From Myroides oncorhynchi (GTDB lineage: Bacteria; Bacteroidota; Bacteroidia; Flavobacteriales; Flavobacteriaceae): a stretch of 64,000 nt of DNA. Position 1 is the first letter of the stretch. The number at the start of each line of letters is the position of its first letter. Where the stretch lies: positions 2,243,501-2,307,500 of the forward strand of contig NZ_JAJJMP010000001.1 of the NCBI RefSeq assembly GCF_020905415.1. Reading direction: 5' to 3'. Of this stretch, positions 1 through 64,000 are shown piece by piece. The translations under genes and the position numbers were made by a program. Under the pieces are notes generated by a model that saw nothing but the letters and a program-made list of their open reading frames with translations, searched no databases and had not been told where the DNA came from.

Positions 1-2
1 AA

Positions 3-71
3 CCGCTAGAATTAGGCAAGCAACCGCAGGAATGTGATGTAAAGAGAAGAGGCTGTTATATTATTAGCTAA
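3..71 (+). CDS. C-terminal end of an unidentified gene cut by the window edge
   Basis: One frame is open from the left edge and ends at TAA 69-71, encoding 22 residues ending GCYIIS. It stops 11 bases before a bidirectional terminator hairpin, which is where the end of a convergent gene is expected. The fragment is too short to identify, and the frame could also be open by chance. Confidence 0.35.
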   Translation, partial: PLELGKQPQECDVKRRGCYIIS

Positions 72-82
72 GTTATAGGTAC

Positions 83-119
83 AAAAAAAGAGACTGTACT
101 GTGTACAATCTCTTTTTTT
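83..119. terminator. Bidirectional terminator between rplS and the left-edge gene
   Basis: AAGAGA at 88-93 pairs with TCTCTT at 109-114 and TGTAC at 95-99 pairs with GTACA at 103-107. The stem is flanked by an A run and a T run, so it can act on both strands. It lies just downstream of the rplS stop codon. Confidence 0.85.
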
Positions 120-138
120 ATAACTCTTAGAAAGTTGA

Positions 139-489
139 TTATCTTCTTCTTTCTTTGATTTTTGCTTTTTTACCAGTAAGTTCTCTGAAGTAGAAGATAC
201 GAGCTCTACGTACTTTACCTCTTTGATTAACTTCGATTTTTTCTAAAGCTGGCATGTTAACTGGGAAGATACGCTCTACACCAACGTTACCTGACATTTT
301 ACGGATAGTAAAAGTTTCAGTAGCACCGTGTCCTCTTCTTTGAATAACTACTCCTTTAAAGAACTGAGTTCTTTTTTTGTCACCCTCTTTAATTTCGTAG
401 TAAACTGTGATAGTATCTCCTGCATTGAATTTAGGAAATTCTTTTTTTGTAACTAATTCGTCTTGAACGAATTTCATTAAATCTGCCAT
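139..489 (-). CDS. rplS: 50S ribosomal protein L19
   Basis: L19 sits at the 30S-50S interface of the ribosome. The 116-residue product has the usual length and the family blocks: FNAGDTITVYYEI near the start, FKGVVIQRRG, then GVERIFPVN around residues 70-78 and the basic tail RRARIFYFRELTGKKAKIKE. The ATG is preceded by an AT-rich leader of about 65 nt containing a small hairpin (533-546), with a good flavobacterial promoter at 563-591. It follows trmD on the same strand, the common rplS/trmD neighbourhood, but each gene has its own promoter and a hairpin separates them. Confidence 0.98.
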   Translation of the reverse strand: MADLMKFVQDELVTKKEFPKFNAGDTITVYYEIKEGDKKRTQFFKGVVIQRRGHGATETFTIRKMSGNVGVERIFPVNMPALEKIEVNQRGKVRRARIFYFRELTGKKAKIKERRR

Positions 490-532
490 TGTAAAAATGT
501 ATAAAAATTATTTTTCAGAACAACATTCACGG

Positions 533-546
533 ACCTCGCCAGAGGT
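533..546 (-). promoter_or_regulatory. Small hairpin in the rplS 5' leader
   Basis: ACCTC at 533-537 pairs with GAGGT at 542-546 around a 4-nt loop, inside the predicted rplS leader. Ribosomal protein leaders often carry autoregulatory structures. Whether this one binds L19 is only a possibility, because the stem is just five pairs. Confidence 0.3.
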
Positions 547-562
547 TGATCCAAATCGTGTG

Positions 563-591
563 CAAATATAAAAATAAAAACAGAATAACAA
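563..591 (-). promoter_or_regulatory. rplS promoter
   Basis: On the minus strand TATATTTG (570-563) matches the Bacteroidota -7 consensus TAnnTTTG, with TTG (591-589) 18 nt upstream as the -33 element. The predicted start of transcription is near 556. The -33 element overlaps the 5' arm of the trmD terminator hairpin. Confidence 0.7.
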
Positions 592-627
592 CTAATTATT
601 TTTAGTAAATAACTAGTTGTTATTCTG
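581..627 (-). terminator. trmD terminator hairpin
   Basis: A perfect 14-bp stem pairs 581-594 with 614-627, and the stem extends inside with TTATTT/AAATAA. It lies 46 nt past the trmD stop codon, between trmD and rplS. Confidence 0.7.
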
Positions 628-672
628 TTGTTTAGTTGTCGGTATTTACTTCTAAAGATAAAAATAATTATT

Positions 673-1356
673 TTAATCTTCTCTTTCTAGTAAATCAGGT
701 CTTCTTGTTTTCGTATGTTCATAAGCCATATCTTCTCTCCATTTATCTATGACTGCAAAATTACCACTTAGTAGTACATCTGGTACCTTCCATCCTTTGT
801 ATTCAGCTGGTCTAGTATAGATAGGTGGAGCTAGTAAGTTATCTTGGAAACTATCTGTTAAGGCTGATGTTTCATTAGATAGTACTCCTGGGATTAATCG
901 GATAATAGAGTCACATAAGATTGCAGCGCCTAATTCTCCTCCAGAGAGTACATAGTCACCGATAGAAATCTCTTTAGTGATAAAGTGATCACGTACACGT
1001 TGATCAACCCCTTTATAATGTCCACATAGAATAATAATATTCTTAAGCATTGACATTCCATTAGCCATTTGTTGATTTAATGTTTCTCCGTCGGGAGTCA
1101 TATAGATTACTTCATCGTATTCGCGTTCTGCCTTTAGAGCAGTGATACATTTATCTATTGGCTCTACACTCATTACCATTCCTGCACCACCACCGAATTG
1201 GTAATCATCTACGTTCTTATGCTTATTAGTACTGTAATCGCGTAAGTTGTGAAAATGTACTTCTACTAGTTCTTTCTCTATTGCTCTTTTAAGAATTGAA
1301 GCTTGAAAAGGACTTTCTATTAATTCTGGTAAAACGGAAATAATGTCTATGCGCAT
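673..1356 (-). CDS. trmD: tRNA (guanine-N1)-methyltransferase TrmD
   Basis: TrmD methylates G37 of tRNAs using S-adenosylmethionine, which prevents frameshifting. The 227-residue protein shows the SPOUT trefoil-knot segments: [13 protein letters not shown] at about 110-122 and [13 protein letters not shown] at about 131-143. The conserved Asp of the [16 protein letters not shown] segment, used as catalytic base in the family, is present. The start [11 protein letters not shown] is the canonical N-terminus. A clear promoter lies at 1377-1407, so the gene is probably transcribed independently of the SMR gene upstream. Confidence 0.97.
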
Positions 1357-1376
1357 AATTACTTTTGATATTTTGA

Positions 1377-1407
1377 CAAAGGTACAATTGTATTCTGTAT
1401 CCTACAA
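1377..1407 (-). promoter_or_regulatory. trmD promoter
   Basis: The minus strand reads TACCTTTG at 1384-1377 (TAnnTTTG) with TTG at 1407-1405, spacing 20 nt. It sits in the 58-nt gap between the SMR gene and trmD. Confidence 0.7.
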
Positions 1408-1414
1408 AACAGAA

Positions 1415-1747
1415 TTAATGTGCCTGACTTTTAGAGAATAATTGAATAACTAGTACTCCTATGATTATTAAGGCTATTCCTAGTAATGCAGGTGTATCTA
1501 ATTTTTGTTTGTATAAGAAGTAGGCTGCTATTGTAACTAGGACTATTCCTATACCTGACCATAACGCATAAGCTATCCCTATGGGAATAGTACGCAGCGT
1601 AAGACTCAATAGATAGAATGCACCTGCATATCCTATTAATGTTATAGCAGCAGGCACTACCTTAGTAAATCCCTCACTTGCTTTAAGTGATGTAGTAGCT
1701 ATCGTTTCAAGCAGTATTGCGATAAGTAAGAAGATTAGATTCTTCAT
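1415..1747 (-). CDS. SMR-family (EmrE-like) multidrug or quaternary-ammonium efflux protein
   Basis: The 110-residue protein has four predicted membrane helices and the small multidrug resistance signature. The membrane-embedded Glu in LLETIATTSLKASEGFT (residue 14) is the proton/substrate site of EmrE, and PIGIAYALWSGIGIVLV matches EmrE helix 3. Members exchange protons for cationic disinfectants and dyes as dimers in the inner membrane. Only one SMR gene is present, so a homodimer is expected. Guanidinium exporters of the same superfamily are the alternative, but the KASEGF motif favours the EmrE/Qac branch. Confidence 0.9.
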   Translation of the reverse strand: MKNLIFLLIAILLETIATTSLKASEGFTKVVPAAITLIGYAGAFYLLSLTLRTIPIGIAYALWSGIGIVLVTIAAYFLYKQKLDTPALLGIALIIIGVLVIQLFSKSQAH

Positions 1748-2007
1748 TTTTTTAGCAAAAATACTTTTTATATTTGTTTTCTGTCTAAAAAAGACACTCT
1801 ATTTTTATTCATTAGAGAATTTGATTAACAAACAAGGATTTTAGAATCAATTAATAAGTACAATGGTGATTTGTAGTAAGAGGGACAATGTTTCTTTTAC
1901 AGTATTCAGTTTTTATAGACTAATTATCTTCGTTGTAAATCTTCTGCATTTGTTGTGTTAATTATAATTTATTACGCTAGCTTAAGATTTATGATTTTGA
2001 ATTAGTA

Positions 2008-2015
2008 TAAATTTG
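2008..2015 (+). promoter_or_regulatory. Putative -7 box immediately before the MFS gene
   Basis: TAAATTTG fits TAnnTTTG and ends only 5 nt before the ATG at 2021, which would place the transcription start on or next to the start codon. No -33 TTG at normal spacing was found, so this is tentative. Confidence 0.35.
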
Positions 2016-2020
2016 CACCT

Positions 2021-3175
2021 ATGAGTTTATCAAAATCAAATGTTTTATTTATGGCAGCGGTTACGGGATTAATCGTTGCTAACTTATATTATTGCCAACC
2101 CCTTATTCCTTTGATATCAGAAGAGTTTGGGGTGTCAGAGTCTTCAGCAGGTACTTTGACTTATTTGACACAAGCTGGTTATGCAGTAGGAATGTTTCTA
2201 ATGATCCCCCTAGGAGATATGTTAGAGCGAAAGAAACAAATTATTATCACTACTATATTTGCTACTATAGCTTTAGCATTGACAGCAGTAGTTAAGGATT
2301 TCTTTTGGCTTCAAATTATCAGTTTCGTATTAGGAGCAACCTCTATAGTACCGCAATTAGTACTGCCATTAGCGGCAAGCTTATCTTCTGATGAGCAGCG
2401 AGGTAAGGTAATAGGTACGGTTGTCAGTGGATTGTTAATCGGAATCCTTTTTTCTCGTACTGTCAGTGGATTTATTGGTGTATGGTTAGGTTGGAGAGGA
2501 ATGTTCTGGATAGCTACAGGAGTTAGTGTCATCTTGGTTCTGATGATTCAATGGAGGCTTCCTTATAATAAACCAACATTTAATGGAAGAGTAATAGACT
2601 TGTATAAATCTTTATTTGTATTGATAAAAGAACAACCTATACTTAGAGAATCAACTGGTATTACAGCATTGGCATTCGCTCAGTTCGGTACGTTTTGGAC
2701 TACAATGGTATTGTTGTTACACAATAAGCCTTTTGAATATGATTCAGCATTGATAGGGTCATTCGGTTTGATAGGAGCATGTGGAGCTTTTGCTGCACCG
2801 TTAGTAGGTAAGTTTGGCGGATCAAGTGGTTCGCGTAAATTGATACTTTATGGCATAGTTATGACACTACTTAGTTTTGTCATTTTTTACTTTTCTGCTA
2901 CATCTGTCATTGGTTTGATTGTTGGTATTGTATTGATTGATTTGGGATTACAGACTATCCATGTGTCTAATCAAACCCGTATTTACTCGTTGTTACCAGA
3001 GGCACGTAACAGGTTAAATACTGTCTATATGTCATTTAGTTTCTTAGGAACAGCTTTTGGCTCGGCTTTTGGATTATATTTGTGGAAGTTTTTTGGATGG
3101 AGTGGAGTATGTATAGGGGGGGCGTGTTTAGCATTGCTTTCGTTTATCGTATATCTTGCTGCAAATAAGAAATGA
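2021..3175 (+). CDS. MFS transporter, drug:H+ antiporter type
   Basis: The 384-residue protein has about twelve hydrophobic segments and the MFS motif A region GDMLERKKQ at about 64-72, between helices 2 and 3. The N-terminus NLYYCQPLIPLISEEFG is typical of the DHA1 subgroup that includes E. coli YgaY/YnfM-like exporters. It probably exports small organic compounds using the proton gradient; the substrate is unknown. It stands alone, divergent from the SMR gene across a 273-nt gap, with a weak TTAGCC/GGCTAA hairpin (3187-3204) after its stop. Confidence 0.88.
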   Translation: MSLSKSNVLFMAAVTGLIVANLYYCQPLIPLISEEFGVSESSAGTLTYLTQAGYAVGMFLMIPLGDMLERKKQIIITTIFATIALALTAVVKDFFWLQIISFVLGATSIVPQLVLPLAASLSSDEQRGKVIGTVVSGLLIGILFSRTVSGFIGVWLGWRGMFWIATGVSVILVLMIQWRLPYNKPTFNGRVIDLYKSLFVLIKEQPILRESTGITALAFAQFGTFWTTMVLLLHNKPFEYDSALIGSFGLIGACGAFAAPLVGKFGGSSGSRKLILYGIVMTLLSFVIFYFSATSVIGLIVGIVLIDLGLQTIHVSNQTRIYSLLPEARNRLNTVYMSFSFLGTAFGSAFGLYLWKFFGWSGVCIGGACLALLSFIVYLAANKK

Positions 3176-3239
3176 TAAAAGTATAATTAGCCAAAATAGG
3201 CTAAGTGAAGTTATTCAAAAACGATAAAATAATAGAACA

Positions 3240-4172
3240 ATGGAAAACGGTATTTACGCTAAGTTCAACACATCAAAAGGAGCTATTTTAGTTAAGCTTA
3301 CTGAGGAATTAACTCCTGGTACAGTAGGAAACTTCGTAGCTTTAGCAGAAGGTAATCTAGAAAATGATGCACGCCCACAAGGTAAACCTTACTATGATGG
3401 TCTTAAATTTCACAGAGTTATTCCTGACTTTATGATTCAAGGAGGTTGTCCATTAGGTCAAGGTTCTGGTGGTCCAGGTTATAAATTTGATGATGAGTTT
3501 CATCCAGCGTTAAGACACGATGGTCCTGGAGTATTATCTATGGCTAATGCAGGTCCTGGTACAAACGGATCTCAATTTTTTATTACTCATGTAGCTACTC
3601 CTTGGTTAGACGGTAAGCACACTGTTTTTGGTAAAGTTGTAGAAGGACAAGATATCGTTGATGCAGTAGCACAAGGAGATATTTTAGAAGCAGTAGAAAT
3701 TATCAGAGTAGGTGATGCTGCTGAGAAGTGGAATGCTATAGAGGCATTCAGAACGTTCGAAGGTTCAAGAACAAAAAGAGAAGCAGAAGCGAAAAAAGCT
3801 GCTTTAGCTGAAGTAGAAAAATTAGCTGCTGGGTTTGAAGAAACTGCAAGTGGATTAAGATATCAAATGATCGTTAACGGTACTGGTAAACAAGCAGAAA
3901 AAGGTAAAACTGTATCTGTACACTATAAAGGTGCTTTAGCTAACGGAACTGAGTTCGATAGTTCATACAAAAGAAAGAAACCAATCGAGTTTCCGTTAGG
4001 TATGGGACATGTAATCGAAGGATGGGATGAAGGTATTGCTTTATTAAAAGTGGGTGACAAAGCAAGATTTGTTATTCCTTCTTACTTAGGATACGGTGAG
4101 TCTGGTGCAGGTGGAGTTATTCCTCCTAATGCAGTATTAGTATTCGACGTAGAGTTAATGGACGTAAAGTAA
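3240..4172 (+). CDS. Cyclophilin-FKBP fusion peptidyl-prolyl isomerase (dual-family immunophilin)
   Basis: Two prolyl-isomerase domains of unrelated folds are joined in one 310-residue protein. Residues 5-160 are cyclophilin, with the active-site blocks [13 protein letters not shown] (Arg, Phe, Met, Gln), NGSQFFI and [11 protein letters not shown] charged helical linker follows at about 160-198. Residues 200-310 are FKBP, with [20 protein letters not shown] and VLVFDVELM, so the FK506-pocket residues are kept. No signal peptide is seen, so it should be cytoplasmic and assist folding. Dual immunophilins of this order are known in Flavobacterium. A strong terminator follows directly. Confidence 0.95.
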
Positions 4173-4183
4173 TAATCATACAA

Positions 4184-4215
4184 AACTCTCAGTTTAAACG
4201 CTGAGAGTTTTTTTG
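4184..4215 (+). terminator. Terminator after the immunophilin gene
   Basis: AACTCTCAG (4184-4192) pairs with CTGAGAGTT (4201-4209) and a T run follows. Its T tract overlaps the more upstream candidate start (4213) of the next gene, which argues for the downstream ATG at 4237. Confidence 0.9.
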
Positions 4216-4236
4216 TTATATAAATATAGAGTTAGT

Positions 4237-5175
4237 ATGAAAGTGGATTTCTTAGCTTGTTTAGACCGTATTAGACCTTATACTCATTATACTCCTATTA
4301 TGGAGTCTGGTCATATAGAGAACTTTTTAGGTAATGATTTATATTTTAAGTGTGAGAACTTTCAACGTGCGGGAGCTTTTAAGATGAGAGGAGCTGTAAA
4401 TGCTATTCTTCAGTTAACAGATGCCCAAAGAGAGAAAGGAATTGTGACACATTCGTCAGGCAATTTTGCTCAAGCATTAGCTTTAGCGGCTAAGTATATC
4501 GGTGTAAAATGCTATATAGTAATGCCTCACGATGCGCCAGCTGTGAAGCGCAATGCTGTGATAGTCTATGGTGGAGAGATTATAGAATGCGCTCCTACAT
4601 TAGACTCTAGACAGCGTATATGTAATCAAATCTTAGAAGATACTGGAGCTACATTTATACATCCATCTAATGATTTAAATGTTATTATAGGACAAGGGAC
4701 TGCTGCTATGGAACTTTTAGAAAAACAGCCTGATTTAGATGTCATCATTACACCTGTAGGTGGTGGTGGACTTATTTCGGGTACTGCATTAGCAGCTAAA
4801 GCATTTGGTAAAGCTACAATAGAAGTTATTGGAGGGGAGCCATTAGAAGCTGATGATGCTTATCGTTCAATGCAAAGTGGACAAATAGAGTGTAATGAAA
4901 CTACGGATACGATAGCTGATGGTTTACGTACACAGTTAGGCGATATTACTTTTCCGATTATAAGGGATAATGTGTCATCTATCGTTAGAGTACGTGAGAA
5001 TGAAATAGTTAGTTCGATGAGATTAATATGGGAACGTATGAAGATTATCGTAGAACCGAGTAGTGCAGTTGCTCTTGCTGTATTGATAAAAGAGAGACCG
5101 TCTTTCTCTGGTAAGAAAGTAGGAATTATCTTATCAGGAGGCAATGTAGATTTGAATAATCTTCCTTTTGAATAA
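4237..5175 (+). CDS. PLP-dependent threonine/serine dehydratase (or serine racemase)
   Basis: A 312-residue fold-type II PLP enzyme. The PLP-binding lysine is in GAFKMRG (about residue 49), SSGNFAQA at about 76-83 contacts the carboxylate, the phosphate-binding loop VGGGGL lies near 176-181, and the C-terminal SGGN contacts the pyridine nitrogen. There is no C-terminal ACT regulatory domain, so it resembles catabolic threonine dehydratases and eukaryotic-type serine racemases rather than biosynthetic IlvA. The ATG at 4237 is preferred over the one at 4213 because 4213 lies in the preceding terminator. Motifs alone do not separate dehydratase from racemase. Confidence 0.9.
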   Translation: MKVDFLACLDRIRPYTHYTPIMESGHIENFLGNDLYFKCENFQRAGAFKMRGAVNAILQLTDAQREKGIVTHSSGNFAQALALAAKYIGVKCYIVMPHDAPAVKRNAVIVYGGEIIECAPTLDSRQRICNQILEDTGATFIHPSNDLNVIIGQGTAAMELLEKQPDLDVIITPVGGGGLISGTALAAKAFGKATIEVIGGEPLEADDAYRSMQSGQIECNETTDTIADGLRTQLGDITFPIIRDNVSSIVRVRENEIVSSMRLIWERMKIIVEPSSAVALAVLIKERPSFSGKKVGIILSGGNVDLNNLPFE

Positions 5176-5177
5176 AA

Positions 5178-5207
5178 ATAAGGGTGTCACTAGATGGACA
5201 CCCTTTT
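5178..5207. terminator. Bidirectional terminator between convergent genes
   Basis: AGGGTGTC (5181-5188) pairs with GACACCCT (5197-5204), with A-rich and T-rich flanks. It separates the dehydratase gene (plus) from the EamA transporter (minus). Confidence 0.9.
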
Positions 5208-5237
5208 ATATTTTTTAGGTATTAGGTAATGCAGAAC

Positions 5238-6155
5238 TTATATTTTATGCTGTGTTGCTTTCTTTTTGAATGTAGGTATCTTGATGTCTTTTCTACCAAA
5301 GTATAATCCTGCAACGATTAGTATTCCTCCTATTATCTGTATGTAACCAAGTACTTCTCCATCAAATAACCCCCAACAGAATGCTACTAATGGCATAAGT
5401 AAAGAAACAGATGAAGCAAAGCTAGCATTGGTCTCGTGTATTAGTTTATAGTAGTAAATATTCGCTAATGCACTTCCAAACAAGGCTAGTAAAAAGACAA
5501 AGCCTAATCCCTTCAATGCTTCAGGATGTTCGCCGATAGTTTGAAAAAAACCTGAAGAGATTAATACAATTAATGCAGGTATAAGAAGTACTAATTCAAT
5601 AAAGGCCGTCCAAACTAATGGAGGGATATTCCCCATGTATTTTTGAGTTAATAGACCACTGTATGCGTACATTAAGGAAGCGATGACTAATAATAGATGA
5701 TAGAACCAATCACTAGAGATTATATTGCCTGAATCAGGGGACTGTAATAATAATATAACTCCTATAAAAGAGAGGATAACTCCTGTTACTTCGCCTAAAT
5801 GCGTTTTATATTTAAAGAATAAGACCCCAAGTACAATTACGAAGATTGACATCAAAGCGTTGAGTATTCCAGCGATAGAACTATCTAAATGTACTTCTGC
5901 TATCGGGAATAGAAACATCGGTATAAAGCTACCTACTAAGGCGGTTAAGAATAACCAGTGAAATGTTTTCTTAGGAAGTTTACTGATATGTTTTAATGAG
6001 ATAGGAAGTAAGAATAGTCCGGCGAATGTTATTCGTAGAGCGCCTACTTGAATAGGAGTGAAGTACTCGAGACCTCGCTTGATCAAGATAAATGAGGAAC
6101 CCCAGATTAGTGAGAGTACAACAAGTGTAATCCAATGTTTAGGTTTTAGTTTCAA
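5238..6155 (-). CDS. EamA/DMT-family transporter
   Basis: The 305-residue membrane protein has about ten hydrophobic helices arranged as two EamA repeats (roughly 8-140 and 150-285). The first begins with the family hallmark SLIWGSSFILIKRGLEYF. Members export metabolites such as amino acids or their analogues; the substrate here is unknown. The tail FGRKDIKIPTFKKKATQHKI is cationic and probably cytoplasmic. It is a single gene on the minus strand. Confidence 0.9.
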   Translation of the reverse strand: MKLKPKHWITLVVLSLIWGSSFILIKRGLEYFTPIQVGALRITFAGLFLLPISLKHISKLPKKTFHWLFLTALVGSFIPMFLFPIAEVHLDSSIAGILNALMSIFVIVLGVLFFKYKTHLGEVTGVILSFIGVILLLQSPDSGNIISSDWFYHLLLVIASLMYAYSGLLTQKYMGNIPPLVWTAFIELVLLIPALIVLISSGFFQTIGEHPEALKGLGFVFLLALFGSALANIYYYKLIHETNASFASSVSLLMPLVAFCWGLFDGEVLGYIQIIGGILIVAGLYFGRKDIKIPTFKKKATQHKI

Positions 6156-6184
6156 TGTAAGAATATTAAAATGCTAATATAAAA

Positions 6185-6210
6185 AAAGACCACAATAACT
6201 TGTGGTCTTT
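6185..6210 (-). terminator. Terminator of the glutamate synthase-like gene
   Basis: AAAGACCACA (6185-6194) pairs with TGTGGTCTTT (6201-6210), with one extra A-T pair inside and a 4-nt loop. On the minus strand the stem is followed by T residues, 27 nt after the stop codon of the 6237 gene. Confidence 0.9.
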
Positions 6211-6236
6211 TATATGAATGGAGCTTGTTAGAGCTA

Positions 6237-7793
6237 CTATTTTACTTTTCTAGTGTCTAAGTTACCGAAGTACATGTCTTGGAAACTTTTAATTACACCG
6301 TGGTCAATACGTTTATAGAATGTGTTAGGGTTAACTTCTTGTGTATTTTCATATCCACAAGCTGAGATAAATTCACCTAAAGCTTTCATAGTATTTTTAT
6401 GGAAGTTAGCTACACGCATTCTCTTATCAGTAACGTCTAATCCTTTGTATAAAGTTTCGTCTTGAGTAGCAATACCTACTGGACAGTGACCACTATCACA
6501 TTGTAGAGCTTGGATACATCCTAAAGCGAACATCATACCACGTGCACTGTAACAAGCATCAGCTCCTAAAGCCATTGTTTTAGCAATGTCAAAAGCAGAA
6601 ATAATACGACCAGAAGCTAGTAATTTAACTTTATCTCTTAGTCCGTTTTCGATTAATGCTTTATTAGCGAATACTAAAGCATCATTTAATGCCATACCCA
6701 TATAATCGATAAACTCTAATGGAGCAGCACCTGTTCCTCCTTCAGCACCATCAATAGTGATAAAGTCAGGGTAGATATTTGTTTCCACCATCGCTTTCAC
6801 GATATCTAAGAACTCGTCTTTTTTACCAATACAGATTTTAAAACCAATAGGTTTACCATTAGATAACTTTCTCAACTTAGCGATGAAGTGCACTAACTCT
6901 GTTGGGTTAGAGAAAGCAGAGTGACTTGATGGAGAGTGTACAGTAGTGTGAGGAGTAATACTACGGATTTTAGAAATCTCAAGTGTATTCTTCTCAGCAG
7001 GTAAAAGACCTCCATGACCAGGTTTTGCTCCTTGAGATAGTTTAAGCTCGATCATTTTAACTTCAGGATAGTTAGAACGCTCTTCAAATAAAGCATCGTC
7101 AAAGAAACCTTTCTCATTACGACATCCGAAGTATCCTGTACCTACTTGCCAAATGATATCTCCTCCTGAACGGTGGTATTGACTGATTCCACCTTCTCCT
7201 GTATTGTGTGCGAATCCACCTATCTTAGCTCCTTCGTTTAAAGCTGTAATTGCTTTTTTACTTAAAGCACCATAACTCATTGCACTAATGTTATAAACAC
7301 TTGCACTATATGGTTGACTACATAAGTCACTACCGATAGTAGTTCTAAAATTTGTATCTGATATATGTTTAGGGTATACTGAGTGAGAAGCCCATTCGTA
7401 ACCAATACGGTTAGGGTCATCTTGCATACCAAAAGAAACAGTCTGTTTCTCGTTTTTTGCTCTTTGATAAACGATTGAACGTTCACGTCTATTAAATGGT
7501 TTTCCGTCTAATTCACCTTCCCAGAAGTATTGACGCATCTCAGGTCTGATAGCTTCAAACATATATCTGAATCTTGCGAAAATTGGGTAGTTTTTACGAA
7601 TTGTATGTTTGTCTTGTAATTTATCTATTACAGCAAGTGTTACAAGAAAACCTGAAATAATGATATTTACTATACTTGCAGTTGATTGGTTACAGAAAAT
7701 GAACGAAGCAATAGAGCAGATAAGGTAAAGAAAAACGATAGCAACCGTTAATTGTCCAAATGTAAACCGGTTTAAAAATTTTTTGTGAAACAT
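6237..7793 (-). CDS. Membrane-anchored FMN-binding glutamate synthase-family protein
   Basis: The 518-residue protein has two N-terminal membrane helices (about 14-60) and then the FMN/synthase domain of the glutamate synthase large subunit (about 150-490). Visible blocks are GAKPGHGGLLP, TIDGAEGGTGAAP and CIQALQCDSGHCPVGIATQ; the last has the C-x5-C-x4-C spacing that ligates the [3Fe-4S] cluster in GltB. The glutaminase domain and the C-terminal beta-helix of true GltB are absent, and no gltD lies nearby. It is therefore a stand-alone flavin/Fe-S redox enzyme of uncertain reaction, not a proven glutamate synthase. Confidence 0.88.
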   Translation of the reverse strand: MFHKKFLNRFTFGQLTVAIVFLYLICSIASFIFCNQSTASIVNIIISGFLVTLAVIDKLQDKHTIRKNYPIFARFRYMFEAIRPEMRQYFWEGELDGKPFNRRERSIVYQRAKNEKQTVSFGMQDDPNRIGYEWASHSVYPKHISDTNFRTTIGSDLCSQPYSASVYNISAMSYGALSKKAITALNEGAKIGGFAHNTGEGGISQYHRSGGDIIWQVGTGYFGCRNEKGFFDDALFEERSNYPEVKMIELKLSQGAKPGHGGLLPAEKNTLEISKIRSITPHTTVHSPSSHSAFSNPTELVHFIAKLRKLSNGKPIGFKICIGKKDEFLDIVKAMVETNIYPDFITIDGAEGGTGAAPLEFIDYMGMALNDALVFANKALIENGLRDKVKLLASGRIISAFDIAKTMALGADACYSARGMMFALGCIQALQCDSGHCPVGIATQDETLYKGLDVTDKRMRVANFHKNTMKALGEFISACGYENTQEVNPNTFYKRIDHGVIKSFQDMYFGNLDTRKVK

Positions 7794-8088
7794 AAAATAG
7801 AATTTTAATGCAATCTTTTGTTGTTTAGTTTGTAATAGAATTGTCTGTTTATTTTTTATTCTAAATCAGTAGTTATTTATTGGTTTAAGGCTTACTGTTT
7901 TCTCGTCTCAAATCAATCCATATTTCCTGAAATTTACGAAGCAAAGGTAGCAAAGATTTTGAATTTACCTCATTTTTGTAATTATAATTTTCGGATTATA
8001 AAGCCATCAAAATATCAAATTGATAATTTTATACTCTTTTGATAATAGTGCTTTGATAATATGTTATTTATGCTTTGATAATCTATAT
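7794..8088. other. Gene-free gap with repeated TTTGATAAT motifs
   Basis: No credible reading frame is present. Three direct copies of YTTTGATAAT occur at 8037-8046, 8051-8060 and 8073-8082, and there is a related inverted motif ATCAAATTGAT near 8013-8023. A -7-like TACCTTTG lies on the minus strand at 7949-7942, upstream of the glutamate synthase-like gene. The repeats could be operator sites for that gene, or simply AT-rich sequence after the ClC gene. Confidence 0.4.
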
Positions 8089-9348
8089 TTAATTCAGTTT
8101 TGAAACACTTGTTTTATTGTTGTTTTTATATTGTGAATTATACACGCTTTGTTTTCCAGAGACTCTATAGGCTATAAAACATGTTAACGCAAGTAAAATA
8201 GCATATTCTATGCCAAAAAGCTCCATTCCCATAAATGTGCAGGCAATAGGTGTTTTAGTTGCTCCTGAGAAGACTGCTACAAAACCTAATGCAGCCATTA
8301 AGCTTACTGGTAAATCTAAGTAAATAGATAAGAAGCTTCCTAATGTTGCTCCTATAAAGAAGAGAGGAGTTACTTCTCCCCCTTTAAAACCTGCCCCTAG
8401 TGTTAAACTTGTAAAAAAAATCTTTAATAAGAAGACGTTCCATACCATCTGATATGTAAAGGAATTAACAATTATAGGAACTCCTAATCCTAAGTAGTCT
8501 GTACTACCTATAAGTAATATTAGGATTATAAAGATGATCGCCCCTATAAATGGTCTTAGAGGAGGGTAGGTAATAAAATTAGTAAATAACTTATTCCAAA
8601 GTTTAGTGCTATGGATAAATAGATAAGCTGTTATCCCAAAGAGGATACCTGCTAGAGCGATACTTGCTAGTGTAGTTAAACTATATGACGCTAATGCATC
8701 TACTGTGTAAACAGTGTGATTTATTCCCCATAGGATACATATATAGTGACTGATATACGCTGTGATGATTACAGGTAGTATAGCTTTAATATTGAATTTC
8801 TTGAATAGCATTAGTTCAAAAGCAAAAAATATACCAGCTATTGGCGTACCAAAAACGGATGCAAAACCTGCACTTATTCCCATTAATAGCAGAGTATCTC
8901 TATCCTCTGGATCTAGTTTAAATAAGCTTGTGAATTGATCAGCTATAGTACCTCCCATTTGTATAGCTGTACCCTCTCTTCCTGCCGATCCTCCGAATAG
9001 GTGAGTAGTTAGTGTTCCGATAAGGACTAATGGAAACATCTTAAAAGGTATAGTTTTGTCAGGGGTATGGTATTCTTCTATGATAAGATTATTGCCTTTA
9101 TTAGTCTCTCCTCCATAGTAGTGATAAAGTAAGCCAATACTCAATCCTCCGATAGGTAAACCATATAATAGATAAGCATGTTCTATTCTTATCTCTGTTA
9201 CTAATTCTAGTAAGTGTAAGAATAAGGCGGATACACTACCTATGGCTACACCGACAAGTATGACTATAAATCCCCATCTTATAGATAGTGATAATAAAGT
9301 GTGTTCTGTTGTAAAAGCTTCTTTGAAGTTGTGGTAATTAAATTGCAT
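8089..9348 (-). CDS. ClC-type antiporter, probable fluoride/H+ exchanger (CLC-F clade)
   Basis: The 419-residue ClC-fold membrane protein has about ten or more hydrophobic helices. The gating-glutamate motif reads GGSAGREGTAIQMGG and a second anion-pathway motif reads AGFKGGEVTPLFFIGA. The chloride-selectivity sequence GSGIP of canonical ClC proteins is missing; the equivalent region reads NKGNNLIIEE, a change expected in the fluoride-exporting clade. A fluoride riboswitch (9378-9432) directly upstream supports this independently. The protein would expel fluoride from the cytoplasm using inward protons. There is no C-terminal CBS or TrkA domain. Confidence 0.9.
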   Translation of the reverse strand: MQFNYHNFKEAFTTEHTLLSLSIRWGFIVILVGVAIGSVSALFLHLLELVTEIRIEHAYLLYGLPIGGLSIGLLYHYYGGETNKGNNLIIEEYHTPDKTIPFKMFPLVLIGTLTTHLFGGSAGREGTAIQMGGTIADQFTSLFKLDPEDRDTLLLMGISAGFASVFGTPIAGIFFAFELMLFKKFNIKAILPVIITAYISHYICILWGINHTVYTVDALASYSLTTLASIALAGILFGITAYLFIHSTKLWNKLFTNFITYPPLRPFIGAIIFIILILLIGSTDYLGLGVPIIVNSFTYQMVWNVFLLKIFFTSLTLGAGFKGGEVTPLFFIGATLGSFLSIYLDLPVSLMAALGFVAVFSGATKTPIACTFMGMELFGIEYAILLALTCFIAYRVSGKQSVYNSQYKNNNKTSVSKLN

Positions 9349-9377
9349 AGTCTATCATTTAGTAAATTACTATTTAT

Positions 9378-9432
9378 GGTAGACGTCATCAGCATTCAAT
9401 GAAGAAGCGGTTCGAGGCAGACATCATTGCCT
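9378..9432 (-). promoter_or_regulatory. Fluoride riboswitch (crcB motif)
   Basis: Read on the minus strand, the element starts GGCAATGATGTCTGCC (9431-9416) and ends GCTGATGACGTCTACC (9393-9378), closely following the fluoride aptamer. GGCA pairs with TGCC as the pseudoknot, GATGTC pairs with GACGTC as stem 1, and the CTGATG and CTAC segments are conserved. It ends about 30 nt before the ATG of the ClC gene, which it should switch on when fluoride is bound. No separate terminator is obvious, so control may act on translation. Confidence 0.92.
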
Positions 9433-9477
9433 ATAATGTGTTGGCTAGTACATTGATAATAAATCACTAGCTTAAAA

Positions 9478-9485
9478 CAAAGGTA
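9478..9485 (-). promoter_or_regulatory. -7 box of the fluoride-riboswitch/ClC transcript
   Basis: The minus strand reads TACCTTTG (9485-9478), a perfect TAnnTTTG, placing transcription start near 9472 and giving a leader long enough to contain the whole aptamer. No good -33 TTG was found because that space is occupied by the neighbouring terminator. Confidence 0.5.
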
Positions 9486-9486
9486 T

Positions 9487-9516
9487 AAAAAAAGTCCAAG
9501 CTAAATAACTTGGACT
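9487..9516 (-). terminator. Terminator of the PUR-like gene
   Basis: AGTCCAAG (9493-9500) pairs with CTTGGACT (9509-9516) and on the minus strand a T run follows. It lies 20 nt after the stop codon of the 9536 gene. Confidence 0.9.
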
Positions 9517-9535
9517 CATTTTATTTTGTATTCTA

Positions 9536-9895
9536 TTAAATATCATCAAAATTAACATCAGTAAATGAACTTACTTCATCTTCTGACGAATATTCTTTTT
9601 TGAAATCTTTTTGGTGTCTTTCAGAAATAACTTCTTCTCCCTTGTGATCTACTACAAACTGAGTCATCTCATCTAAGATCTCTCTAAACGCACCGAAATC
9701 TTCTTTGTACAAGTAGATTTTGTGTTTCTTAAAGTGAAAAGATCCATCATCTTCTGTGAACTTTTTACTCTCAGTAATTGTTATGTAATAGTCATCTGCC
9801 TTTGTAGATCTAACATCAAAGAAATAAGTTCTTCTCCCTGCTCTTAGTACTTTTGAAAAAATTTCTTCTTTTTCTAACATTTCGTTATCTCTCAT
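9536..9895 (-). CDS. PUR-alpha-like nucleic-acid-binding protein (DUF3276)
   Basis: The 119-residue protein belongs to the small PUR-family proteins of Bacteroidota (DUF3276). The core KVLRAGRRTYFFDVR (about 16-30), followed by DYYITITESKK and KIYLYKEDFGAFREILDEM, gives the beta-beta-beta-beta-alpha pattern of one PUR repeat. The C-terminus is acidic and probably disordered. Relatives such as Borrelia BpuR bind single-stranded DNA and RNA and regulate genes. An internal Met at residue 6 is an alternative start. The gene is monocistronic with its own terminator. Confidence 0.88.
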   Translation of the reverse strand: MRDNEMLEKEEIFSKVLRAGRRTYFFDVRSTKADDYYITITESKKFTEDDGSFHFKKHKIYLYKEDFGAFREILDEMTQFVVDHKGEEVISERHQKDFKKEYSSEDEVSSFTDVNFDDI

Positions 9896-9971
9896 AATTC
9901 CTTCTTATCAATTAATTGATTTGTTCATATAGCATTCAAAAGTCTAAAAAAAAACCTAATAAACCAACTAT

Positions 9972-11723
9972 TTATAACAATTCTTTTTCATTTAATTGTT
10001 TTTGGTATAGCTCACTGTAGTACCCTTCTGTGTTTATTAGTTCACTGTGTGTACCCTGTTCTATGATTTGACCATTATCAAGGACTATTATTTGGTCTGC
10101 ATTTTTGGCAGAAGAGACTCTGTGCGTGACGATTAATGTCGTGATATTTTTGCTGTGTTCTTCTAGATTTTGGAGTATTTTCTCTTCAGTTTCTGTATCT
10201 ATAGCTGATAAAGCATCGTCAAGAATTAAGATTGGAGCATCTTTTATTAGAGCTCTGGCTATTGAAACACGTTGTTTTTGCCCACCAGATAATGTTAATC
10301 CTCTTTCTCCTAATATAGTATTATAGCCTTTGTTAAATTGTATGATGTTGTCATGTACAACAGCTTTTTTGGCTACTTCAATAATTTCCTCTTCTGTAGC
10401 GTTCTCTTTTCCAAATCTAATATTATTGCTGATACTATCTGAAAACAAGAATGCATCTTGTGGTACTACAGCTACAGCTTGTCTTAGATCTTGAAGATTA
10501 CAGTCTTTTATAGGTGTATTATCTATATATATTGTCCCTTTATCAATGTCATACATTCTACTAATTAACGTAAGTAGAGTAGATTTACCAGAACCCGTTT
10601 TTCCTAGTATGGCAAGTGTTTTTCCTTTTTCTAGTGTGAATGATACATTCTGAAGTGCTTTAATTCCTGTATCTTCATAAGTATAGGATACATTGTCAAA
10701 AACTATTTTTCCGCCTATAATTGTGTGATTATGAGTAGTATTATAGATATCAGGTTTTTCATTTAAGAACTCATTAATTCGCTTCTGAGAAGCTTCAGCT
10801 TCTTGTATCATAGTAGATACCCATCCAAGTGATGCTACTGGCCAAGTCAACATATTAATATATAAGATAAACTGTGCGATAATACCGATATCAGGTATTT
10901 GACCGTTAAAGAACATTAAAGCACCTACTGCGATAACCACTAAGTTACTTAACCCAATTAAGAATATCATCAAAGGAGCAATTAACGCACTTGTTTTCGC
11001 TAATTTTAAGTATTTGTCTTTACTCTCTTGTGCTAGTTCACTAAACTCATTTTGTTTGTCTTGTTCACTTGAGTAGGCTTTGATTACACGAATTCCAGAG
11101 AACATTTCTTGAGTGAATGTTGTTAATTTTGATAAGTTCGCTTGGAATATTGAACTTCTCTCATTGATCTGTCTGCTTAGTTTAAAGATGTAATATCCTA
11201 ATAAAGGCAAAGGTAATAGTGAATAGAATGTCAGTTGGGGCGAGATTAAGTACATCTGTGTTAATACTACTGCAAATCTAATTAAAGTATTAATAGAATA
11301 CATCACAGCAGGTCCCACATACTGTCTTACCTTACCAACATCTTCGCTGATTCGGTTCATTAAATCACCAGTTCTGTTGCGTTTATAGAAATTTTGAGAA
11401 AGTACCTCATAATGTTTAAAGATATCATTCTTTAAATCAAATTCTATATGGCGAGACATCACGATAAGTGTCTGTCTCATTAAGAAAGTTAAGAATCCTG
11501 CAACTAGTGTTGTAATTAGAATCCAAATGATATTCTCAAGTAGAATGGAAGTCACCTCTCCTTTATCGAATACAGTCATCTGTTCTAATGTACGAATAGA
11601 ATCTCCAACTAGTTTAGGTGTGTATAAGGTGAATATTTGTGCCGCTATAGTGATGATCACTCCTATTAAGAAACGGTATTTATACTTAAAAAAGTATTTG
11701 TTTAATTGACGTAATGCGCTCAT
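9972..11723 (-). CDS. ABC transporter, fused permease and ATPase (MsbA/LmrA-like)
   Basis: The 583-residue half-transporter has a six-helix exporter domain (about 18-310) followed by an ATPase domain (about 335-575). The ATPase shows Walker A GKTGSGKST (about 373-381), the signature LSGGQKQRVSIARAL, Walker B ILILDDALSAID and the switch VTHRVSS. Walker B carries DD instead of the usual DE: the position normally held by the catalytic Glu is Asp, as in some heterodimer subunits and a number of Bacteroidota exporters. It probably forms a homodimer exporting lipid or drug; no partner half-transporter is adjacent. Confidence 0.9.
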   Translation of the reverse strand: MSALRQLNKYFFKYKYRFLIGVIITIAAQIFTLYTPKLVGDSIRTLEQMTVFDKGEVTSILLENIIWILITTLVAGFLTFLMRQTLIVMSRHIEFDLKNDIFKHYEVLSQNFYKRNRTGDLMNRISEDVGKVRQYVGPAVMYSINTLIRFAVVLTQMYLISPQLTFYSLLPLPLLGYYIFKLSRQINERSSIFQANLSKLTTFTQEMFSGIRVIKAYSSEQDKQNEFSELAQESKDKYLKLAKTSALIAPLMIFLIGLSNLVVIAVGALMFFNGQIPDIGIIAQFILYINMLTWPVASLGWVSTMIQEAEASQKRINEFLNEKPDIYNTTHNHTIIGGKIVFDNVSYTYEDTGIKALQNVSFTLEKGKTLAILGKTGSGKSTLLTLISRMYDIDKGTIYIDNTPIKDCNLQDLRQAVAVVPQDAFLFSDSISNNIRFGKENATEEEIIEVAKKAVVHDNIIQFNKGYNTILGERGLTLSGGQKQRVSIARALIKDAPILILDDALSAIDTETEEKILQNLEEHSKNITTLIVTHRVSSAKNADQIIVLDNGQIIEQGTHSELINTEGYYSELYQKQLNEKELL

Positions 11724-11892
11724 ATCTAGAATAAATGTTAATAACTAACATTTTTAATAATTCATTAAAAAACAGGTGTGAACACCCTTTGATAGTTGCA
11801 AATATAAAGGTTTATTAGAGATCCTAAATTGTAAGAAAATAAATAAATTATTAAAATTCACGTTAAAATATACAGTTCTGTCAAAAATCTAA

Positions 11893-11922
11893 TTTGATTA
11901 AAAGTATATTTTTATACCTTTG
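11893..11922 (+). promoter_or_regulatory. nusB promoter
   Basis: TTTG at 11893-11896 and TACCTTTG at 11915-11922 are separated by 18 nt, a textbook flavobacterial promoter. The leader to the ATG at 11971 is about 43 nt. Confidence 0.85.
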
Positions 11923-11970
11923 CGCCGTTATACAAACAACAATATATTATTTTAAAAGTTCTTAAGTAGC

Positions 11971-12912
11971 ATGTTAAACAGAAGACACATTCGTATAAAG
12001 GTTATGCAAACGCTTTATGCAATGCAACAAAGTAATTCTGAACAAATTCAGTCAGGAGAAAAGTTTCTAATCAATAGTATAGAAAATCTACAAGATCTAT
12101 ACTTATTAATGATTTCTACATTAATAGAGATTAGAAAGAAAGAAGTCGAGTATATCTCCTTAGCACAAAAAAAACATTTAGCTACAGCTGCAGAACGAAA
12201 TCCAAGTAAACGATTTATCGAGAATAAAGTTTTAGACTTGTTGGAAAATTCTACATCTATATCAAATAAGATAGAAGAAAAAGGAATTACTACATGGCAA
12301 GTACATGATAACTATATTCAAATGTTATTAGATGAAGTTAAAGAAAGCTCTTTCTTTAAAACGTATATGGCGAAGGGAGAAGTTACATTTGAGGATGATC
12401 GCCAGTTTGTATGTGATATATTTACTGAAGTGATTGCACCAAATGAAAAGGTGTATGAATTCTTAGAAGATAGTAAACTTACTTGGTTAGACGATATTCC
12501 TGTAGTGAATACAATGATTCAAAAACAACTTCGTCAACTTAAGGAGCGCGACGTACAGTTTATAGTTCCTAAGTTATATAAGGATTCAGAAGATCAAGAT
12601 TTTGCAATCAACTTGTATAGAAAAACAATCCTGAACTTTAATGAATTGACAAAAGAGTTTGAGAATAAGACGCCTAACTGGGATCCAGAACGTATTGCTG
12701 AGTTAGATACAATTGTCTTGAGAATGGCTATCTGTGAATTTCTAAAATTTGGTTCTATACCAGTAAAAGTTACTATTAACGAATATTTAGAGATTGTAAA
12801 AGAGTATTCTACTGCGAAAAGTAGTATTTTTATCAATGGAGTTTTAGATAATATATCTAAAGCTTATAATGATGAAAATAGATTAAATAAAATAGGAAAA
12901 GGACTTTTGTAG
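11971..12912 (+). CDS. nusB: Transcription antitermination factor NusB (long Bacteroidota form)
   Basis: NusB binds boxA RNA with NusE/S10 and promotes full-length rRNA transcription. The product has 313 residues against about 140 in E. coli. The N-terminus MLNRRHIRIKVMQTLYAM carries the arginine-rich RNA-binding start of NusB, and the C-terminal half contains the helical NusB core, including RIAELDTIVLRMAICEF and PVKVTINEYLEIVKEYS. The extra middle segment is typical of this phylum. It heads a plus-strand group nusB, DUF1573, yajC with gaps of only 20-28 nt, so it is likely an operon. Confidence 0.95.
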   Translation: MLNRRHIRIKVMQTLYAMQQSNSEQIQSGEKFLINSIENLQDLYLLMISTLIEIRKKEVEYISLAQKKHLATAAERNPSKRFIENKVLDLLENSTSISNKIEEKGITTWQVHDNYIQMLLDEVKESSFFKTYMAKGEVTFEDDRQFVCDIFTEVIAPNEKVYEFLEDSKLTWLDDIPVVNTMIQKQLRQLKERDVQFIVPKLYKDSEDQDFAINLYRKTILNFNELTKEFENKTPNWDPERIAELDTIVLRMAICEFLKFGSIPVKVTINEYLEIVKEYSTAKSSIFINGVLDNISKAYNDENRLNKIGKGLL

Positions 12913-12940
12913 TCTGATAACCTAAATCAAGTTAAGAACT

Positions 12941-13387
12941 ATGAAAAAAATTGTTTTATTAACACTAGCTACAGCTTTAACAGTTGTTTCTTGTAAAGAG
13001 AGTAATGCGTCTAGTCAAATTGACAAAGAAAATGCAGCAATTGTAGAGGGAGTTAAGACAAGTGAGGAGTATCCTATTATTAAGTTTGATAAAGTTGTAC
13101 ACGATTTTGGAAATATTCTTAATAATGAAGCCGTTACTACCGAATTTGAACTTACAAATACAGGTAAAGCAGATTTGATTATTATTAATACAACTACATC
13201 TTGTGGATGTACTGTACCAGAGTATCAAAAGACGCCTATTAAACCAGGAGAAACTTCTAAAATAACTGTTAGATTCCAAACTGGAGCAGAAGGACAACAG
13301 CAAAAAACAGTAACTTTGGTTACGAATACAGAAAAAGCAGAAGAAGTACTTACTATTAAAGCTAATGTAGGACTTCGCGATAATTAA
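12941..13387 (+). CDS. DUF1573 lipoprotein
   Basis: The 148-residue protein has a lipoprotein signal (MKKIVLLTLATALTVVSC, lipobox Cys at residue 18) and one DUF1573 domain (about 47-145) of Ig-like beta fold. It includes FDKVVHDFGNI and the cysteine pair in TTTSCGCTVPEY. DUF1573 domains are very common in Bacteroidota cell envelopes, but no activity is established. Its position between nusB and yajC is conserved in flavobacteria as far as I know; co-transcription is inferred from the short gaps. Confidence 0.88.
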   Translation: MKKIVLLTLATALTVVSCKESNASSQIDKENAAIVEGVKTSEEYPIIKFDKVVHDFGNILNNEAVTTEFELTNTGKADLIIINTTTSCGCTVPEYQKTPIKPGETSKITVRFQTGAEGQQQKTVTLVTNTEKAEEVLTIKANVGLRDN

Positions 13388-13407
13388 TAATCTATAAACT
13401 AAACCAA

Positions 13408-13683
13408 ATGGAAAACATTCAACAATTTTTACCTATAATTTTAATGTTCGTGGTAATCTACTTTTTAATGATACGCCCACAACAAAAGAAAATGAAACAA
13501 GAGAAAGCGTATGAAGCTGCTATCAAAGTAGGTGATCGTATTGTTACTAAGTCTGGAATTCACGGTAGAATCAATGAATTAAACGATACTACAGTTGTTA
13601 TAGAAACAATGGCAGGTAAGTTATTAATGGAGCGTTCTGCAATCTCTATGGAAATGAGCCAAAAATTAAATGAGAAAAAGTAA
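13408..13683 (+). CDS. yajC: Preprotein translocase accessory subunit YajC
   Basis: The 91-residue protein has one N-terminal membrane helix (about 8-23), the family motif MIRPQQKKMKQ directly after it, and a small cytoplasmic domain with VGDRIVTKSGIHGRI. YajC associates with SecDF and the SecYEG holotranslocon. It is the last gene of the nusB group. No coaE follows; instead there is a gap of about 170 nt before a bidirectional terminator. Confidence 0.95.
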   Translation: MENIQQFLPIILMFVVIYFLMIRPQQKKMKQEKAYEAAIKVGDRIVTKSGIHGRINELNDTTVVIETMAGKLLMERSAISMEMSQKLNEKK

Positions 13684-13855
13684 TTAGCATCTTAAATCTG
13701 TAGATAACATTTAAACGAGAATGAATTCGTACAAGACAGAGCAAGATTAACGATTAAAGCACACTATAGTGTAGTTTTAGAGTTAATTGAAACTATGTAA
13801 AGTAGAATGAATTCGCAGTATATGGTAGTTGTAGATTTAAGGTTAGCTTATATAT

Positions 13856-13887
13856 AAAAAACCACCTTCGATAAAGGTGGTTTTTTT
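13856..13887. terminator. Bidirectional terminator between yajC and gap
   Basis: CCACCTT (13862-13868) pairs with AAGGTGG (13874-13880), with an A run before and a T run after. It serves both the plus-strand nusB group and the minus-strand gap gene. The preceding gap carries two copies of GAATGAATTCG (near 13719 and 13806) but no gene. Confidence 0.9.
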
Positions 13888-13893
13888 ATGTTT

Positions 13894-14901
13894 TTACTTT
13901 TTTATCTTCTCGAAGTATGTAATCAGGTCTATTAATCGAGACGAATATCCTATCTCATTATCATACCATCCTACTACCTTTACCATCTTATCTAATACAG
14001 AAGTCAGTTGTGAATCATATAAGCACGAATTCGTGTTACCTATGATGTCTACAGAAACGATAGGGTCAGAAGTGTAGGCTAATATACCTTTTAATTCTCC
14101 CTCGGCAGCTTTTTTGAACGCCTCGTTTATTTCTTCTATTTCTACTTTTCTTTTGACAATACATGTAATGTCAGTTAGTGATCCATCAGGTACAGGTACA
14201 CGGATACCACCACCACCTATCTTGCCCTCATACTCTGGGAATATTTTAGACAAAGCTTTTGCGGCACCAGTGGTAGTAGGTACTATAGACTGAGCAGCTC
14301 CTCTAGCTCTGCGTAAATCTTTATGTGGCTGATCGTGTAAGCTTTGATCTGTCGTATAAGAATGTACAGTAGTAATGTATGCATGCTCTATACCGCATAG
14401 CTCTTTAATCACTTTGACCATAGGAGCAGCATTATTAGTAGTACAGCTCGCATTAGAGATGATTAGTTCTTCACCTGTTAGGATATCGTGATTAACTCCC
14501 AGTACAATAGTCTTTATTGCATAATCCTCTGGTGGTACAGATAGGATGACACGTTTAGCACCTTGTTGAATATGTTGTTCTAATAAACTATGTGTTTTTC
14601 TACGACCAGTAGCTTCTACTACATAGTCTATATCTAGTGATTTCCAATCTAATCCAGTGATTTCACTTTCTCTGAAGAAGGAGATTTTAGTATTGTCTAC
14701 GATAATGTGATTCTCATCAAAAGAAACTTCTTTCTGAAGAATACCGTGTATACTATCGTATTTAAGTAGATGCGCCATTGTCTGTGCATCGGCTAGATCA
14801 TTTATAGCGACTACTTGTATCGTAGGATGATCTAGGAGAAGTTTAAAAAGGTTGCGTCCTATACGTCCGAAACCATTTATAGCTATTTTTATTTTAGTCA
14901 T
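13894..14901 (-). CDS. gap: Glyceraldehyde-3-phosphate dehydrogenase, type I
   Basis: The enzyme oxidises glyceraldehyde-3-phosphate with phosphate to 1,3-bisphosphoglycerate in glycolysis. The 335-residue chain has the NAD-binding start INGFGRIGRN, the catalytic cysteine in SNASCTTN (about 149-156), the catalytic histidine in TTVHSYT, and the substrate-binding RGAAQSIVPTTTGAAK and WYDNEIGYSSRL blocks. The stop codon lies at the bidirectional terminator shared with yajC; lipA is upstream on the same strand, with a hairpin between them. Confidence 0.97.
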   Translation of the reverse strand: MTKIKIAINGFGRIGRNLFKLLLDHPTIQVVAINDLADAQTMAHLLKYDSIHGILQKEVSFDENHIIVDNTKISFFRESEITGLDWKSLDIDYVVEATGRRKTHSLLEQHIQQGAKRVILSVPPEDYAIKTIVLGVNHDILTGEELIISNASCTTNNAAPMVKVIKELCGIEHAYITTVHSYTTDQSLHDQPHKDLRRARGAAQSIVPTTTGAAKALSKIFPEYEGKIGGGGIRVPVPDGSLTDITCIVKRKVEIEEINEAFKKAAEGELKGILAYTSDPIVSVDIIGNTNSCLYDSQLTSVLDKMVKVVGWYDNEIGYSSRLIDLITYFEKIKK

Positions 14902-14916
14902 AATTTTTAAAAGAAG

Positions 14917-14939
14917 AAGGTCGCGTTCTACGCGACCTT
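14917..14939 (-). terminator. lipA terminator hairpin
   Basis: AAGGTCGCG (14917-14925) pairs perfectly with CGCGACCTT (14931-14939) around a 5-nt loop. On the minus strand a pyrimidine-rich tract follows. It separates lipA from gap. Confidence 0.8.
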
Positions 14940-14946
14940 AATTATA

Positions 14947-15819
14947 CTAAAGTAGGTGTTTTTGAGCTCTGTAAGAAGAGCGAACTAAAGCACCACTCTC
15001 TACGTGTCTAAAGCCTAATTCTAGTCCTATTTTCTCGTATTTCTCAAACTGCTCTGGAGTGATAAACTCTTTTACAGGTAAGTGTTTTTTACTTGGTTGT
15101 AAGTATTGACCGATGGTTAATACATCTAAGTTTACTGCTCTAAGGTCATGCATTGTTTGGATTACCTCTTCTTCAGTTTCTCCTAGACCTAGCATGATAC
15201 CAGACTTAGTTCTGTTGATACCTTTTTCTTTTAGATATCTAAGTACTTCTAAACTTCTATCGTATTTAGCCTGTATACGTACTTCACGCGTCAGTCTTCT
15301 TACCGTCTCCATATTGTGAGATACGATTTCTGGATTGACTTCGATGATACGGTCTATATTTCTTTCTATTCCTTGGAAATCAGGTATCAATGTTTCCATT
15401 GTTGTGCCGGGACTGATTCTTCTCACTGCTTGCACAGTTTCTGCCCAGATAATAGACCCACCGTCTTTAAGGTCATCTCTATCCACACTAGTGATAACAG
15501 CGTGTTTGATAGACATTAATTTGATCGAACGAGCTACTTTCTCTGGTTCATCCCAATCCACTGTTTCAGGACGTCCTGTTTTTACTCCACAGAATCCACA
15601 AGAACGCGTACAGATATTTCCTAATATCATAAATGTAGCCGTTCCCTCTCCCCAGCATTCTCCCATATTAGGACAACTACCCGAAGTACAGATTGTGTTA
15701 AGTTTATATTTATCTACTAAACCTCTAAGTTCAGTGTATTTCTTCCCTGTAGGAAGCTTCACACGTAGCCATTTTGGTTTAGCTTTAGGTTCTATATTGG
15801 TGTCTAAGATTGTATCCAT
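14947..15819 (-). CDS. lipA: Lipoyl synthase
   Basis: LipA inserts two sulfur atoms into octanoyl groups on 2-oxoacid dehydrogenase E2 and GcvH proteins. The 290-residue radical-SAM enzyme has the auxiliary cluster cysteines in [13 protein letters not shown] (about 44-56) and the SAM cluster C-x3-C-x2-C in CTRSCGFC (about 71-78). The C-terminal SSYRAQ supplies the conserved Ser ligand of the auxiliary cluster. Normal length, no lipB adjacent. Confidence 0.97.
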
Positions 15820-15886
15820 AGTATCATTTTATGAAAGTACAAATATACTTATTCTTAAGACTTTTATCGTCTTAAATCTGTAAAAA

Positions 15887-17067
15887 GCATTCTAAAATCA
15901 AAATTAACAAATGAGTTAAAAATTGGAAGTAGAGGACATAAAAAACAAATTATTGTGTATATTTGATTATACCACAAAACTACGGTTATTAAAATTCTTT
16001 TTTTTGGAGAATGGCACTTTTGGCAAAATTGATCCCAAAAGGGCAAAAAAGGCCGCTTTTTGCTTAAAATGGACTCTATTTTTAAATTTAATATATTGAT
16101 TTATAGTGTTTTGTGCGTGGTGGTGCATCTTTTTCTTCGGAAGGGCTGCGGAATAATTCAGCAATTGTTCGGAAAGAGGGCCTTTTTTCTGAAGAACTAC
16201 AAAAAGCCTTCTACAACACTTCCCGAACAAACCCTCCAATATACCATCTTCAGCCTTTTGTATATAAGGGATTGACGATTTTGTGTGATTATGGAGAGTT
16301 TAGACAGCGTAGGCAAAAAGTGGTTAAAAGTGGCGTTTTCTTCCCTCAGCTAAAAATCCTAGTTTTACTATCGTGACCCTTGCAAGTGTCTTAAAAGAGG
16401 AGGAGGCACAGATTACAAATCTGCGCCAGCAAATTAGGTTTTATAATCACAATCAAATTTTAGTAGAGGTTTATTTCAGTTATTTGGGATACTATTTCGT
16501 TAAGCAATGCGCGAGGTATGTATGCGGTACGCTTGCTGAGAGAGGCCTCATGAGCAGGGATAGGGCAGTGAAACTGCACTTATTCGGGAGATATCAGCAA
16601 GGGGGTGTTATATTTTATAATTCTCCAAAAAGGTTTTTGCTCTCAGTTGCTTTTTAAGAATGTCTAGTCTCCTATACTATGAACATGTTTTGGGAGGGGC
16701 TAGATTTTGACTAGAAGGCAGATGAAGAGGAAATAGCTTGGTTTAAGATGGTAAACGCTTTTTCTTTAACGTGATTTAGTAAATTATCAATGAACTAATT
16801 AGAGCGATTGTGACGTAATGTTACTATATAATTTATGTACTTCATTTAAAAAGGGGAATAAATTTTCTAGATTGATAAAAAAAAGGAATGTTTAATGAGG
16901 TTAATATAGTGAGTTAGGTTTTTAGAGGGGTTTAGTGTATAACTGTGAAATATTTAAAATAAGAAGTTTTTTACTGTTATTAATTTAGATATTTGTAAAA
17001 AATACGGTATATACTTGTGTAAACAGTAGAGAAAATATATATTCGCTATTATTTATTTTACAACAAA
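15887..17067. other. Long gene-poor gap with an anomalous GC-rich core
   Basis: Almost 1.2 kb without a recognisable gene. Most is AT-rich, but about 16495-16620 reaches roughly 42-55% G+C, unlike the surrounding DNA. Two overlapping plus-strand frames occur, 16113-16376 (GTG start) and 16373-16657 (GTG start, GTGA overlap). Neither product (87 and 94 aa) shows a domain, a start with clear context or codon use like neighbouring genes. G-rich purine runs and small inverted repeats, for example GCAGTGAAACTGC near 16565, are present. It may be a decayed remnant of an integrated element or hold a structured RNA. The last 250 bases form the nhaA upstream region. Confidence 0.5.
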
Positions 17068-18420
17068 ATGGAAGATCAAATTAAGGTAACCCCAGCAGAT
17101 AAGTGGATTTCAAATCCGATGAGTCGCTTCATGAGCAAGTCTACATCAGGGGGAATGGTATTATTCGTAGCAGCAATGTTTGCTATTTTTATGGCCAACT
17201 CACAGTGGGCTGATGCGTATGTAAGTTTTTGGGATGATACTCATATAGGCTTTTCGTTAAATGATATGGTTTTAAACCACTCACTTAAATTATGGGTAAA
17301 TGACGGTCTTATGGCTATCTTCTTCTTTGTAGTGGGGTTAGAACTTAAACGTGAATTAACTACTGGAGAGCTATCTTCACCTAAGAAAGCGATGTTACCT
17401 ATCATCGCAGCAATAGGAGGGATGGTAGTACCAGCTTTAGTATATACATTCTTTAATGCAGGTACAGATGCTGCTCATGGATGGGGTATCCCAATGGCAA
17501 CTGATATTGCTTTTGCATTGGGGGTATTATTTTTATTAGGGGATAAGGTACCAACTTCATTAAAGGTGTTCTTAACAGCATTAGCTATAGCAGATGATTT
17601 AGGTGCTGTATTAGTTATTGCTATATTCTATACGAATGAGCTATCTATGCTTCATTTAGGTATGGGATTAGGGTTCTTTGGCTTGTTGTTATTAAGTAAT
17701 TTTATCGGAGTTAGAAATACAGTGTATTACGCTGTTATTGGTATTGGTGGAGTGTGGTTGTGTTTCTTATTATCAGGAGTACATGCTACTATTGCTTCAG
17801 TATTAGTAGCTTTTGCTATTCCGAGTAAGGCTAAAGTACACGAATCATATTTCGTGGCTAAATTAAATAAATTAAGAGATCGCTTTAGTAAGATAGATCC
17901 TGATGATAAGGTTCCTCATTTGACAGGAGAACAAATGGAGTGTGTGCAGGATATAAAAGAATTATCTGCAGGTGCTTTGCCTCCATCTATTCGTTTAGAG
18001 CACAGTATGCATAATTTTGTTTCATTCTTTGTAATGCCAGTTTTTGCATTAGCGAATGCTGCTATTCCTATTCATTTAGGAGATGGAGGATTAAGTGCTG
18101 TGACATTAGGAGTAGCTTTCGGATTATTAGTTGGTAAGGTTATCGGAGTAGCAGGTCTAACAGGTCTGTTGATCAAGCTAAAAGTAGTGCCTATGCCTAA
18201 GGGAATGACTTATATTAATTTATTAGGATTGGGATTCTTAGCAGCTATTGGATTTACGATGTCCTTATTCGTTACAGAATTAGCTTTTGATATTAATCTT
18301 CATCCAGAATTTCCTGATCAGGCTAAGTTAGGTATTCTTATTGCGTCAGGTTTAGGTGGTATTATAGGATACATTCTACTATTTATGAATGGAAAGAAAA
18401 CAGGAGTACAAGCAGAATAG
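17068..18420 (+). CDS. nhaA: Na+/H+ antiporter NhaA
   Basis: The 450-residue membrane protein exchanges protons for cytoplasmic Na+ and supports pH and salt tolerance. The paired aspartates of the ion-binding site are in ALAIADDLGAVLVIAIFY (about 170-187), and NDGLMAIFFFVVGLELKREL matches helix 2 and the pH-sensor region of E. coli NhaA. The C-terminal third contains GFTMSLFVTELAF. A hydrophilic loop of about 60 residues near 260-305 is longer than in E. coli NhaA (388 aa), accounting for much of the extra length. Confidence 0.96.
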   Translation: MEDQIKVTPADKWISNPMSRFMSKSTSGGMVLFVAAMFAIFMANSQWADAYVSFWDDTHIGFSLNDMVLNHSLKLWVNDGLMAIFFFVVGLELKRELTTGELSSPKKAMLPIIAAIGGMVVPALVYTFFNAGTDAAHGWGIPMATDIAFALGVLFLLGDKVPTSLKVFLTALAIADDLGAVLVIAIFYTNELSMLHLGMGLGFFGLLLLSNFIGVRNTVYYAVIGIGGVWLCFLLSGVHATIASVLVAFAIPSKAKVHESYFVAKLNKLRDRFSKIDPDDKVPHLTGEQMECVQDIKELSAGALPPSIRLEHSMHNFVSFFVMPVFALANAAIPIHLGDGGLSAVTLGVAFGLLVGKVIGVAGLTGLLIKLKVVPMPKGMTYINLLGLGFLAAIGFTMSLFVTELAFDINLHPEFPDQAKLGILIASGLGGIIGYILLFMNGKKTGVQAE

Positions 18421-18441
18421 AAATTCTAGATAATATATAAA

Positions 18442-18478
18442 TGAGCTCTGTGGAATTTAATTTCACAGAGCTTTTTTA
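18442..18478 (+). terminator. nhaA terminator
   Basis: AGCTCTGTG (18444-18452) pairs with CACAGAGCT (18464-18472), followed by a T run. It is 22 nt past the nhaA stop. Confidence 0.9.
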
Positions 18479-18495
18479 TGTTCTAAATGTAGTGG

Positions 18496-18521
18496 TTGGT
18501 CTTTAACAAATACTATATTTG
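18496..18521 (+). promoter_or_regulatory. Promoter of the ABC-F gene
   Basis: TATATTTG at 18514-18521 fits the -7 consensus. A TTG lies at 18496-18498 with 15-nt spacing, slightly shorter than usual. The leader to the ATG at 18554 is about 27 nt. Confidence 0.55.
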
Positions 18522-18553
18522 CAACTTAATTCAAAACAGATACACGCAGTTAC

Positions 18554-20188
18554 ATGATTACAGTTAACGATATTTCAGTTCAGTTCGGAGGTACTACTTT
18601 ATTTAGTGGTGTCAATTTTTCAATCAATGAAAACGACAAGATTGCTCTAATGGGAAAAAATGGAGCAGGAAAATCTACTTTATTAAAGATAGTAGCAGGG
18701 GAGAATAAGCCTTCATCTGGAGCTATATCTGCACCTAAAGATGCTGTTATAGCATACTTACCACAGCATTTACTGACTGCTGATAACTGTACAGTAATGG
18801 AGGAAACTTCTAAAGCGTTCTCTGAGGTATTCTCAATGAAAAAAGAGATAGATGAGCTTAATGAAGAGCTGACTGTACGTACGGATTATGAGAGTGATGC
18901 TTATATGAAGTTGATTGAGAGAGTATCTGAGTTAAGTGAGAAGTTCTATTCTATCGAAGAAGTGAATTATGAAGCAGAGGTAGAGAAGATTCTTAAAGGA
19001 TTAGGGTTTACAAGAGAAGATTTTTCACGTCCTACTTCTGAATTTAGTGGAGGATGGAGAATGCGTATCGAATTAGCAAAGATATTATTGCTTAAGCCAG
19101 ATTTGATTTTATTAGATGAGCCTACGAACCACATGGATATCGAGAGTATTCAGTGGTTAGAAGATTTCTTGATTAATTCGGCTAAGGCCGTTATGGTTAT
19201 TTCGCATGACCGTGCATTCGTTGATAATATTACTAATCGTACGATAGAAGTAACGATGGGTAAAATCTATGATTATAAAGCTAAATATTCTGACTATTTA
19301 GTATTGCGTCAAGATAGACGTGCTCACCAGTTAAAAGCGTATGAGGAGCAACAAAAGATGATTGCTGAAAATACGGAGTTCATCGAGCGTTTTAAAGGAA
19401 CATATTCAAAAACGTTGCAAGTGCAATCACGTGTGAAGATGTTAGAAAAGTTAGATATTATCGAAGTAGATGAAGTAGATAACTCAGCATTGAGATTAAA
19501 ATTTCCACCAGCTGCACGTTCTGGACAGTATCCTATCGTAGTGAAAGAGCTTTCTAAGAAGTACGGTGATCACGTAGTGTTTAAGGATGCAAGTATAGTA
19601 GTAGAGCGCGGACAGAAAGTATCTTTCGTAGGAAAGAATGGTGAAGGTAAGTCTACTATGATTAAGGCGATTATGAAAGAAATAGACTTCGAAGGAAGTT
19701 TAGAGTTAGGTCATAATGTTCAGGTGGGGTATTTCGCACAGAATCAAGCTTCATTATTAGATGAGAATCAGACGATATTTGAAACTGTAGATAGAATCGC
19801 AGAGGGAGATATCAGAACACAGATTAAAAATATCTTAGGGGCATTTATGTTCTCTGGAGATGATATTCAAAAGAAAGTGAAGGTATTATCTGGAGGAGAG
19901 AAGACTCGTTTAGCAATGGTAAAACTGTTGTTAGAACCTTATAATGTATTGATTCTGGATGAGCCGACGAACCACTTAGATATGAAGACGAAGGATATTA
20001 TCAAGGATGCTTTAAAGGAGTTCGAAGGAACTGTGATTTTAGTATCTCATGACCGTGATTTCTTAGATGGATTAGCAGAGAAAGTATTCGAGTTTGGTAA
20101 TAAACGCGTGGTAGAACACTTCGAAAATATCAAAGGTTTCTTGGAACTTAAAAAGATGGAGAGTCTTAGAGATATCGAGAAAAAGTAA
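18554..20188 (+). CDS. ABC-F family ATPase (YheS/YdiF-like)
   Basis: The soluble 544-residue protein has two ABC ATPase domains and no membrane segment. Domain 1 (about 1-250) has GKNGAGKST, FSGGWRMRIELAK and LILLDEPTNHMD; domain 2 (about 320-540) has GKNGEGKST, LSGGEKTRLAMVKLL and VLILDEPTNHLD. The charged inter-domain linker (about 250-310) is the region that enters the ribosomal E/P site in ABC-F proteins. The SGGWRMR signature points to the YheS/YdiF group. A housekeeping translation role is more likely than antibiotic protection, but that cannot be decided from motifs. Confidence 0.9.
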   Translation: MITVNDISVQFGGTTLFSGVNFSINENDKIALMGKNGAGKSTLLKIVAGENKPSSGAISAPKDAVIAYLPQHLLTADNCTVMEETSKAFSEVFSMKKEIDELNEELTVRTDYESDAYMKLIERVSELSEKFYSIEEVNYEAEVEKILKGLGFTREDFSRPTSEFSGGWRMRIELAKILLLKPDLILLDEPTNHMDIESIQWLEDFLINSAKAVMVISHDRAFVDNITNRTIEVTMGKIYDYKAKYSDYLVLRQDRRAHQLKAYEEQQKMIAENTEFIERFKGTYSKTLQVQSRVKMLEKLDIIEVDEVDNSALRLKFPPAARSGQYPIVVKELSKKYGDHVVFKDASIVVERGQKVSFVGKNGEGKSTMIKAIMKEIDFEGSLELGHNVQVGYFAQNQASLLDENQTIFETVDRIAEGDIRTQIKNILGAFMFSGDDIQKKVKVLSGGEKTRLAMVKLLLEPYNVLILDEPTNHLDMKTKDIIKDALKEFEGTVILVSHDRDFLDGLAEKVFEFGNKRVVEHFENIKGFLELKKMESLRDIEKK

Positions 20189-20218
20189 TAGAAAATAAAT
20201 CAGTGTGATTATAATTAT

Positions 20219-20252
20219 ACCTCAATAAGTAAATAGCTTATTGAGGTTTTTT
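20219..20252 (+). terminator. Terminator after the ABC-F gene
   Basis: CCTCAATAAG (20220-20229) pairs with CTTATTGAGG (20237-20246), followed by eight T residues. Confidence 0.92.
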
Positions 20253-20322
20253 TTGTATGTTGATTTTTAACCTGTCATTAAATGTGTAACGTGGCATATC
20301 TTTTGTGATTAGTTTGTAGTAG

Positions 20323-20484
20323 TTAAACCCAGAATCAGCATTAGCCAAATATTGCAAAGCAATTCTACTTCATATCTCTTTCATTAGTTCTTAAACCATA
20401 CTATAGTATGCTTTACTCACTAATTCAGGGCTATTTTGTATAATTACTTTTCGTTTATATGTCTATTGCTGATTCTGGGTTAAA
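20323..20484. repeat. MITE-like palindromic repeat, copy A
   Basis: The element is about 156-160 bp with terminal inverted repeats. The left end starts AACCCAGAATCAGCA (from 20326); the right end is its complement TGCTGATTCTGGGTT (to 20481). At the centre CATACTATAGTATG (20397-20410) is a perfect palindrome. It is inverted relative to copies B (46193-46336) and C (48260-48421), and its reverse complement aligns with C over the full length with scattered substitutions. There is no coding capacity. It lies in the gap between the ABC-F terminator and the TolC-type operon. Confidence 0.85.
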
Positions 20485-20621
20485 TTAAGTGTTTTGTAGG
20501 TAAGCAAATGGTTTTTTAGACTAAGTGATAAAAAACGACAAAAGATAATACTAGTTTGTGCTAAAAAAGTTTAAATTTATTGATAATTTTAGGTAAAATA
20601 TAATAATTGAAGTATAGTCTT

Positions 20622-20629
20622 TATATTTG
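20622..20629 (+). promoter_or_regulatory. -7 box of the efflux operon
   Basis: TATATTTG fits TAnnTTTG and lies 20 nt before the ATG at 20650. A TTG at 20607-20609 is too close for a standard -33 element, so expression may depend on an activator. Confidence 0.5.
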
Positions 20630-20649
20630 CAAGTATATAAATAGAAGGT

Positions 20650-22044
20650 ATGTTAATGAAGCGATTAGATTTTAAGAATTATCTTTCAGTTATAGGAGGA
20701 GTTTTATTCTGTTTTAGTATGTCTAGTTCAGTGTATGCCCAAGAGAGTATGACATTCACTGAAGCGTATAATAAGATGTATCAAGATAACAGTCTTATTA
20801 AAGCAGTAGAAAAACAAGAAGAAATACATCATTATAAATGGGAAGCAATGAAAGGATTGAGATATCCTTCTATTAAAGCTTTTGGTGGCGGAGTCTATGT
20901 TGGACGTTCGCTAGGTATTGACTTAAATGGATTAAAGAATGGCATCGGTGATTTTATTCACTTGCCTAATCCTGATTTATTAGGAAATTGGTCTATGTCG
21001 TTTAATAAACGAGATATGGCATTTGGAGGATTTATGGCGACATGGCCTTTATATACAGGAGGGAAGATCAATGCAGCGATAAAGGCGCATGAAATCGAGA
21101 GTAAAATAGGAGAGAAAGATCTTGAAAAAACAAAGAACAAACTTATTACTGAATTAGCTCAGCGTTATTATTCTGTGAAGTTAGCAGAAGAAGCAGTTAT
21201 AGTGCGTAAAGCCGTGTTAGAAGGAATGAATAAGCACTTGCATGATGCAACGAAGTTAGAGGAGCATGGTATGATAGCGGCAGTAGAGAAGATGAGTGCA
21301 GATGTAGCAGTATCAGAAGCAAATAGACAGTTAGATGGTGCTCTAAAAGACGCACAGCTAGCTAGGTTAGCTTTGGCTAACACATTAGAAATGGATGTAG
21401 TGACTGCTAATCTGCGCAGTGAGTTTTTTTCTATTCCACAATTAGAAAGTGTAAGTTTCTTTCAAGAGTCAGCAAATGATAATTATCCGGATTTGCAGAA
21501 ATTAGTATTGCAAAAAGAATTAGCTGATCAAGGAGTTAAAGTAAAGCAGTCTGCTAATTACCCAACAGTATTTGGATTTGGTCAAACCATTCTAGCTCAT
21601 AACAATCCTATTTTAGTAGGTGAAAAAGATAATAAACCTTGGGTAGTAGGTGTAGGAGTTACTTATACATTATTTGAAGGATTTAAAAATAAAAACGAAA
21701 TTAGAGCAGCTAAAGCAACTAGAGAAAGTGTTGAATTATTTGAAGCTAAGGCTAAGAGTGATGTGAAGATGTTAGTGGCAAAGTTGTATCAAGATATACA
21801 AAAACAAGAAGATCAGATAAAGAATCTTAATGTACAAGAGAAGTTGGCAGTAGAGTATCTTCGCGTTCGAAACAAGGCTTTCTCAGAAGGTTTTGCTACG
21901 TCTACAGAAGTAGTAGACGCAGAGATGAATCTGTCAGGAGTAAGACTGATGAAGCTACAGGCTAATTATAATTATGCAGTAGGAGTGGCATCGCTCTTTG
22001 AAGTAGCTGGGTTAAGTCATGATTTTTTACAATACACAAACTAA
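20650..22044 (+). CDS. TolC-family outer-membrane efflux protein
   Basis: The 464-residue protein has an N-terminal signal peptide (about 1-30, ending SVYAQ) and two outer-membrane efflux repeats rich in coiled coil. Features include FTEAYNKMYQDNSLIKAVEKQ at the start of the first helix and GVTYTLFEGFKNKNEIRAAKA in the second repeat. It would form the trimeric outer-membrane channel for the adaptor and permeases encoded next. ATG 20656 (MKRLDFK) is an alternative start two codons downstream. First gene of a four-gene operon. Confidence 0.92.
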   Translation: MLMKRLDFKNYLSVIGGVLFCFSMSSSVYAQESMTFTEAYNKMYQDNSLIKAVEKQEEIHHYKWEAMKGLRYPSIKAFGGGVYVGRSLGIDLNGLKNGIGDFIHLPNPDLLGNWSMSFNKRDMAFGGFMATWPLYTGGKINAAIKAHEIESKIGEKDLEKTKNKLITELAQRYYSVKLAEEAVIVRKAVLEGMNKHLHDATKLEEHGMIAAVEKMSADVAVSEANRQLDGALKDAQLARLALANTLEMDVVTANLRSEFFSIPQLESVSFFQESANDNYPDLQKLVLQKELADQGVKVKQSANYPTVFGFGQTILAHNNPILVGEKDNKPWVVGVGVTYTLFEGFKNKNEIRAAKATRESVELFEAKAKSDVKMLVAKLYQDIQKQEDQIKNLNVQEKLAVEYLRVRNKAFSEGFATSTEVVDAEMNLSGVRLMKLQANYNYAVGVASLFEVAGLSHDFLQYTN

Positions 22045-22059
22045 TATAAGCTTTAAGAA

Positions 22060-23046
22060 ATGAAGAATAAAGTTGTAAGTGCAATCGTTGCAATCGTAAT
22101 CGTACTTTTGATTTTAATAATCTCACTATGGTATATGAGTGCTCCTACAGAGACTTATTTACAAGGACAGGTAGATGCTACACAGATTAATGTAGCTTCA
22201 AAAATACCAGGACGAGTAGAGGATATTTTAGTAAAAGAGGGACAACAGGTTAAAGCTGGTGATTTATTATTAAAAATAAGTACTCCTGAAATAGATGCGA
22301 AGTTATTACAAGCAGAGTCTGCTAGAAAGGCAGCTCAAGCAATGGATGACAAAGCGAATAAAGGAGCTAGAGGTGAAGAGATATCTGCTACTTATAATAT
22401 GTGGCAACAAGCTAAGGCTGGAGCTGAATTAGCAGAAAAAACGTATAAGCGCGTCGATAATTTATTTAATGAAAAGGTAGTACCTGCTCAAAAAAGAGAT
22501 GAGGCATATACACAATACAAAGCTTCTCAAGAAGTAGAGAAAGCAGCTTATGCTAAGTATCAAATGGTGCAAAATGGTGCTCGTGTAGAAGATAAAGCAG
22601 CTGCATTAGCGATGGTAGGACAAGCACAAGGAGCAGTAAATGAGGTGTTATCCCTAAAAGGAGAAGGAGATGTTAAAGCTCCCCAAAATGGAGAAGTACT
22701 TAGTATTATGCCTAATAAAGGAGAGATTGTTAACTCTGGTTATCCAGTGGTTAATCTAGTAGACTTGTCAGATGTTTGGGTTTATTTTAATATAAAAGAA
22801 GATCTCATGCCTAAGTTTAAGATGAACGGTAAGTTTATGGCTAGATTTCCTGCTTTAGGTGATGAATTAGTAGAATTGGAAGTAAAATATATTGCCGCTC
22901 AAGGAGATTATGCAACATGGACTGCAACTAAGACTAAAGGTGATTTTGATATGAAAACTTTTCAAATAAAAGCTTACCCTACTAAGAAGGTTGAGGGGCT
23001 TAGACCTGGTATGAGTGCATTAGTATTAGAAAGTAGTTTGAAATAG
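22060..23046 (+). CDS. HlyD-family periplasmic adaptor
   Basis: The 328-residue membrane-fusion protein has an N-terminal membrane anchor (about 5-27) and a lipoyl-like half-motif, VASKIPGRVEDILVKEGQQVKAGDLL (about 45-70). A coiled-coil hairpin follows (about 80-190), then the second lipoyl half, DVKAPQNGEVLSIMPNKGE (about 206-224), and a beta-barrel. It links the inner-membrane permeases to the TolC-type channel and starts 15 nt after that gene. The arrangement matches YbhG/EmrA-like adaptors. Confidence 0.92.
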   Translation: MKNKVVSAIVAIVIVLLILIISLWYMSAPTETYLQGQVDATQINVASKIPGRVEDILVKEGQQVKAGDLLLKISTPEIDAKLLQAESARKAAQAMDDKANKGARGEEISATYNMWQQAKAGAELAEKTYKRVDNLFNEKVVPAQKRDEAYTQYKASQEVEKAAYAKYQMVQNGARVEDKAAALAMVGQAQGAVNEVLSLKGEGDVKAPQNGEVLSIMPNKGEIVNSGYPVVNLVDLSDVWVYFNIKEDLMPKFKMNGKFMARFPALGDELVELEVKYIAAQGDYATWTATKTKGDFDMKTFQIKAYPTKKVEGLRPGMSALVLESSLK

Positions 23047-23054
23047 AGATTTTA

Positions 23055-24239
23055 ATGACGAAAAAAGGTTTTTTATCTATATTTAAAGATGAGTGTGTTC
23101 GGATATTCTCTTCACCTAGACTATTGGTCTTGATGATAGGAGTACCTGTGATGTTATTCTATTTTTACTTTTCCTTATTGAATAAAGGGATTTCGAGAGA
23201 TATGCCAGTTACATTATTGGACTTAGACAAAAGTAAGTTGTCACGTCAGCTAGGACGTATGATAGATGCTACTGCAAGTATGGATATCGCTTACGAAGTG
23301 AGTGATGAATTAGAGGGACAAAAAACTATTCAAAAAGGAGATTCTTTTGCTCTAATTATAATTCCAAAAGATTTTCAGAAGAATATACAGAAGAGTATCT
23401 ATACTAATGTAGTATGTTACTATAATGGACAGTATCTACTGCCTGCTGGTTTAATCCAAAGAGACTTTCAGTTAACTGCTGGTAGTTTTGCTGCAGGAGC
23501 AAAGATAATGAGCCTAGAACAAAGTGGACTGATGGCTGATCAAGCGGTCGCTACAGTAGTACCTACAGGTACTAATAGCCATGTGTTATATAATCCATAT
23601 ACAAGTTATGGTTATTATCTAAACGTTGCTTTTATGCCAATGTCATTTCAGATTATCATTATGGTAATCTCTATTTATGCATTTGGCTCAGTGCTGAAGT
23701 ATAATCGAGGTAAAGAATTATTAGAGCGAAGCAATGACAATATATTCGTAGCTATTATCGCTCGCATATTACCATATACTTTAATATTCTGCCTACTAGG
23801 GTTGTTAATGAATTCACTGTTGTATTATAAGATAGGAGTACCTTTTAGAGGAAATTTCTTTGTGTTGAATTTATTCTTTTGTTCATTCGTGGTTGTGTGT
23901 CAGAGTATGGCTTTCTTTATGGCAACGCTATTGTCAAGTATGCGTACTGCGTTAACTATTGGAGGATCTTATGCTGCATTAGCATTCTCTTTTGCAGGAT
24001 ATACATTTCCACCAGAAGGGATGAGTGCATTCACTCGAGGGCTTAATTATATATTTCCCTTCCATTCGTATATGCGATTTACAGTTGATTATGCGATTAG
24101 AGGAATTCAATATAATAGTATTCAACAGAACTATGTAATAACAATGGCAGTGTTCGTATGTTTAGGAGCATTGTGTATTCCTATTTATTACAAGAAATTG
24201 AAGAAAGGAGGGTATAATGTTGAGAGGGTTGATAAATAA
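23055..24239 (+). CDS. ABC-2 type permease, first of a pair
   Basis: The 394-residue inner-membrane protein of the ABC2_membrane_3/YhgE-like group has one N-terminal helix (about 22-43) and a large periplasmic domain (about 45-190). Five or six C-terminal helices follow, including the block FAGYTFPPEGMSAFTRGLNYIFPF. YbhS/YbhR permeases normally work with an ATPase such as YbhF, which is not encoded in this operon. The last 23 bases overlap the start of the next permease, implying translational coupling. Confidence 0.88.
   Translation: MTKKGFLSIFKDECVRIFSSPRLLVLMIGVPVMLFYFYFSLLNKGISRDMPVTLLDLDKSKLSRQLGRMIDATASMDIAYEVSDELEGQKTIQKGDSFALIIIPKDFQKNIQKSIYTNVVCYYNGQYLLPAGLIQRDFQLTAGSFAAGAKIMSLEQSGLMADQAVATVVPTGTNSHVLYNPYTSYGYYLNVAFMPMSFQIIIMVISIYAFGSVLKYNRGKELLERSNDNIFVAIIARILPYTLIFCLLGLLMNSLLYYKIGVPFRGNFFVLNLFFCSFVVVCQSMAFFMATLLSSMRTALTIGGSYAALAFSFAGYTFPPEGMSAFTRGLNYIFPFHSYMRFTVDYAIRGIQYNSIQQNYVITMAVFVCLGALCIPIYYKKLKKGGYNVERVDK
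24204..24212 (+). promoter_or_regulatory. Unusual strong Shine-Dalgarno sequence of the second permease
   Basis: AAAGGAGGG ends 4 nt before ATG 24217. Good anti-SD matches are rare in Bacteroidota, and almost no other gene in this window has one. It lies inside the end of the first permease gene and fixes the overlapping start. Confidence 0.75.
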
Positions 24240-25404
24240 TTGCGCTTTAATATTAGAAGCCTGTAAGCGTGAATTCAAGCTTATATTTTCAGATTCGGCT
24301 GTAGTAATGTCTTATATGCTATCAGTGATGTTAGTCGGTTTTTTCTATTCTTACGTGTATTCACATGAGACATTTGATGATCTGCCAGTTGCGATTGTAG
24401 ATAATGATCAGGCTAAGCTAGGTCAGCAAGTAGGCAGAATGATAGATGCAACTCATCAGATAAAAGTGGTCTATAGAACTACTGATTTTGATGCCGCAAA
24501 AGAGATATATGACAAAGGTCAAGTAAGAGGGATTATAATGATTCCAAAAGACTTTACTAAGGATATGCAAAAAGGGGAAGTACCTGCTATATCAGTATAT
24601 GCTGATGCTTCTTATATGCTGTATTATAAACAGACTTTAGGTGCTGTAATGGTATCTATGGGAACATTCAATGCTCAAGTAGAGGTCAATAAAGCTATGG
24701 CTAAAAGTACACCTATGGATCAGGCCATAGCTACTAGACGACCATTTAATGTTACTGCAGTACCGTTATATAATATTAATGTAGGATACGCTACGTTCTT
24801 AATGCCTGTTGTATTCATTATAGCTTTACAGACATTACAATTGACTGCTATGGGAATTATGGGAGGAACGTTGCGCGAAGGGGGAAGATTTGCTCAAGTA
24901 TTCGCTTATGCAGAGAAAAGAAGATTTAATAATGTCTTTTTAACTTTTGGAAGAGGATTAGCATATTTAGTCATTTCTATGGTACTATTATTAATAGAGA
25001 TATTAATAGTCATGCACGTATATAACTTACCTCAGAGAGGAAAGATAGTTGAGATAATGGTGTTCTTAATACCAGTTATATTATCTATTACATTTTTGGG
25101 AATGGGATTGGTAAACTTCTTTAAACGCAGAGAAGATGCTATTATGAGCATTACTGTATTTTCTATCCCAGCGTTGATGATAAGTGGTACTTCTTGGCCA
25201 ACTGTTGCTTTTCCGGCTTGGATTAAAGCTGTGTCTGTCTTGGCTCCTAGTACATTAGGGGTGAAGGGATTCGTATCATTAACACAATTCGGAGCTTCAT
25301 TATCTGAAATTAACGACGTATTTATTAAAATGTGGGGGCTTTGTCTTTTTTATTTTATATTTGCAGTCTGGACAAACAGGAGATTTAGAAGAGAAAACAA
25401 ATAA
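24217..25404 (+). CDS. ABC-2 type permease, second of a pair
   Basis: The 395-residue paralogue of the preceding gene has the same layout: an N-terminal helix (about 30-50), a periplasmic domain beginning LPVAIVDNDQAKLGQQVGRM, and C-terminal helices with IPALMISGTSWPTVAFPAW. The two permeases probably form a heterodimer. The start at 24217 is fixed by a strong Shine-Dalgarno sequence and overlaps the upstream gene by 23 nt. A long terminator closes the operon. Without an ATPase gene here, energy must come from an ATPase encoded elsewhere. Confidence 0.88.
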   Translation: MLRGLINNCALILEACKREFKLIFSDSAVVMSYMLSVMLVGFFYSYVYSHETFDDLPVAIVDNDQAKLGQQVGRMIDATHQIKVVYRTTDFDAAKEIYDKGQVRGIIMIPKDFTKDMQKGEVPAISVYADASYMLYYKQTLGAVMVSMGTFNAQVEVNKAMAKSTPMDQAIATRRPFNVTAVPLYNINVGYATFLMPVVFIIALQTLQLTAMGIMGGTLREGGRFAQVFAYAEKRRFNNVFLTFGRGLAYLVISMVLLLIEILIVMHVYNLPQRGKIVEIMVFLIPVILSITFLGMGLVNFFKRREDAIMSITVFSIPALMISGTSWPTVAFPAWIKAVSVLAPSTLGVKGFVSLTQFGASLSEINDVFIKMWGLCLFYFIFAVWTNRRFRRENK

Positions 25405-25432
25405 TTCAATATAGCTTTATTATTAGAGCAAT

Positions 25433-25467
25433 AAAAAAGCAGAAGTATCATTACTTCTGCTTTTTTT
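25433..25467. terminator. Bidirectional terminator after the efflux operon
   Basis: GCAGAAGTA (25439-25447) pairs with TACTTCTGC (25452-25460), flanked by six A and seven T residues. It ends both the plus-strand efflux operon and the minus-strand gene at 25485. Confidence 0.95.
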
Positions 25468-25484
25468 ATTTTCAATATCCAAAT

Positions 25485-26180
25485 TTAGTGATTCAAATTT
25501 GGATATTGTTCTTTTAATTTGTCTTTAAAACGTATTCCCATTATTCTGTTTTTACCTAAGATATCTTTGACACCTGTTGTATAATCTGCTACTGGAGTAC
25601 CTGATGTGTCTTTTGTTATTCTATCAAAGAATATTATATCAAAGGATGTACCTTCATTTTCTATTACTATCTTTTTACTTACTTTATTTCCTGCAGTAGC
25701 AAAGACTCTTGTAGCTTGATCTGTAGTATTTAAATCTGTTACTTTTGCTTTTGCCAATTTTTCTTTAGTTAAAGAAAAAGTATCAGTTAATTCTCCTTCT
25801 TCAAATAAAAGATAATGTAGATGTTCTTTGGTCAAAACTAGATAAGCAGCATTATCTACTTGTTGATATTTTGCTTTAACTCCTACAGCTCCCCAACCGA
25901 TAACCTTTAACCCTGTTAATAAAGTGTTTTTGGTTTTTTCAGCCAAGTTACTGATGTAAGCGCACTCAGTGAAAGCTATGATAGGCTCTTCAGGATGAAC
26001 CTCAGTAAGTTGTTCATAAAGTTGTGATAGTAGCTCCTTTTGAAACTCTTCACTTTTAGCAATCATAGTTGGAGATTCGTATTTCTTAGTAGTTTCTTTT
26101 TGTTTTTTCATTTGAAAAAACATAAAAGCAAAAGAACCTCCAAAGACAACAACAATAGCAGCAATTATTAATGGATCCAT
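25485..26180 (-). CDS. Conserved hypothetical membrane-anchored protein
   Basis: The 231-residue protein has one N-terminal membrane helix (about 4-23, IIAAIVVVFGGSFAFMFF), then KKQKETTKK, suggesting an N-out, C-in topology. The rest is soluble and mixed alpha/beta. The stretch AYLVLTKEHLHYLLFEEGEL (about 107-126) resembles the strands of a PH-like domain, but this is a weak impression. I do not recognise the family. It is followed by a strong terminator and preceded by a DUF6929-like gene on the same strand, 75 nt away. Confidence 0.65.
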   Translation of the reverse strand: MDPLIIAAIVVVFGGSFAFMFFQMKKQKETTKKYESPTMIAKSEEFQKELLSQLYEQLTEVHPEEPIIAFTECAYISNLAEKTKNTLLTGLKVIGWGAVGVKAKYQQVDNAAYLVLTKEHLHYLLFEEGELTDTFSLTKEKLAKAKVTDLNTTDQATRVFATAGNKVSKKIVIENEGTSFDIIFFDRITKDTSGTPVADYTTGVKDILGKNRIMGIRFKDKLKEQYPNLNH

Positions 26181-26255
26181 AGTTAATTTTTTAGTATTTT
26201 ATTAATTATTAATAAGTTAAAATTAGCTAAAATATATTTAATACTATTGTCTTTT

Positions 26256-27095
26256 TTAGTTTTTTATTGATAATTTGTATATCCCTGATTTATTCTCATC
26301 ATTGTCGGGATCTTCACATAATAAGAATTCTAAGTTGTTTCCTTCTTGACTATAGAGTGTGATTCCTTCGAATTTATGTGTGTTACTAATGGTTAGTGTT
26401 TTCTCTAGTTTTAGTTTAGCAGTGTTTATTCTTCCTAATATAGTTCCTTTTATTTCCCCATCAGCATAAGTTGATTTACCATCTTCAGCAGCGGCAAGGA
26501 AGTATATTTTATCTTCTACTTTTATGGCGTCAGTAAAGCTTGTTTGTACTTTATTAAGCTTTGGTAGTTTGATAGGAGTATAGGTGATTTGGAAGTCATT
26601 TAATATGTTGTTTCCCTTTACAACGAATATTCCATTAGCTCCTTTAGGCCCATTACCTCTATTAAAAAAATACCATAAGTCGTTATCATAAATCACTCCT
26701 TCAATATTAAAGTCCTCATCACTTAGATTAGCAAAACTTTTCATAGAATCATAAAGAATATCAAGTTCATTCTCTGATAACACTTCATTAGTCAATCTAT
26801 TTACTTCTACTAATTTTATACGGTTGGGCTTAGACCCTGAGCCAAAAATATAATAGTTGATACCATCTGTAGTAATAGATTCATAGTCAGGTTTAGCAGT
26901 TTTGTGAATATTCTCTTCACTTAAGTTATCACTAACTAAAGTAGTTTTGTATAAATGTTGTTGCTCTATGTTATAGTGATAAAAGTAAGTAGAATTGTCC
27001 GAGATAATATGTACTTGATTATCGTCATATACTAGCCCTGAGGCAGCCCCAATACCTAATAGTTGAAAAAGTAGTTCTAAAGCAATTTGTTTCAT
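26256..27095 (-). CDS. DUF6929-like protein, probable beta-propeller
   Basis: The 279-residue protein has repeated short beta-strand segments such as QVHIISDNSTYFYHYNI, NYYIFGSGSKPN, FNIEGVIYDNDLWYFFNRG, KVEDKIYFLAAAED and KFEGITLYSQ, consistent with a propeller. The first 20 residues are hydrophobic (MKQIALELLFQLLGIGAASG) but lack a clear signal cleavage site. The assignment to the DUF6929 group is by resemblance only. No function is known. Confidence 0.6.
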   Translation of the reverse strand: MKQIALELLFQLLGIGAASGLVYDDNQVHIISDNSTYFYHYNIEQQHLYKTTLVSDNLSEENIHKTAKPDYESITTDGINYYIFGSGSKPNRIKLVEVNRLTNEVLSENELDILYDSMKSFANLSDEDFNIEGVIYDNDLWYFFNRGNGPKGANGIFVVKGNNILNDFQITYTPIKLPKLNKVQTSFTDAIKVEDKIYFLAAAEDGKSTYADGEIKGTILGRINTAKLKLEKTLTISNTHKFEGITLYSQEGNNLEFLLCEDPDNDENKSGIYKLSIKN

Positions 27096-27151
27096 GAGAT
27101 AAATGTTTGTTTTAAAATAAAGTAGTAATTTAAGCTTTTAATTGTGATGAA

Positions 27152-28030
27152 ATGAATTTAGAAGAAAAATATAGAATAAGCAATAGTAAAGTGAAGTTAG
27201 AAGAACTATCTACAGTTCCTGATTTAAACTTTTCGATGACTAAAGCTTTTCGAAAAGTAGACAAGTTAAGTCGCAACTTGGGCAAGTTTCAAGATGTTAT
27301 GTATGCCCATAATCGCTATAGTGTACTGATTTGTATTCAAGGAATGGATACTGCAGGGAAAGATAGTTTAATACGTGAAGTATTCAAATCATTTAATGCT
27401 AGAGGAGTTGTTGTACAGAGTTTTAAGAAACCAACTTCGTATGAATTAGAGCACGATTATCTATGGAGACATTATGTCAATCTGCCTGAGAGAGGAAAGT
27501 TTACTGTTTTTAACCGTAGTCACTACGAGAATGTATTAATCTCACGAGTGCATTCGCAAGTGGTAATGAATGAGATGATACCTGGTATAGAGAAACCGAC
27601 TGATCTAACAGAAGAGTTTTGGGATAAACGCTATGAGGAAATCAATAATTTCGAACAGCATATTGCTAACAATGGAGTTATCGTACTGAAGTTCTTTTTA
27701 CACTTGAGTAAAAAAGAACAGAAGAAGAGAATATTGCGTAGACTTGAAAAGGAAAAGCACAATTGGAAGTTCGAACCAAGTGATATCAAAGAAAGAGAGT
27801 ATTGGGATGATTATCAGAAGTATTATGAAGAAGCTATTAATAGAACGTCTACTGATCAGTGTCCTTGGTATGTGATACCAGCAGATGATAAGGCATACTG
27901 TAGATTTACTTTTGCTAAGATATTAGAAGAAGTATTCAGTAAATATGATGATATCAAGTTACCCAGACTAGCTCCTGAGATTCAGAAAGATTTAGATTTG
28001 TATATCGAGACATTAAAGAATGAAGAGTAA
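27152..28030 (+). CDS. ppk2: Polyphosphate kinase 2 family phosphotransferase
   Basis: PPK2 enzymes use polyphosphate to phosphorylate nucleotides. The 292-residue protein has Walker A GMDTAGKDS (about 64-72), the lid region SYELEHDYLWRHYVNLPERG and Walker B-like FNRSHYENVL (about 127-136). The single-domain length and the LWRH-PERG pattern fit the class III group, which can act on AMP and ADP. Substrate preference cannot be set from sequence alone. It is a single gene ending in a strong terminator. Confidence 0.93.
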   Translation: MNLEEKYRISNSKVKLEELSTVPDLNFSMTKAFRKVDKLSRNLGKFQDVMYAHNRYSVLICIQGMDTAGKDSLIREVFKSFNARGVVVQSFKKPTSYELEHDYLWRHYVNLPERGKFTVFNRSHYENVLISRVHSQVVMNEMIPGIEKPTDLTEEFWDKRYEEINNFEQHIANNGVIVLKFFLHLSKKEQKKRILRRLEKEKHNWKFEPSDIKEREYWDDYQKYYEEAINRTSTDQCPWYVIPADDKAYCRFTFAKILEEVFSKYDDIKLPRLAPEIQKDLDLYIETLKNEE

Positions 28031-28036
28031 ATTTAT

Positions 28037-28072
28037 AATAAAGCCAATTCTAGTAGTAGAATTGGCTTTATT
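28037..28072. terminator. Bidirectional terminator after ppk2
   Basis: A perfect 16-bp stem pairs 28037-28052 with 28057-28072 around a 4-nt loop. It lies between the convergent ppk2 and outer-membrane protein genes. Confidence 0.92.
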
Positions 28073-28085
28073 ATTCAGTTATATG

Positions 28086-28610
28086 CTATTTCTTTTTGCT
28101 GTTCTTTTTTAAAGAGAATCCGTAGGCTAGACGGACAGCAAGTTGATCTGTATTATAATCATTAAAGTTTTCGTAGCGAAGACTTATATCTACATAGCGA
28201 TTAGCATACCCTATAGCTGGTGACCATATAAAAGTATTTCCCATACCCTTATGTGTACCTATACCAGCTCCTAGTTCTCCCATCGCATAGATATTCTTGT
28301 TTAAGAATTGTTTAAAACCTGCTTTAACAGGTATTAAACCTAAGTCTCCATTATCACTATCAAATAGATGAGTATAACCAGAGGTAAGTGTAAATGATGT
28401 TTTTTGGCTTACATCATATTGTATTCTTGCGTCAATACCTACGGCGACATTATATTCAGAGTCTAATGGCAGACCACCATTTAATCCGAAACCAACTCTA
28501 AATCCTTTAGGGTAATAGGGTTTGTCTTTTTTTTGTGCTGTTACAGGTAATGCCGCTAATGTAGCAATAGCAAGAGAAGCTAAGGCTATTTTCTTAGTGA
28601 GCTTGAACAT
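28086..28610 (-). CDS. Outer-membrane beta-barrel protein, function unknown
   Basis: From ATG 28610 the product is 174 residues with a signal peptide (MFKLTKKIALASLAIATLA, cleavage near VTAQ) and alternating amphipathic strands: FRVGFGLNGG, TSFTLTSGYTHLF, NIYAMGELGAG, VDISLRYENF and QLAVRLAYGFSLKK. This is the pattern of a small eight-stranded barrel. An upstream GTG at 28649 would place 13 polar residues before the signal peptide and is rejected. The role is unknown. Confidence 0.8.
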   Translation of the reverse strand: MFKLTKKIALASLAIATLAALPVTAQKKDKPYYPKGFRVGFGLNGGLPLDSEYNVAVGIDARIQYDVSQKTSFTLTSGYTHLFDSDNGDLGLIPVKAGFKQFLNKNIYAMGELGAGIGTHKGMGNTFIWSPAIGYANRYVDISLRYENFNDYNTDQLAVRLAYGFSLKKNSKKK

Positions 28611-28725
28611 AAGTTTTGTGTTTTTATTTGTTGTTTGTACTAAATGCACTGCAATAAACTTGCCGTTTGAGAATTTGTTTTTGTTGATTCGCGTAATAAG
28701 GGAAGTTAGTTTAATCTACACTCAG

Positions 28726-28733
28726 TATATTTG
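28726..28733 (+). promoter_or_regulatory. -7 box of the MATE gene
   Basis: TATATTTG fits TAnnTTTG, 16 nt before the ATG at 28750. No good -33 element is seen. Confidence 0.5.
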
Positions 28734-28749
28734 CACAAAAATTAAGTAA

Positions 28750-30123
28750 ATGAATTTATCAGTATATTATAAAGAATTCGGATATAACATACGATTAGCA
28801 TACCCTATTATATTAGCCATGTTAGGTCACACGGTAGTGGGAGTAATTGACAATATATTAGTTGGAAAAATAGGTGCAACAGAATTAGCGGCAGCGTCTT
28901 TAGCCAATAGTTTTGTCTTTATAGGTATTTCTTTAGGAGTCGGATTCTCAACAGCTTTAACACCTCTAGTGGCACATAGTGATGCCGCAAAAGATGTTAA
29001 TGAAGGTCGTTCAGTATTTGTCAATGGGTTGTTTTTATGTACTACTGTTGGGTTAATTTTGTTTGCTCTTATCTATTTTTGCAAGCCACTATTAATTTAT
29101 ATGGGACAGCCAGAAGAGGTAGTTACACTAGCTAGACCTTTCTTAGATATAGTTGCATTATCTTTAATTCCATTGGTAATGTATCAAGCGTATAAGCAGT
29201 TTGCAGACGGTAAGTCAAAGACTAAAAATGCAATGTATGCTACCTTAATTACTAATATAACAAATCTTGTATTGAGTTATTCTTTGATACACGGTGTGTG
29301 GTTATTCCCCAAAATGGGGATGTTAGGTGCTGCTTATGGTACACTTATTGCCCGTATTGTTATGTTAATATATATGCACTTTGCTTTGCATAAACAGGAT
29401 ATATTTAAGCCTTTTATGAGCGATATAAAGTTTAGTGAGGTAAAGAAGGCTATGATTACTAGGATTACTAAGATTGGTATCCCTTCAGGAATGATGAGTT
29501 TCTTTGAAGTTGCTTTATTTGTTGGTGCCGTTTGGTTATCAGGAATGATAGGTACAGAAGCTCAAGCAGCTAATCAAATAGCGCTTAGTATGTCATCTAT
29601 GACATTTATGTTTGCTAGTGGATTAAGTGTAGCAGCGATGATTAGAGTAGGAAATCAAAGAGGATTAAAGGATTATGTGCAATTAAGAGTGGTAGCACGT
29701 TCTATTATTTTGATGGCAATATTGATTTACACTGTTTTTGCACTTCTCTTTGTCTTATTCCACAACTACATTCCGATGTTGTTTTTAGATAATAAAAACA
29801 TCGAAAGTGCTGTAATGAATCAAGAAGTGATTAAATTAGCAGGCAAATTACTATTAGTAGCCGCTGTATTCCAAATATCAGATTGTATTCAAGTAGTGAC
29901 ATTAGGTGCATTGAGAGGTCTTCAAGATGTAAATATGCCGATGATTATTACTTTTGTATCATATTGGATTGTAGGTTTCCCTGTGTCAATATATTTAGGA
30001 CTATACACAAGTGTAGGGGCAGCAGGAATCTGGATAGGGCTATTAGCAGGATTGACAATGGCAGCAGTTTGTCTTTATTGGCGTTTTCATAAACTGTCAA
30101 ACAAATTAATAAATAATAATTAG
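28750..30123 (+). CDS. MATE-family efflux transporter (NorM-like)
   Basis: The 457-residue membrane protein has about twelve helices in two related halves. Family features are GHTVVGVIDNILVGKIG in helix 1-2, the conserved Asp in that helix, FVNGLFLC, and the second-half counterpart GTEAQAANQIALSMSSM. MATE proteins export cationic drugs in exchange for Na+ or H+. The start codon is 16 nt past a -7 box. A small acidic-protein gene starts 6 nt after its stop, so the two are probably co-transcribed. Confidence 0.93.
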   Translation: MNLSVYYKEFGYNIRLAYPIILAMLGHTVVGVIDNILVGKIGATELAAASLANSFVFIGISLGVGFSTALTPLVAHSDAAKDVNEGRSVFVNGLFLCTTVGLILFALIYFCKPLLIYMGQPEEVVTLARPFLDIVALSLIPLVMYQAYKQFADGKSKTKNAMYATLITNITNLVLSYSLIHGVWLFPKMGMLGAAYGTLIARIVMLIYMHFALHKQDIFKPFMSDIKFSEVKKAMITRITKIGIPSGMMSFFEVALFVGAVWLSGMIGTEAQAANQIALSMSSMTFMFASGLSVAAMIRVGNQRGLKDYVQLRVVARSIILMAILIYTVFALLFVLFHNYIPMLFLDNKNIESAVMNQEVIKLAGKLLLVAAVFQISDCIQVVTLGALRGLQDVNMPMIITFVSYWIVGFPVSIYLGLYTSVGAAGIWIGLLAGLTMAAVCLYWRFHKLSNKLINNN

Positions 30124-30129
30124 AATAAT

Positions 30130-30381
30130 ATGGAATTACCAAAGTTCGTACTAGCAGATAATACAGAGTATCCAGAGGATATTTTTATTGTACATTTAGA
30201 ATTTCCAAGATTTATCATCAATTTAAATACTGATGAGGTAGAATTCTTAGAATCGATAGAAGAGTCAGAAGAAGAAGAAATAGAAGCAGAGATGGAAGGG
30301 CTTATCGTTAAAGCAGGAGCGTTTTACGAAAGAGAAATGGAACGTTATGTAGACGATGAAGAATTAGATGAGGAAGACTAA
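30130..30381 (+). CDS. Small acidic conserved protein
   Basis: The 83-residue product is extremely acidic: EESEEEEIEAEMEG at about 46-59 and the C-terminus DDEELDEED. The N-terminal half, including IFIVHLEFPRFIINLNTDEVEF, looks like beta strands. No known domain is recognised. It follows the MATE gene by 6 nt. Coding status is supported by the tight spacing and the coherent composition; the function is unknown. Confidence 0.7.
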   Translation: MELPKFVLADNTEYPEDIFIVHLEFPRFIINLNTDEVEFLESIEESEEEEIEAEMEGLIVKAGAFYEREMERYVDDEELDEED

Positions 30382-30404
30382 TATTTCATTAAGCACTTTC
30401 GATT

Positions 30405-31511
30405 TTATAATTTACTTGAATCGTCTGATTTGAAATAAAGATCCAATATTTTATGAGCAGCTGCAAAAGGTGATAACTCACTATTTTGCACTGCTTTTTT
30501 GTTTTCTACTAGCATTGCTTTTACTTCAGGATGGTTATGGAAGTTCATTAATATATTCTCATTGATAGTTTCCATCATCCAATATTGATTCTGTTCTTTG
30601 CGATGTAAATCAAAATATCTATTGTCTTTTGTCAATTCAATGTATTGTGTGATGATATTCCAAATTTCTTGGATACCAGTATTTTCGATAGCGCTACAGG
30701 TACTTACTTTGGGACTCCAGTCTGATGGTTTTCTAGGAAATAGATGTAACGCTCGGTTATAATCAAGTTTAGCCATATGTGCTTTTTTGACATTCTCACC
30801 ATCCGCTTTGTTGATAATTACAGCATCTGCCATTTCCATTATTCCTCTTTTGATCCCTTGTAGTTCATCACCTGCACCAGCCAAACCTAATAGCAGAAAG
30901 AAGTCAACCATACTCTGTACAGCGGTTTCACTCTGACCAACACCTACTGTCTCTACCAAAATAGTATCAAAACCACAGGCTTCACATAATATAATACTCT
31001 CTCTTGTTTTTCTAGCTACACCTCCTAAACTATCTCCTGATGCTGATGGACGTATAAAAGCATTTTCTTCTTTTACTAATTCTTCCATTCGTGTTTTATC
31101 ACCTAGGATGCTTCCTTTTGTGATACTGCTACTAGGGTCGATAGCTAATACTGCCACTTTCTTTCCTAGTTGAGTAAGTAGAAGTCCAAATGCTTCTATG
31201 AAGGTGCTTTTTCCAACTCCAGGCACTCCAGTGATACCAATGCGGATAGATTTGTTGGCATAAGGTAGACACCCTTGTACTATTTCTTCTGCTTGAGCAT
31301 GGTGTTCAGGATTTAAGCTTTCTATTAAAGTAATCCCTTGACTCAAGGCTACTTTATCATTGTTTATTATTCTATTAATAATTTCAGCTGTCGATATTTT
31401 TTGTCTGCGTCTTTCTTGAAACTTAGCAATAGCACTTCTATCCGTAGTATTAGGTTGCTCTATACCTTGGTTTTCAGTTAACGCTGATTTATTATGATTA
31501 TGCTGTAACAT
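30405..31511 (-). CDS. meaB: Methylmalonyl-CoA mutase-associated GTPase MeaB
   Basis: MeaB is a G3E GTPase that loads and protects the B12 cofactor of methylmalonyl-CoA mutase. From ATG 31511 it is 368 residues, with Walker A GVPGVGKST, the switch segment DPSSSITKGSILGDKTRM, the Walker B/base region VETVGVGQSE and the guanine motif NKADG. The frame continues upstream to 31694 but that extension is hydrophobic and non-conserved and overlaps the divergent promoter, so 31511 is chosen. The mutase subunits are not in the window. Confidence 0.92.
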   Translation of the reverse strand: MLQHNHNKSALTENQGIEQPNTTDRSAIAKFQERRRQKISTAEIINRIINNDKVALSQGITLIESLNPEHHAQAEEIVQGCLPYANKSIRIGITGVPGVGKSTFIEAFGLLLTQLGKKVAVLAIDPSSSITKGSILGDKTRMEELVKEENAFIRPSASGDSLGGVARKTRESIILCEACGFDTILVETVGVGQSETAVQSMVDFFLLLGLAGAGDELQGIKRGIMEMADAVIINKADGENVKKAHMAKLDYNRALHLFPRKPSDWSPKVSTCSAIENTGIQEIWNIITQYIELTKDNRYFDLHRKEQNQYWMMETINENILMNFHNHPEVKAMLVENKKAVQNSELSPFAAAHKILDLYFKSDDSSKL

Positions 31512-31618
31512 TTTTAAGAATCTAAATAGTTGGTAACAATGATAAAAGGTAAATGTACTAAAAATAGGCATATTTCGAAATTTATTTGAATGGTTAGGAC
31601 AGTATATATACAACCTAG

Positions 31619-31626
31619 TATATTTG
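31619..31626 (+). promoter_or_regulatory. -7 box of the Fsr-like gene
   Basis: TATATTTG fits TAnnTTTG, 21 nt before ATG 31648. It supports 31648 over the upstream TTG at 31624, which lies inside this box. Confidence 0.5.
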
Positions 31627-31647
31627 GGCTTAACGAAAAACGATGTA

Positions 31648-32892
31648 ATGAATACTAAAATTTTTGCACCCAAAACATTAGTAAACAAAATCAATGAACT
31701 AACAGTAAATCAAAAAACAGTCTATCCAATACTGCTTGCAATTAGTTTTGGACACTTATGTAATGATTTTCTACAAGCAATAGTTCCAGCGGTTTATCCG
31801 TTGCTTAAGACTAATTATAATTTGACTTTTGCGCAAATAGGAATGATTACTTTCTGTTATCAAGTTTCTTCTTCTTTGCTTCAACCTTTAGTAGGTACCT
31901 ATACAGATAAGCACCCTAAACCTTATTCTCAAATGATAGGAATGCTATGCTCTATGTTTGGAGTTATCTTATTAAGTTATGCGCCTAGTTATGCGATGGT
32001 ACTCTGCGCAGTGGTATTAATAGGTATAGGATCATCTATCTTTCATCCAGAGTCATCTAGAGTCTCTTATGTAGCATCAGGTGGTAAACGAAGTCTGGCT
32101 CAGTCCATCTTTCAAATAGGAGGAAATACTGGAACGGCATTAGCTCCTTTATTAGTTGCGTGGATAGTATTACCTAAAGGACAACAACATCTATTGTGGT
32201 TTTTAGTGGTCGGAATTGTAGCCCAATTTATATATGCTTTTATTGGGGGATGGTATAAAGACGTTTTAAAAAATCAAGTAGGAAAGACCAAAAAAGCTAT
32301 TCGTATACCTGAGCTGTCTAAGCTGAGAGTATGGATATCTATTGCTGTATTGTTGTTGCTCATTTTCTCTAAATATTTCTATGTAGCTAGTATTTCTAGT
32401 TATTTCCAATTTTATACAATGCAGAAGTTTGGACTAAGTGAAGTACAGGCACAAGTACATTTGTTCTATTTCTTATTAGCTGTGGCTGCAGGAACGTTGA
32501 TAGGAGGTTTCTTTGGAGATAAAGTAGGACGTAAGTACATTATCTGGTTCTCAGTATTAGGAGTGGCTCCTTTTACACTAATGCTACCTTATGCGTCGTT
32601 AGAGTGGACAGGAATACTAATCGTAATTATAGGACTAATTTTATCATCTGCATTTCCTTCTATATTAGTATATGCGCAAGAGTTATTACCTCGAAAGATA
32701 GGTATGGTATCTGGTCTATTCTATGGTTTTGCCTTTGGTATGGGAGGATTAGGTTCTGCTGTATTAGGTTGGTGGGCAGATCATACATCAATAGAACATA
32801 TCTATGTAATCTGTGCTTACCTTCCATTAATTGGTATCATAGCTGCTTTCTTACCTAATATGAAGAAAATTAAGTTTAGAGAAGAGGAGTAA
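31648..32892 (+). CDS. fsr: MFS exporter, Fsr (fosmidomycin resistance)-like
   Basis: The 414-residue MFS protein has about twelve helices. It matches E. coli Fsr in several blocks: ISFGHLCNDFLQAIVPAVYP (helix 1), IGMITFCYQVSSSLLQPLVG, and GIGSSIFHPESSRVSYVASGG followed by AQSIFQIGGNTGTALAPLL. Fsr exports fosmidomycin and related compounds. ATG 31648 is chosen because a -7 box covers the upstream TTG. It is divergent from meaB and ends at a strong terminator. Confidence 0.88.
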   Translation: MNTKIFAPKTLVNKINELTVNQKTVYPILLAISFGHLCNDFLQAIVPAVYPLLKTNYNLTFAQIGMITFCYQVSSSLLQPLVGTYTDKHPKPYSQMIGMLCSMFGVILLSYAPSYAMVLCAVVLIGIGSSIFHPESSRVSYVASGGKRSLAQSIFQIGGNTGTALAPLLVAWIVLPKGQQHLLWFLVVGIVAQFIYAFIGGWYKDVLKNQVGKTKKAIRIPELSKLRVWISIAVLLLLIFSKYFYVASISSYFQFYTMQKFGLSEVQAQVHLFYFLLAVAAGTLIGGFFGDKVGRKYIIWFSVLGVAPFTLMLPYASLEWTGILIVIIGLILSSAFPSILVYAQELLPRKIGMVSGLFYGFAFGMGGLGSAVLGWWADHTSIEHIYVICAYLPLIGIIAAFLPNMKKIKFREEE

Positions 32893-32923
32893 TATTAATA
32901 ATAAAGTCTTTCTTTAATATATC

Positions 32924-32956
32924 AAAGGGCGTAAGTACTGTGATACTACGCCCTTT
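32924..32956. terminator. Bidirectional terminator between fsr and mgtE
   Basis: AAAGGGCGTA (32924-32933) pairs with TACGCCCTTT (32947-32956). T residues follow on the plus strand, and A/T-rich sequence follows on the minus strand. Confidence 0.88.
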
Positions 32957-32973
32957 CTTATTTTATATTGTTG

Positions 32974-34287
32974 TTATAATATCTTTCCAGATAAGAACAT
33001 TGCTGCAATTGAAAAGTAGATAATCAATCCAGAAACGTCTACTAAAGTAGCTACAAATGGTGCTGATGCTGTAGCGGGATCCATACCAAATTTTCTCAAG
33101 ACAAATGGGATTAATGATCCAGATAAGGTTCCCCATAATACAATTAAAAGTAAGGATACAGAAACGCTCAATCCTACATATACCCAGTGCTCTCCATAAT
33201 CATATATATTGGCTTCTTGCCAGATAAAGATTCGTATAAAACCGATAACACCAAGAATACCTCCAAGCATTACCCCTGAAGCCAATTCTTTGCGCATTAC
33301 ATACCACCAATCGCTTATTTTTAATTCACCTAGTGCCATTGCACGGATGATAAGTGACGCTGCCTGTGATCCTGAGTTACCACCACTTGAGATAATTAAA
33401 GGAACAAATAGAGCTAATACTACTGCCTTTTCTATTTCTCCTTCGAAGTGTCCCATCGCAGAAGCTGTTAGCATTTCTCCTAAGAATAGAATAATTAACC
33501 AACCTGCTCTTTTGCGAACTAGTTCGAATAAGGGGGTCTGAGTATATGATAGGTCTAACTCTTCCATCCCTCCGAACTTCTGGATATCTTCAGTATCTCT
33601 ATCTTTAATAGCGTCTAAGATGTCATCGAAGGTCACAATACCTACTAGTACACCACTTTCTGTGATAATAGGCAATGCAGAGCGATCATATTTTTCGAAT
33701 ATATCAAAAGCATTTTCTGTCTTAGTTGTGCTGGTGATAGAGACAAAGGTATTGTCTATTAAATCTGAGATTAATGTATTCTCATCAGCTAATACTAGTT
33801 CTCCTAATTTTAGGTCATCGATTAGCTTATTGTGGTCATCTACTACATAGATGTAATTTAATGTTTCAGCTTTCTTTCCATAGACTTTTATATGGTCTAA
33901 AACCTGTCTAACTGTTCTGTTAGCTTTGGTTTGGATATATAAAGGAGTCATTAGCCTAGCAATACTATCTTCTTTATAACCTATTAAGTTTAATGCTATT
34001 TGTTTCTCTTTATCGTTAAGTAGGTTGATAGAATATTTGATTAGCTCATCAGGAAAATCTTCTAAAAGCTCCGTACGGTCATCAGGTTCAAGGTTGTTTA
34101 ATACATCAGCATAATCTTCTTGAGTCATACTGCGTACTATTTCCTCTTGAATATTAATGTCTAAAAAGGAGAATACTTCAACTTTTAAGTCAGGTGAAAG
34201 CTTTAGAAATGCAAGGTTTCTTTCAGTTCTTTTCATCTCTGTAATAGCTTCAGCAATATCTGCTGGGTGCATATCTTTAAAAGTCAT
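32974..34287 (-). CDS. mgtE: Magnesium transporter MgtE
   Basis: MgtE is a dimeric Mg2+ channel gated by cytoplasmic Mg2+. The 437-residue protein has the N-terminal superhelical domain (about 1-115, starting MHPADIAEAITEM), two CBS domains (about 120-240) and five C-terminal helices. The pore motif GGNSGSQAASLIIRA is present, as is the conserved MDPATASAPFVATLVDVSG that holds the ion-binding Asp. Normal length, monocistronic, with a shared terminator downstream. Confidence 0.95.
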   Translation of the reverse strand: MTFKDMHPADIAEAITEMKRTERNLAFLKLSPDLKVEVFSFLDINIQEEIVRSMTQEDYADVLNNLEPDDRTELLEDFPDELIKYSINLLNDKEKQIALNLIGYKEDSIARLMTPLYIQTKANRTVRQVLDHIKVYGKKAETLNYIYVVDDHNKLIDDLKLGELVLADENTLISDLIDNTFVSITSTTKTENAFDIFEKYDRSALPIITESGVLVGIVTFDDILDAIKDRDTEDIQKFGGMEELDLSYTQTPLFELVRKRAGWLIILFLGEMLTASAMGHFEGEIEKAVVLALFVPLIISSGGNSGSQAASLIIRAMALGELKISDWWYVMRKELASGVMLGGILGVIGFIRIFIWQEANIYDYGEHWVYVGLSVSVSLLLIVLWGTLSGSLIPFVLRKFGMDPATASAPFVATLVDVSGLIIYFSIAAMFLSGKIL

Positions 34288-34421
34288 AGATTGAAGTATA
34301 TTAAGGTGTTAGTACAAAGTTTTTTTAAAACAAAGCAAAGGTAATCTTTACTTGGTGTACTTTAAAATTTCTAATGATTTTTTAATAAAATAAACTTCTA
34401 TCAATATTTTCTGTATTTAAA

Positions 34422-35744
34422 CTAGTGCTTATCTATAGCATTATCTATAATTTGTGAATCTAAGGTTTTCTTTGCTTTTGCTCCCATGTCTTTTAGTTTT
34501 TGTACAGAGGTAATTAAGTTTCCTTTTCCTTCACTAAGTTTATTGAAGGCACTATCGTATTCGTTTCTAGTTTCTTCTATTCTTTTACCTACTTTTTGTA
34601 AATCGGTTACTAAACCAACAAATTTATCATATAATAAACCTGCTTGTTTTGCTATTTCATAAGCATTTTCTTGTTGCTTACGCTGACTCCACATTGATTC
34701 TATAGTACGAAGAGTAGCTAATAGGGTAGAAGGAGTGACTATCACAATGTTCTTTTCGAATGCTTTTGTGTATAAGGTATTATCGGTATTAATAGCGATA
34801 GAGAAGGCAGTCTCAATAGGAATGAACAACAGTACAAAGTCTGGACTAGTACCTTTGTATAGTTCAAAGTAATTCTTCTCAGACAGCCCATCGATATGTC
34901 TTTTCAATGAGTATAAATGTTCTTGTAAGCAACGTTTTTGCTCTTCAGTATCTATTGAGTTGACATATTGTTCATAAGCAACTAAGGATACTTTTGAGTC
35001 AACTACCATATGTCTGTTGTCAGGTAGATAAATAACTACATCGGGCTGTAATCTATTTCCTGTATCAGAAGTATAACTTTGCTGTGTTTCGTATTCACGT
35101 CCTTTCTCTAGACCAGATTTTTCTAGTACGCTCTCTAAGATCATCTCTCCCCAATTCCCTTGCATTTTATTATCTCCTTTTAGAGCTTTAGTAAGGTTAA
35201 GTGTTTCTTGACTCATCTTTTGGTTGAGTTGTTGTAAACCGAATATCTGTTGACGTAATGATGCGTGATGGTCAATACTTTCTTTATGTGTTTGTTCTAC
35301 TTTTTGTTCGAAATGAAGTATCTTCTCTTGTAGAGGGTTTAGGAGAGTCTCTAAGCTAGCTTTGTTCTGTTTGGTAAACTTATCACTCTTCTCTTCTAAT
35401 ATTCGATTAGCAAGGTTCTCAAACTCTTTTGTGAACTTCTCTTGTAAGTTAGCTGTTTCTAATTGTTGTGACTCTAATCGCTCTTGAAGATTGAGGTATT
35501 CTGTATCGCGTATAGATATGCGTGCAATTAGTTCTTGATTGTCTAATCGAATAATCTCTAGACTTTCTTCTATAGTTTTCTTTTCAGTCTTTAATTGTTC
35601 TATTTGTTTGCTTTTATAGTCATTATCTGCTTCTAGTCTAATTAGATCATTAGATGAGGTAGTTTCTTTTTTGCCAGATTTACCAATAAAAAATGCGATG
35701 ATAATTAAGATAGCTAATAGTGCAATTAATAGTTCTTGAGACAT
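34422..35744 (-). CDS. rmuC: DNA recombination protein RmuC
   Basis: RmuC is a putative nuclease-fold protein that limits inversions at repeats in E. coli. The 440-residue chain has an N-terminal membrane helix (about 4-22), a long coiled coil (about 30-190) and the RmuC domain (about 190-400). Family blocks include GNWGEMILESVLEKSGL, PDVVIYLPDNRHMVVDSKVS and the conserved FIPIETAFS. Single gene on the minus strand. Confidence 0.93.
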   Translation of the reverse strand: MSQELLIALLAILIIIAFFIGKSGKKETTSSNDLIRLEADNDYKSKQIEQLKTEKKTIEESLEIIRLDNQELIARISIRDTEYLNLQERLESQQLETANLQEKFTKEFENLANRILEEKSDKFTKQNKASLETLLNPLQEKILHFEQKVEQTHKESIDHHASLRQQIFGLQQLNQKMSQETLNLTKALKGDNKMQGNWGEMILESVLEKSGLEKGREYETQQSYTSDTGNRLQPDVVIYLPDNRHMVVDSKVSLVAYEQYVNSIDTEEQKRCLQEHLYSLKRHIDGLSEKNYFELYKGTSPDFVLLFIPIETAFSIAINTDNTLYTKAFEKNIVIVTPSTLLATLRTIESMWSQRKQQENAYEIAKQAGLLYDKFVGLVTDLQKVGKRIEETRNEYDSAFNKLSEGKGNLITSVQKLKDMGAKAKKTLDSQIIDNAIDKH

Positions 35745-35833
35745 AATTTGTTTACTAAAGTTTAACGATCAAAAGTACTAAATTAAGTAGTTATATATGC
35801 TAATAGAATTGCGATGGTTTATAGCAAAAAAAG

Positions 35834-35863
35834 AGAGAGGTTAACAATTAAGTTAACCTCTCT
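35834..35863 (-). terminator. carB terminator
   Basis: AGAGAGGTTAAC (35834-35845) pairs perfectly with GTTAACCTCTCT (35852-35863). On the minus strand a T run follows. Confidence 0.92.
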
Positions 35864-35881
35864 ATGATATTGTAATTTATA

Positions 35882-38734
35882 TTATCTACTCAAGTACATT
35901 TTTCTACGAGAATAGATTTCATAGAATTGATCGTCTCTTAAGTTTTCGATAAACAAGATGCTTTCTCCTGTAGATTTCATTTCAGGTCCTAATGCTTTAT
36001 TTACATTTTTGAACTTGTTGAATGAGAATACAGGTGTTTTGATAGCGTATCCGTTTAATTGTGGATTAAATTCAAAGTCAGTTACCTTATTGTGACCTAA
36101 CATTACTTTTGTAGCGTAGTTTACATAAGGCTCTCCATACGCTTTAGCGATGAACGGAACTGTTCTAGATGCTCTAGGGTTAGCTTCGATGATGTATACG
36201 ATATCATCTTTGATAGCAAACTGAATGTTGATCAAACCAACTGTTTTTAAAGCTACAGCAATTTTTCTTGTGTGGTCTTTAATTTGGTTTAACACGTACT
36301 CACCTAAGTTAAATGGAGGTAACATAGCGTGACTATCACCAGAGTGAACTCCACAAGGCTCTATATGCTCCATAATACCAATAATGTGTACATTCTCTCC
36401 ATCACAGATAGCGTCCGCTTCAGCTTCTATAGCTCCTGCTAAATAGTGGTCAAGTAATAATGAGTTACCAGGAATAGAGTTTAGTAATTCGATTACGTGA
36501 TCTTCTAATTCCTTTTTATTGATAACAATCTTCATTCCTTGTCCTCCTAATACATAAGAAGGTCTTACTAATAGAGGGAAGTCTAATTGATCTGCTAATT
36601 TGTTTGCTTGTTCTGCTGTTTTAGCAACACCAAACTGTGGGAATGGGATGTTTAATTGCTCTAATAGTTCAGAGAAACGACCTCTATCTTCCGCTAAGTC
36701 TAATGCATCAAAACTAGTACCTAATATTTTGATACCATTTTTCTCAAGTTTTTCAGCTAATTTAAGAGCAGTCTGACCACCTAACTGTACGATTACACCT
36801 TCTGGTTTCTCGTGTCTGATAATGTCATAGATGTGCTCCCAGAATACTGGTTCGAAGTATAATTTATTTGCTGTATCAAAGTCAGTTGATACTGTCTCTG
36901 GGTTACAGTTAATCATTATCGTTTCGTATCCGCATTCTTCTGCTGCTAATACTCCGTGCACACAAGAGTAGTCAAACTCAATCCCTTGACCGATACGGTT
37001 AGGTCCTGATCCTAATACCACTACTTTCTTCTTATCTGTTACGATACTTTCGTTAGACACATAACGCGTTCCGTCAGGTCTCTGAATTTCAGCTTCGAAA
37101 GTAGAGTAGTAGTAAGGTGTTTTAGCAGGGAATTCTGCAGCACATGTATCTACTAATTTAAACACACGGTTGATATTCATTGTATCACGTAAGTCATGTA
37201 CTTTACTCTCAAGTGTATTTAACATGTGAGCGATTTGTCTATCTGCAAAACCTTTTTGTTTTGCTTCAAGCATTAAATCTTTAGGTAAAGTCTCAAGTGT
37301 ATATTTAGAAATCTCTTTTTCTAGTGTATATAGTTCTTCATATTGTTTTAAGAACCACATATCTATTTTAGTGATTTCGTGTATTCTACTTAATGGAATA
37401 CCGTGTTGTATCGCATCATAGATAACGAAAACTCTGTCCCAGCTTGCGTGAGTAAGTTTATCGATTATCTGATCGTAGTTAGTGTATCCTTTACCATCAG
37501 CTCCTAGACCATTTCGTTTAATCTCTAATGATTGCGTTGCTTTATGTAACGCTTCTTGGAATGAGCGCCCGATACCCATTACTTCTCCTACAGATTTCAT
37601 TTGAAGGCCTAATGTTCTATCAGCTCCTTCAAACTTATCAAAGTTCCAACGTGGTATTTTTACGATTACATAGTCTAAAGTCGGCTCGAATAAAGCAGAT
37701 GTAGATTTAGTAATTTGGTTTTGTAACTCATCTAATGTGTATCCTAATGCAAGTTTAGTAGCAATTTTAGCGATAGGGTATCCTGTAGCTTTAGAAGCTA
37801 ATGCAGAAGAACGAGATACACGAGGGTTGATCTCAATAGCTACGATATCTTCTTTTTCGTCAGGTGATACAGCGAACTGTACGTTACATCCTCCAGCGAA
37901 GTTACCGATGCTACGCATCATTTTGATAGATAGATCTCGCATTCTTTGGAATGTTCTATCTGATAATGTCATAGCAGGAGCTACTGTGATACTATCTCCA
38001 GTGTGAATACCCATAGGGTCCATATTTTCGATAGTACAGATGATTACTACGTTATCATTTTTGTCGCGTAATAATTCTAATTCGTATTCTTTCCATCCCA
38101 ATAAAGCTTTGTCAATTAAAACTTCGTGGATAGGAGAGGCTTCTAGTCCATACGTTAATAAATCGTCGAAGTCTTCTTCTTTGTGTACGAAAGCTGCTCC
38201 AGTACCTCCAAGTGTAAATGAAGGACGAATAACTAATGGAAAACCGAATTCTTGTGCAATTTCTTTTCCTTCTAAGAATGAAGTAGCTGTTTTTGCAGGT
38301 GCTGCAGGTACATCTATTCTTTCTAAAAGTTGTTTGAACTGCTCACGGTCTTCAGTGATGTTAATAGCGTTGATGTCAACACCGATTAGGTGTACTCCAA
38401 AGTCTGCCCATATACCTTTTTCATCACATTCTAAACATAAGTTTAGGGCTGTTTGTCCTCCCATAGTAGGAAGTACAGCGTCAATTTCAGGATGTGCTAC
38501 AAGAATCTCGATGATAGATCTTGCAGTTAATGGTTTTAAGTAAATATGATCTGCCATTGATGGGTCAGTCATAATTGTAGCAGGGTTGGAGTTAATTAAA
38601 ATAACTTTAATTCCTTCTTCTCTTAATGATCTTGCTGATTGTGAACCTGAATAATCGAATTCGCAGGCTTGTCCAATAATAATTGGTCCTGAACCAATTA
38701 TTAATACTGTTTTGATTGAAGTGTCTTTGGGCAT
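35882..38734 (-). CDS. carB: Carbamoyl phosphate synthase large subunit, without the C-terminal regulatory domain
   Basis: CarB makes carbamoyl phosphate from bicarbonate, ammonia and two ATP for pyrimidine and arginine synthesis. The 950-residue protein contains both ATP-grasp halves: the first from about 1-400 (IIIGQACEFDYSGSQSARSL), an oligomerisation region around 400-550, and the second from about 555-935 (GSGPNRIGQGIEFDYSCVH). It stops at RRKMYLSR, so the C-terminal MGS-like domain of the about 1,070-residue E. coli enzyme, where ornithine and UMP act, is missing. No carA is adjacent. This short form is, to my knowledge, usual in flavobacteria. Confidence 0.96.
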   Translation of the reverse strand: MPKDTSIKTVLIIGSGPIIIGQACEFDYSGSQSARSLREEGIKVILINSNPATIMTDPSMADHIYLKPLTARSIIEILVAHPEIDAVLPTMGGQTALNLCLECDEKGIWADFGVHLIGVDINAINITEDREQFKQLLERIDVPAAPAKTATSFLEGKEIAQEFGFPLVIRPSFTLGGTGAAFVHKEEDFDDLLTYGLEASPIHEVLIDKALLGWKEYELELLRDKNDNVVIICTIENMDPMGIHTGDSITVAPAMTLSDRTFQRMRDLSIKMMRSIGNFAGGCNVQFAVSPDEKEDIVAIEINPRVSRSSALASKATGYPIAKIATKLALGYTLDELQNQITKSTSALFEPTLDYVIVKIPRWNFDKFEGADRTLGLQMKSVGEVMGIGRSFQEALHKATQSLEIKRNGLGADGKGYTNYDQIIDKLTHASWDRVFVIYDAIQHGIPLSRIHEITKIDMWFLKQYEELYTLEKEISKYTLETLPKDLMLEAKQKGFADRQIAHMLNTLESKVHDLRDTMNINRVFKLVDTCAAEFPAKTPYYYSTFEAEIQRPDGTRYVSNESIVTDKKKVVVLGSGPNRIGQGIEFDYSCVHGVLAAEECGYETIMINCNPETVSTDFDTANKLYFEPVFWEHIYDIIRHEKPEGVIVQLGGQTALKLAEKLEKNGIKILGTSFDALDLAEDRGRFSELLEQLNIPFPQFGVAKTAEQANKLADQLDFPLLVRPSYVLGGQGMKIVINKKELEDHVIELLNSIPGNSLLLDHYLAGAIEAEADAICDGENVHIIGIMEHIEPCGVHSGDSHAMLPPFNLGEYVLNQIKDHTRKIAVALKTVGLINIQFAIKDDIVYIIEANPRASRTVPFIAKAYGEPYVNYATKVMLGHNKVTDFEFNPQLNGYAIKTPVFSFNKFKNVNKALGPEMKSTGESILFIENLRDDQFYEIYSRRKMYLSR

Positions 38735-38827
38735 TTTAATTGTGTTGTTATGTTAAATACTTCGTTGTGAATGAAGTAAGTTTAGTATTGTTGCGTGTAA
38801 TAGATTGGTTTGATTATGTTAAGGTAT

Positions 38828-38865
38828 AAAAAAAGGCGTTACAAATAATAGTAACACCTTTATTT
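38828..38865 (-). terminator. rpmH terminator
   Basis: AAAGG and GTTAC (38832-38841) pair with GTAAC and CCTTT (38851-38861), with one C-A mismatch, and on the minus strand T residues follow. It is downstream of rpmH and upstream of carB. Confidence 0.8.
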
Positions 38866-38881
38866 ATGTTTGAATCAAACA

Positions 38882-39043
38882 TTATTTTTTATGTCTTGTT
38901 TCACAAGAAACAGTCAATTTATGTCTTCCTTTAGCTCTTCTAGCAGCTAATACTTTTCTACCGTTAGGAGTAGACATTCTATCCATGAAACCATGTTTGT
39001 TTCTTCTTTTTCTGTTCGATGGTTGAAATGTTCTTTTGCTCAT
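38882..39043 (-). CDS. rpmH: 50S ribosomal protein L34
   Basis: A 53-residue, very basic protein starting [19 protein letters not shown] and containing [21 protein letters not shown], the L34 signature. It lies between carB and leuB with its own terminator and a strong promoter at 39120-39150. The stop TAA is at 38884-38882 and the ATG at 39043-39041. No dnaA or rnpA is beside it, so this is not the classic origin-region arrangement. Confidence 0.97.
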
Positions 39044-39119
39044 TGCTTTTATCTTTAAATCTTAAATTTTACTAATCTAACTGGTTTCTTTGAATTAGCT
39101 GTTGCTTAAAAACCGAGTG

Positions 39120-39150
39120 CAAATATATAAAAGTCTTTTAACTCTTACAA
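39120..39150 (-). promoter_or_regulatory. rpmH promoter
   Basis: The minus strand reads TATATTTG (39127-39120) with TTG (39150-39148) 20 nt upstream. This matches both flavobacterial promoter elements. The leader is about 70 nt. Confidence 0.8.
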
Positions 39151-39256
39151 AACGTTTTTGAAAAATATTTTATAACATTGAAAAGATCTCTACATTTTAA
39201 TCAAGTTAGAGCGCTAAGATACTGATAAAACCTAAGATTAGACTGTTTTAAAATTA

Positions 39257-40375
39257 TTAAATAATTGTTGTTTTATTATATGGGATAGTGTCTTGATATC
39301 TATATCCTGTTCTATAATGAATATGATTACTAATATAATCTCCTATATCAATCGTCTTGAATTTAGAAGATGGATCTAAATCTGTGGTTAGTACCCCTGC
39401 ATTAATACAATGTAATACAGCGTCCTGAATAGCTTCTGCGGCATCGTGTTCCCCCAAGTGCTCCAACATCATCGCTCCACTTAAAATCGAAGCAATAGGA
39501 TTAGCAATACCTTGTCCTTTAGCTTGTGGATAAGAACCGTGGATCGGTTCAAATAAAGCATGCTCATCACCAATAGAGGCAGAAGGTAATAAGCCGATAG
39601 ACCCTCCGATTACACTTGCTTCATCAGAAATAATATCGCCAAACATATTTTCTGTCAAGATGACGTCAAACTGTTTTGGATTAAGTATTAATTGCATAGC
39701 AGCATTGTCTACAAACATAAAGTCTAGTTCTACTTGTGGAAATTCAGCTGCAATCTCCTTTACTACTTTTCTCCATAATCTTGACGTTTCTAACACATTA
39801 GCTTTGTCGATTAGAGTAACTTTATTACGTCTCTGCGTAGCTGCTTTAAAGGCTCTACGAGTAATGTTTTCGATTTCCTCTTGATGATAAGTACAGATAT
39901 CAGTAGCTGATTTTCCATCAGTAGCTGTACTCTTTTCACCAAAGTAAATACCACTGATTAACTCTCTGTAAATAACCATATCAGTGCCTTGAATAATGCT
40001 CTCTTTTAAAGGACTCTTATCGATTAACTTCTTGTAAGCCTTCACAGGACGTACGTTAGCATATAATCCTAAGGCTTTTCTAAGTGCTAATAATCCTTGT
40101 TCAGGACGTATTTTAGCAGTAGGGTCATTATCATATTTAGGATCTCCGATAGCACCAAATAAGACTGCATCAGAAGCTTTGCACTTCGATAAGGTATCTG
40201 CGGGTAGTGGGTTATTCGTTTGATCGATAGCTATTGCACCTACTAATGCTTCGTGATATTGTAACTGGAAGACATACGTCTGAGCAGCTGCATTAAGCAC
40301 TTTAATAGTTTCATTGATTACTTCTGGGCCTATACCATCTCCTGGTAATACAGCGATATCGTATTTGTTCATCAT
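39257..40375 (-). CDS. leuB: 3-isopropylmalate dehydrogenase
   Basis: LeuB oxidises and decarboxylates 3-isopropylmalate with NAD+ in leucine synthesis. The 372-residue protein begins IAVLPGDGIGPEV. It carries the substrate arginines around LRKALGLYANVRP, the catalytic YRELISGIYFGEK and VDNAAMQL blocks, and the metal/NAD block LTENMFGDIISDEASVIGGS. It is the last gene of the leuA-leuC-leuD-leuB operon on the minus strand, 1 nt after leuD. Confidence 0.96.
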   Translation of the reverse strand: MMNKYDIAVLPGDGIGPEVINETIKVLNAAAQTYVFQLQYHEALVGAIAIDQTNNPLPADTLSKCKASDAVLFGAIGDPKYDNDPTAKIRPEQGLLALRKALGLYANVRPVKAYKKLIDKSPLKESIIQGTDMVIYRELISGIYFGEKSTATDGKSATDICTYHQEEIENITRRAFKAATQRRNKVTLIDKANVLETSRLWRKVVKEIAAEFPQVELDFMFVDNAAMQLILNPKQFDVILTENMFGDIISDEASVIGGSIGLLPSASIGDEHALFEPIHGSYPQAKGQGIANPIASILSGAMMLEHLGEHDAAEAIQDAVLHCINAGVLTTDLDPSSKFKTIDIGDYISNHIHYRTGYRYQDTIPYNKTTII

Positions 40376-40376
40376 A

Positions 40377-40970
40377 TTAGTAGGTATTAGTGGTTAACTC
40401 AAAGGCTGTGATAGCCTCTTTTTTAGCAATTAAATAGTCGATATCATCATATCCATTAAGCAAACAAATCTTTTTATATGGGTCTAATTCGAAGTGTTCT
40501 TCTCTATTATTTATTACTATAGATTGGTGTTCTACATCTACAGTTATCTGTGTTTTAGGGTTATTCTCTATTTCATTAAATAGGTAAGCGAGGTATTCTT
40601 TGCTGACCATAACAGGCAATACGCCATTATTTAGTGCATTGCTTTTAAAGATATCAGCGAAGAAACTACTTACGATAACTTTAAAGCCATAATCAGACAA
40701 CGCCCACGCAGCGTGTTCTCTACTACTTCCACAACCAAAGTTATTTCCAGCGATTAATATTTCACCTGAGTACTTAGGGTTGTTAAGTGGGAAATCTAGT
40801 TTAGGACTACCGTCATTATTAGATCGCCAATCTCTAAACAGATTATCTCCGAAGCCCTCTCTGTTAATACTCTTTAAGAATCTAGCAGGGATAATCTGAT
40901 CTGTATCTATATTCTCTATTGCTAGAGGAGTTGCTGTTGATGTTATCTTAGTTAACGCTTGCATATTCAT
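40377..40970 (-). CDS. leuD: 3-isopropylmalate dehydratase small subunit
   Basis: LeuD forms the swivelling domain of isopropylmalate isomerase with LeuC. The 197-residue chain has [14 protein letters not shown] near the N-terminus and the [14 protein letters not shown] block (about 77-90) that closes on the substrate. Its start overlaps the 3' end of leuC by 23 nt, implying coupled translation. Confidence 0.96.
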
Positions 40971-42351
40971 TCATTTTAGAGTAAGTAATTTTGCCTTCTA
41001 TCGCTACTATCGCAGCTGTTAGAGGGCTTGCTAATAATGTACGAGATCCTTGTCCTTGTCTACCTTCGAAGTTTCTGTTCGAAGTAGATACACAAAATTC
41101 TCCTGATGGGATCTTATCCTCATTCATCGCAAGACAAGCAGAGCATCCGGGCTGTCTAATCACAAATCCCGCTTCTTGGAATACAGCATCTAAGCCTTCT
41201 TCTTTTATTTGAGCCACCACTTGTTGTGAACCTGGAACTATTAAGGCATTGATGTCTTGAGATATTCTCTTTCCTTTAATATATGATGCTGCCACTCTAA
41301 AATCTTCTATTCTAGCATTGGTACAACTACCTATAAAAACGTGTTTTACAGGTATGGTATCTATAGCCTGACCTGGTAATAATCCCATATAACTAAGTGC
41401 CTTTTCTTCTGACTCGGTTTTGTTTAGAGGAATAAATGTATCAATGTTTATCCCCATACTAGGATTAGTTCCATAGGTGATCATTGGTTTTATATCTTCA
41501 GCTTTAAAGTGATATTCACAGTCGAACTTCGCTTTTTTATCTGTAGGTAAGGTCTGCCAATATGCTACTTTTTTATCCCATTGTTCTCCTGTAGGAGCGA
41601 AGGGCTTTCCTTTTACATAGTCAAATGTAGTTTGGTCAGGAGCAATCATTCCTCCACGTGCCCCCATCTCTATACTCATATTGCAGACAGTCATTCTGCC
41701 TTCCATAGTCATCTGTTCAAATACATTACCTGCATATTCACAGAAATATCCTGTACCTGCATCCGTTCCTACTTTAGAAATGATATACAGGATAACATCT
41801 TTTGGTTGAACATGACTATTTAGTTTGCCTTCAACAGTGATGCGCATTGTCTTAGGCTTATTCATTAAGGTACACTGACTAGCGAATACTTGGGCTACTT
41901 GACTTGTTCCAATTCCAAAAGCAATTGTACCAAAGGCACCATGTGTGGATGTATGGCTATCTCCACAGACCATACTCATCCCCGGTTGAGTAATACCTAA
42001 CTCTGGTGCTATAATGTGTACTATCCCCTGATATTCATGTCCTAGGTCATAATAGGTAATAGTATTTTCCTTACAGTTTATTGCTAATTGATCTACTTGT
42101 TGTTTTGATAGCGGATCTTTTATAGGTTGTTCTTGATTTAGAGTTGGTACATTGTGATCTACAGTAGCTACTATTTGTTTTGGTCTAAAAACAGAGATAC
42201 CTCTTTTCTTAAGTTCGTCAAATGCCTGTGGACTTGTTACCTCATGAATTAGATGTTTGTCTATATATAATATATCTGGGCCATTCTCTATACTCTCTAC
42301 TACGTGAGCGTCCCATACTTTGTCAAATAATGTTTTTGGTTTATTAGTCAT
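40948..42351 (-). CDS. leuC: 3-isopropylmalate dehydratase large subunit
   Basis: LeuC carries the [4Fe-4S] cluster of isopropylmalate isomerase. The 467-residue protein shows [14 protein letters not shown], the cluster cysteine in [10 protein letters not shown] and the pair in [11 protein letters not shown]. The family start [12 protein letters not shown] is canonical. It lies 11 nt downstream of leuA and overlaps leuD. Confidence 0.96.
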
Positions 42352-42362
42352 TAGTTGTTGGT

Positions 42363-43538
42363 TTAAGCGTGTTTAATCATTTGGTTTTGAGTGTACATAG
42401 TCATAATAGCATGTAAGTCTACCTCAGTTACTTCTTTCTTAGTATCAGCTACTCCTAAGAAGTATTCATATAGTGTGTCTAATTCTATTTTAGTCACATC
42501 AAATCCAATGTTTTTAAATCTATAAGCTAATGCAGATCTACCACTTCGCGCTGTAAGAATGATAGATGAGGCATCCACACCTACCTCTTTAGGATCGATA
42601 ATCTCATAGGTATCACGGCGTTTAATCACTCCATCCTGATGTATACCCGAACTGTGAGCAAATGCATTAGCCCCTACAATAGCTTTATTTGGCTGCACGA
42701 CCATTCCCATTGTGTTAGAGGTCAATTGACTTAATGTGTTTAACATAGTGCTATTGACATCTGTATGGAAACCTAAATTCTTATGTTGTTTTAAGATCAT
42801 TACCACCTCTTCTAGTGCTGTATTACCCGCTCGCTCGCCGATACCATTGATCGTACACTCTATTTGTCTAGCTCCATTCATAATACCTGCTATAGAATTG
42901 GCTGTTGCCATTCCTAAATCATTGTGACAGTGACATGATAAGATTACATTCTCTATTCCCTTGACGTGTTCTTTTAGATATTTAATTTTGTTACCATAGT
43001 CAGTAGGTAAGCAGTACCCTGTTGTATCAGGGATATTGATAACAGTAGCCCCTGCTTGTATTACTGCTTCACAAACCTTAGCTAGATAAGGATTATCTGT
43101 CCTTCCTGCATCCTCCGCATAGAATTCTATATCCTGGACATATTTTTTTGCATAGGCTACAGCTTCACTGGCTCTACCTATTATTTCCTCTTGTGTAGAG
43201 TTAAACTTGTATTTAATATGCGAATCAGAAGTACCTATACCTGTATGTATTCTAGGCTTATGAGCGTATTCTAATGCTTTTACAGCTGAATCGATATCTT
43301 TAGTATTGGCACGTGTTAGGGCACATATCTTAGCATTCTTTACTATTTTACTGATGGCTTGTACAGCTTCAAAGTCACCTGGACTAGAAATAGGAAAGCC
43401 TGCCTCGATAACATCGACTCCTAACTCATCGAGTTGGTAAGCAATCTCTAGTTTTTGTTTTTTATCTAACTTACAACCAGGTACTTGTTCTCCGTCTCTT
43501 AATGTGGTGTCAAAAATCTCAATTTTTTCAGTTTTCAT
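42363..43538 (-). CDS. leuA: 2-isopropylmalate synthase, short form without regulatory domain
   Basis: LeuA condenses acetyl-CoA with 2-oxoisovalerate, the first step of leucine synthesis. The 391-residue protein keeps the whole TIM-barrel catalytic domain, with [12 protein letters not shown] (about 10-21) and the metal-binding SCHCHNDLG (about 201-209), plus part of the linker domain. It lacks the roughly 120-residue C-terminal domain that binds leucine in the 510-520-residue enzymes. The operon context supports isopropylmalate over homocitrate synthase. First gene of the leu operon; no leader peptide with leucine codons is visible upstream. Confidence 0.93.
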
Positions 43539-43684
43539 ATTTTTAGTGTTTTAAATAACTTTAAACAAAAGTGTATAAAAGCTTTTCACTATCTTTAAAA
43601 AAAAGTTAAAAACTACAATGTTAAAATGTGGTTTTTGTAATATAAGTTGTTGTTTTATAATTATTTAAAGTATTTTTTGTTACA

Positions 43685-45178
43685 ATGTCAAATTGGGGGA
43701 AAGACTGGTTATTTGTATTGATAAAATCACTGACAAGGTCAGAGAAACGTCAATTCACATTATATGTAAACAGATTGCAGAACAATGCGGATGCTAAATT
43801 CATCTCGTTATTTAATGCTATGGATAAAATGGAGGAGTATGACGAGCAGTATATTCTCAAACAAAAAATCACAAGCAAACAGCAATTATCTAATTTAAAA
43901 GCAAATCTATACAAGGCTATCTTAGTGAGTCTGCGTATGAATCCTAGTAGAAAAAATGTCAGAATACAAATACGTGAACAACTTGATTTCGCTACTATTC
44001 TATATCAAAAAGGACTACATAAACAGGGATTAAAAATATTAGATAAGGCAAAACAAATCGCATTAGACGTAGAAGAGAAGAGCCTTGCTTTAGAAATTAT
44101 AGAGTTAGAGAAAGTTATCGAATCTCAGTATATCACACGTAGTATCACTGGTCGTGCGGATGAACTGATTGCCCAATCTAATGAGCTTATCATTCAGAAT
44201 TATTATGCAACGAAGTTATCTAACTTATCGCTAAAGTATTATAATGAGATGCTTACTTCTGGATATGCAAAGAGTGAGGATGAAAAACAAGAACTAATCG
44301 CCAGGTTTAGTGATCAATTATTAGATATTAATATTGAGTTGCTAAATTTTAGAGAGAAGCTGTGGTACTTTAAAGCGCATGTATGGTTGTGTTTCTTGAT
44401 ACAAGATTATCGCAATGCTTATAAATATGCTAAGTTATGGGTAGCGTTATTTTACGACCACCCAAAGATGATATTAAGTCACCCAATATGGTACCTTAAG
44501 GGAAATTCGTATCTATTTAAAATACTGCTACTATTTAAGTCGGTAGACAAATATATTTATTGGAACAATAGACTAGAAGAACAATTGACAAGCGAGAACT
44601 TCCCACAATCAGAGAATATTAATTCACAGGCATTCTTATTGCAGTTTAGCAACAAACTGAATATCGAATTTATACAGCAGACATATAGTGGAAGTACAAT
44701 CTTTGTAAAACAACTGCAACGAGGGATCAATGAATATAGTAATATGATAGATGAGCACCACTTTCATATTCTATATTTTAAAGTAGCTTCATTGTACTTT
44801 GGGTATAAGAAATATGAAGATTCCTTAGCCTATACAGCACGTATTTTAGCGAATACTGACTATACGGTACAGGAAGATTTGCTGTTTCACACCCGTATTT
44901 TATCGTTAATGGCACAATTCGAATCAGGACAAGATCAACACTATGAAGACTTTATCAAAGCGAATAGAAACTTGATGAAAAAGATGAAAAACAAGACTGA
45001 GATACACGACACTTTTATGAAGTTATTTGAGGGACTTTTAGGATCGTCATCTAAAGAGCAAGTTGTTGTCTTAAAGGAGTTTGTCGAAAAGATGGAACTG
45101 CTGTATGACAATAAGTTTTATATCCGTAGTATTCTGTATATCGATGTGCTAAATTGGGCTAAAAGGAAACTAAGTTAA
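43685..45178 (+). CDS. Conserved flavobacterial helical-repeat protein of unknown function
   Basis: The 497-residue protein is almost entirely alpha-helical, with no signal peptide or membrane segment. The N-terminus WLFVLIKSLTRSEKRQFTLY is followed by repeated helix pairs that resemble TPR units in spacing, for example LHKQGLKILDKAKQIALDVE and YRNAYKYAKLWVALFY. A protein-interaction scaffold is plausible. It is divergent from leuA across 146 nt and ends at a hairpin terminator. No close characterised relative is recognised. Confidence 0.7.
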   Translation: MSNWGKDWLFVLIKSLTRSEKRQFTLYVNRLQNNADAKFISLFNAMDKMEEYDEQYILKQKITSKQQLSNLKANLYKAILVSLRMNPSRKNVRIQIREQLDFATILYQKGLHKQGLKILDKAKQIALDVEEKSLALEIIELEKVIESQYITRSITGRADELIAQSNELIIQNYYATKLSNLSLKYYNEMLTSGYAKSEDEKQELIARFSDQLLDINIELLNFREKLWYFKAHVWLCFLIQDYRNAYKYAKLWVALFYDHPKMILSHPIWYLKGNSYLFKILLLFKSVDKYIYWNNRLEEQLTSENFPQSENINSQAFLLQFSNKLNIEFIQQTYSGSTIFVKQLQRGINEYSNMIDEHHFHILYFKVASLYFGYKKYEDSLAYTARILANTDYTVQEDLLFHTRILSLMAQFESGQDQHYEDFIKANRNLMKKMKNKTEIHDTFMKLFEGLLGSSSKEQVVVLKEFVEKMELLYDNKFYIRSILYIDVLNWAKRKLS

Positions 45179-45206
45179 TAAGGTAATATCACATTAAGTA
45201 AAATAG

Positions 45207-45245
45207 AAAGCCACGCATACTGTGAAGTTGTTGTGGCTTTGTTTG
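45207..45245 (+). terminator. Terminator after the helical-repeat gene
   Basis: AAAGCCAC (45207-45214) pairs with GTGGCTTT (45233-45240), followed by a T-rich tract. Confidence 0.7.
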
Positions 45246-45322
45246 TTAAAAAAGGCTTGCTTGTATCAAAAGAATTACTATCTTCGCCTCTGTATTAGAG
45301 TAATAATACAGTATTAATTCCA

Positions 45323-45495
45323 GAGAATAGGTTATACTTAGTTGTATATGAAAAGGGAATCGTGTGAGAATCACGAACTGTCGCGCAACTGTAAGTAACA
45401 TGCTAGTTTTTATCCTAGTGATCCACTGTTATGATTTAAGATAATGGGAAGGACGATAAAAGCTGTTACAAGTCAGGAGACCTGCCTTATTCTGT
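45323..45495 (+). promoter_or_regulatory. Cobalamin riboswitch
   Basis: The consensus blocks occur in order. A P1 strand AGAATAGG lies near 45324-45331. GGGAATCGTGTGAGAATCAC (45355-45374) and ACTGTCGCGCAACTGTA (45377-45393) follow, then CCACTG (45423-45428) and GGGAAGG (45446-45452). The B12 box CAAGTCAGGAGACCTGCC is at 45469-45486, and P1 closes with CCTTATTCT. Such aptamers bind adenosyl- or methylcobalamin and switch genes off. The next gene, 200 nt downstream, is a hotdog thioesterase rather than a B12 transport or synthesis gene. A 14-codon frame (45506-45550) follows the aptamer, possibly by chance. Confidence 0.93.
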
Positions 45496-45691
45496 TTTAT
45501 AGACTATGCTTTCGCGGTTTAGAGCTTCATGTCAAGTTGGAATGTGTTAATTCATTCATCCTATAAGTTGTATCTAGGATAAGCACATTGTATCTTTTCA
45601 TTTTAATCCAAACCATTTTATCGAATAGCACACAGATAAGTTATTATCAGGTCTATATTATTGTTACAATACTGTAGGACTAACAAGCATA

Positions 45692-46093
45692 ATGATGTTA
45701 TTAGAAGCAGATATAGAAGAGCGCAAATTAAAAGCTGTGACCAGTGTGTTTAAAGTAGTATTTCCAGATACTACTAATCACCATAACACGATGTTCGGAG
45801 GTCGAGTAATCATGATGATGACTGAGACTGCTTTTATGACTGCAACACGTTTCTGCCGTAAGAGCTTTGTGATCGTTAGCAGTGATAAAATAGATTTTAG
45901 ACAACCCATACCAGCAGGCTCATTAGTTGAGATGGTAGGAGAGGTAGAGTCTATCGGTAATACGAGTATTCGTATCCGCGTTAATGTGTATAGAGAGAAG
46001 ATGAAGGAAGAGGAACGCATAAAGGTAGTGACAGGTGTATTCACCCTCGTCGCATTAGATGATAATTTCAAACCGATATCTATATTAGATTAG
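45692..46093 (+). CDS. Hotdog-fold acyl-CoA thioesterase
   Basis: The 133-residue single-hotdog protein resembles the YciA/ACOT group. NHHNTMFGGRVIMMMTETAF (about 29-48) is the helix and active-site region, and VSSDKIDFRQPIPAGSLVEM (about 62-81) is the substrate-facing segment. Such enzymes hydrolyse acyl-CoA to free CoA and acid as hexamers. It is the first gene after a cobalamin riboswitch, which suggests B12-dependent expression unless transcription restarts in the 200-nt gap. It ends at a strong terminator. Confidence 0.88.
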   Translation: MMLLEADIEERKLKAVTSVFKVVFPDTTNHHNTMFGGRVIMMMTETAFMTATRFCRKSFVIVSSDKIDFRQPIPAGSLVEMVGEVESIGNTSIRIRVNVYREKMKEEERIKVVTGVFTLVALDDNFKPISILD

Positions 46094-46143
46094 GTTTTAT
46101 ACAAGTAAATTTTGTAAGCATCTTACATTTTTTAGTTTTTGGT

Positions 46144-46181
46144 AGGGGGATAGACAGGTTAGTGTCTATCCCCATTTTTTT
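46144..46181 (+). terminator. Terminator after the thioesterase gene
   Basis: GGGGATAGACA (46146-46156) pairs with TGTCTATCCCC (46163-46173), followed by a T run. Confidence 0.93.
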
Positions 46182-46192
46182 ACGCCTGTTTT

Positions 46193-46336
46193 AACCTAGA
46201 ACATGCAATAGAAAAAATAGCAAAAAGTAATTATACAAAATAGGTCTGAATTAGCTCTACAATCATACTATAGTATGATTGTAGAGCTAATGATAGAATT
46301 GCTTTGTAGTATTTGGCTAATGTTGATTCTGGATTT
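46193..46336. repeat. MITE-like palindromic repeat, copy B
   Basis: This copy is about 143 bp with diverged terminal repeats: left AACCTAGAACATGCAATAG, right end complementary to AAATCCAGAATCAACATTAG. Its centre is a perfect 42-bp palindrome (46250-46291, dyad between 46270 and 46271), the longest in the three copies. It has the same orientation as copy C and lacks about 12 bp compared with it. It sits 80 bp from the left end of the insertion sequence. Confidence 0.82.
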
Positions 46337-46438
46337 AATCAAGTCTTTGAGGTCTAAACATTGGCCTCATTATAGAGATCTAACTCAATGATTTAATCTT
46401 TTATAAGAGGTATAATGGATCAATCTCAAAAGTTGTGT

Positions 46439-47431
46439 TTATGCATAAAGCTTAGTCAATCTGTATAAAAAGAAATCAATATCTCTTACACCTCTAAACT
46501 GAGCTCTGAATGCTTTAATTTTGGCATTAAAAGATTCAGCAGAGGCATTAGTACTTCTATTATCAAAATAGTTAAGAATTGTTTTATAATTGATTTGCAT
46601 TGTATTGATAACAGTGCCGAATTGTTTTAAATTAATCTTCATAACATCATTGTACCAATGAGCCAGTTTAGTATAAGCTACTTCTTTTACTGTGGTTGTG
46701 TTATATATTATTCTTAAGTGTTGCGCTACATTATAAGCTTGTTTAATCAAAGGATATTGATTAAATAATATATCTGCTCTTTGTATTTGATTAGTGGTCC
46801 ATTTACTTGGATCCATAGTTAGTAGATATCTACTCCTTATAAGTAGTTGCTTAGCTGTATCTCCATTATCAAACTCTATTGGAATAAATTGTTTACCTTC
46901 TTTTTTAGCTTGTAGGATTAAGTTGTTTTCAATATCTGAAGCATTCCAACGTTCTTGTATTCTAATATCTTGTAATGCTTCATTTACTAGTTTCTGTACA
47001 TGAAAACGATCTGTTACTTGTGTGGCATTAACAAAGCACTTCGTAACAATTTTTTTCATAGAATTTGCCATATCAAGTGTTATCTCCTTAACTTTAGATC
47101 TTGTCTTAGAGGAGATTGTAAGGAGCTTTTCTATAATAGGCTCTACTTTAGTGCCAGAAAAAATGGCTACTATACTCCCTTTCTTTCCTCTACTATACTT
47201 GTTTGTAATAATTGTATAGAGCTCACCTTTTGACAAAGCTGTTTCGTCTATTGATAGTTTAGGTCCTATGTTTTCAGGAAAAAGAAGATAGTCTTTAGCG
47301 TGTTCTTTATGTTCCCAAGCTTGAAAATCACTTAGTGAATCTTTGTATTGGCGTTGTAGTTTTTTACCATCAATATTAAAGAAACCTCCTATTGTATGAC
47401 AATCACTTGCCTTAGTATCTATTAATTTCTT
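46439..47431 (-). CDS. ISAon1-type transposase, catalytic part (second frame)
   Basis: The open frame runs from 47431 to the stop at 46439, about 330 codons. A start only at the internal TTG (47236) would lose conserved sequence such as KASDCHTIGGFF and FPENIGPKLSIDETALSKG. The DDE residues appear as Asp in LSIDETALS, Asp in TLDMANSM and Glu in ASAESFNAKIKAFRAQFRG, the ISL3-type C-terminal signature. The frame overlaps the end of the first ORF by about 20 nt in the +1 register, so it is probably made by frameshifting at the run TTTTTTAAAAG or by re-initiation. Confidence 0.88.
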   Translation of the reverse strand, partial: KKLIDTKASDCHTIGGFFNIDGKKLQRQYKDSLSDFQAWEHKEHAKDYLLFPENIGPKLSIDETALSKGELYTIITNKYSRGKKGSIVAIFSGTKVEPIIEKLLTISSKTRSKVKEITLDMANSMKKIVTKCFVNATQVTDRFHVQKLVNEALQDIRIQERWNASDIENNLILQAKKEGKQFIPIEFDNGDTAKQLLIRSRYLLTMDPSKWTTNQIQRADILFNQYPLIKQAYNVAQHLRIIYNTTTVKEVAYTKLAHWYNDVMKINLKQFGTVINTMQINYKTILNYFDNRSTNASAESFNAKIKAFRAQFRGVRDIDFFLYRLTKLYA

Positions 47432-47765
47432 TTAAAAAAGAGGCAAACTCATCAGTTAAACGAGTGCCTTTTGCTACTAGATTCCAATCTCTCTGTACTA
47501 ATTCGCGAGTAGTTTTATCTAACCAACGACGTCGCTTGACATGAAGATAAACACTATTTCCTCGTAATGGAAAGTCTTGTATTGTGGTTTCATTATGAAA
47601 CCCATGACCTATAAGAATACGGTCTTTCGCTTCATCTGGGACTCTATTAAATTCTTCAAAATATAGGTGCATTGTTTCACCTTGTTTTATCGTTTTTACT
47701 AAATCAAAATGTTCTACTAAAAACTCAGGTAAAATCATTTTTATAAACTCAATATAGTTTTCCAC
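47412..47765 (-). CDS. ISAon1-type transposase, N-terminal region (first frame)
   Basis: The 117-residue product contains PLRGNSVYLHVKRRRWLDKTTR-like sequence with a basic region that probably binds the terminal repeats. A separate N-terminal ORF of this size is normal for ISAon1-type elements. It ends FLKEINRY, just past a run of six T and four A, where the reading frame of the catalytic part begins one base shifted. Confidence 0.85.
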   Translation of the reverse strand: MENYIEFIKMILPEFLVEHFDLVKTIKQGETMHLYFEEFNRVPDEAKDRILIGHGFHNETTIQDFPLRGNSVYLHVKRRRWLDKTTRELVQRDWNLVAKGTRLTDEFASFLKEINRY

Positions 47766-47838
47766 GTTTATTATTTATCATTACAAAGATCTGTAGTTTT
47801 TAATTCACACACAACTTTTGAGATTGATCCGGTATAAT

Positions 47839-48259
47839 CTTAAAAACACTAAATTCTTTTTTACTTTTTGATTAAAATATAAAATGTATCTCCGTTTAGT
47901 GTCATACTGATAATTTATAGGTTAAAGGAACTGATCATGTAAACAAGTAACTAGTTAATATACAGTAATTGTAAAAATTGGTATTATCTAGTTTAATGGG
48001 ATAATTACAACATTATACCCTCTTATTACATCAAACGGACATACATAAAATATAATCCTTTATAAAGTTTTTTTTAAGTTTTACTTCTTTTTTTTAGATA
48101 TGAAGCTCTTTAAAGACCTATAATGAGCTCGTTTCTGAAAAAAAGATGTCATTTTTTATGAGTGCTTTTATTTTAATGTATTGATTTGTATTGTTTTATT
48201 TGTTTTTTGTAAACAATGAATAGTTTATTGATATACTCTTGAAGCCTTATAAATACTAG
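47839..48259. other. AT-rich gap between the IS and repeat copy C
   Basis: About 420 bp with no supported gene, RNA or hairpin. It is very AT-rich, with T runs near 48069 and 48090. Nothing can be assigned. Confidence 0.6.
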
Positions 48260-48421
48260 TTTATCCCAGAATCAGCAATAGACAGATAAACGAAAAGCAA
48301 TTATACAAGATAGGTCTGAATTAGTGATTTCAGCATACTATAGTATGGTTATAGAGCTAATAAAAGAACTATAAAGTAGAATTACTTTGTAGTATTTGGC
48401 TAATGCTGATTCTGGGTTTAT
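48260..48421. repeat. MITE-like palindromic repeat, copy C
   Basis: The copy is about 156-162 bp. The left end reads ATCCCAGAATCAGCAATAG (from 48263) and the right end GCTGATTCTGGGTTTA (to 48420). The central CATACTATAGTATG lies at 48334-48347. Most of the left half can pair with the right half, so a transcript or single strand would fold into one long imperfect hairpin. It aligns with copy B directly and with copy A in reverse. The 220 bp between it and the next gene hold nothing recognised. Confidence 0.85.
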
Positions 48422-48641
48422 TTGTAATTCCTTCGACACTTGGTGGAGAATAAGCCGCATATAGTGGGGAAAAGAGGTTATTATTTGAAGGAGTATCCTT
48501 TTATTGACCAATTATTGTCCTTTTAGTGTTTACTGAGATTGTATCAAAGCCTTGTTTGTTTTGACATATAATGTCTGGGATTTAATAAGAGGAGTAGGTA
48601 GCTTTGAGGTTACTATCAATAAATATTTAAAAGATAACTAA

Positions 48642-49478
48642 ATGAAAGCATTATTTAAGTCAACACTATTAGTAGTCATCGTAACTCTTTCTACCTTAGG
48701 GTATGGTCAGATGACACCTGGTGGTAGTGCTCTTAGGCAGAGCAGAATGAAATTTTTAGGAACAGATAATATTAAGAGTATCCTTAAAAAGAATGAGAAT
48801 ACATCGTTTATACGTTATTTCAATGGTGGTTTTGAGTTAGACTCTACTCGTTCTTGGACGAATAGAGTTATCTATACTGGTACTGTATTAGATGATAATA
48901 AGTACGAATTAAAATCTGAGGTATATCAGAGAGATTTGGATACTAAAGAAGAAACTCTGTATATGGAAAGAGTTAGAACTTATAATAATAAAAAAGAAAA
49001 AGGATCTATACTTGTTACTAAGCAGTTTTTGATAGATGGATTAGTAGAAGAAATTACAACTAAAAATAAAAAAAAGGTTGTTAAGTGTTTTGATCAAGAT
49101 AGAAAAATTATTAATAGTGATGGATGTCTACTGTATACTAGATTTGACTATCCAAAGGAAAAAATGAAAACTTTATCTGAAAAATTAAAAGAACAAATAA
49201 GTAAAGTTGTTTATACTAAAAATGGACCTGTACCAAATTATATTTTAGTAAATATAGAATCTGATTATAAAGCTCAAAAGTGGAACTTATCATTAGATTT
49301 TCCTAAAAATTATAGTTTAGAAAATAATATGTATACAGAACTAGTAACTGCTATAATGTATGTTTTGAATAATGAAAAGTTAGAAGGGTTTCACTTTAAT
49401 AAGGATATAAAGGGGAATTACTATAACTGCAATTTAATAGTTCCTGTTACTTTTCAAAAAGAAGTGAATAAGAAGTAA
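48642..49478 (+). CDS. Secreted or periplasmic protein of unknown function
   Basis: The 278-residue protein has a signal peptide (about 1-22, MKALFKSTLLVVIVTLSTLG, cleavage near YGQ). The middle is lysine-rich and beta-rich, for example TGTVLDDNKYELKSEVYQR. The last 90 residues end GNYYNCNLIVPVTFQKE, which loosely recalls the final strands of TonB C-terminal domains; this is only an impression. It lies in the accessory region beside repeat copy C. No family is recognised. Confidence 0.6.
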   Translation: MKALFKSTLLVVIVTLSTLGYGQMTPGGSALRQSRMKFLGTDNIKSILKKNENTSFIRYFNGGFELDSTRSWTNRVIYTGTVLDDNKYELKSEVYQRDLDTKEETLYMERVRTYNNKKEKGSILVTKQFLIDGLVEEITTKNKKKVVKCFDQDRKIINSDGCLLYTRFDYPKEKMKTLSEKLKEQISKVVYTKNGPVPNYILVNIESDYKAQKWNLSLDFPKNYSLENNMYTELVTAIMYVLNNEKLEGFHFNKDIKGNYYNCNLIVPVTFQKEVNKK

Positions 49479-49555
49479 ATAAGAAACTTTGTAGAGTATA
49501 ACTAGTGTCTAGGTCTTTTAATAAAAATGTTCTGAAAGAACTAGTGTAAAAAAGT

Positions 49556-49583
49556 CTGCTCTGATTCGAGAGATTCAGAGCAG
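49556..49583 (-). terminator. Terminator hairpin of the small membrane-protein gene
   Basis: CTGCTCTGA (49556-49564) pairs with TCAGAGCAG (49575-49583). On the minus strand ACTTTTTTAC follows. Confidence 0.7.
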
Positions 49584-49601
49584 TGATATAATCAGTTATT
49601 T

Positions 49602-49823
49602 TTATTTTTTAGTTAAGACATTATAGATTACATATATCCACCCTAAGAAGAAGTGGATTATTGCCCATAATATGGATTGGTTTCTTGTCCAAGATAAATA
49701 TACAGCGACAATAGAACCAATAGTTAGCCCTCCCCCCCATAGCTGGATAGATGGTCCACCTGCGAAGGTCATAGTAGTAGTCATCGCTAAAGCTAGTGTC
49801 CAGAATAAATTTGATTTAGTCAT
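49602..49823 (-). CDS. Small membrane protein of unknown function
   Basis: The 73-residue protein starts with a hydrophobic segment (about 6-22) that could be a signal or a helix. Two more hydrophobic segments follow (about 31-46 and 51-68), ending GWIYVIYNVLTKK. The glycine-rich GGPSIQLWGGGLTIGS lies between them. It has a terminator hairpin just downstream. The family is not recognised. Confidence 0.6.
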   Translation of the reverse strand: MTKSNLFWTLALAMTTTMTFAGGPSIQLWGGGLTIGSIVAVYLSWTRNQSILWAIIHFFLGWIYVIYNVLTKK

Positions 49824-49947
49824 AGTTAATTGTTTTTGTGTTAATTAGCTCTAAAGTTAATCTATTTATGAAAACAAGTGTTTAATTTAGAGTATTATTT
49901 TGTGAATCTAAATGGTGAACTAAGGACTTTTTGTGGGGTAGAAAAAC

Positions 49948-49985
49948 AAAACCTCAAGTAGCATATTAATGATACTTGAGGTTTT
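49948..49985. terminator. Hairpin in the gap before the ferredoxin gene end
   Basis: AAAACCTCAAGTA (49948-49960) pairs perfectly with TACTTGAGGTTTT (49973-49985). T-rich sequence follows on the plus strand and A/T-rich on the minus. No gene ends directly at it, so it may be a spare terminator. Confidence 0.6.
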
Positions 49986-50015
49986 AATATTTTAGATATG
50001 AGTTGTATTATGATA

Positions 50016-50045
50016 AAAAAAGCCACTCATATAGAGTAGCTTTGT
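50016..50045 (-). terminator. Ferredoxin gene terminator
   Basis: On the minus strand AAAGC-ACTC pairs with GAGT-GCTTT around ATAT, with one mismatch, followed by seven T residues. It is just downstream of the ferredoxin stop codon. Confidence 0.8.
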
Positions 50046-50052
50046 ATGTGTC

Positions 50053-50406
<354 letters not shown>

Positions 50407-50440
50407 TTATATTTTGTTTTATATGTATTAACTTTGTATG

Positions 50441-50468
50441 CAAATTTACACCCAAAACAATTCACAAA
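50441..50468 (-). promoter_or_regulatory. Ferredoxin gene promoter
   Basis: The minus strand reads TAAATTTG (50448-50441) with TTTG (50468-50465) 16 nt upstream. On the plus strand TAACTTTG (50429-50436) is a possible -7 box for the reductase gene, so the two promoters would overlap. Confidence 0.6.
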
Positions 50469-50477
50469 CAAGTCAAT

Positions 50478-51536
50478 ATGAATTTAGATGTTAAAAAAAA
50501 TGCATTTGTTAAGTTAGGTCAATTTTTAGCTCAATTTACTACAAATGAATTTGTAAAAAACAATGATGTATGTCATAATGATGAATTTTTCACAACATTT
50601 TCTGAACTGATTCACAGCTCAGTACACTATAATGGATGGTTCACATTAGAGCAAGTAGTTGCCTCGATCAACTCTTGGGCAAGTGCGTTGACACCTGAGA
50701 ATTTAGATAAATGGACTTCAAAATATGATTTTTCAACTGAGCCAAATAAGCGCATTGGATTGATATTGGCAGGTAATATTCCCTTAGTAGGTTTTCACGA
50801 TTTTATCAGTGTTTTAATTTCTGGTAATATTGCTGTAGTAAAGATGTCTTCTAATGATCAGAAGTTACTGCCTTTCTTAGTAAAGTATATAGTAGCAGTA
50901 GAACCTGGTTTTGCTGATCGTTATGAGTTTATAGAAGGGAAAATGGAGGGGTTCGATGCTGTAATCGCTACAGGTAGTAATAATACTGCTCGTTATTTTG
51001 ATTACTACTTTAATAATGTTCCTAATATTATACGTAAAAGCAGAAATTCTGTTGCTGTACTTGACGGTACAGAGAGTCATGAAGACTTAGTAGCACTGGG
51101 TAAAGATGTATTTACCTATTATGGATTAGGATGCCGTAATGTCTCTAAAATATTCGTGCCTGAGGGGTATGTGTTTGACAGTTTTTATCAGGGGATGTAT
51201 GAGTACAGAGACGTTATAATGTATGAGCGTTATGCTAATAATTATGATTATAATAAGGCTGTATTTTTAATGAGTGAGTTTAAGATTTTAGATAATGGAT
51301 TCTTGACTGTTAAGCAAGATAATGGATATGCTTCTCCGATCTCATCTATTTTTTATGAGTATTATACGGACATTAATGAGGTAAGAACTCGTTTAGTTGA
51401 AGATGCAGATAAGATACAGTGTATCGTGTCTAATAACTTAGTAGAGGGAAGTATTGCATTCGGTCAAACACAAGAACCACAACTGTGGGATTATGCTGAT
51501 AATGTAGATGCAATGAAGTTTTTATTGGAGTTATAG
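50478..51536 (+). CDS. LuxC-type acyl-CoA reductase
   Basis: The 352-residue protein belongs to the LuxC branch of the aldehyde dehydrogenase superfamily, which reduces acyl-CoA or acyl-enzyme to aldehyde with NADPH. Seen are the nucleotide-binding GLILAGNIPLVGFHDFISVL (about 94-113), ATGSNNTARYFDYYF, and the catalytic cysteine in YYGLGCRNVSKIFVP (about 215-229). The usual LuxC is about 480 residues, so this is a short form. There is no luciferase or LuxE gene nearby; the context is ferredoxin upstream and serC downstream. The physiological substrate is unknown. Confidence 0.85.
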   Translation: MNLDVKKNAFVKLGQFLAQFTTNEFVKNNDVCHNDEFFTTFSELIHSSVHYNGWFTLEQVVASINSWASALTPENLDKWTSKYDFSTEPNKRIGLILAGNIPLVGFHDFISVLISGNIAVVKMSSNDQKLLPFLVKYIVAVEPGFADRYEFIEGKMEGFDAVIATGSNNTARYFDYYFNNVPNIIRKSRNSVAVLDGTESHEDLVALGKDVFTYYGLGCRNVSKIFVPEGYVFDSFYQGMYEYRDVIMYERYANNYDYNKAVFLMSEFKILDNGFLTVKQDNGYASPISSIFYEYYTDINEVRTRLVEDADKIQCIVSNNLVEGSIAFGQTQEPQLWDYADNVDAMKFLLEL

Positions 51537-51681
51537 TTTACAGTGAACGGTTTACAGTTAGTAGAGACACAATACGTTGTGTGTCAAAGTTAATGGTTTA
51601 CAGAATCACCCCATCACGAAAAAACAACATCACAAAAAAACAACATCACAAAAAAACAAAATCACGAAAAAACATAAAAAG
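51537..51681 (+). other. serC upstream region with a 4 x 16-bp tandem repeat
   Basis: Four 16-bp units occupy 51612-51675, each a variant of CATCACAAAAAAACAA. The second and third are identical, and units one and four have a G after CATCAC or AATCAC. Before them are three copies of TTTACAG, and ACACAATACGTTGTGT, which folds into a small hairpin. The array ends 6 nt before ATG 51682 and so forms the translation start region of serC. Confidence 0.8.
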
Positions 51682-52749
51682 ATGATTCAAGTACATAATT
51701 TCTGTGCGGGTCCTTGTTTATTGCCAGATGAGGTTTATAAAGGAGCAGCAGAAGCTGTTTTGGATTTTAATGGGAGTGGACTTTCGCTATTGTCTATCTC
51801 ACATCGCAGTAAGGAGTTTATAGCGGTGTTAGAAGAAGCACAGCATTTGGCTCTTTCTCTGTTGGGATTAGAGGGGAAGGGATATTCAGCTCTATTCTTA
51901 CAAGGAGGGGCAAGTATGGAATTCTTACGTGTACCTTATAATCTGATGAAATCTAAAGCGGGGTATATCAACACAGGTAATTGGTCTTCTAAGGCGATGG
52001 CTCAGGCTACAGCTTTCGGAGTGGTTAATGTATTAGCATCATCTGAGGATCGCAACTATAGTTATATTCCTCAGCAGATAGAAATACCTTTAGGTTTAGA
52101 TTATGTACACTATACATCTAATAATACAATTTATGGTACACAGTGGCATGATATACCTCAGGCTGACTGTCCTATAGTATGTGATATGAGTTCGGATATC
52201 TACTCGAGAGTTTATGACTGTGAGCAGATTGATTTGATTTATGCAGGAGCACAGAAGAACATAGGTCCTGCGGGATTAAGTGTTGTATTGGTTAGAGATG
52301 ATATTTTAGGCAAGTCTGGTCGTAGCATTCCTCAAATGATGGATTATGCAGAGCATGTAGATAAAGGTAGTCTCTATCATACAGCTAACGTCTTTGGTAT
52401 TTATACTTGTTTATTAAATCTAAGATGGTTACGTAATCTAGGTGGCGTACAAGCTATAGAGAAGATAAATAATCAGAAGGCGACCACCTTATATAGTGCT
52501 ATTGATGCGTTAGATTATGTAGTGGGATTAGCAGATGTGGAGTACCGATCTAAGATGAATGTCACTTTTGATTTTAAAGAAGAACGTATGAAAGAGATAT
52601 TCGACAGCTTATGTAAGGAGGCGAGTATCTTAAATATAAAAGGGCATAGAGTGGCTGGTGGATATAGAGCCTCACTTTATAATGCCTTAAAACAACAAAG
52701 TGTGGATGCGCTAGTAGAAGTACTTCACACAATGAAAACAAAGATTTAA
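51682..52749 (+). CDS. serC: Phosphoserine aminotransferase
   Basis: SerC transfers an amino group from glutamate to 3-phosphohydroxypyruvate in serine synthesis. From ATG 51682 the protein is 355 residues, starting IQVHNFCAGPCLLPDEVY. The PLP lysine is in IYAGAQKNIGPAGLSVVLV (about 185-203), and SHRSKEF and GHRVAGGYRASLYNA are the phosphate-binding blocks. The frame extends upstream to 51577, but that part is translated from the 16-bp tandem repeat and is not conserved. A SerA-like gene follows after 9 nt. Confidence 0.95.
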   Translation: MIQVHNFCAGPCLLPDEVYKGAAEAVLDFNGSGLSLLSISHRSKEFIAVLEEAQHLALSLLGLEGKGYSALFLQGGASMEFLRVPYNLMKSKAGYINTGNWSSKAMAQATAFGVVNVLASSEDRNYSYIPQQIEIPLGLDYVHYTSNNTIYGTQWHDIPQADCPIVCDMSSDIYSRVYDCEQIDLIYAGAQKNIGPAGLSVVLVRDDILGKSGRSIPQMMDYAEHVDKGSLYHTANVFGIYTCLLNLRWLRNLGGVQAIEKINNQKATTLYSAIDALDYVVGLADVEYRSKMNVTFDFKEERMKEIFDSLCKEASILNIKGHRVAGGYRASLYNALKQQSVDALVEVLHTMKTKI

Positions 52750-52758
52750 TAAGAGTAG

Positions 52759-53709
52759 ATGAGAATATTAGCTAATGATGGTATCCCAGAGGAAGTAAAG
52801 ATTGACTTAGAGGGATTAGGTTTTGAAGTAAAGGAAGTAAGGGTAGCTCACGAGCAATTAGTGAATTACACCAGTAAAAATGAGATAGAAATACTTCTGT
52901 TACAGCAAGGGACGTTACTTAATAAGGCGATGATCGATGAGTTGTCTTTCTTAAAGGCTATAGTTTTTGCGGGTACACAGATAGATCTAGATATAATAGA
53001 TTACATCAAAGGATGTGGGATTAAAGTAATTTGGGCAGAAGAGGCCTTGTCTAATGCTACAGCGGAGTTGGTGTTCGCACATTTATTCTCAGGAGCTAGA
53101 TTATTACAAGAGGCAAATAGAAATATGCCTTTAGAGGGTGATGCTAGTTTTAAATCACTACAACAGTCGTATAGTAGTGGGATCGAGTTAGCAGGTAAAA
53201 CTCTTGGTATTATTGGTCTGAATGCAGCAGGAGAAAAGGTAGCACAGAAAGCATTAGCTTTAGGAATGAATGTACTGTATGCTGATAGTACAGTGCCTAG
53301 TCTAAAAGCGGAGTTTGTATTGCCTAATGGTATACACTTCCCTGTAAATCTAGAATCTACTGATATGCATAGATTGCTACATGATTCGCATTTTATCACT
53401 ATTCATACTAAGCATTATCAGAAATATATCTTAGATAAAGAGGCTTTTAGTCATGCTCATAACTTGATCGGAGTGATTAATTGTGCGTATGCAGAGGCAG
53501 TAAATGAAGTGGATTTAGTAGACCTTATTAACGCTGAAACTATCTTGTTTGCTGGGATAGATCGCTTTGAAGAAGAGCCTCATCCTGCAATACAAGTACT
53601 GATGCAACCTGCGTTCTCTTTATCTCCTAATATCAATGGAGCGACAGATGAAAGCAAAATGTTAATCTGGGACGAAATATTTGAGAAAATTCAAATAATG
53701 CGAAAATAA
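52759..53709 (+). CDS. SerA-like D-2-hydroxyacid dehydrogenase homologue lacking catalytic residues
   Basis: The 316-residue protein aligns over its full length with flavobacterial 3-phosphoglycerate dehydrogenase: ILANDGI at the start, AELVFAHLFSGARLLQEANRNMPLEGD in the middle and IQVLMQPAFSLSPN near the end. Key residues have changed. The dinucleotide motif reads GLNAAG instead of GxGxxG. The catalytic Arg of NCARGG is Tyr-Ala (NCAYAEA). The catalytic His of TPHIGAAT is Asn (SPNINGAT). The substrate loop RSATKV reads QQGTLL. Only the Glu of FEEEP remains. The reading frame is intact and coupled to serC, so it may be a pseudoenzyme or have a new role. Confidence 0.85.
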   Translation: MRILANDGIPEEVKIDLEGLGFEVKEVRVAHEQLVNYTSKNEIEILLLQQGTLLNKAMIDELSFLKAIVFAGTQIDLDIIDYIKGCGIKVIWAEEALSNATAELVFAHLFSGARLLQEANRNMPLEGDASFKSLQQSYSSGIELAGKTLGIIGLNAAGEKVAQKALALGMNVLYADSTVPSLKAEFVLPNGIHFPVNLESTDMHRLLHDSHFITIHTKHYQKYILDKEAFSHAHNLIGVINCAYAEAVNEVDLVDLINAETILFAGIDRFEEEPHPAIQVLMQPAFSLSPNINGATDESKMLIWDEIFEKIQIMRK

Positions 53710-53741
53710 TATAGTAGTTTTATTGAATAATAAAAAAAACT

Positions 53742-54218
53742 ATGTTAGAACAAATCACAAAATTAGTAGAACAAATTAGTTCTTCTGAAGTAGCTAAAGG
53801 AGGAATCACTTCCGACCTTACTAGCGCAGTCACAAGAGAGACTGGAGACAGTATTATCAACGGATTAAAAGACAGTGTGTCTTCTGGAGATATCAGTGGG
53901 TTAACGAACTTACTATCTGGATCAACATCTAATATCGCATCTAATCCTATCGTTAGTGGTATGGTAGGTAATTTAGCCACTAGTTTAATCGCTAAGTTAG
54001 GATTATCTGAGAGCGTAGCAGATAGTTTTGCAAATGGAGTAGTACCACAAGTAATCTCTACTATAATAGCTAAGATACAAGGAGGTGAGTCAGGATTTGA
54101 CCTTTCTAGTATCTTAAGTGGACTAGGAGGAGGAGGAGCTCAGGATTTACTTGGGTCTCTTTTAGGAGGAAAAGAAGGATTAGGTGGAGCAATCGATAAA
54201 TTAAAAGGATTGTTTTAA
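53742..54218 (+). CDS. DUF937 family protein
   Basis: The 158-residue protein is rich in Gly, Ser and Leu, with the DUF937 pattern of short helices: VEQISSSEVAKGGI, LTNLLSGS and GLGGGGAQDLLGSLLGGKEGLGG (residues about 127-149). The related E. coli protein is YidB. No signal peptide is obvious. Function is not established. It follows the SerA-like gene by 32 nt and ends at a strong terminator, so it may be the last gene of the serC group. Confidence 0.85.
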   Translation: MLEQITKLVEQISSSEVAKGGITSDLTSAVTRETGDSIINGLKDSVSSGDISGLTNLLSGSTSNIASNPIVSGMVGNLATSLIAKLGLSESVADSFANGVVPQVISTIIAKIQGGESGFDLSSILSGLGGGGAQDLLGSLLGGKEGLGGAIDKLKGLF

Positions 54219-54237
54219 CCAACTTATCATATTGAAT

Positions 54238-54277
54238 AAAAGGCGATTATCTATATACTAGGTAATCGCCTTTTTTA
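54238..54277 (+). terminator. Terminator after the DUF937 gene
   Basis: AAAAGGCGATTA (54238-54249) pairs with TAATCGCCTTTT (54263-54274), with more T residues following. The next 295 bp up to the TonB receptor gene are AT-rich and show no gene or Fur-type palindrome that I can support. Confidence 0.92.
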
Positions 54278-54572
54278 TTTATTTAGATTTAGTAAAAATA
54301 AAAGTTCTCATAACTTGATTTTATGTTAAGTTTTACTATATATTTGTGGTTATATAAAATTAGTCTAAATAATAATTAATTGTTTTATTTTCATAGGATT
54401 GATTATTAGTTAGTTGTTAGTAATTAAACTTATCATGGTATATATAAATAGCTGTTAAAATTTTTAGCTAACAAGTAATATGATGCTTGCTCTTAAAGTG
54501 CTAATAAATTATTCAATCAATAGAAATCAATAAAGCTATAACCTGAAGCTTTTTTGGGAAATGTAATCTTAA

Positions 54573-56933
54573 ATGAAAAAATATATACTACTTACGTGCT
54601 TTCTTTTGCTAAATATTTGGAGTTATGCTCAGCAAAAGACATACTCTTTAAAAGGAAAGGTTCTAGATGAAAACAACGTAGCTATCGGATATGCCACAAT
54701 TATAGGTGTAAATTCAAATCAATCTACACAAACGGATCAGCAAGGAAGTTTTGAATTAAGTCTTTCAAAAGAAAAAGAAATTGTCGAGATAAGTTTTGTT
54801 GGTTATAAAACTTTTAAAACTAATATAGATTTCGATGGTGTGACTACAAAAACACTATCTATAAAACTTAAGGAAGAAAAAGAACAATTAGGAGAAATTA
54901 ATATAAAAGCGAAGAGTGCTACTGAAAAAGTAAAGCAAAGCGCCTATACAGTCAACGCTATAGAAGTAAAAGCCTTAGCAAATACAGTGTCTGATGTCAA
55001 TCAAATATTAAATAGAAGTGCTGGTGTACGCGTGCGTGAAGAAGGAGGACTTGGTTCGAACTTTAACTTTGCTCTAAATGGATTTAGTGGTAATCAGATC
55101 AAATTTTACTTAGATGGTGTTCCTTTAGAAGGTGTAGGATCTTCTTTTCAGCTAAACAATATTCCTGTAAATATGATAGAACGCATTGAGATTTATAAAG
55201 GTGTAGTTCCTATTAATTTAGGAGGAGATGCTTTAGGAGGAGCTCTAAATATTATCACTAAGAATACGAAGAGTAAATATTTAGATGCAACAGTTTCTTA
55301 CGGTTCTTTTAATACAGTACGTTCGTCTATAAATATGGGTATGACTACGGATAAGGGCTATAAATTTCAATTAAATGCTTATCAGAATTATTCAGATAAT
55401 GATTATAAAGTAAATGTTGATGTTCACAATTTTGAAACAGGAGTACTTACTCCAAAGAGAGTTAGTCGTTTCCACGATCGCTATCACAATGAAGGTATAG
55501 TCCTAAAAGGAGGTATGGTGAATAAATGGTATGCTGATGAGTTACTTTTCGGCATTACGTTAGGAAAGAATTATAATCAGATCCAGACAGGTAATAGAAT
55601 GGAGGATGTGTATGGAGGACGTTTTACTAAAGGTAATTTAATATTACCAAGTTTTAGTTATATAAAGAAAGATTTCTTGGTTGATAATTTGAATGTGTCT
55701 GTAAATGCAAACTATAATCTGGGTAGTGAACAGGCAGTAGATACAATGAATAGATTATACAACTGGGATGGAGATTATATTATAAAAAATGCTTTAAAGA
55801 AAGAAGGAGGAGAGATAGAGAGAAGACAGTTTAAGTATAAGAATAACAATGGATCAGTAATCGCTAATGCTAATTATGCGCTAAGTGAACATCATTTGTT
55901 TGCTGTAAATTATAATTTGTCTTTATTCAACAGAAAAGGAGAGGACTTATTAGACTCTACATTAAAGAATAATAATCTTCCTAAGAAATCTAATAAAGCT
56001 ATCCTAGGGTTTAGTTACCAATATACTCATAATGAAAAATGGAATGCAATAGCATTTTTAAAGAAGTACTTCCAGTATAATTACTCGGAACGTTATTATA
56101 ATGAAACATATTTCACGCAAGACAATAGACAGAACTTTACGGGATATGGGGTGGCTACAGCTTATAATATACTGCCAGACTTACAAGTAAAGGGCTCATT
56201 TGAGCATAGTATACGTATGCCAGAAGCGTATGAGATGTTTGGAGATGAAGTAAACTTAGCTTCTAATTATAATCTAAAGCCAGAGTCTAGTAATAATTTT
56301 AATGTAGGGCTTCAATATGGATTTACTCTAAATGAAGTAAACCAGTTTAAGGTTGAGACTAATTTCTTATATCGAAAAGCTAATGATTATATTAAAGAGG
56401 AAGTTAACACAGGACAAGGTACTGCAGCTCAAAAAGTAAATAGAAATATCGGAGGAGTATTAGTAAAATCATTTGATGGTGAAATAAGATATAATTATAA
56501 AGACATCTTTTCTATTATGGCTAATGTTACTTATCAGGATATTTTAAATGATATTAAATATGAAAATAATTCTACAGAAGTAAGTGCATTATACAGAGAT
56601 AGGGTAGCAAATATCCCTTATTTATATGGAAATGGAATGGTGTCATTTAATTTTAAAGAAGTATTTGGATCTAAGAATAGCTTACGTCTTGACTATAATA
56701 TGATGTATGTACAGAAATACTATTTATATGCTCCGAGTGCTGGTATAGCAAAGTATAAGAGATATATCCCAGAGCAATTCTCACAAGATATCAGTCTACA
56801 TTATGCCATTCGTGATGGAAGATATAATGTAGCATTAGAAGTAAGAAACTTAACAAATAAAACACTGTATGACAACTTTAGCTTACAAAAACCAAGTCGT
56901 TCAGTTACTTTAAAATTAAGATATAATTTATAA
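54573..56933 (+). CDS. TonB-dependent outer-membrane receptor (XusA-like)
   Basis: The 786-residue receptor has a signal peptide (1-19, ending WSYAQ), a carboxypeptidase-like beta-sandwich (about 23-103), a plug domain (about 115-235, with the block LGGDALGGALNIITKN) and a 22-strand barrel to the C-terminal aromatic-basic end SVTLKLRYNL. The next gene is a DUF4374 lipoprotein, the pairing seen in the Bacteroides XusABC xenosiderophore system, so a ferric siderophore is the likely cargo. No SusD-type partner is present. Receptor specificity is inferred from context only. Confidence 0.9.
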   Translation: MKKYILLTCFLLLNIWSYAQQKTYSLKGKVLDENNVAIGYATIIGVNSNQSTQTDQQGSFELSLSKEKEIVEISFVGYKTFKTNIDFDGVTTKTLSIKLKEEKEQLGEINIKAKSATEKVKQSAYTVNAIEVKALANTVSDVNQILNRSAGVRVREEGGLGSNFNFALNGFSGNQIKFYLDGVPLEGVGSSFQLNNIPVNMIERIEIYKGVVPINLGGDALGGALNIITKNTKSKYLDATVSYGSFNTVRSSINMGMTTDKGYKFQLNAYQNYSDNDYKVNVDVHNFETGVLTPKRVSRFHDRYHNEGIVLKGGMVNKWYADELLFGITLGKNYNQIQTGNRMEDVYGGRFTKGNLILPSFSYIKKDFLVDNLNVSVNANYNLGSEQAVDTMNRLYNWDGDYIIKNALKKEGGEIERRQFKYKNNNGSVIANANYALSEHHLFAVNYNLSLFNRKGEDLLDSTLKNNNLPKKSNKAILGFSYQYTHNEKWNAIAFLKKYFQYNYSERYYNETYFTQDNRQNFTGYGVATAYNILPDLQVKGSFEHSIRMPEAYEMFGDEVNLASNYNLKPESSNNFNVGLQYGFTLNEVNQFKVETNFLYRKANDYIKEEVNTGQGTAAQKVNRNIGGVLVKSFDGEIRYNYKDIFSIMANVTYQDILNDIKYENNSTEVSALYRDRVANIPYLYGNGMVSFNFKEVFGSKNSLRLDYNMMYVQKYYLYAPSAGIAKYKRYIPEQFSQDISLHYAIRDGRYNVALEVRNLTNKTLYDNFSLQKPSRSVTLKLRYNL

Positions 56934-56956
56934 ATAAAAACCATAATTAATATAAA

Positions 56957-58174
56957 ATGAATATCATAAAAAAAACATTAGGTCTATTATCACTTGTATT
57001 AATAGCATCATGTAGTAGTGATGACAATTCATCACCAGAAAAACCAACAATACCTGAAGAAGGAGAAAAAGCTAGTTCTTACGTCTTTGTAATTAATTCT
57101 TTGACAGGACAAGAAGGAGGAACAAAATATATAGCAACAACAACATCCTTAACAGAAGGAATTATAAAAATAGATAAGAATAACGGTATCGAAACTGATT
57201 CTTATTCATTCTTTGTGCAAAACAATCAATTAATGGCTGCTGTATACGGATTTAGTGGACAAAGTCCATTGACGTTCTATAGTCTAAATGCTAATAATGA
57301 AATAGTAGAAGGAACTAAGTTAGCAACTGAAACGATTGGTAGTTACGGGAATATTGGAAAGACAGATGTAGTTAATGCTACATTAGGAGGGAACTTATTT
57401 GCTATAAATACAGAATTAAAACAAATGACTCATAAAGGGGCTGTTGATTTTGATAAATTAAAGTATAAAGATGAAGAAGCTGGGGGACGTAATTTAACTG
57501 GAGTATTTGCAGTAGGAACAGATAAATTATATATTCCTTATTCTGTGTCACCGAAAGAAGGAGATACAAAGTATAGAGATAATACATTTATTGCTGTAGT
57601 AGATTATCCTAGTCTTAAAATTAGTAAAACGATTATAGATGATAGAAGTGGGTTAATAGGAAGCTGGTTTGGAATGAATGGTATTCAACAGGTAGAGGAT
57701 GGATCTGTATATGCATGGTCTCCTGCTGAGAAGTCTAAAAACCCTTCTGCATTTATTAGAATTAAAAACCATGAGATAGATAAAGATTATTTCTTCGATG
57801 TACAAAAAGCAACAGGAGGACATAAATTATCTCGTGCCGAATATATTAGTGGTAATCTGTTTTTAGTAAGCTTCTTTGTAGATAAAAACATTGAAAGTAC
57901 TTGGTCTGGTGTGACTAAATTAGCTTTAGTAGATGTATCTAGTAAATCGATTAAATGGATAGAAACTATCGCTGAGCATGCACAAATGCCATATAAACAA
58001 AAGATATATGTAGAGAAAGATAAGAAAACAGTACACTACGTAGCACCAATTGAGAAAACAAACCGTTTTCAAGTGTATAATATAGATGTTACAACAGGTA
58101 TTGCTAAAAAAGGTATTACAATAGAAAATGCCAATGATGTAACAGCTATTTCTAAATTAGAATCTGTACAATAG
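56957..58174 (+). CDS. DUF4374 lipoprotein, XusB-like siderophore-binding protein
   Basis: The 405-residue protein has a lipoprotein signal (lipobox LIASC, Cys at about 19, followed by SSDDNSS, a flavobacterial surface-export type tail). The rest is a beta-propeller-like DUF4374 domain with blade-like segments such as YVFVINSLTGQEGGTKYIA, DKLYIPYSVSPKEGD and GNLFLVSFFVDK. XusB of Bacteroides thetaiotaomicron, a DUF4374 protein, captures ferric enterobactin at the cell surface. Gene order (receptor, 23-nt gap, lipoprotein) matches. The third Xus gene, a PepSY membrane protein, is not here. Confidence 0.85.
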   Translation: MNIIKKTLGLLSLVLIASCSSDDNSSPEKPTIPEEGEKASSYVFVINSLTGQEGGTKYIATTTSLTEGIIKIDKNNGIETDSYSFFVQNNQLMAAVYGFSGQSPLTFYSLNANNEIVEGTKLATETIGSYGNIGKTDVVNATLGGNLFAINTELKQMTHKGAVDFDKLKYKDEEAGGRNLTGVFAVGTDKLYIPYSVSPKEGDTKYRDNTFIAVVDYPSLKISKTIIDDRSGLIGSWFGMNGIQQVEDGSVYAWSPAEKSKNPSAFIRIKNHEIDKDYFFDVQKATGGHKLSRAEYISGNLFLVSFFVDKNIESTWSGVTKLALVDVSSKSIKWIETIAEHAQMPYKQKIYVEKDKKTVHYVAPIEKTNRFQVYNIDVTTGIAKKGITIENANDVTAISKLESVQ

Positions 58175-58254
58175 TTTTTGAATTTTCATAAATATACAAT
58201 TCATTAGTTAGCGTTATAAACTAGAATTACTCTAGCGTTGATACGTTTTTTTTA

Positions 58255-58291
58255 AGGCAGTAATCTCAGTGATGAGGTTGCTGCTTTTTTA
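58255..58291 (+). terminator. Terminator after the DUF4374 gene
   Basis: GCAGTAA (58257-58263) pairs with TTGCTGC (58278-58284) with one G-T pair, CTC pairs with GAG inside, and a T run follows. Confidence 0.8.
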
Positions 58292-58323
58292 TTATCTTGT
58301 AGATTAATTAGAGGGATATTATT

Positions 58324-59037
58324 ATGACAAATAAAGAATTAGTAAAAGATATTATAGATTTCTTAAAGACACCAAATCTGTTAGGGATAGAATTTTCGAA
58401 AAGCAAAAAAATAGGACTAGTATTGAAGTTGTGGATAATAACTTTGTTTACTATTGTACTACTAGGGCAAGTAATTAATAACTTAGTAGATGTACCTATA
58501 CCAGATTTGTTTGACATTAAATTAAAAGAATTAGGTGTACCATTATTTGTCTTGTTGGTAACGGTTATAGGTCCTTTTTTAGAAGAACTTACTTTTCGTT
58601 TAGGGTTGCGGTATAAGCCTTCATATTTATTGATATCCTTTGTGTTTATTGCTTTATATATCCTAGCAAGTATGAGTAAGATAAGTGAATCTTTGGTAGT
58701 TAGTTTAGCTATATTGTTTACTGTCATTTTTTTGATATTAGTCTATTTTGTTAGTCAGAAAGGAGAGAAGAGCCAGATGTTCTATGTGACTTATTATCCC
58801 TATATATTCTATGGGGTAGCTATTGTCTTTGGGTATGTACATATTGCTAATTTTGAAGATATTACCGCGAGGATTTTGTGGCTTTCACCGCTTATAGTAT
58901 TGCCACAGATTTTGTTAGGCTTGGGAATGGGGTATGTTAGAGTGCGTTTAGGTTTTTGGTATGGAGTATTGTTTCATATTTTGCATAATAGTGTGATAAC
59001 ATTTTTTTTATATTCACAAGGATACTTTAATATCTAA
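58324..59037 (+). CDS. CPBP-family intramembrane metalloprotease
   Basis: The 237-residue membrane protein has about seven hydrophobic segments and the ABI/CPBP motifs: EELTFRLGLR (about 81-90, motif 1 EExxxR), FGYVHIAN (motif 2 FxxxH) and HILHNS (motif 3 HxxxN/B). These residues form the metal site of Rce1-like proteases. Bacterial members are linked to bacteriocin self-immunity or protein processing; no bacteriocin gene is seen nearby. It stands alone. Confidence 0.88.
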   Translation: MTNKELVKDIIDFLKTPNLLGIEFSKSKKIGLVLKLWIITLFTIVLLGQVINNLVDVPIPDLFDIKLKELGVPLFVLLVTVIGPFLEELTFRLGLRYKPSYLLISFVFIALYILASMSKISESLVVSLAILFTVIFLILVYFVSQKGEKSQMFYVTYYPYIFYGVAIVFGYVHIANFEDITARILWLSPLIVLPQILLGLGMGYVRVRLGFWYGVLFHILHNSVITFFLYSQGYFNI

Positions 59038-59134
59038 TTATTTAACAGTGTAAGGTTATTGACTTTTGAATAAAAATTAAGGCAACTTAAATTGTAATAA
59101 TTATCTTTGATAAGATAATATAAATCGGTGAGTT

Positions 59135-59608
59135 ATGAATAGTATACATTGGCATACGAAAGCATTTGATGAGTTAACAGTGAATGAGTTATATGATATA
59201 ATGCGTCTGCGTACAGATGTGTTTGTAGTGGAACAGAATTGCCCATATCCTGAATTAGATGGCAAGGATAAGAAGTGTTTACACATCTTTGCAACTAAAC
59301 TAGATCAAATAGTAGCATGTGCACGTATAGTACCTCCGGGACTTAGTTATCCAGAGATTGCTATCGGAAGAGTTGCTGTACATGCTGATTATCGAAAAGA
59401 TGGTTATGGACGTGTATTAATGCAACATGCTATTGATAAAATAGCAGAAGAATTTGGCGAACAAGATATACAGATTGGTGCACAAGGTTATTTGAAGAAG
59501 TTCTATGGTTCTTTTGGTTTTGAACCGTCATCAGAAGAGTATGTGGAAGATGGCATTCCTCATGTAGATATGATCAGAAAAGCTAAGCATTATTGGACAA
59601 AATTATAA
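59135..59608 (+). CDS. elaA: GNAT N-acetyltransferase, ElaA type
   Basis: The 157-residue protein closely follows E. coli ElaA. RTDVFVVEQNCPYPELDGKD (about 28-47) is the hallmark segment, IGRVAVHADYRKDGYGRVLM (about 79-98) contains the acetyl-CoA-binding R/Q-x-x-G-x-G/A loop, and FYGSFGFEPSSEEYVEDGIPH is the C-terminal block. The acetyl acceptor is unknown. It is convergent with a MATE gene, and its stop codon is inside the shared hairpin. Confidence 0.92.
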   Translation: MNSIHWHTKAFDELTVNELYDIMRLRTDVFVVEQNCPYPELDGKDKKCLHIFATKLDQIVACARIVPPGLSYPEIAIGRVAVHADYRKDGYGRVLMQHAIDKIAEEFGEQDIQIGAQGYLKKFYGSFGFEPSSEEYVEDGIPHVDMIRKAKHYWTKL

Positions 59609-59652
59609 TAGCGAAGGGCAGTAGTAGTAAACTATTGCCCTTCGCTATTATA
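59604..59652. terminator. Long hairpin between elaA and the MATE gene
   Basis: A 17-bp perfect stem pairs 59604-59620 with 59636-59652 around a 15-nt loop. It covers the elaA stop codon. A short T run follows only on the minus strand, so it mainly serves the MATE gene. Confidence 0.8.
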
Positions 59653-59659
59653 AATGAGA

Positions 59660-61078
59660 TTACACTTTCTTTAGTTTCCACTTTCCTCGTTTAAATAGTA
59701 TAAACGCGAGTATTGCTATGAGAACTTCAGCTGAAGGGATAGCTATAAAAGCTCCTTTAGGACCTAATTCAAAATAATATGTCATTAGATAAGCAAAAGG
59801 TATTTGGAATAACCAGAAGCCTACAACGTTGATTATCGTTGGGGTAATCGTATCTCCAGCCCCATTAAAGGCGTTCATCAAGGTCATCCCTGCTCCATAA
59901 GCTACGAACCCTATGGCTCCGATATACATCGCCTGAATAGCAACAGCTTTAATAGCAGGATCCGTAGTAAAGAATGATGCTAGTATCTGTGCCATAGTAA
60001 AGAAGATAATCGTAACTATCGCCATATATAGAACATTGTATTTTAGGGTAACGATAACAGATTTATATGCTCTGTCAGGATTGTTATTTCCTAGGTTTTG
60101 CCCCACTAGAGTAGATGCAGCATTGCTTAGTCCCCAAGCAGGTAGTATAAAGAATACTAGTAAACGCAGACAAGTAAGGAATCCAGAAGACCCTATCTCA
60201 CCTCCGCTCTGTGCTACTATTCTCGCTAATATCACCCAACTACAAGTAGAGATCATATACTGTACCATCCCCGGTACGGCTATCTTAATGATATTCCACG
60301 TCATCTCCCACTGTATCTTAAAGTAGCGCAGTTTAAGTTGTATTAAAGAGTCTTTTTTAGAAAGATAATAAAGTTGGTAAACCACTCCCATACTTCTACC
60401 GATTGCTGTAGAATAAGCAGCTCCCTCTAATCCCATCTCTGGGAATATCCACCAACCTCTAACCATAATAGGGCATAGGATGATGTTTATAATATTACCA
60501 AAACCAAGACTCTTCATAGCAATAGCAGCATTACCTGCTCCTCTAAAGATTCCGTTGATTAAGAATAATAACATAATACTTATACAGCTAACTAATAAGA
60601 TTCTTGTGTATCCGTATCCATATTCTGCTGATTCTTCAGAGGCTCCCATCCATAGTAACCAATCTTTTGCAAATATAAAGCCTAAGATACTTAATATAAT
60701 GGTGATGATAATGGATAGTGTGATAGCTTGGGCAGCATTCTGTGCGGCTTTTACTTTATCTTTTTCTCCGATACGCCTAGCTACAATAGCCGTAGCTGCC
60801 ATACTAATCCCAATACAAATAGCATAGATAATAGAGAGTAGAGACTCTGTCAGACCGACACTCTGTATGGCATATGCACTCTCTTTAAGATGACCTACGA
60901 AGTATAAATCCACTAATGCAAATACAGATTCCATCAGCATCTCAAACATCATAGGAATAGCAAGTAAAAATACAGCTTTATTAATAGACATATTCGTCAG
61001 ATCAAAGTTCTCGCTAGAGAACGATTGTTTAATTAGAGCAAGTATAGGAGTCTTTTGTGCTTGAGTTGTTGTCGACAT
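59660..61078 (-). CDS. MATE-family efflux transporter, second copy
   Basis: The 472-residue membrane protein has about twelve helices. Typical blocks are AIPMMFEMLMESVFALVDLY in helix 1 with the conserved Asp before LYFVG, RRIGEKDKVKAAQNAAQAI, and in the second half LVGQNLGNNNPDRAYK. The N-terminal 30 residues (TTTQAQKTPILALIKQSF) are an extra cytoplasmic extension. It is only distantly similar to the MATE protein at 28750, so not a recent duplicate. Substrate unknown. Confidence 0.92.
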   Translation of the reverse strand: MSTTTQAQKTPILALIKQSFSSENFDLTNMSINKAVFLLAIPMMFEMLMESVFALVDLYFVGHLKESAYAIQSVGLTESLLSIIYAICIGISMAATAIVARRIGEKDKVKAAQNAAQAITLSIIITIILSILGFIFAKDWLLWMGASEESAEYGYGYTRILLVSCISIMLLFLINGIFRGAGNAAIAMKSLGFGNIINIILCPIMVRGWWIFPEMGLEGAAYSTAIGRSMGVVYQLYYLSKKDSLIQLKLRYFKIQWEMTWNIIKIAVPGMVQYMISTCSWVILARIVAQSGGEIGSSGFLTCLRLLVFFILPAWGLSNAASTLVGQNLGNNNPDRAYKSVIVTLKYNVLYMAIVTIIFFTMAQILASFFTTDPAIKAVAIQAMYIGAIGFVAYGAGMTLMNAFNGAGDTITPTIINVVGFWLFQIPFAYLMTYYFELGPKGAFIAIPSAEVLIAILAFILFKRGKWKLKKV

Positions 61079-61473
61079 GGTAATGAATAGTCTATAGTAA
61101 TTTGAGGATTCAAAGATAGTTGATTAGACAGTTCACAAGTGCATCCTCTCTAGATTTTATGTCAATGGTATTTATGAGGTAAATATTTTTAATTCATTTT
61201 TACTATAAATAACTGTTTATTAGAAGTATAGATTTTAGTGTGCAAAAAAAAGATAGATTAACTATTTATTTAGTTGTAAAACTAAATAAATAGTTGTTAG
61301 TTTGGGGTATAGAGTATTATTTAGTATAATTCTGTATTTGGTTATTTATGATTGAATATGTTTATTAAATTGTACTTATTAGTAGTATATTGTTTGTTGT
61401 GAGTGTTATGTGTGTTGCGTTAAATGTTAATATGTGTGTTCGTCCAATTAGGAACCTTAAAAAAATATAAATT
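61079..61473. other. Upstream region of the GLPGLI cluster with a 16-bp hairpin
   Basis: No gene is present in about 395 bp. AACTATTTATTTAGTT (61260-61275) pairs perfectly with 61280-61295 around GTAA, an all-AT-rich hairpin without a T run. The 100 bp before the first GLPGLI gene are rich in TGTGT and TTGT. Promoter elements could not be set with confidence. Confidence 0.5.
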
Positions 61474-62322
61474 ATGATTAGAGTATTGTGTGTATCGGCA
61501 GCTTTATTGTGTTCTGCGATTATAGCTAATGCCCAAGAGAAAGTAGATGTAATGAGATATGAATATCAAATGACCTTGCCTGAAAAAAAGGAATCAGGAG
61601 ATGAGGAAGCTTCTAAAGGAGGAACAGAGATTATTTATTTAGATGTATTGAATAGTGAATCTAGATGTGGAAGTGAGGGGAATATAAAAAGAGAAGAAAC
61701 ATTAATAGAATTTACTACAGGTGCCAAAAAAGATGCAGATCATACTGCTAGGTTTCAGGCATTAGGACAATATAGAAGTCAAATACAATGGTTGACGTAT
61801 AAGAATGGTTCGGAATTAAATACTTATGGGAATTCTGGGATAGAGGCTTATAATGTAGGGGAATCTACTAATCTTATTAAATGGGATATTTCTCCTGAAA
61901 TAGAGGAATACAATGGTATGAAGGTACAGAAAGCAGTAGGAGAGTTAAGTGGACGTACCTGGACAGTGTGGTTTACACAAGACATACCATTAATAGATGG
62001 ACCTTATAAGTTTAAAAACTTGCCTGGATTTGTGGTTAAAGCTGAAGATAGTACGGGAGATTATAAGTTTGAGTTTTTAAAAAGTGAAAAAACATCTACT
62101 TCGTATTGGATGTCTGATAGACATAAAAAAGCAATGAAAGTAGATAAAAAGCAATGGGATAAGATTAGAAATATGAATGCAAATAAAAGCTTCTCTCAAA
62201 TTATGAATGAAAGTGGAGGAAAGGCAATCTTTAAAGTAGTAGATGATAAGGGTAAAGATATTACAGATGAAATGACGAAAAAGAAGATGGGAAAAGGAGA
62301 TAAACCAATAGAGTTCTATTAG
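61474..62322 (+). CDS. GLPGLI family secreted protein, first of three
   Basis: The 282-residue protein has a signal peptide (about 1-20, ending IANAQ) and the GLPGLI fold. The core EEYNGMKVQKAVGELSGRTW (from about residue 147) leads into the family signature YKFKNLPGFVVKAED (about 180-194), where the name-giving GLPGLI reads NLPGFV. The C-terminus is lysine-rich, ending GDKPIEFY. GLPGLI proteins are abundant in flavobacteria; the biochemical role is unknown. Two paralogues follow in tandem. Confidence 0.92.
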   Translation: MIRVLCVSAALLCSAIIANAQEKVDVMRYEYQMTLPEKKESGDEEASKGGTEIIYLDVLNSESRCGSEGNIKREETLIEFTTGAKKDADHTARFQALGQYRSQIQWLTYKNGSELNTYGNSGIEAYNVGESTNLIKWDISPEIEEYNGMKVQKAVGELSGRTWTVWFTQDIPLIDGPYKFKNLPGFVVKAEDSTGDYKFEFLKSEKTSTSYWMSDRHKKAMKVDKKQWDKIRNMNANKSFSQIMNESGGKAIFKVVDDKGKDITDEMTKKKMGKGDKPIEFY

Positions 62323-62364
62323 TGTAATATTTAAGAGATGATTTTTTAATAAAAAAGATTAGGT

Positions 62365-63192
62365 ATGTATAAAGTGTTTGTAAATATAGTAACTCTTCTA
62401 GGATTCATAATAAGTGTATCTGCCCAAGAGAAAATAGAGGTAATGCGTTATGAGTTTGAGATGACAATGCCATCTGTTAATAAAGAAGCTGATAATAAAG
62501 AAGTTTCGCTTAAGACAGAAACTGTTTATCTAGATATTCTTGGTAGTGAATCTAGATGTACTAGTGAAGGAAACATTCGCAAAGAAGAAGAACTTTTAAT
62601 ATTCTCTAAGGAACCTAAAGATAGGTCTTTAGCTATGGATCGTTTGCAGGTATTAAATAAGTATAGAAGTAGTGTTAAGTGGACAGTTTATAAAAGTAAA
62701 ACAGAGTTAAACACCTATGATAGTTCTGGTTTTGATATTTATAAAGTAGGAGAATCCACTAATCTTATTAAATGGGATATTTCCTCTGAAGTAGAGGAAT
62801 ATAATGATATGAAGGTACAGAAAGCAGTAGGAGAGTTAAGTGGACGTATCTGGACAGTGTGGTTTACCCAAGATATCCCTTTGATAGACGGCCCCTATAA
62901 GTTTAAGAACCTGCCAGGGTTTGTGGTAAAGGCTGAGGATGGTACAGGAGATTATAAATTAGAGTTTCTTAAAAGTGAAAAAGTAACTACATCTTATTGG
63001 TTAACAGAAAGAAATGCTAAGGCAATGGCTGTTGATAAAAAGCAATGGAATAAAATAAGAAATACTAATGCAAATAAGAATGCTAATCAGATATTAGGAG
63101 AAAGAGGTATTACTCTAAAATCAAAAGAGGACACTAGTGAGAGATTGACTAAGAAGTTAGGTAAAGAGGATAAACCTATTGAGTTCTATTAG
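62365..63192 (+). CDS. GLPGLI family secreted protein, second of three
   Basis: The 275-residue paralogue of the preceding gene has a signal peptide ending VSAQ. The stretch from WDISSEVEEYND through VKAEDGTGDYKLEFLKSEK is nearly identical to the first copy (about 68 residues with few changes). The N-terminal half after the signal and the C-terminal tail have diverged, but both proteins end in DKPIEFY. It starts 42 nt after the first gene, which suggests one transcript. Confidence 0.92.
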   Translation: MYKVFVNIVTLLGFIISVSAQEKIEVMRYEFEMTMPSVNKEADNKEVSLKTETVYLDILGSESRCTSEGNIRKEEELLIFSKEPKDRSLAMDRLQVLNKYRSSVKWTVYKSKTELNTYDSSGFDIYKVGESTNLIKWDISSEVEEYNDMKVQKAVGELSGRIWTVWFTQDIPLIDGPYKFKNLPGFVVKAEDGTGDYKLEFLKSEKVTTSYWLTERNAKAMAVDKKQWNKIRNTNANKNANQILGERGITLKSKEDTSERLTKKLGKEDKPIEFY

Positions 63193-63209
63193 TCTAAAGT
63201 GATTAAATT

Positions 63210-64000
63210 ATGAAGAAATATTTATTTAGTATTACAGTTACTGTTTTAACAGTTTTAGGAACACTAGCTCAGGATAAAATAGAGGTCATGAGATATGAAT
63301 ATGAAGTTACATTTAAACCATCTGTTAAGTCAGACGAAATGTTTACAGAGTCTGTATTTTTAGATGTATGGGATACTTCTTCTCGATTTTATTCTAAAGG
63401 GTATGCTACTCGAGTGGAAAGTTTAGCCAACCCTAAGAATAAAGGACTAATAGGTAAATCTGTTAGTATGCCTGACGAGCTCACTGATTTTGAAGCAGTA
63501 GTAGTGAGAGATAATAATAAGTTATTCTATGTGCAACAGGTTACAGGTACTATGCTTAAAGTAGAGAGTCTAATCAATCAAGTGAAATGGACGTTAGAAG
63601 AAGAAATAGAACAATATGAAGGAATGAAAGTGCAGAAAGCAGTAGGAGAGTTAAGTGGACGAACGTGGACAGTATGGTTTACTACAGAGGTACCAGTAAT
63701 AGAGGGGCCTTATAAGTTTAAGAATTTGCCTGGTTTTGTGGTCAAAGCAAAAGATGATAAAGGGGATTATACTTTTGAGTTTCGAAAGAGTGAAAAGGCA
63801 CAAGTACCAGTTCATTTTTATGAATATGAAAAAGCAAGTTTATCTAAAGAAAGTGAGCTGGTTAAAATTAGAAATGTGAGAGCAAATATGACTTCAAAGC
63901 AGAGTTTAGCTGCACAACGAATAGTTATAGTAGAAGAAGATACAATTGAGAATCAACAAAAGATGAATCAGAAAATAGGAGATAATACGAATTATATAGA
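63210..64000 (+). CDS. GLPGLI family secreted protein, third copy, cut by the window end
   Basis: The frame opens at ATG 63210, 17 nt after the second copy, and stays open to base 64000 (263 codons). The product starts MKKYLFSITVTVLTVLGTLA with a signal peptide. It carries EGMKVQKAVGELSGRTWTVW and YKFKNLPGFVVKAKDDKGDY, again matching its neighbours closely in the core while the flanks differ more than between copies one and two. The gene end and any further copies lie outside the window. Confidence 0.92.
   Translation, partial: MKKYLFSITVTVLTVLGTLAQDKIEVMRYEYEVTFKPSVKSDEMFTESVFLDVWDTSSRFYSKGYATRVESLANPKNKGLIGKSVSMPDELTDFEAVVVRDNNKLFYVQQVTGTMLKVESLINQVKWTLEEEIEQYEGMKVQKAVGELSGRTWTVWFTTEVPVIEGPYKFKNLPGFVVKAKDDKGDYTFEFRKSEKAQVPVHFYEYEKASLSKESELVKIRNVRANMTSKQSLAAQRIVIVEEDTIENQQKMNQKIGDNTNYI

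Follow-up and report, generated by a model that had tools for sequence, protein, structure and literature searches.

A palindromic MITE family of Myroides oncorhynchi with IS1380-type ends, very probably mobilised in trans

Three short repeats, each predicted to fold into one long hairpin, lie within a 64,000-nucleotide stretch of the Myroides oncorhynchi genome (the whole stretch analysed, here called the window). They raise two questions: what kind of element they are, and which enzyme spread them. The original prediction took them for an old, MITE-like family present in many copies genome-wide. All three elements were found where predicted and, with their target duplications, occupy 20323-20484, 46190-46338 and 48260-48421 (Table 1). 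The predicted size was about 143-160 bp; without the 5-bp direct repeats on either side, the elements measure 152, 139 and 152 bp. The proposed core of the terminal repeat, AACCCAGAATCAGCA, takes in the AA of the target duplication; the element proper begins at CCC.

Table 1. Coordinates of the MITE copies, their target duplications, empty sites and the neighbouring IS in the window
Feature	Position	Strand	Evidence
Copy 0, diverged sister copy, TCTTAAATCTG/CCTTAAATCTA ends, TTAGC on both sides	13690..13842	+	CM R1 86.2 bits; sequence
Empty site, single TAATA; N17-2 holds a sister-subfamily copy between two TAATA	20182..20190	+	
Copy 1, left-hand target duplication, TTAAA	20323..20327	+	sequence
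Copy 1, 152 bp, ATTCCGC-subfamily core, AATCAGC at both ends	20328..20479	-	CM R1 191.2 bits; hairpin z -7.9; end types and cluster
Copy 1, right-hand target duplication, TTAAA	20480..20484	+	sequence
Empty site; N17-2 holds an old CCTTAAATC-type copy, duplication not clean	28030..28035	+	
Copy 2, left-hand target duplication, TTTAA	46190..46194	+	sequence
Copy 2, 139 bp, 13-bp internal deletion relative to the consensus	46195..46333	+	CM R1 119.9 bits; hairpin z -6.2; alignment
Centre of copy 2, a perfect palindrome of 42 bp; left inner arm exactly complements right	46250..46291	.	sequence
Copy 2, right-hand target duplication, TTTAA	46334..46338	+	sequence
ISL3/ISAon1-type IS, ends GGATCAATCTCAAAAG, 8-bp repeats GGTATAAT	46417-47830		
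Copy 3, left-hand target duplication, TTTAT	48260..48264	+	sequence
Copy 3, 152 bp, AATCAGC at both ends	48265..48416	+	CM R1 192.7 bits; hairpin z -5.7
Copy 3, right-hand target duplication, TTTAT	48417..48421	+	sequence

A search with the covariance model R1 placed the family at no fewer than 114 distinct sites in the 4.16-Mb genome, among them a fourth copy in the window (copy 0), in agreement with the predicted abundance. The commonly found length of exactly 152 bp (54 of the 114 copies) leaves no room for a transposase, whose absence from the elements had been foreseen. Being short, multi-copy and without a transposase gene, the elements have the properties of a MITE; an autonomous IS1380 element has its own DDE transposase, and one is encoded by the 1400-bp partners discussed below. 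Copy 0 is older than copies 1-3. It carries CCTTAAATC-type ends, with one extra A at the left TTAGC, and Myroides sp. N17-2 has a copy at the corresponding place. No match was found to one 301-bp stretch with copy 3 in plasmid and phage records, nor to one exact 24-base pattern in viral contigs.

Of the 114 copies, 53 are flanked by exact 5-bp direct duplications, mostly TTTAA, TTAAA and TTTAT; reshuffling the flanks in 1000 trials gave 16.9 on average and 27 at most, and inverted 5-bp flank matches number five. The exact duplication is missing at the other 61 copies, and flank repeats agreeing at four or more of the five bases are found at 84 of the 114. A comparison of empty and filled sites, proposed with the original prediction, revealed sites occupied in one Myroides and vacant in another, the target bases being conserved once (TAATA) and diverged in the others. 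Two 20-kb regions of the M. oncorhynchi genome, with six copies and picked for clean empty sites, gave one good case, at 528872. At the copy 1 site, N17-2 lacks the element, in an alignment that is not clean, and the same intergenic region in M. marinus has a copy with a different duplication. The left flank of copy 2 aligns in N17-2, M. marinus and genome G020, and along just 40 bases in M. pelagicus, while its right flank aligns in none of these four. For copy 3, the compared relatives have no matching flank near the site.

The mobilising enzyme had been assumed to be elsewhere or lost. In the sense of an enzyme with no candidate, this is not supported: the suggested search for a full IS with such ends found two intact 1400-bp IS1380-family elements, with like ends and 5-bp duplications, in the same chromosome (NF033539, 257 and 253 bits, cut-off 180). 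Both contain Pfam DDE_Tnp_1_4, end in CCCAGATTACGCATTAG and CCCACATTCCGCATTAG (CCCGGATTACGCATTAG in one copy) and have TTTAA on both sides, a target duplication of the same length as that of the MITE; the transposase of L046 is 438 aa long. Thirty of the 114 MITE right ends and 8 of the 114 left ends (commonest left-end distance, 5) lie within 3 mismatches of the 17-base IS1380 end, as compared with 0 of 203,108 background positions. The closest right ends, of types ATTACGC and ATTCCGC, include two that are exact over the 17 bases and nine at one mismatch. The repeats thus form a MITE family that is very probably moved in trans by a transposase of IS1380 type, that of the resident IS or of a close relative. 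IS relatives with similar ends and exact 5-bp duplications (TTAAT, TTTAT, TTTAA) occur in M. pelagicus, M. marinus and N17-2. In addition, N17-2 has an internally deleted 530-bp IS that keeps both ends between TTTAA repeats, and in M. marinus a family member directly abuts the IS; M. pelagicus has the IS and no family match. The idea that the repeats are the ends of a known IS is correct for the ends, which are IS1380-type, and fails for the interior: the MITE consensus resembles the IS1380 element at the ends only, so descent of the MITE by internal deletion is not demonstrated.

Two other donors were considered and rejected. The MITE ends had been described as unlike those of nearby IS, and the IS that separates copies 2 and 3 is indeed of ISL3/ISAon1 type, sharing neither its ends nor its 8-bp duplication length with the MITE. 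As for IS982, the genome gave only weak partial matches (best 22.8 bits, cut-off 130), and no matching end pair was present in L041 and L044, the two loci scanned out of four.

In the mechanism we propose, the full-length IS would make an IS1380-family DDE transposase that would recognise the MITE ends CCCAGATTACGC, CCCAGATTCCGC, CCCAGAATCAGC and their variants. Insertion would occur into AT-rich 5-bp targets (mostly TTTAA, TTAAA and TTTAT), with duplication of the target. The resident IS1380 or a close relative would be the source of the enzyme in trans. Matching changes at the two ends may be kept by selection for a usable end pair or copied across the hairpin, and terminator regions may be favoured landing or survival sites.

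The strongest alternative, which we regard as unlikely, is amplification by a different IS, lost or unseen, with AATCAGC or AATAAGT ends; the resident IS1380 would then share motifs by ancestry and move few copies or none. Neither of these two end types, the commonest in the MITE, is that of the resident IS, and neither has an exact partner at any IS end in this genome, where exact CCAGAATCAGCA occurs 14 times and never at an IS1380 end. A different IS is also suggested by a sister group, in six copies of which CCTTAAATC-type ends, matching each other, stand at both termini, with no matching IS found here, and by genome G020, where the family is present with no IS1380 match at E <= 1e-30. Arguing for the resident IS instead are the close match of the ATTACGC and ATTCCGC ends, the identical length of the MITE and IS duplications, and a partly deleted IS in N17-2 whose end, CCCAGAATCCGC, is intermediate between end types.

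Within core subfamilies, the two ends of an element vary together (33 copies; 0 of 2000 shuffles), and copy 1 combines a core of the ATTCCGC cluster with AATCAGC at both ends. Quasipalindrome-type template switching is a mechanism that copies a change from one hairpin arm to the other. Since the whole MITE is imperfectly palindromic, its hairpin could allow a change at either end to be transferred to the opposite end. It is possible, and we suggest it tentatively, that such copying swaps both ends together, letting an element pass between transposase specificities. Besides the co-varying ends and the mixed make-up of copy 1, the sister-group ends and the exact inner arms of copy 2 count in its support. 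Similar patterns would arise if the core underwent gene conversion or if matched ends were selected for.

The predicted long single hairpin was recovered for each of copies 1-3 (z scores in Table 1); among 200 dinucleotide shuffles per element, none folded as well. Conservation of the central palindrome, in turn, is true for a subset of copies and not for the family as a whole. The exact palindrome CATACTATAGTATG has 30 genome occurrences, all inside family members, and among the 54 copies that measure exactly 152 bp, 21 have a perfect central palindrome of at least 14 bp. In these 54 copies, conservation of the central 14 columns (0.894) is only mildly higher than in other stretches (0.81-0.90). 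A terminator-like hairpin adjoins 40 of the 114 copies and 121 of 1048 similar intergenic control sites. The Fisher value for this threefold contrast overstates independence because the count includes two neighbour pairs with duplicated or shared hairpins (1860677 and 1862950; 1710168 and 1710298) and many control sites fall in the same intergenic regions. Gene orientation around the copies does not differ clearly from that in the gap control. The strong predicted folds and the neighbouring terminators would fit a family maintained for a role as structured RNA or as a regulatory hairpin, such as a terminator extension, with its transposon traits as relics. We consider this very improbable: Rfam 15 gave no match at gathering score across the window and, for five copy loci at E <= 1, just three matches, all sub-threshold; pairing in excess of shuffles within core clusters is confined largely to the terminal 14 bases, with none at positions 15-45 or the centre; and presence differs among relatives. 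Spread by another route as a REP- or ERIC-like repeat, for example by a Y1 (RAYT) transposase, is hardly credible, because although those families are likewise imperfect palindromes in intergenic DNA, the Myroides elements have 5-bp target duplications on both sides and ends that match those of a DDE-type IS.

The MITE resembles known IS1380-family members in its kind of end and its AT-rich 5-bp duplication. ISEcp1 has the IRL CCTAGATTCTACGT (PMC7864471), whose likeness to the MITE ends was judged by eye only, and makes 5-bp duplications with a preference for AT-rich targets (PMC2887853); a repeat of 5 bp is likewise described for IS1247 (PMC3281130). From the IS1380 elements of Myroides the MITE differs in having no transposase gene and no similarity beyond the ends. 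Among other MITEs, BrickBuilt and further families of Porphyromonas gingivalis likewise belong to Bacteroidota; their ends resemble those of a resident IS, they are predicted to form long stem-loops, and they show filled and empty sites. Of 19 BrickBuilt copies, 10 are reported to lie near terminators or polyadenylation-type sites (PMC4596501). BrickBuilt differs in its IS5-family ends, 23-nt repeats and 19 copies, as against IS1380-type ends and a 152-bp palindrome at 114 or more places in Myroides. MITEPye1 of Paracoccus yeei and the TIMEs of Pseudomonas are also non-autonomous and assigned by end likeness and direct repeats, but to IS1182 and Tn3, and have few copies per genome (PMC11578231, PMC4133298). 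A 173-bp element of genome G016, with relatives in G046 and G036, shares the IS1380 kind of end (CCCAGATTACGCATTAG) and 5-bp duplications, and has an unrelated interior that makes it a separate family. Its duplications are exact in four of nine loci read by one script (L089, L093, L095, L085), which set the left end wrongly in two further loci. Its family occurs in other genomes of the genus bin and adds support to the IS1380 reading.

In an open-access library of papers, we found no described MITE family tied to IS1380, the family of ISEcp1, which is a carrier of drug-resistance genes between plasmids (PMC2887853). A palindromic element in at least 114 copies, together with a resident candidate enzyme, offers a ready system for studying how an IS1380-type transposase chooses its targets. 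The same Myroides system suits the questions of why copies sit beside terminators and how the two ends of an element come to change in step.

The positions originally predicted for three long-hairpin elements were confirmed by reading the window sequence, and each element stands between short direct repeats (Table). All three fold far better than their shuffled counterparts, with z-scores of -7.9, -6.2 and -5.7 for copies 1, 2 and 3 (200 shuffles each). In copy 2, unlike most copies, the left inner arm complements the right one exactly, which makes the central 42 bases a perfect palindrome. Copies 2 and 3 are separated by an ISL3/ISAon1-type IS. Many contigs of Myroides sp. N17-2 break off at ends of this IS, so it is multi-copy in that strain.

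Table. Features of the window, with sequences at the element borders where noted.
Feature	Window position	Strand	Detail	Basis
Copy 1 with duplications	20323-20484		TTAAA-CCCAGAATCAGCA...GGG-TTAAA	window sequence
Copy 2 with duplications	46190-46338		TTTAA-CCTAGAACATGCA...GGA-TTTAA	window sequence
Copy 3 with duplications	48260-48421		TTTAT-CCCAGAATCAGCA...GGG-TTTAT	window sequence
ISL3/ISAon1-type IS	46417-47830		ends GGATCAATCTCAAAAG; 8-bp repeats GGTATAAT	
Cobalamin riboswitch	45312-45503	+		above Rfam gathering score
Fluoride riboswitch	9373-9440	-		above Rfam gathering score
L19 leader	521-548	-		above Rfam gathering score

The expectation that three copies in the window imply many genome-wide was borne out. 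The host genome (4,156,454 bases) contains 30 exact instances of the central palindrome, all of them inside family members. A covariance model made from 26 of these 30 copies gave at least 149 matches, at 114 or more distinct places after manual removal of antisense duplicates; this is a lower bound because 150 of 4759 candidates were scored, and the weakest rows among the 114 places (43.7 and 52.3 bits) are marginal. With element ends fixed from the inverted repeat alone, the five flanking bases are identical in 53 of the 114 copies and at least four of five agree in 84, against a mean of 16.9 identical pairs and a maximum of 27 when right flanks were reshuffled (1000 trials). The identical pairs are TTAAA (20), TTTAA (20), TTTAT (6), ATAAT (2), TTAAT (2), TTGAA (1), ATAAA (1) and TAATA (1). 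Since TTTAA pairs with TTTAA and not with TTAAA, the flanks are direct duplications rather than the outer part of the inverted repeat; inverted matches were seen in five copies of 114.

The likely mobiliser, judged from sequence, is an IS1380 element. The host chromosome has two intact ones (transposase matches at 2875630-2876853 and 2318499-2319722), each 1400 bp long with TTTAA on each side and a 438-aa reading frame from its transposase ATG. The transposases score 257 and 253 bits with NF033539 (cut-off 180), and both contain Pfam DDE_Tnp_1_4. One end reads CCCAGATTACGCATTAG in one element and CCCGGATTACGCATTAG in the other; at the opposite end the two elements share CCCACATTCCGCATTAG. Over 17 bases, the family right ends show 0, 1, 2 and 3 mismatches to an IS end in 2, 9, 5 and 14 of the 114 copies. 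The left ends are further away, two at two mismatches and six at three, with five the commonest distance (n = 114). In the background, composed of the window and two 20-kb regions with elements masked, none of 203,108 positions came within three mismatches of an IS end and four lay at four. The original prediction placed the mobilising enzyme elsewhere or considered it lost. A full IS with the same kind of ends is present in this chromosome. Exact CCAGAATCAGCA occurs 14 times in the host genome and never at an IS1380 end, and the family consensus has no similarity to the IS outside the ends. A broken IS1380-type transposase lies in three pieces at 2112062-2113282 of the host contig; its ends were not found.

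Relatives of the IS with the same kind of ends are present in M. pelagicus (99%), M. marinus (99%) and N17-2 (96%), with exact 5-bp flanks TTAAT, TTTAT and TTTAA, respectively. The Tannerella MAG relative (75%) is flanked by TTAAA and TTTAA, four of five alike; the Bacteroidales MAG relative (76%) has both ends, its contig stopping 2 bases past one of them. The IS of M. marinus has a family member of 152 bp immediately next to it, with one TTTAT common to both (L186:2267-3823). N17-2 harbors a 530-bp internally deleted IS1380 retaining both ends and the two transposase-gene tips between TTTAA repeats (L188:2424-2953). Few genus-bin genomes carry IS1380: 3 of 150 at E <= 1e-30, host included.

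Among 60 other genus-bin genomes, four gave family matches at E <= 0.01. Those in G020 are clear (27 counting both strands, best 173 bits), and this genome has no IS1380 match at E <= 1e-30. The weak matches in G016 (7), G036 (1) and G046 (1) are not family members but other elements having the same ends. They measure 173 bp (G016) and 172 bp where both ends are placed, and 116 bp in G036. Judging from their IS1380-type ends and different interiors, these small elements (L083, L087, L089, L091, L093, L095 and L097 in G016; L085 in G046; L084 in G036) form a second IS1380-type MITE family. Of the five genomes reached through the IS, N17-2 has at least 150 family matches and M. marinus 37; the covariance model found none in M. 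pelagicus or the two MAGs.

Filled and empty sites were compared with N17-2 and M. marinus, whose DNA is 81-95% identical to the host's across the window, the basis on which the host is taken for a Myroides. At ~20182-20190 the window has a single TAATA where N17-2 carries a sister-subfamily copy between two. The host copy at genome 528872 (TTGAA on both sides) is missing from M. marinus, where the two flanks form one continuous alignment, though with diverged target bases. At ~28030, where the window flanks are 5 bases apart, N17-2 has another copy, which is old and has a duplication that is not clean; the flanks of M. marinus copy L220 stand 13 bases apart in the host. The window copy at 13690-13842 is shared with N17-2, and the host copy at genome 697877 with M. 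marinus. Shared and variable sites together indicate that the family is older than the splits from both relatives and also moved later.

The two ends of an element tend to change together. Both could be typed in 53 of 114 copies, an end being untyped or tied in 61. Ends match as AATCAGC (12), ATTCCGC (6), CCTTAAATC (6) or ATTACGC (3); the others combine AATCAGC with AATAAGT (18), AATATGT (3) or ATTACGC (2), plus three single mixtures. In the 26-copy alignment, pairs changed on both sides are concentrated near the termini, where two pairs have changed in 6 and 9 copies; three further pairs, one of them interior (columns 53 and 115), changed in one copy each. Among the 54 copies that are 152 bp long, complementarity over the terminal 14 bases is 0.720 between the two arms of one copy and 0.627 between a left arm and the right arm of another copy; the advantage is smaller in other stretches. 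Within subfamilies defined by the core (33 copies), the terminal excess persists (0/2000 shuffles), positions 46-69 show a weak excess (9/2000), and 15-45 and the centre show none. The clearest single case is copy 1, whose core falls in the ATTCCGC cluster of 12 copies, at a distance of 0.028 from the nearest one, and whose ends are both AATCAGC; one other member of the cluster has an AATCAGC left end and an untyped right end. Three processes could each produce such linked changes: selection for ends that are usable as a pair, gene conversion affecting the core, and copying from one side of the hairpin to the other.

A T-rich-tailed hairpin pointing at the element within about 60 bp accompanies 40 of 114 copies versus 121 of 1048 control sites (intergenic TTAAA, TTTAA, TTTAT or ATAAA in the same fetched DNA). 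The odds ratio is 4.1 and Fisher p 9e-10, a value that overstates independence, as two neighbouring copy pairs share or duplicate hairpins and many controls fall in the same intergenic regions. This excess of terminator-like hairpins may reflect target choice or be a residue of selection. Copies lie in tandem (50), convergent (25), divergent (19) and unclassified (20) gene contexts, compared with 49, 22 and 23 for the first three in a gap control from seven loci; no classified copy falls within an open reading frame of at least 100 aa. Members also stand head to tail or overlap at host 156245-156520 and 1710168-1710447. Such junctions, like that with the IS in M. marinus, may be favoured targets.

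In earlier reports, ISEcp1 makes AT-rich 5-bp duplications (PMC2887853) and has its ends given (PMC7864471), and IS1247 has a 5-bp repeat (PMC3281130). The term IS1380 is absent from a 2024 review of prokaryotic MITEs (PMC10969869). No account of this family or any IS1380 MITE family was found in the open-access literature searched (including PMC4133298, PMC3281130, PMC11578231 and PMC4596501). The elements are a new, large Myroides MITE family of a known kind, with a likely mobiliser, of which the IS1380 pairing, the linked end switching and the terminator association are worth following up.
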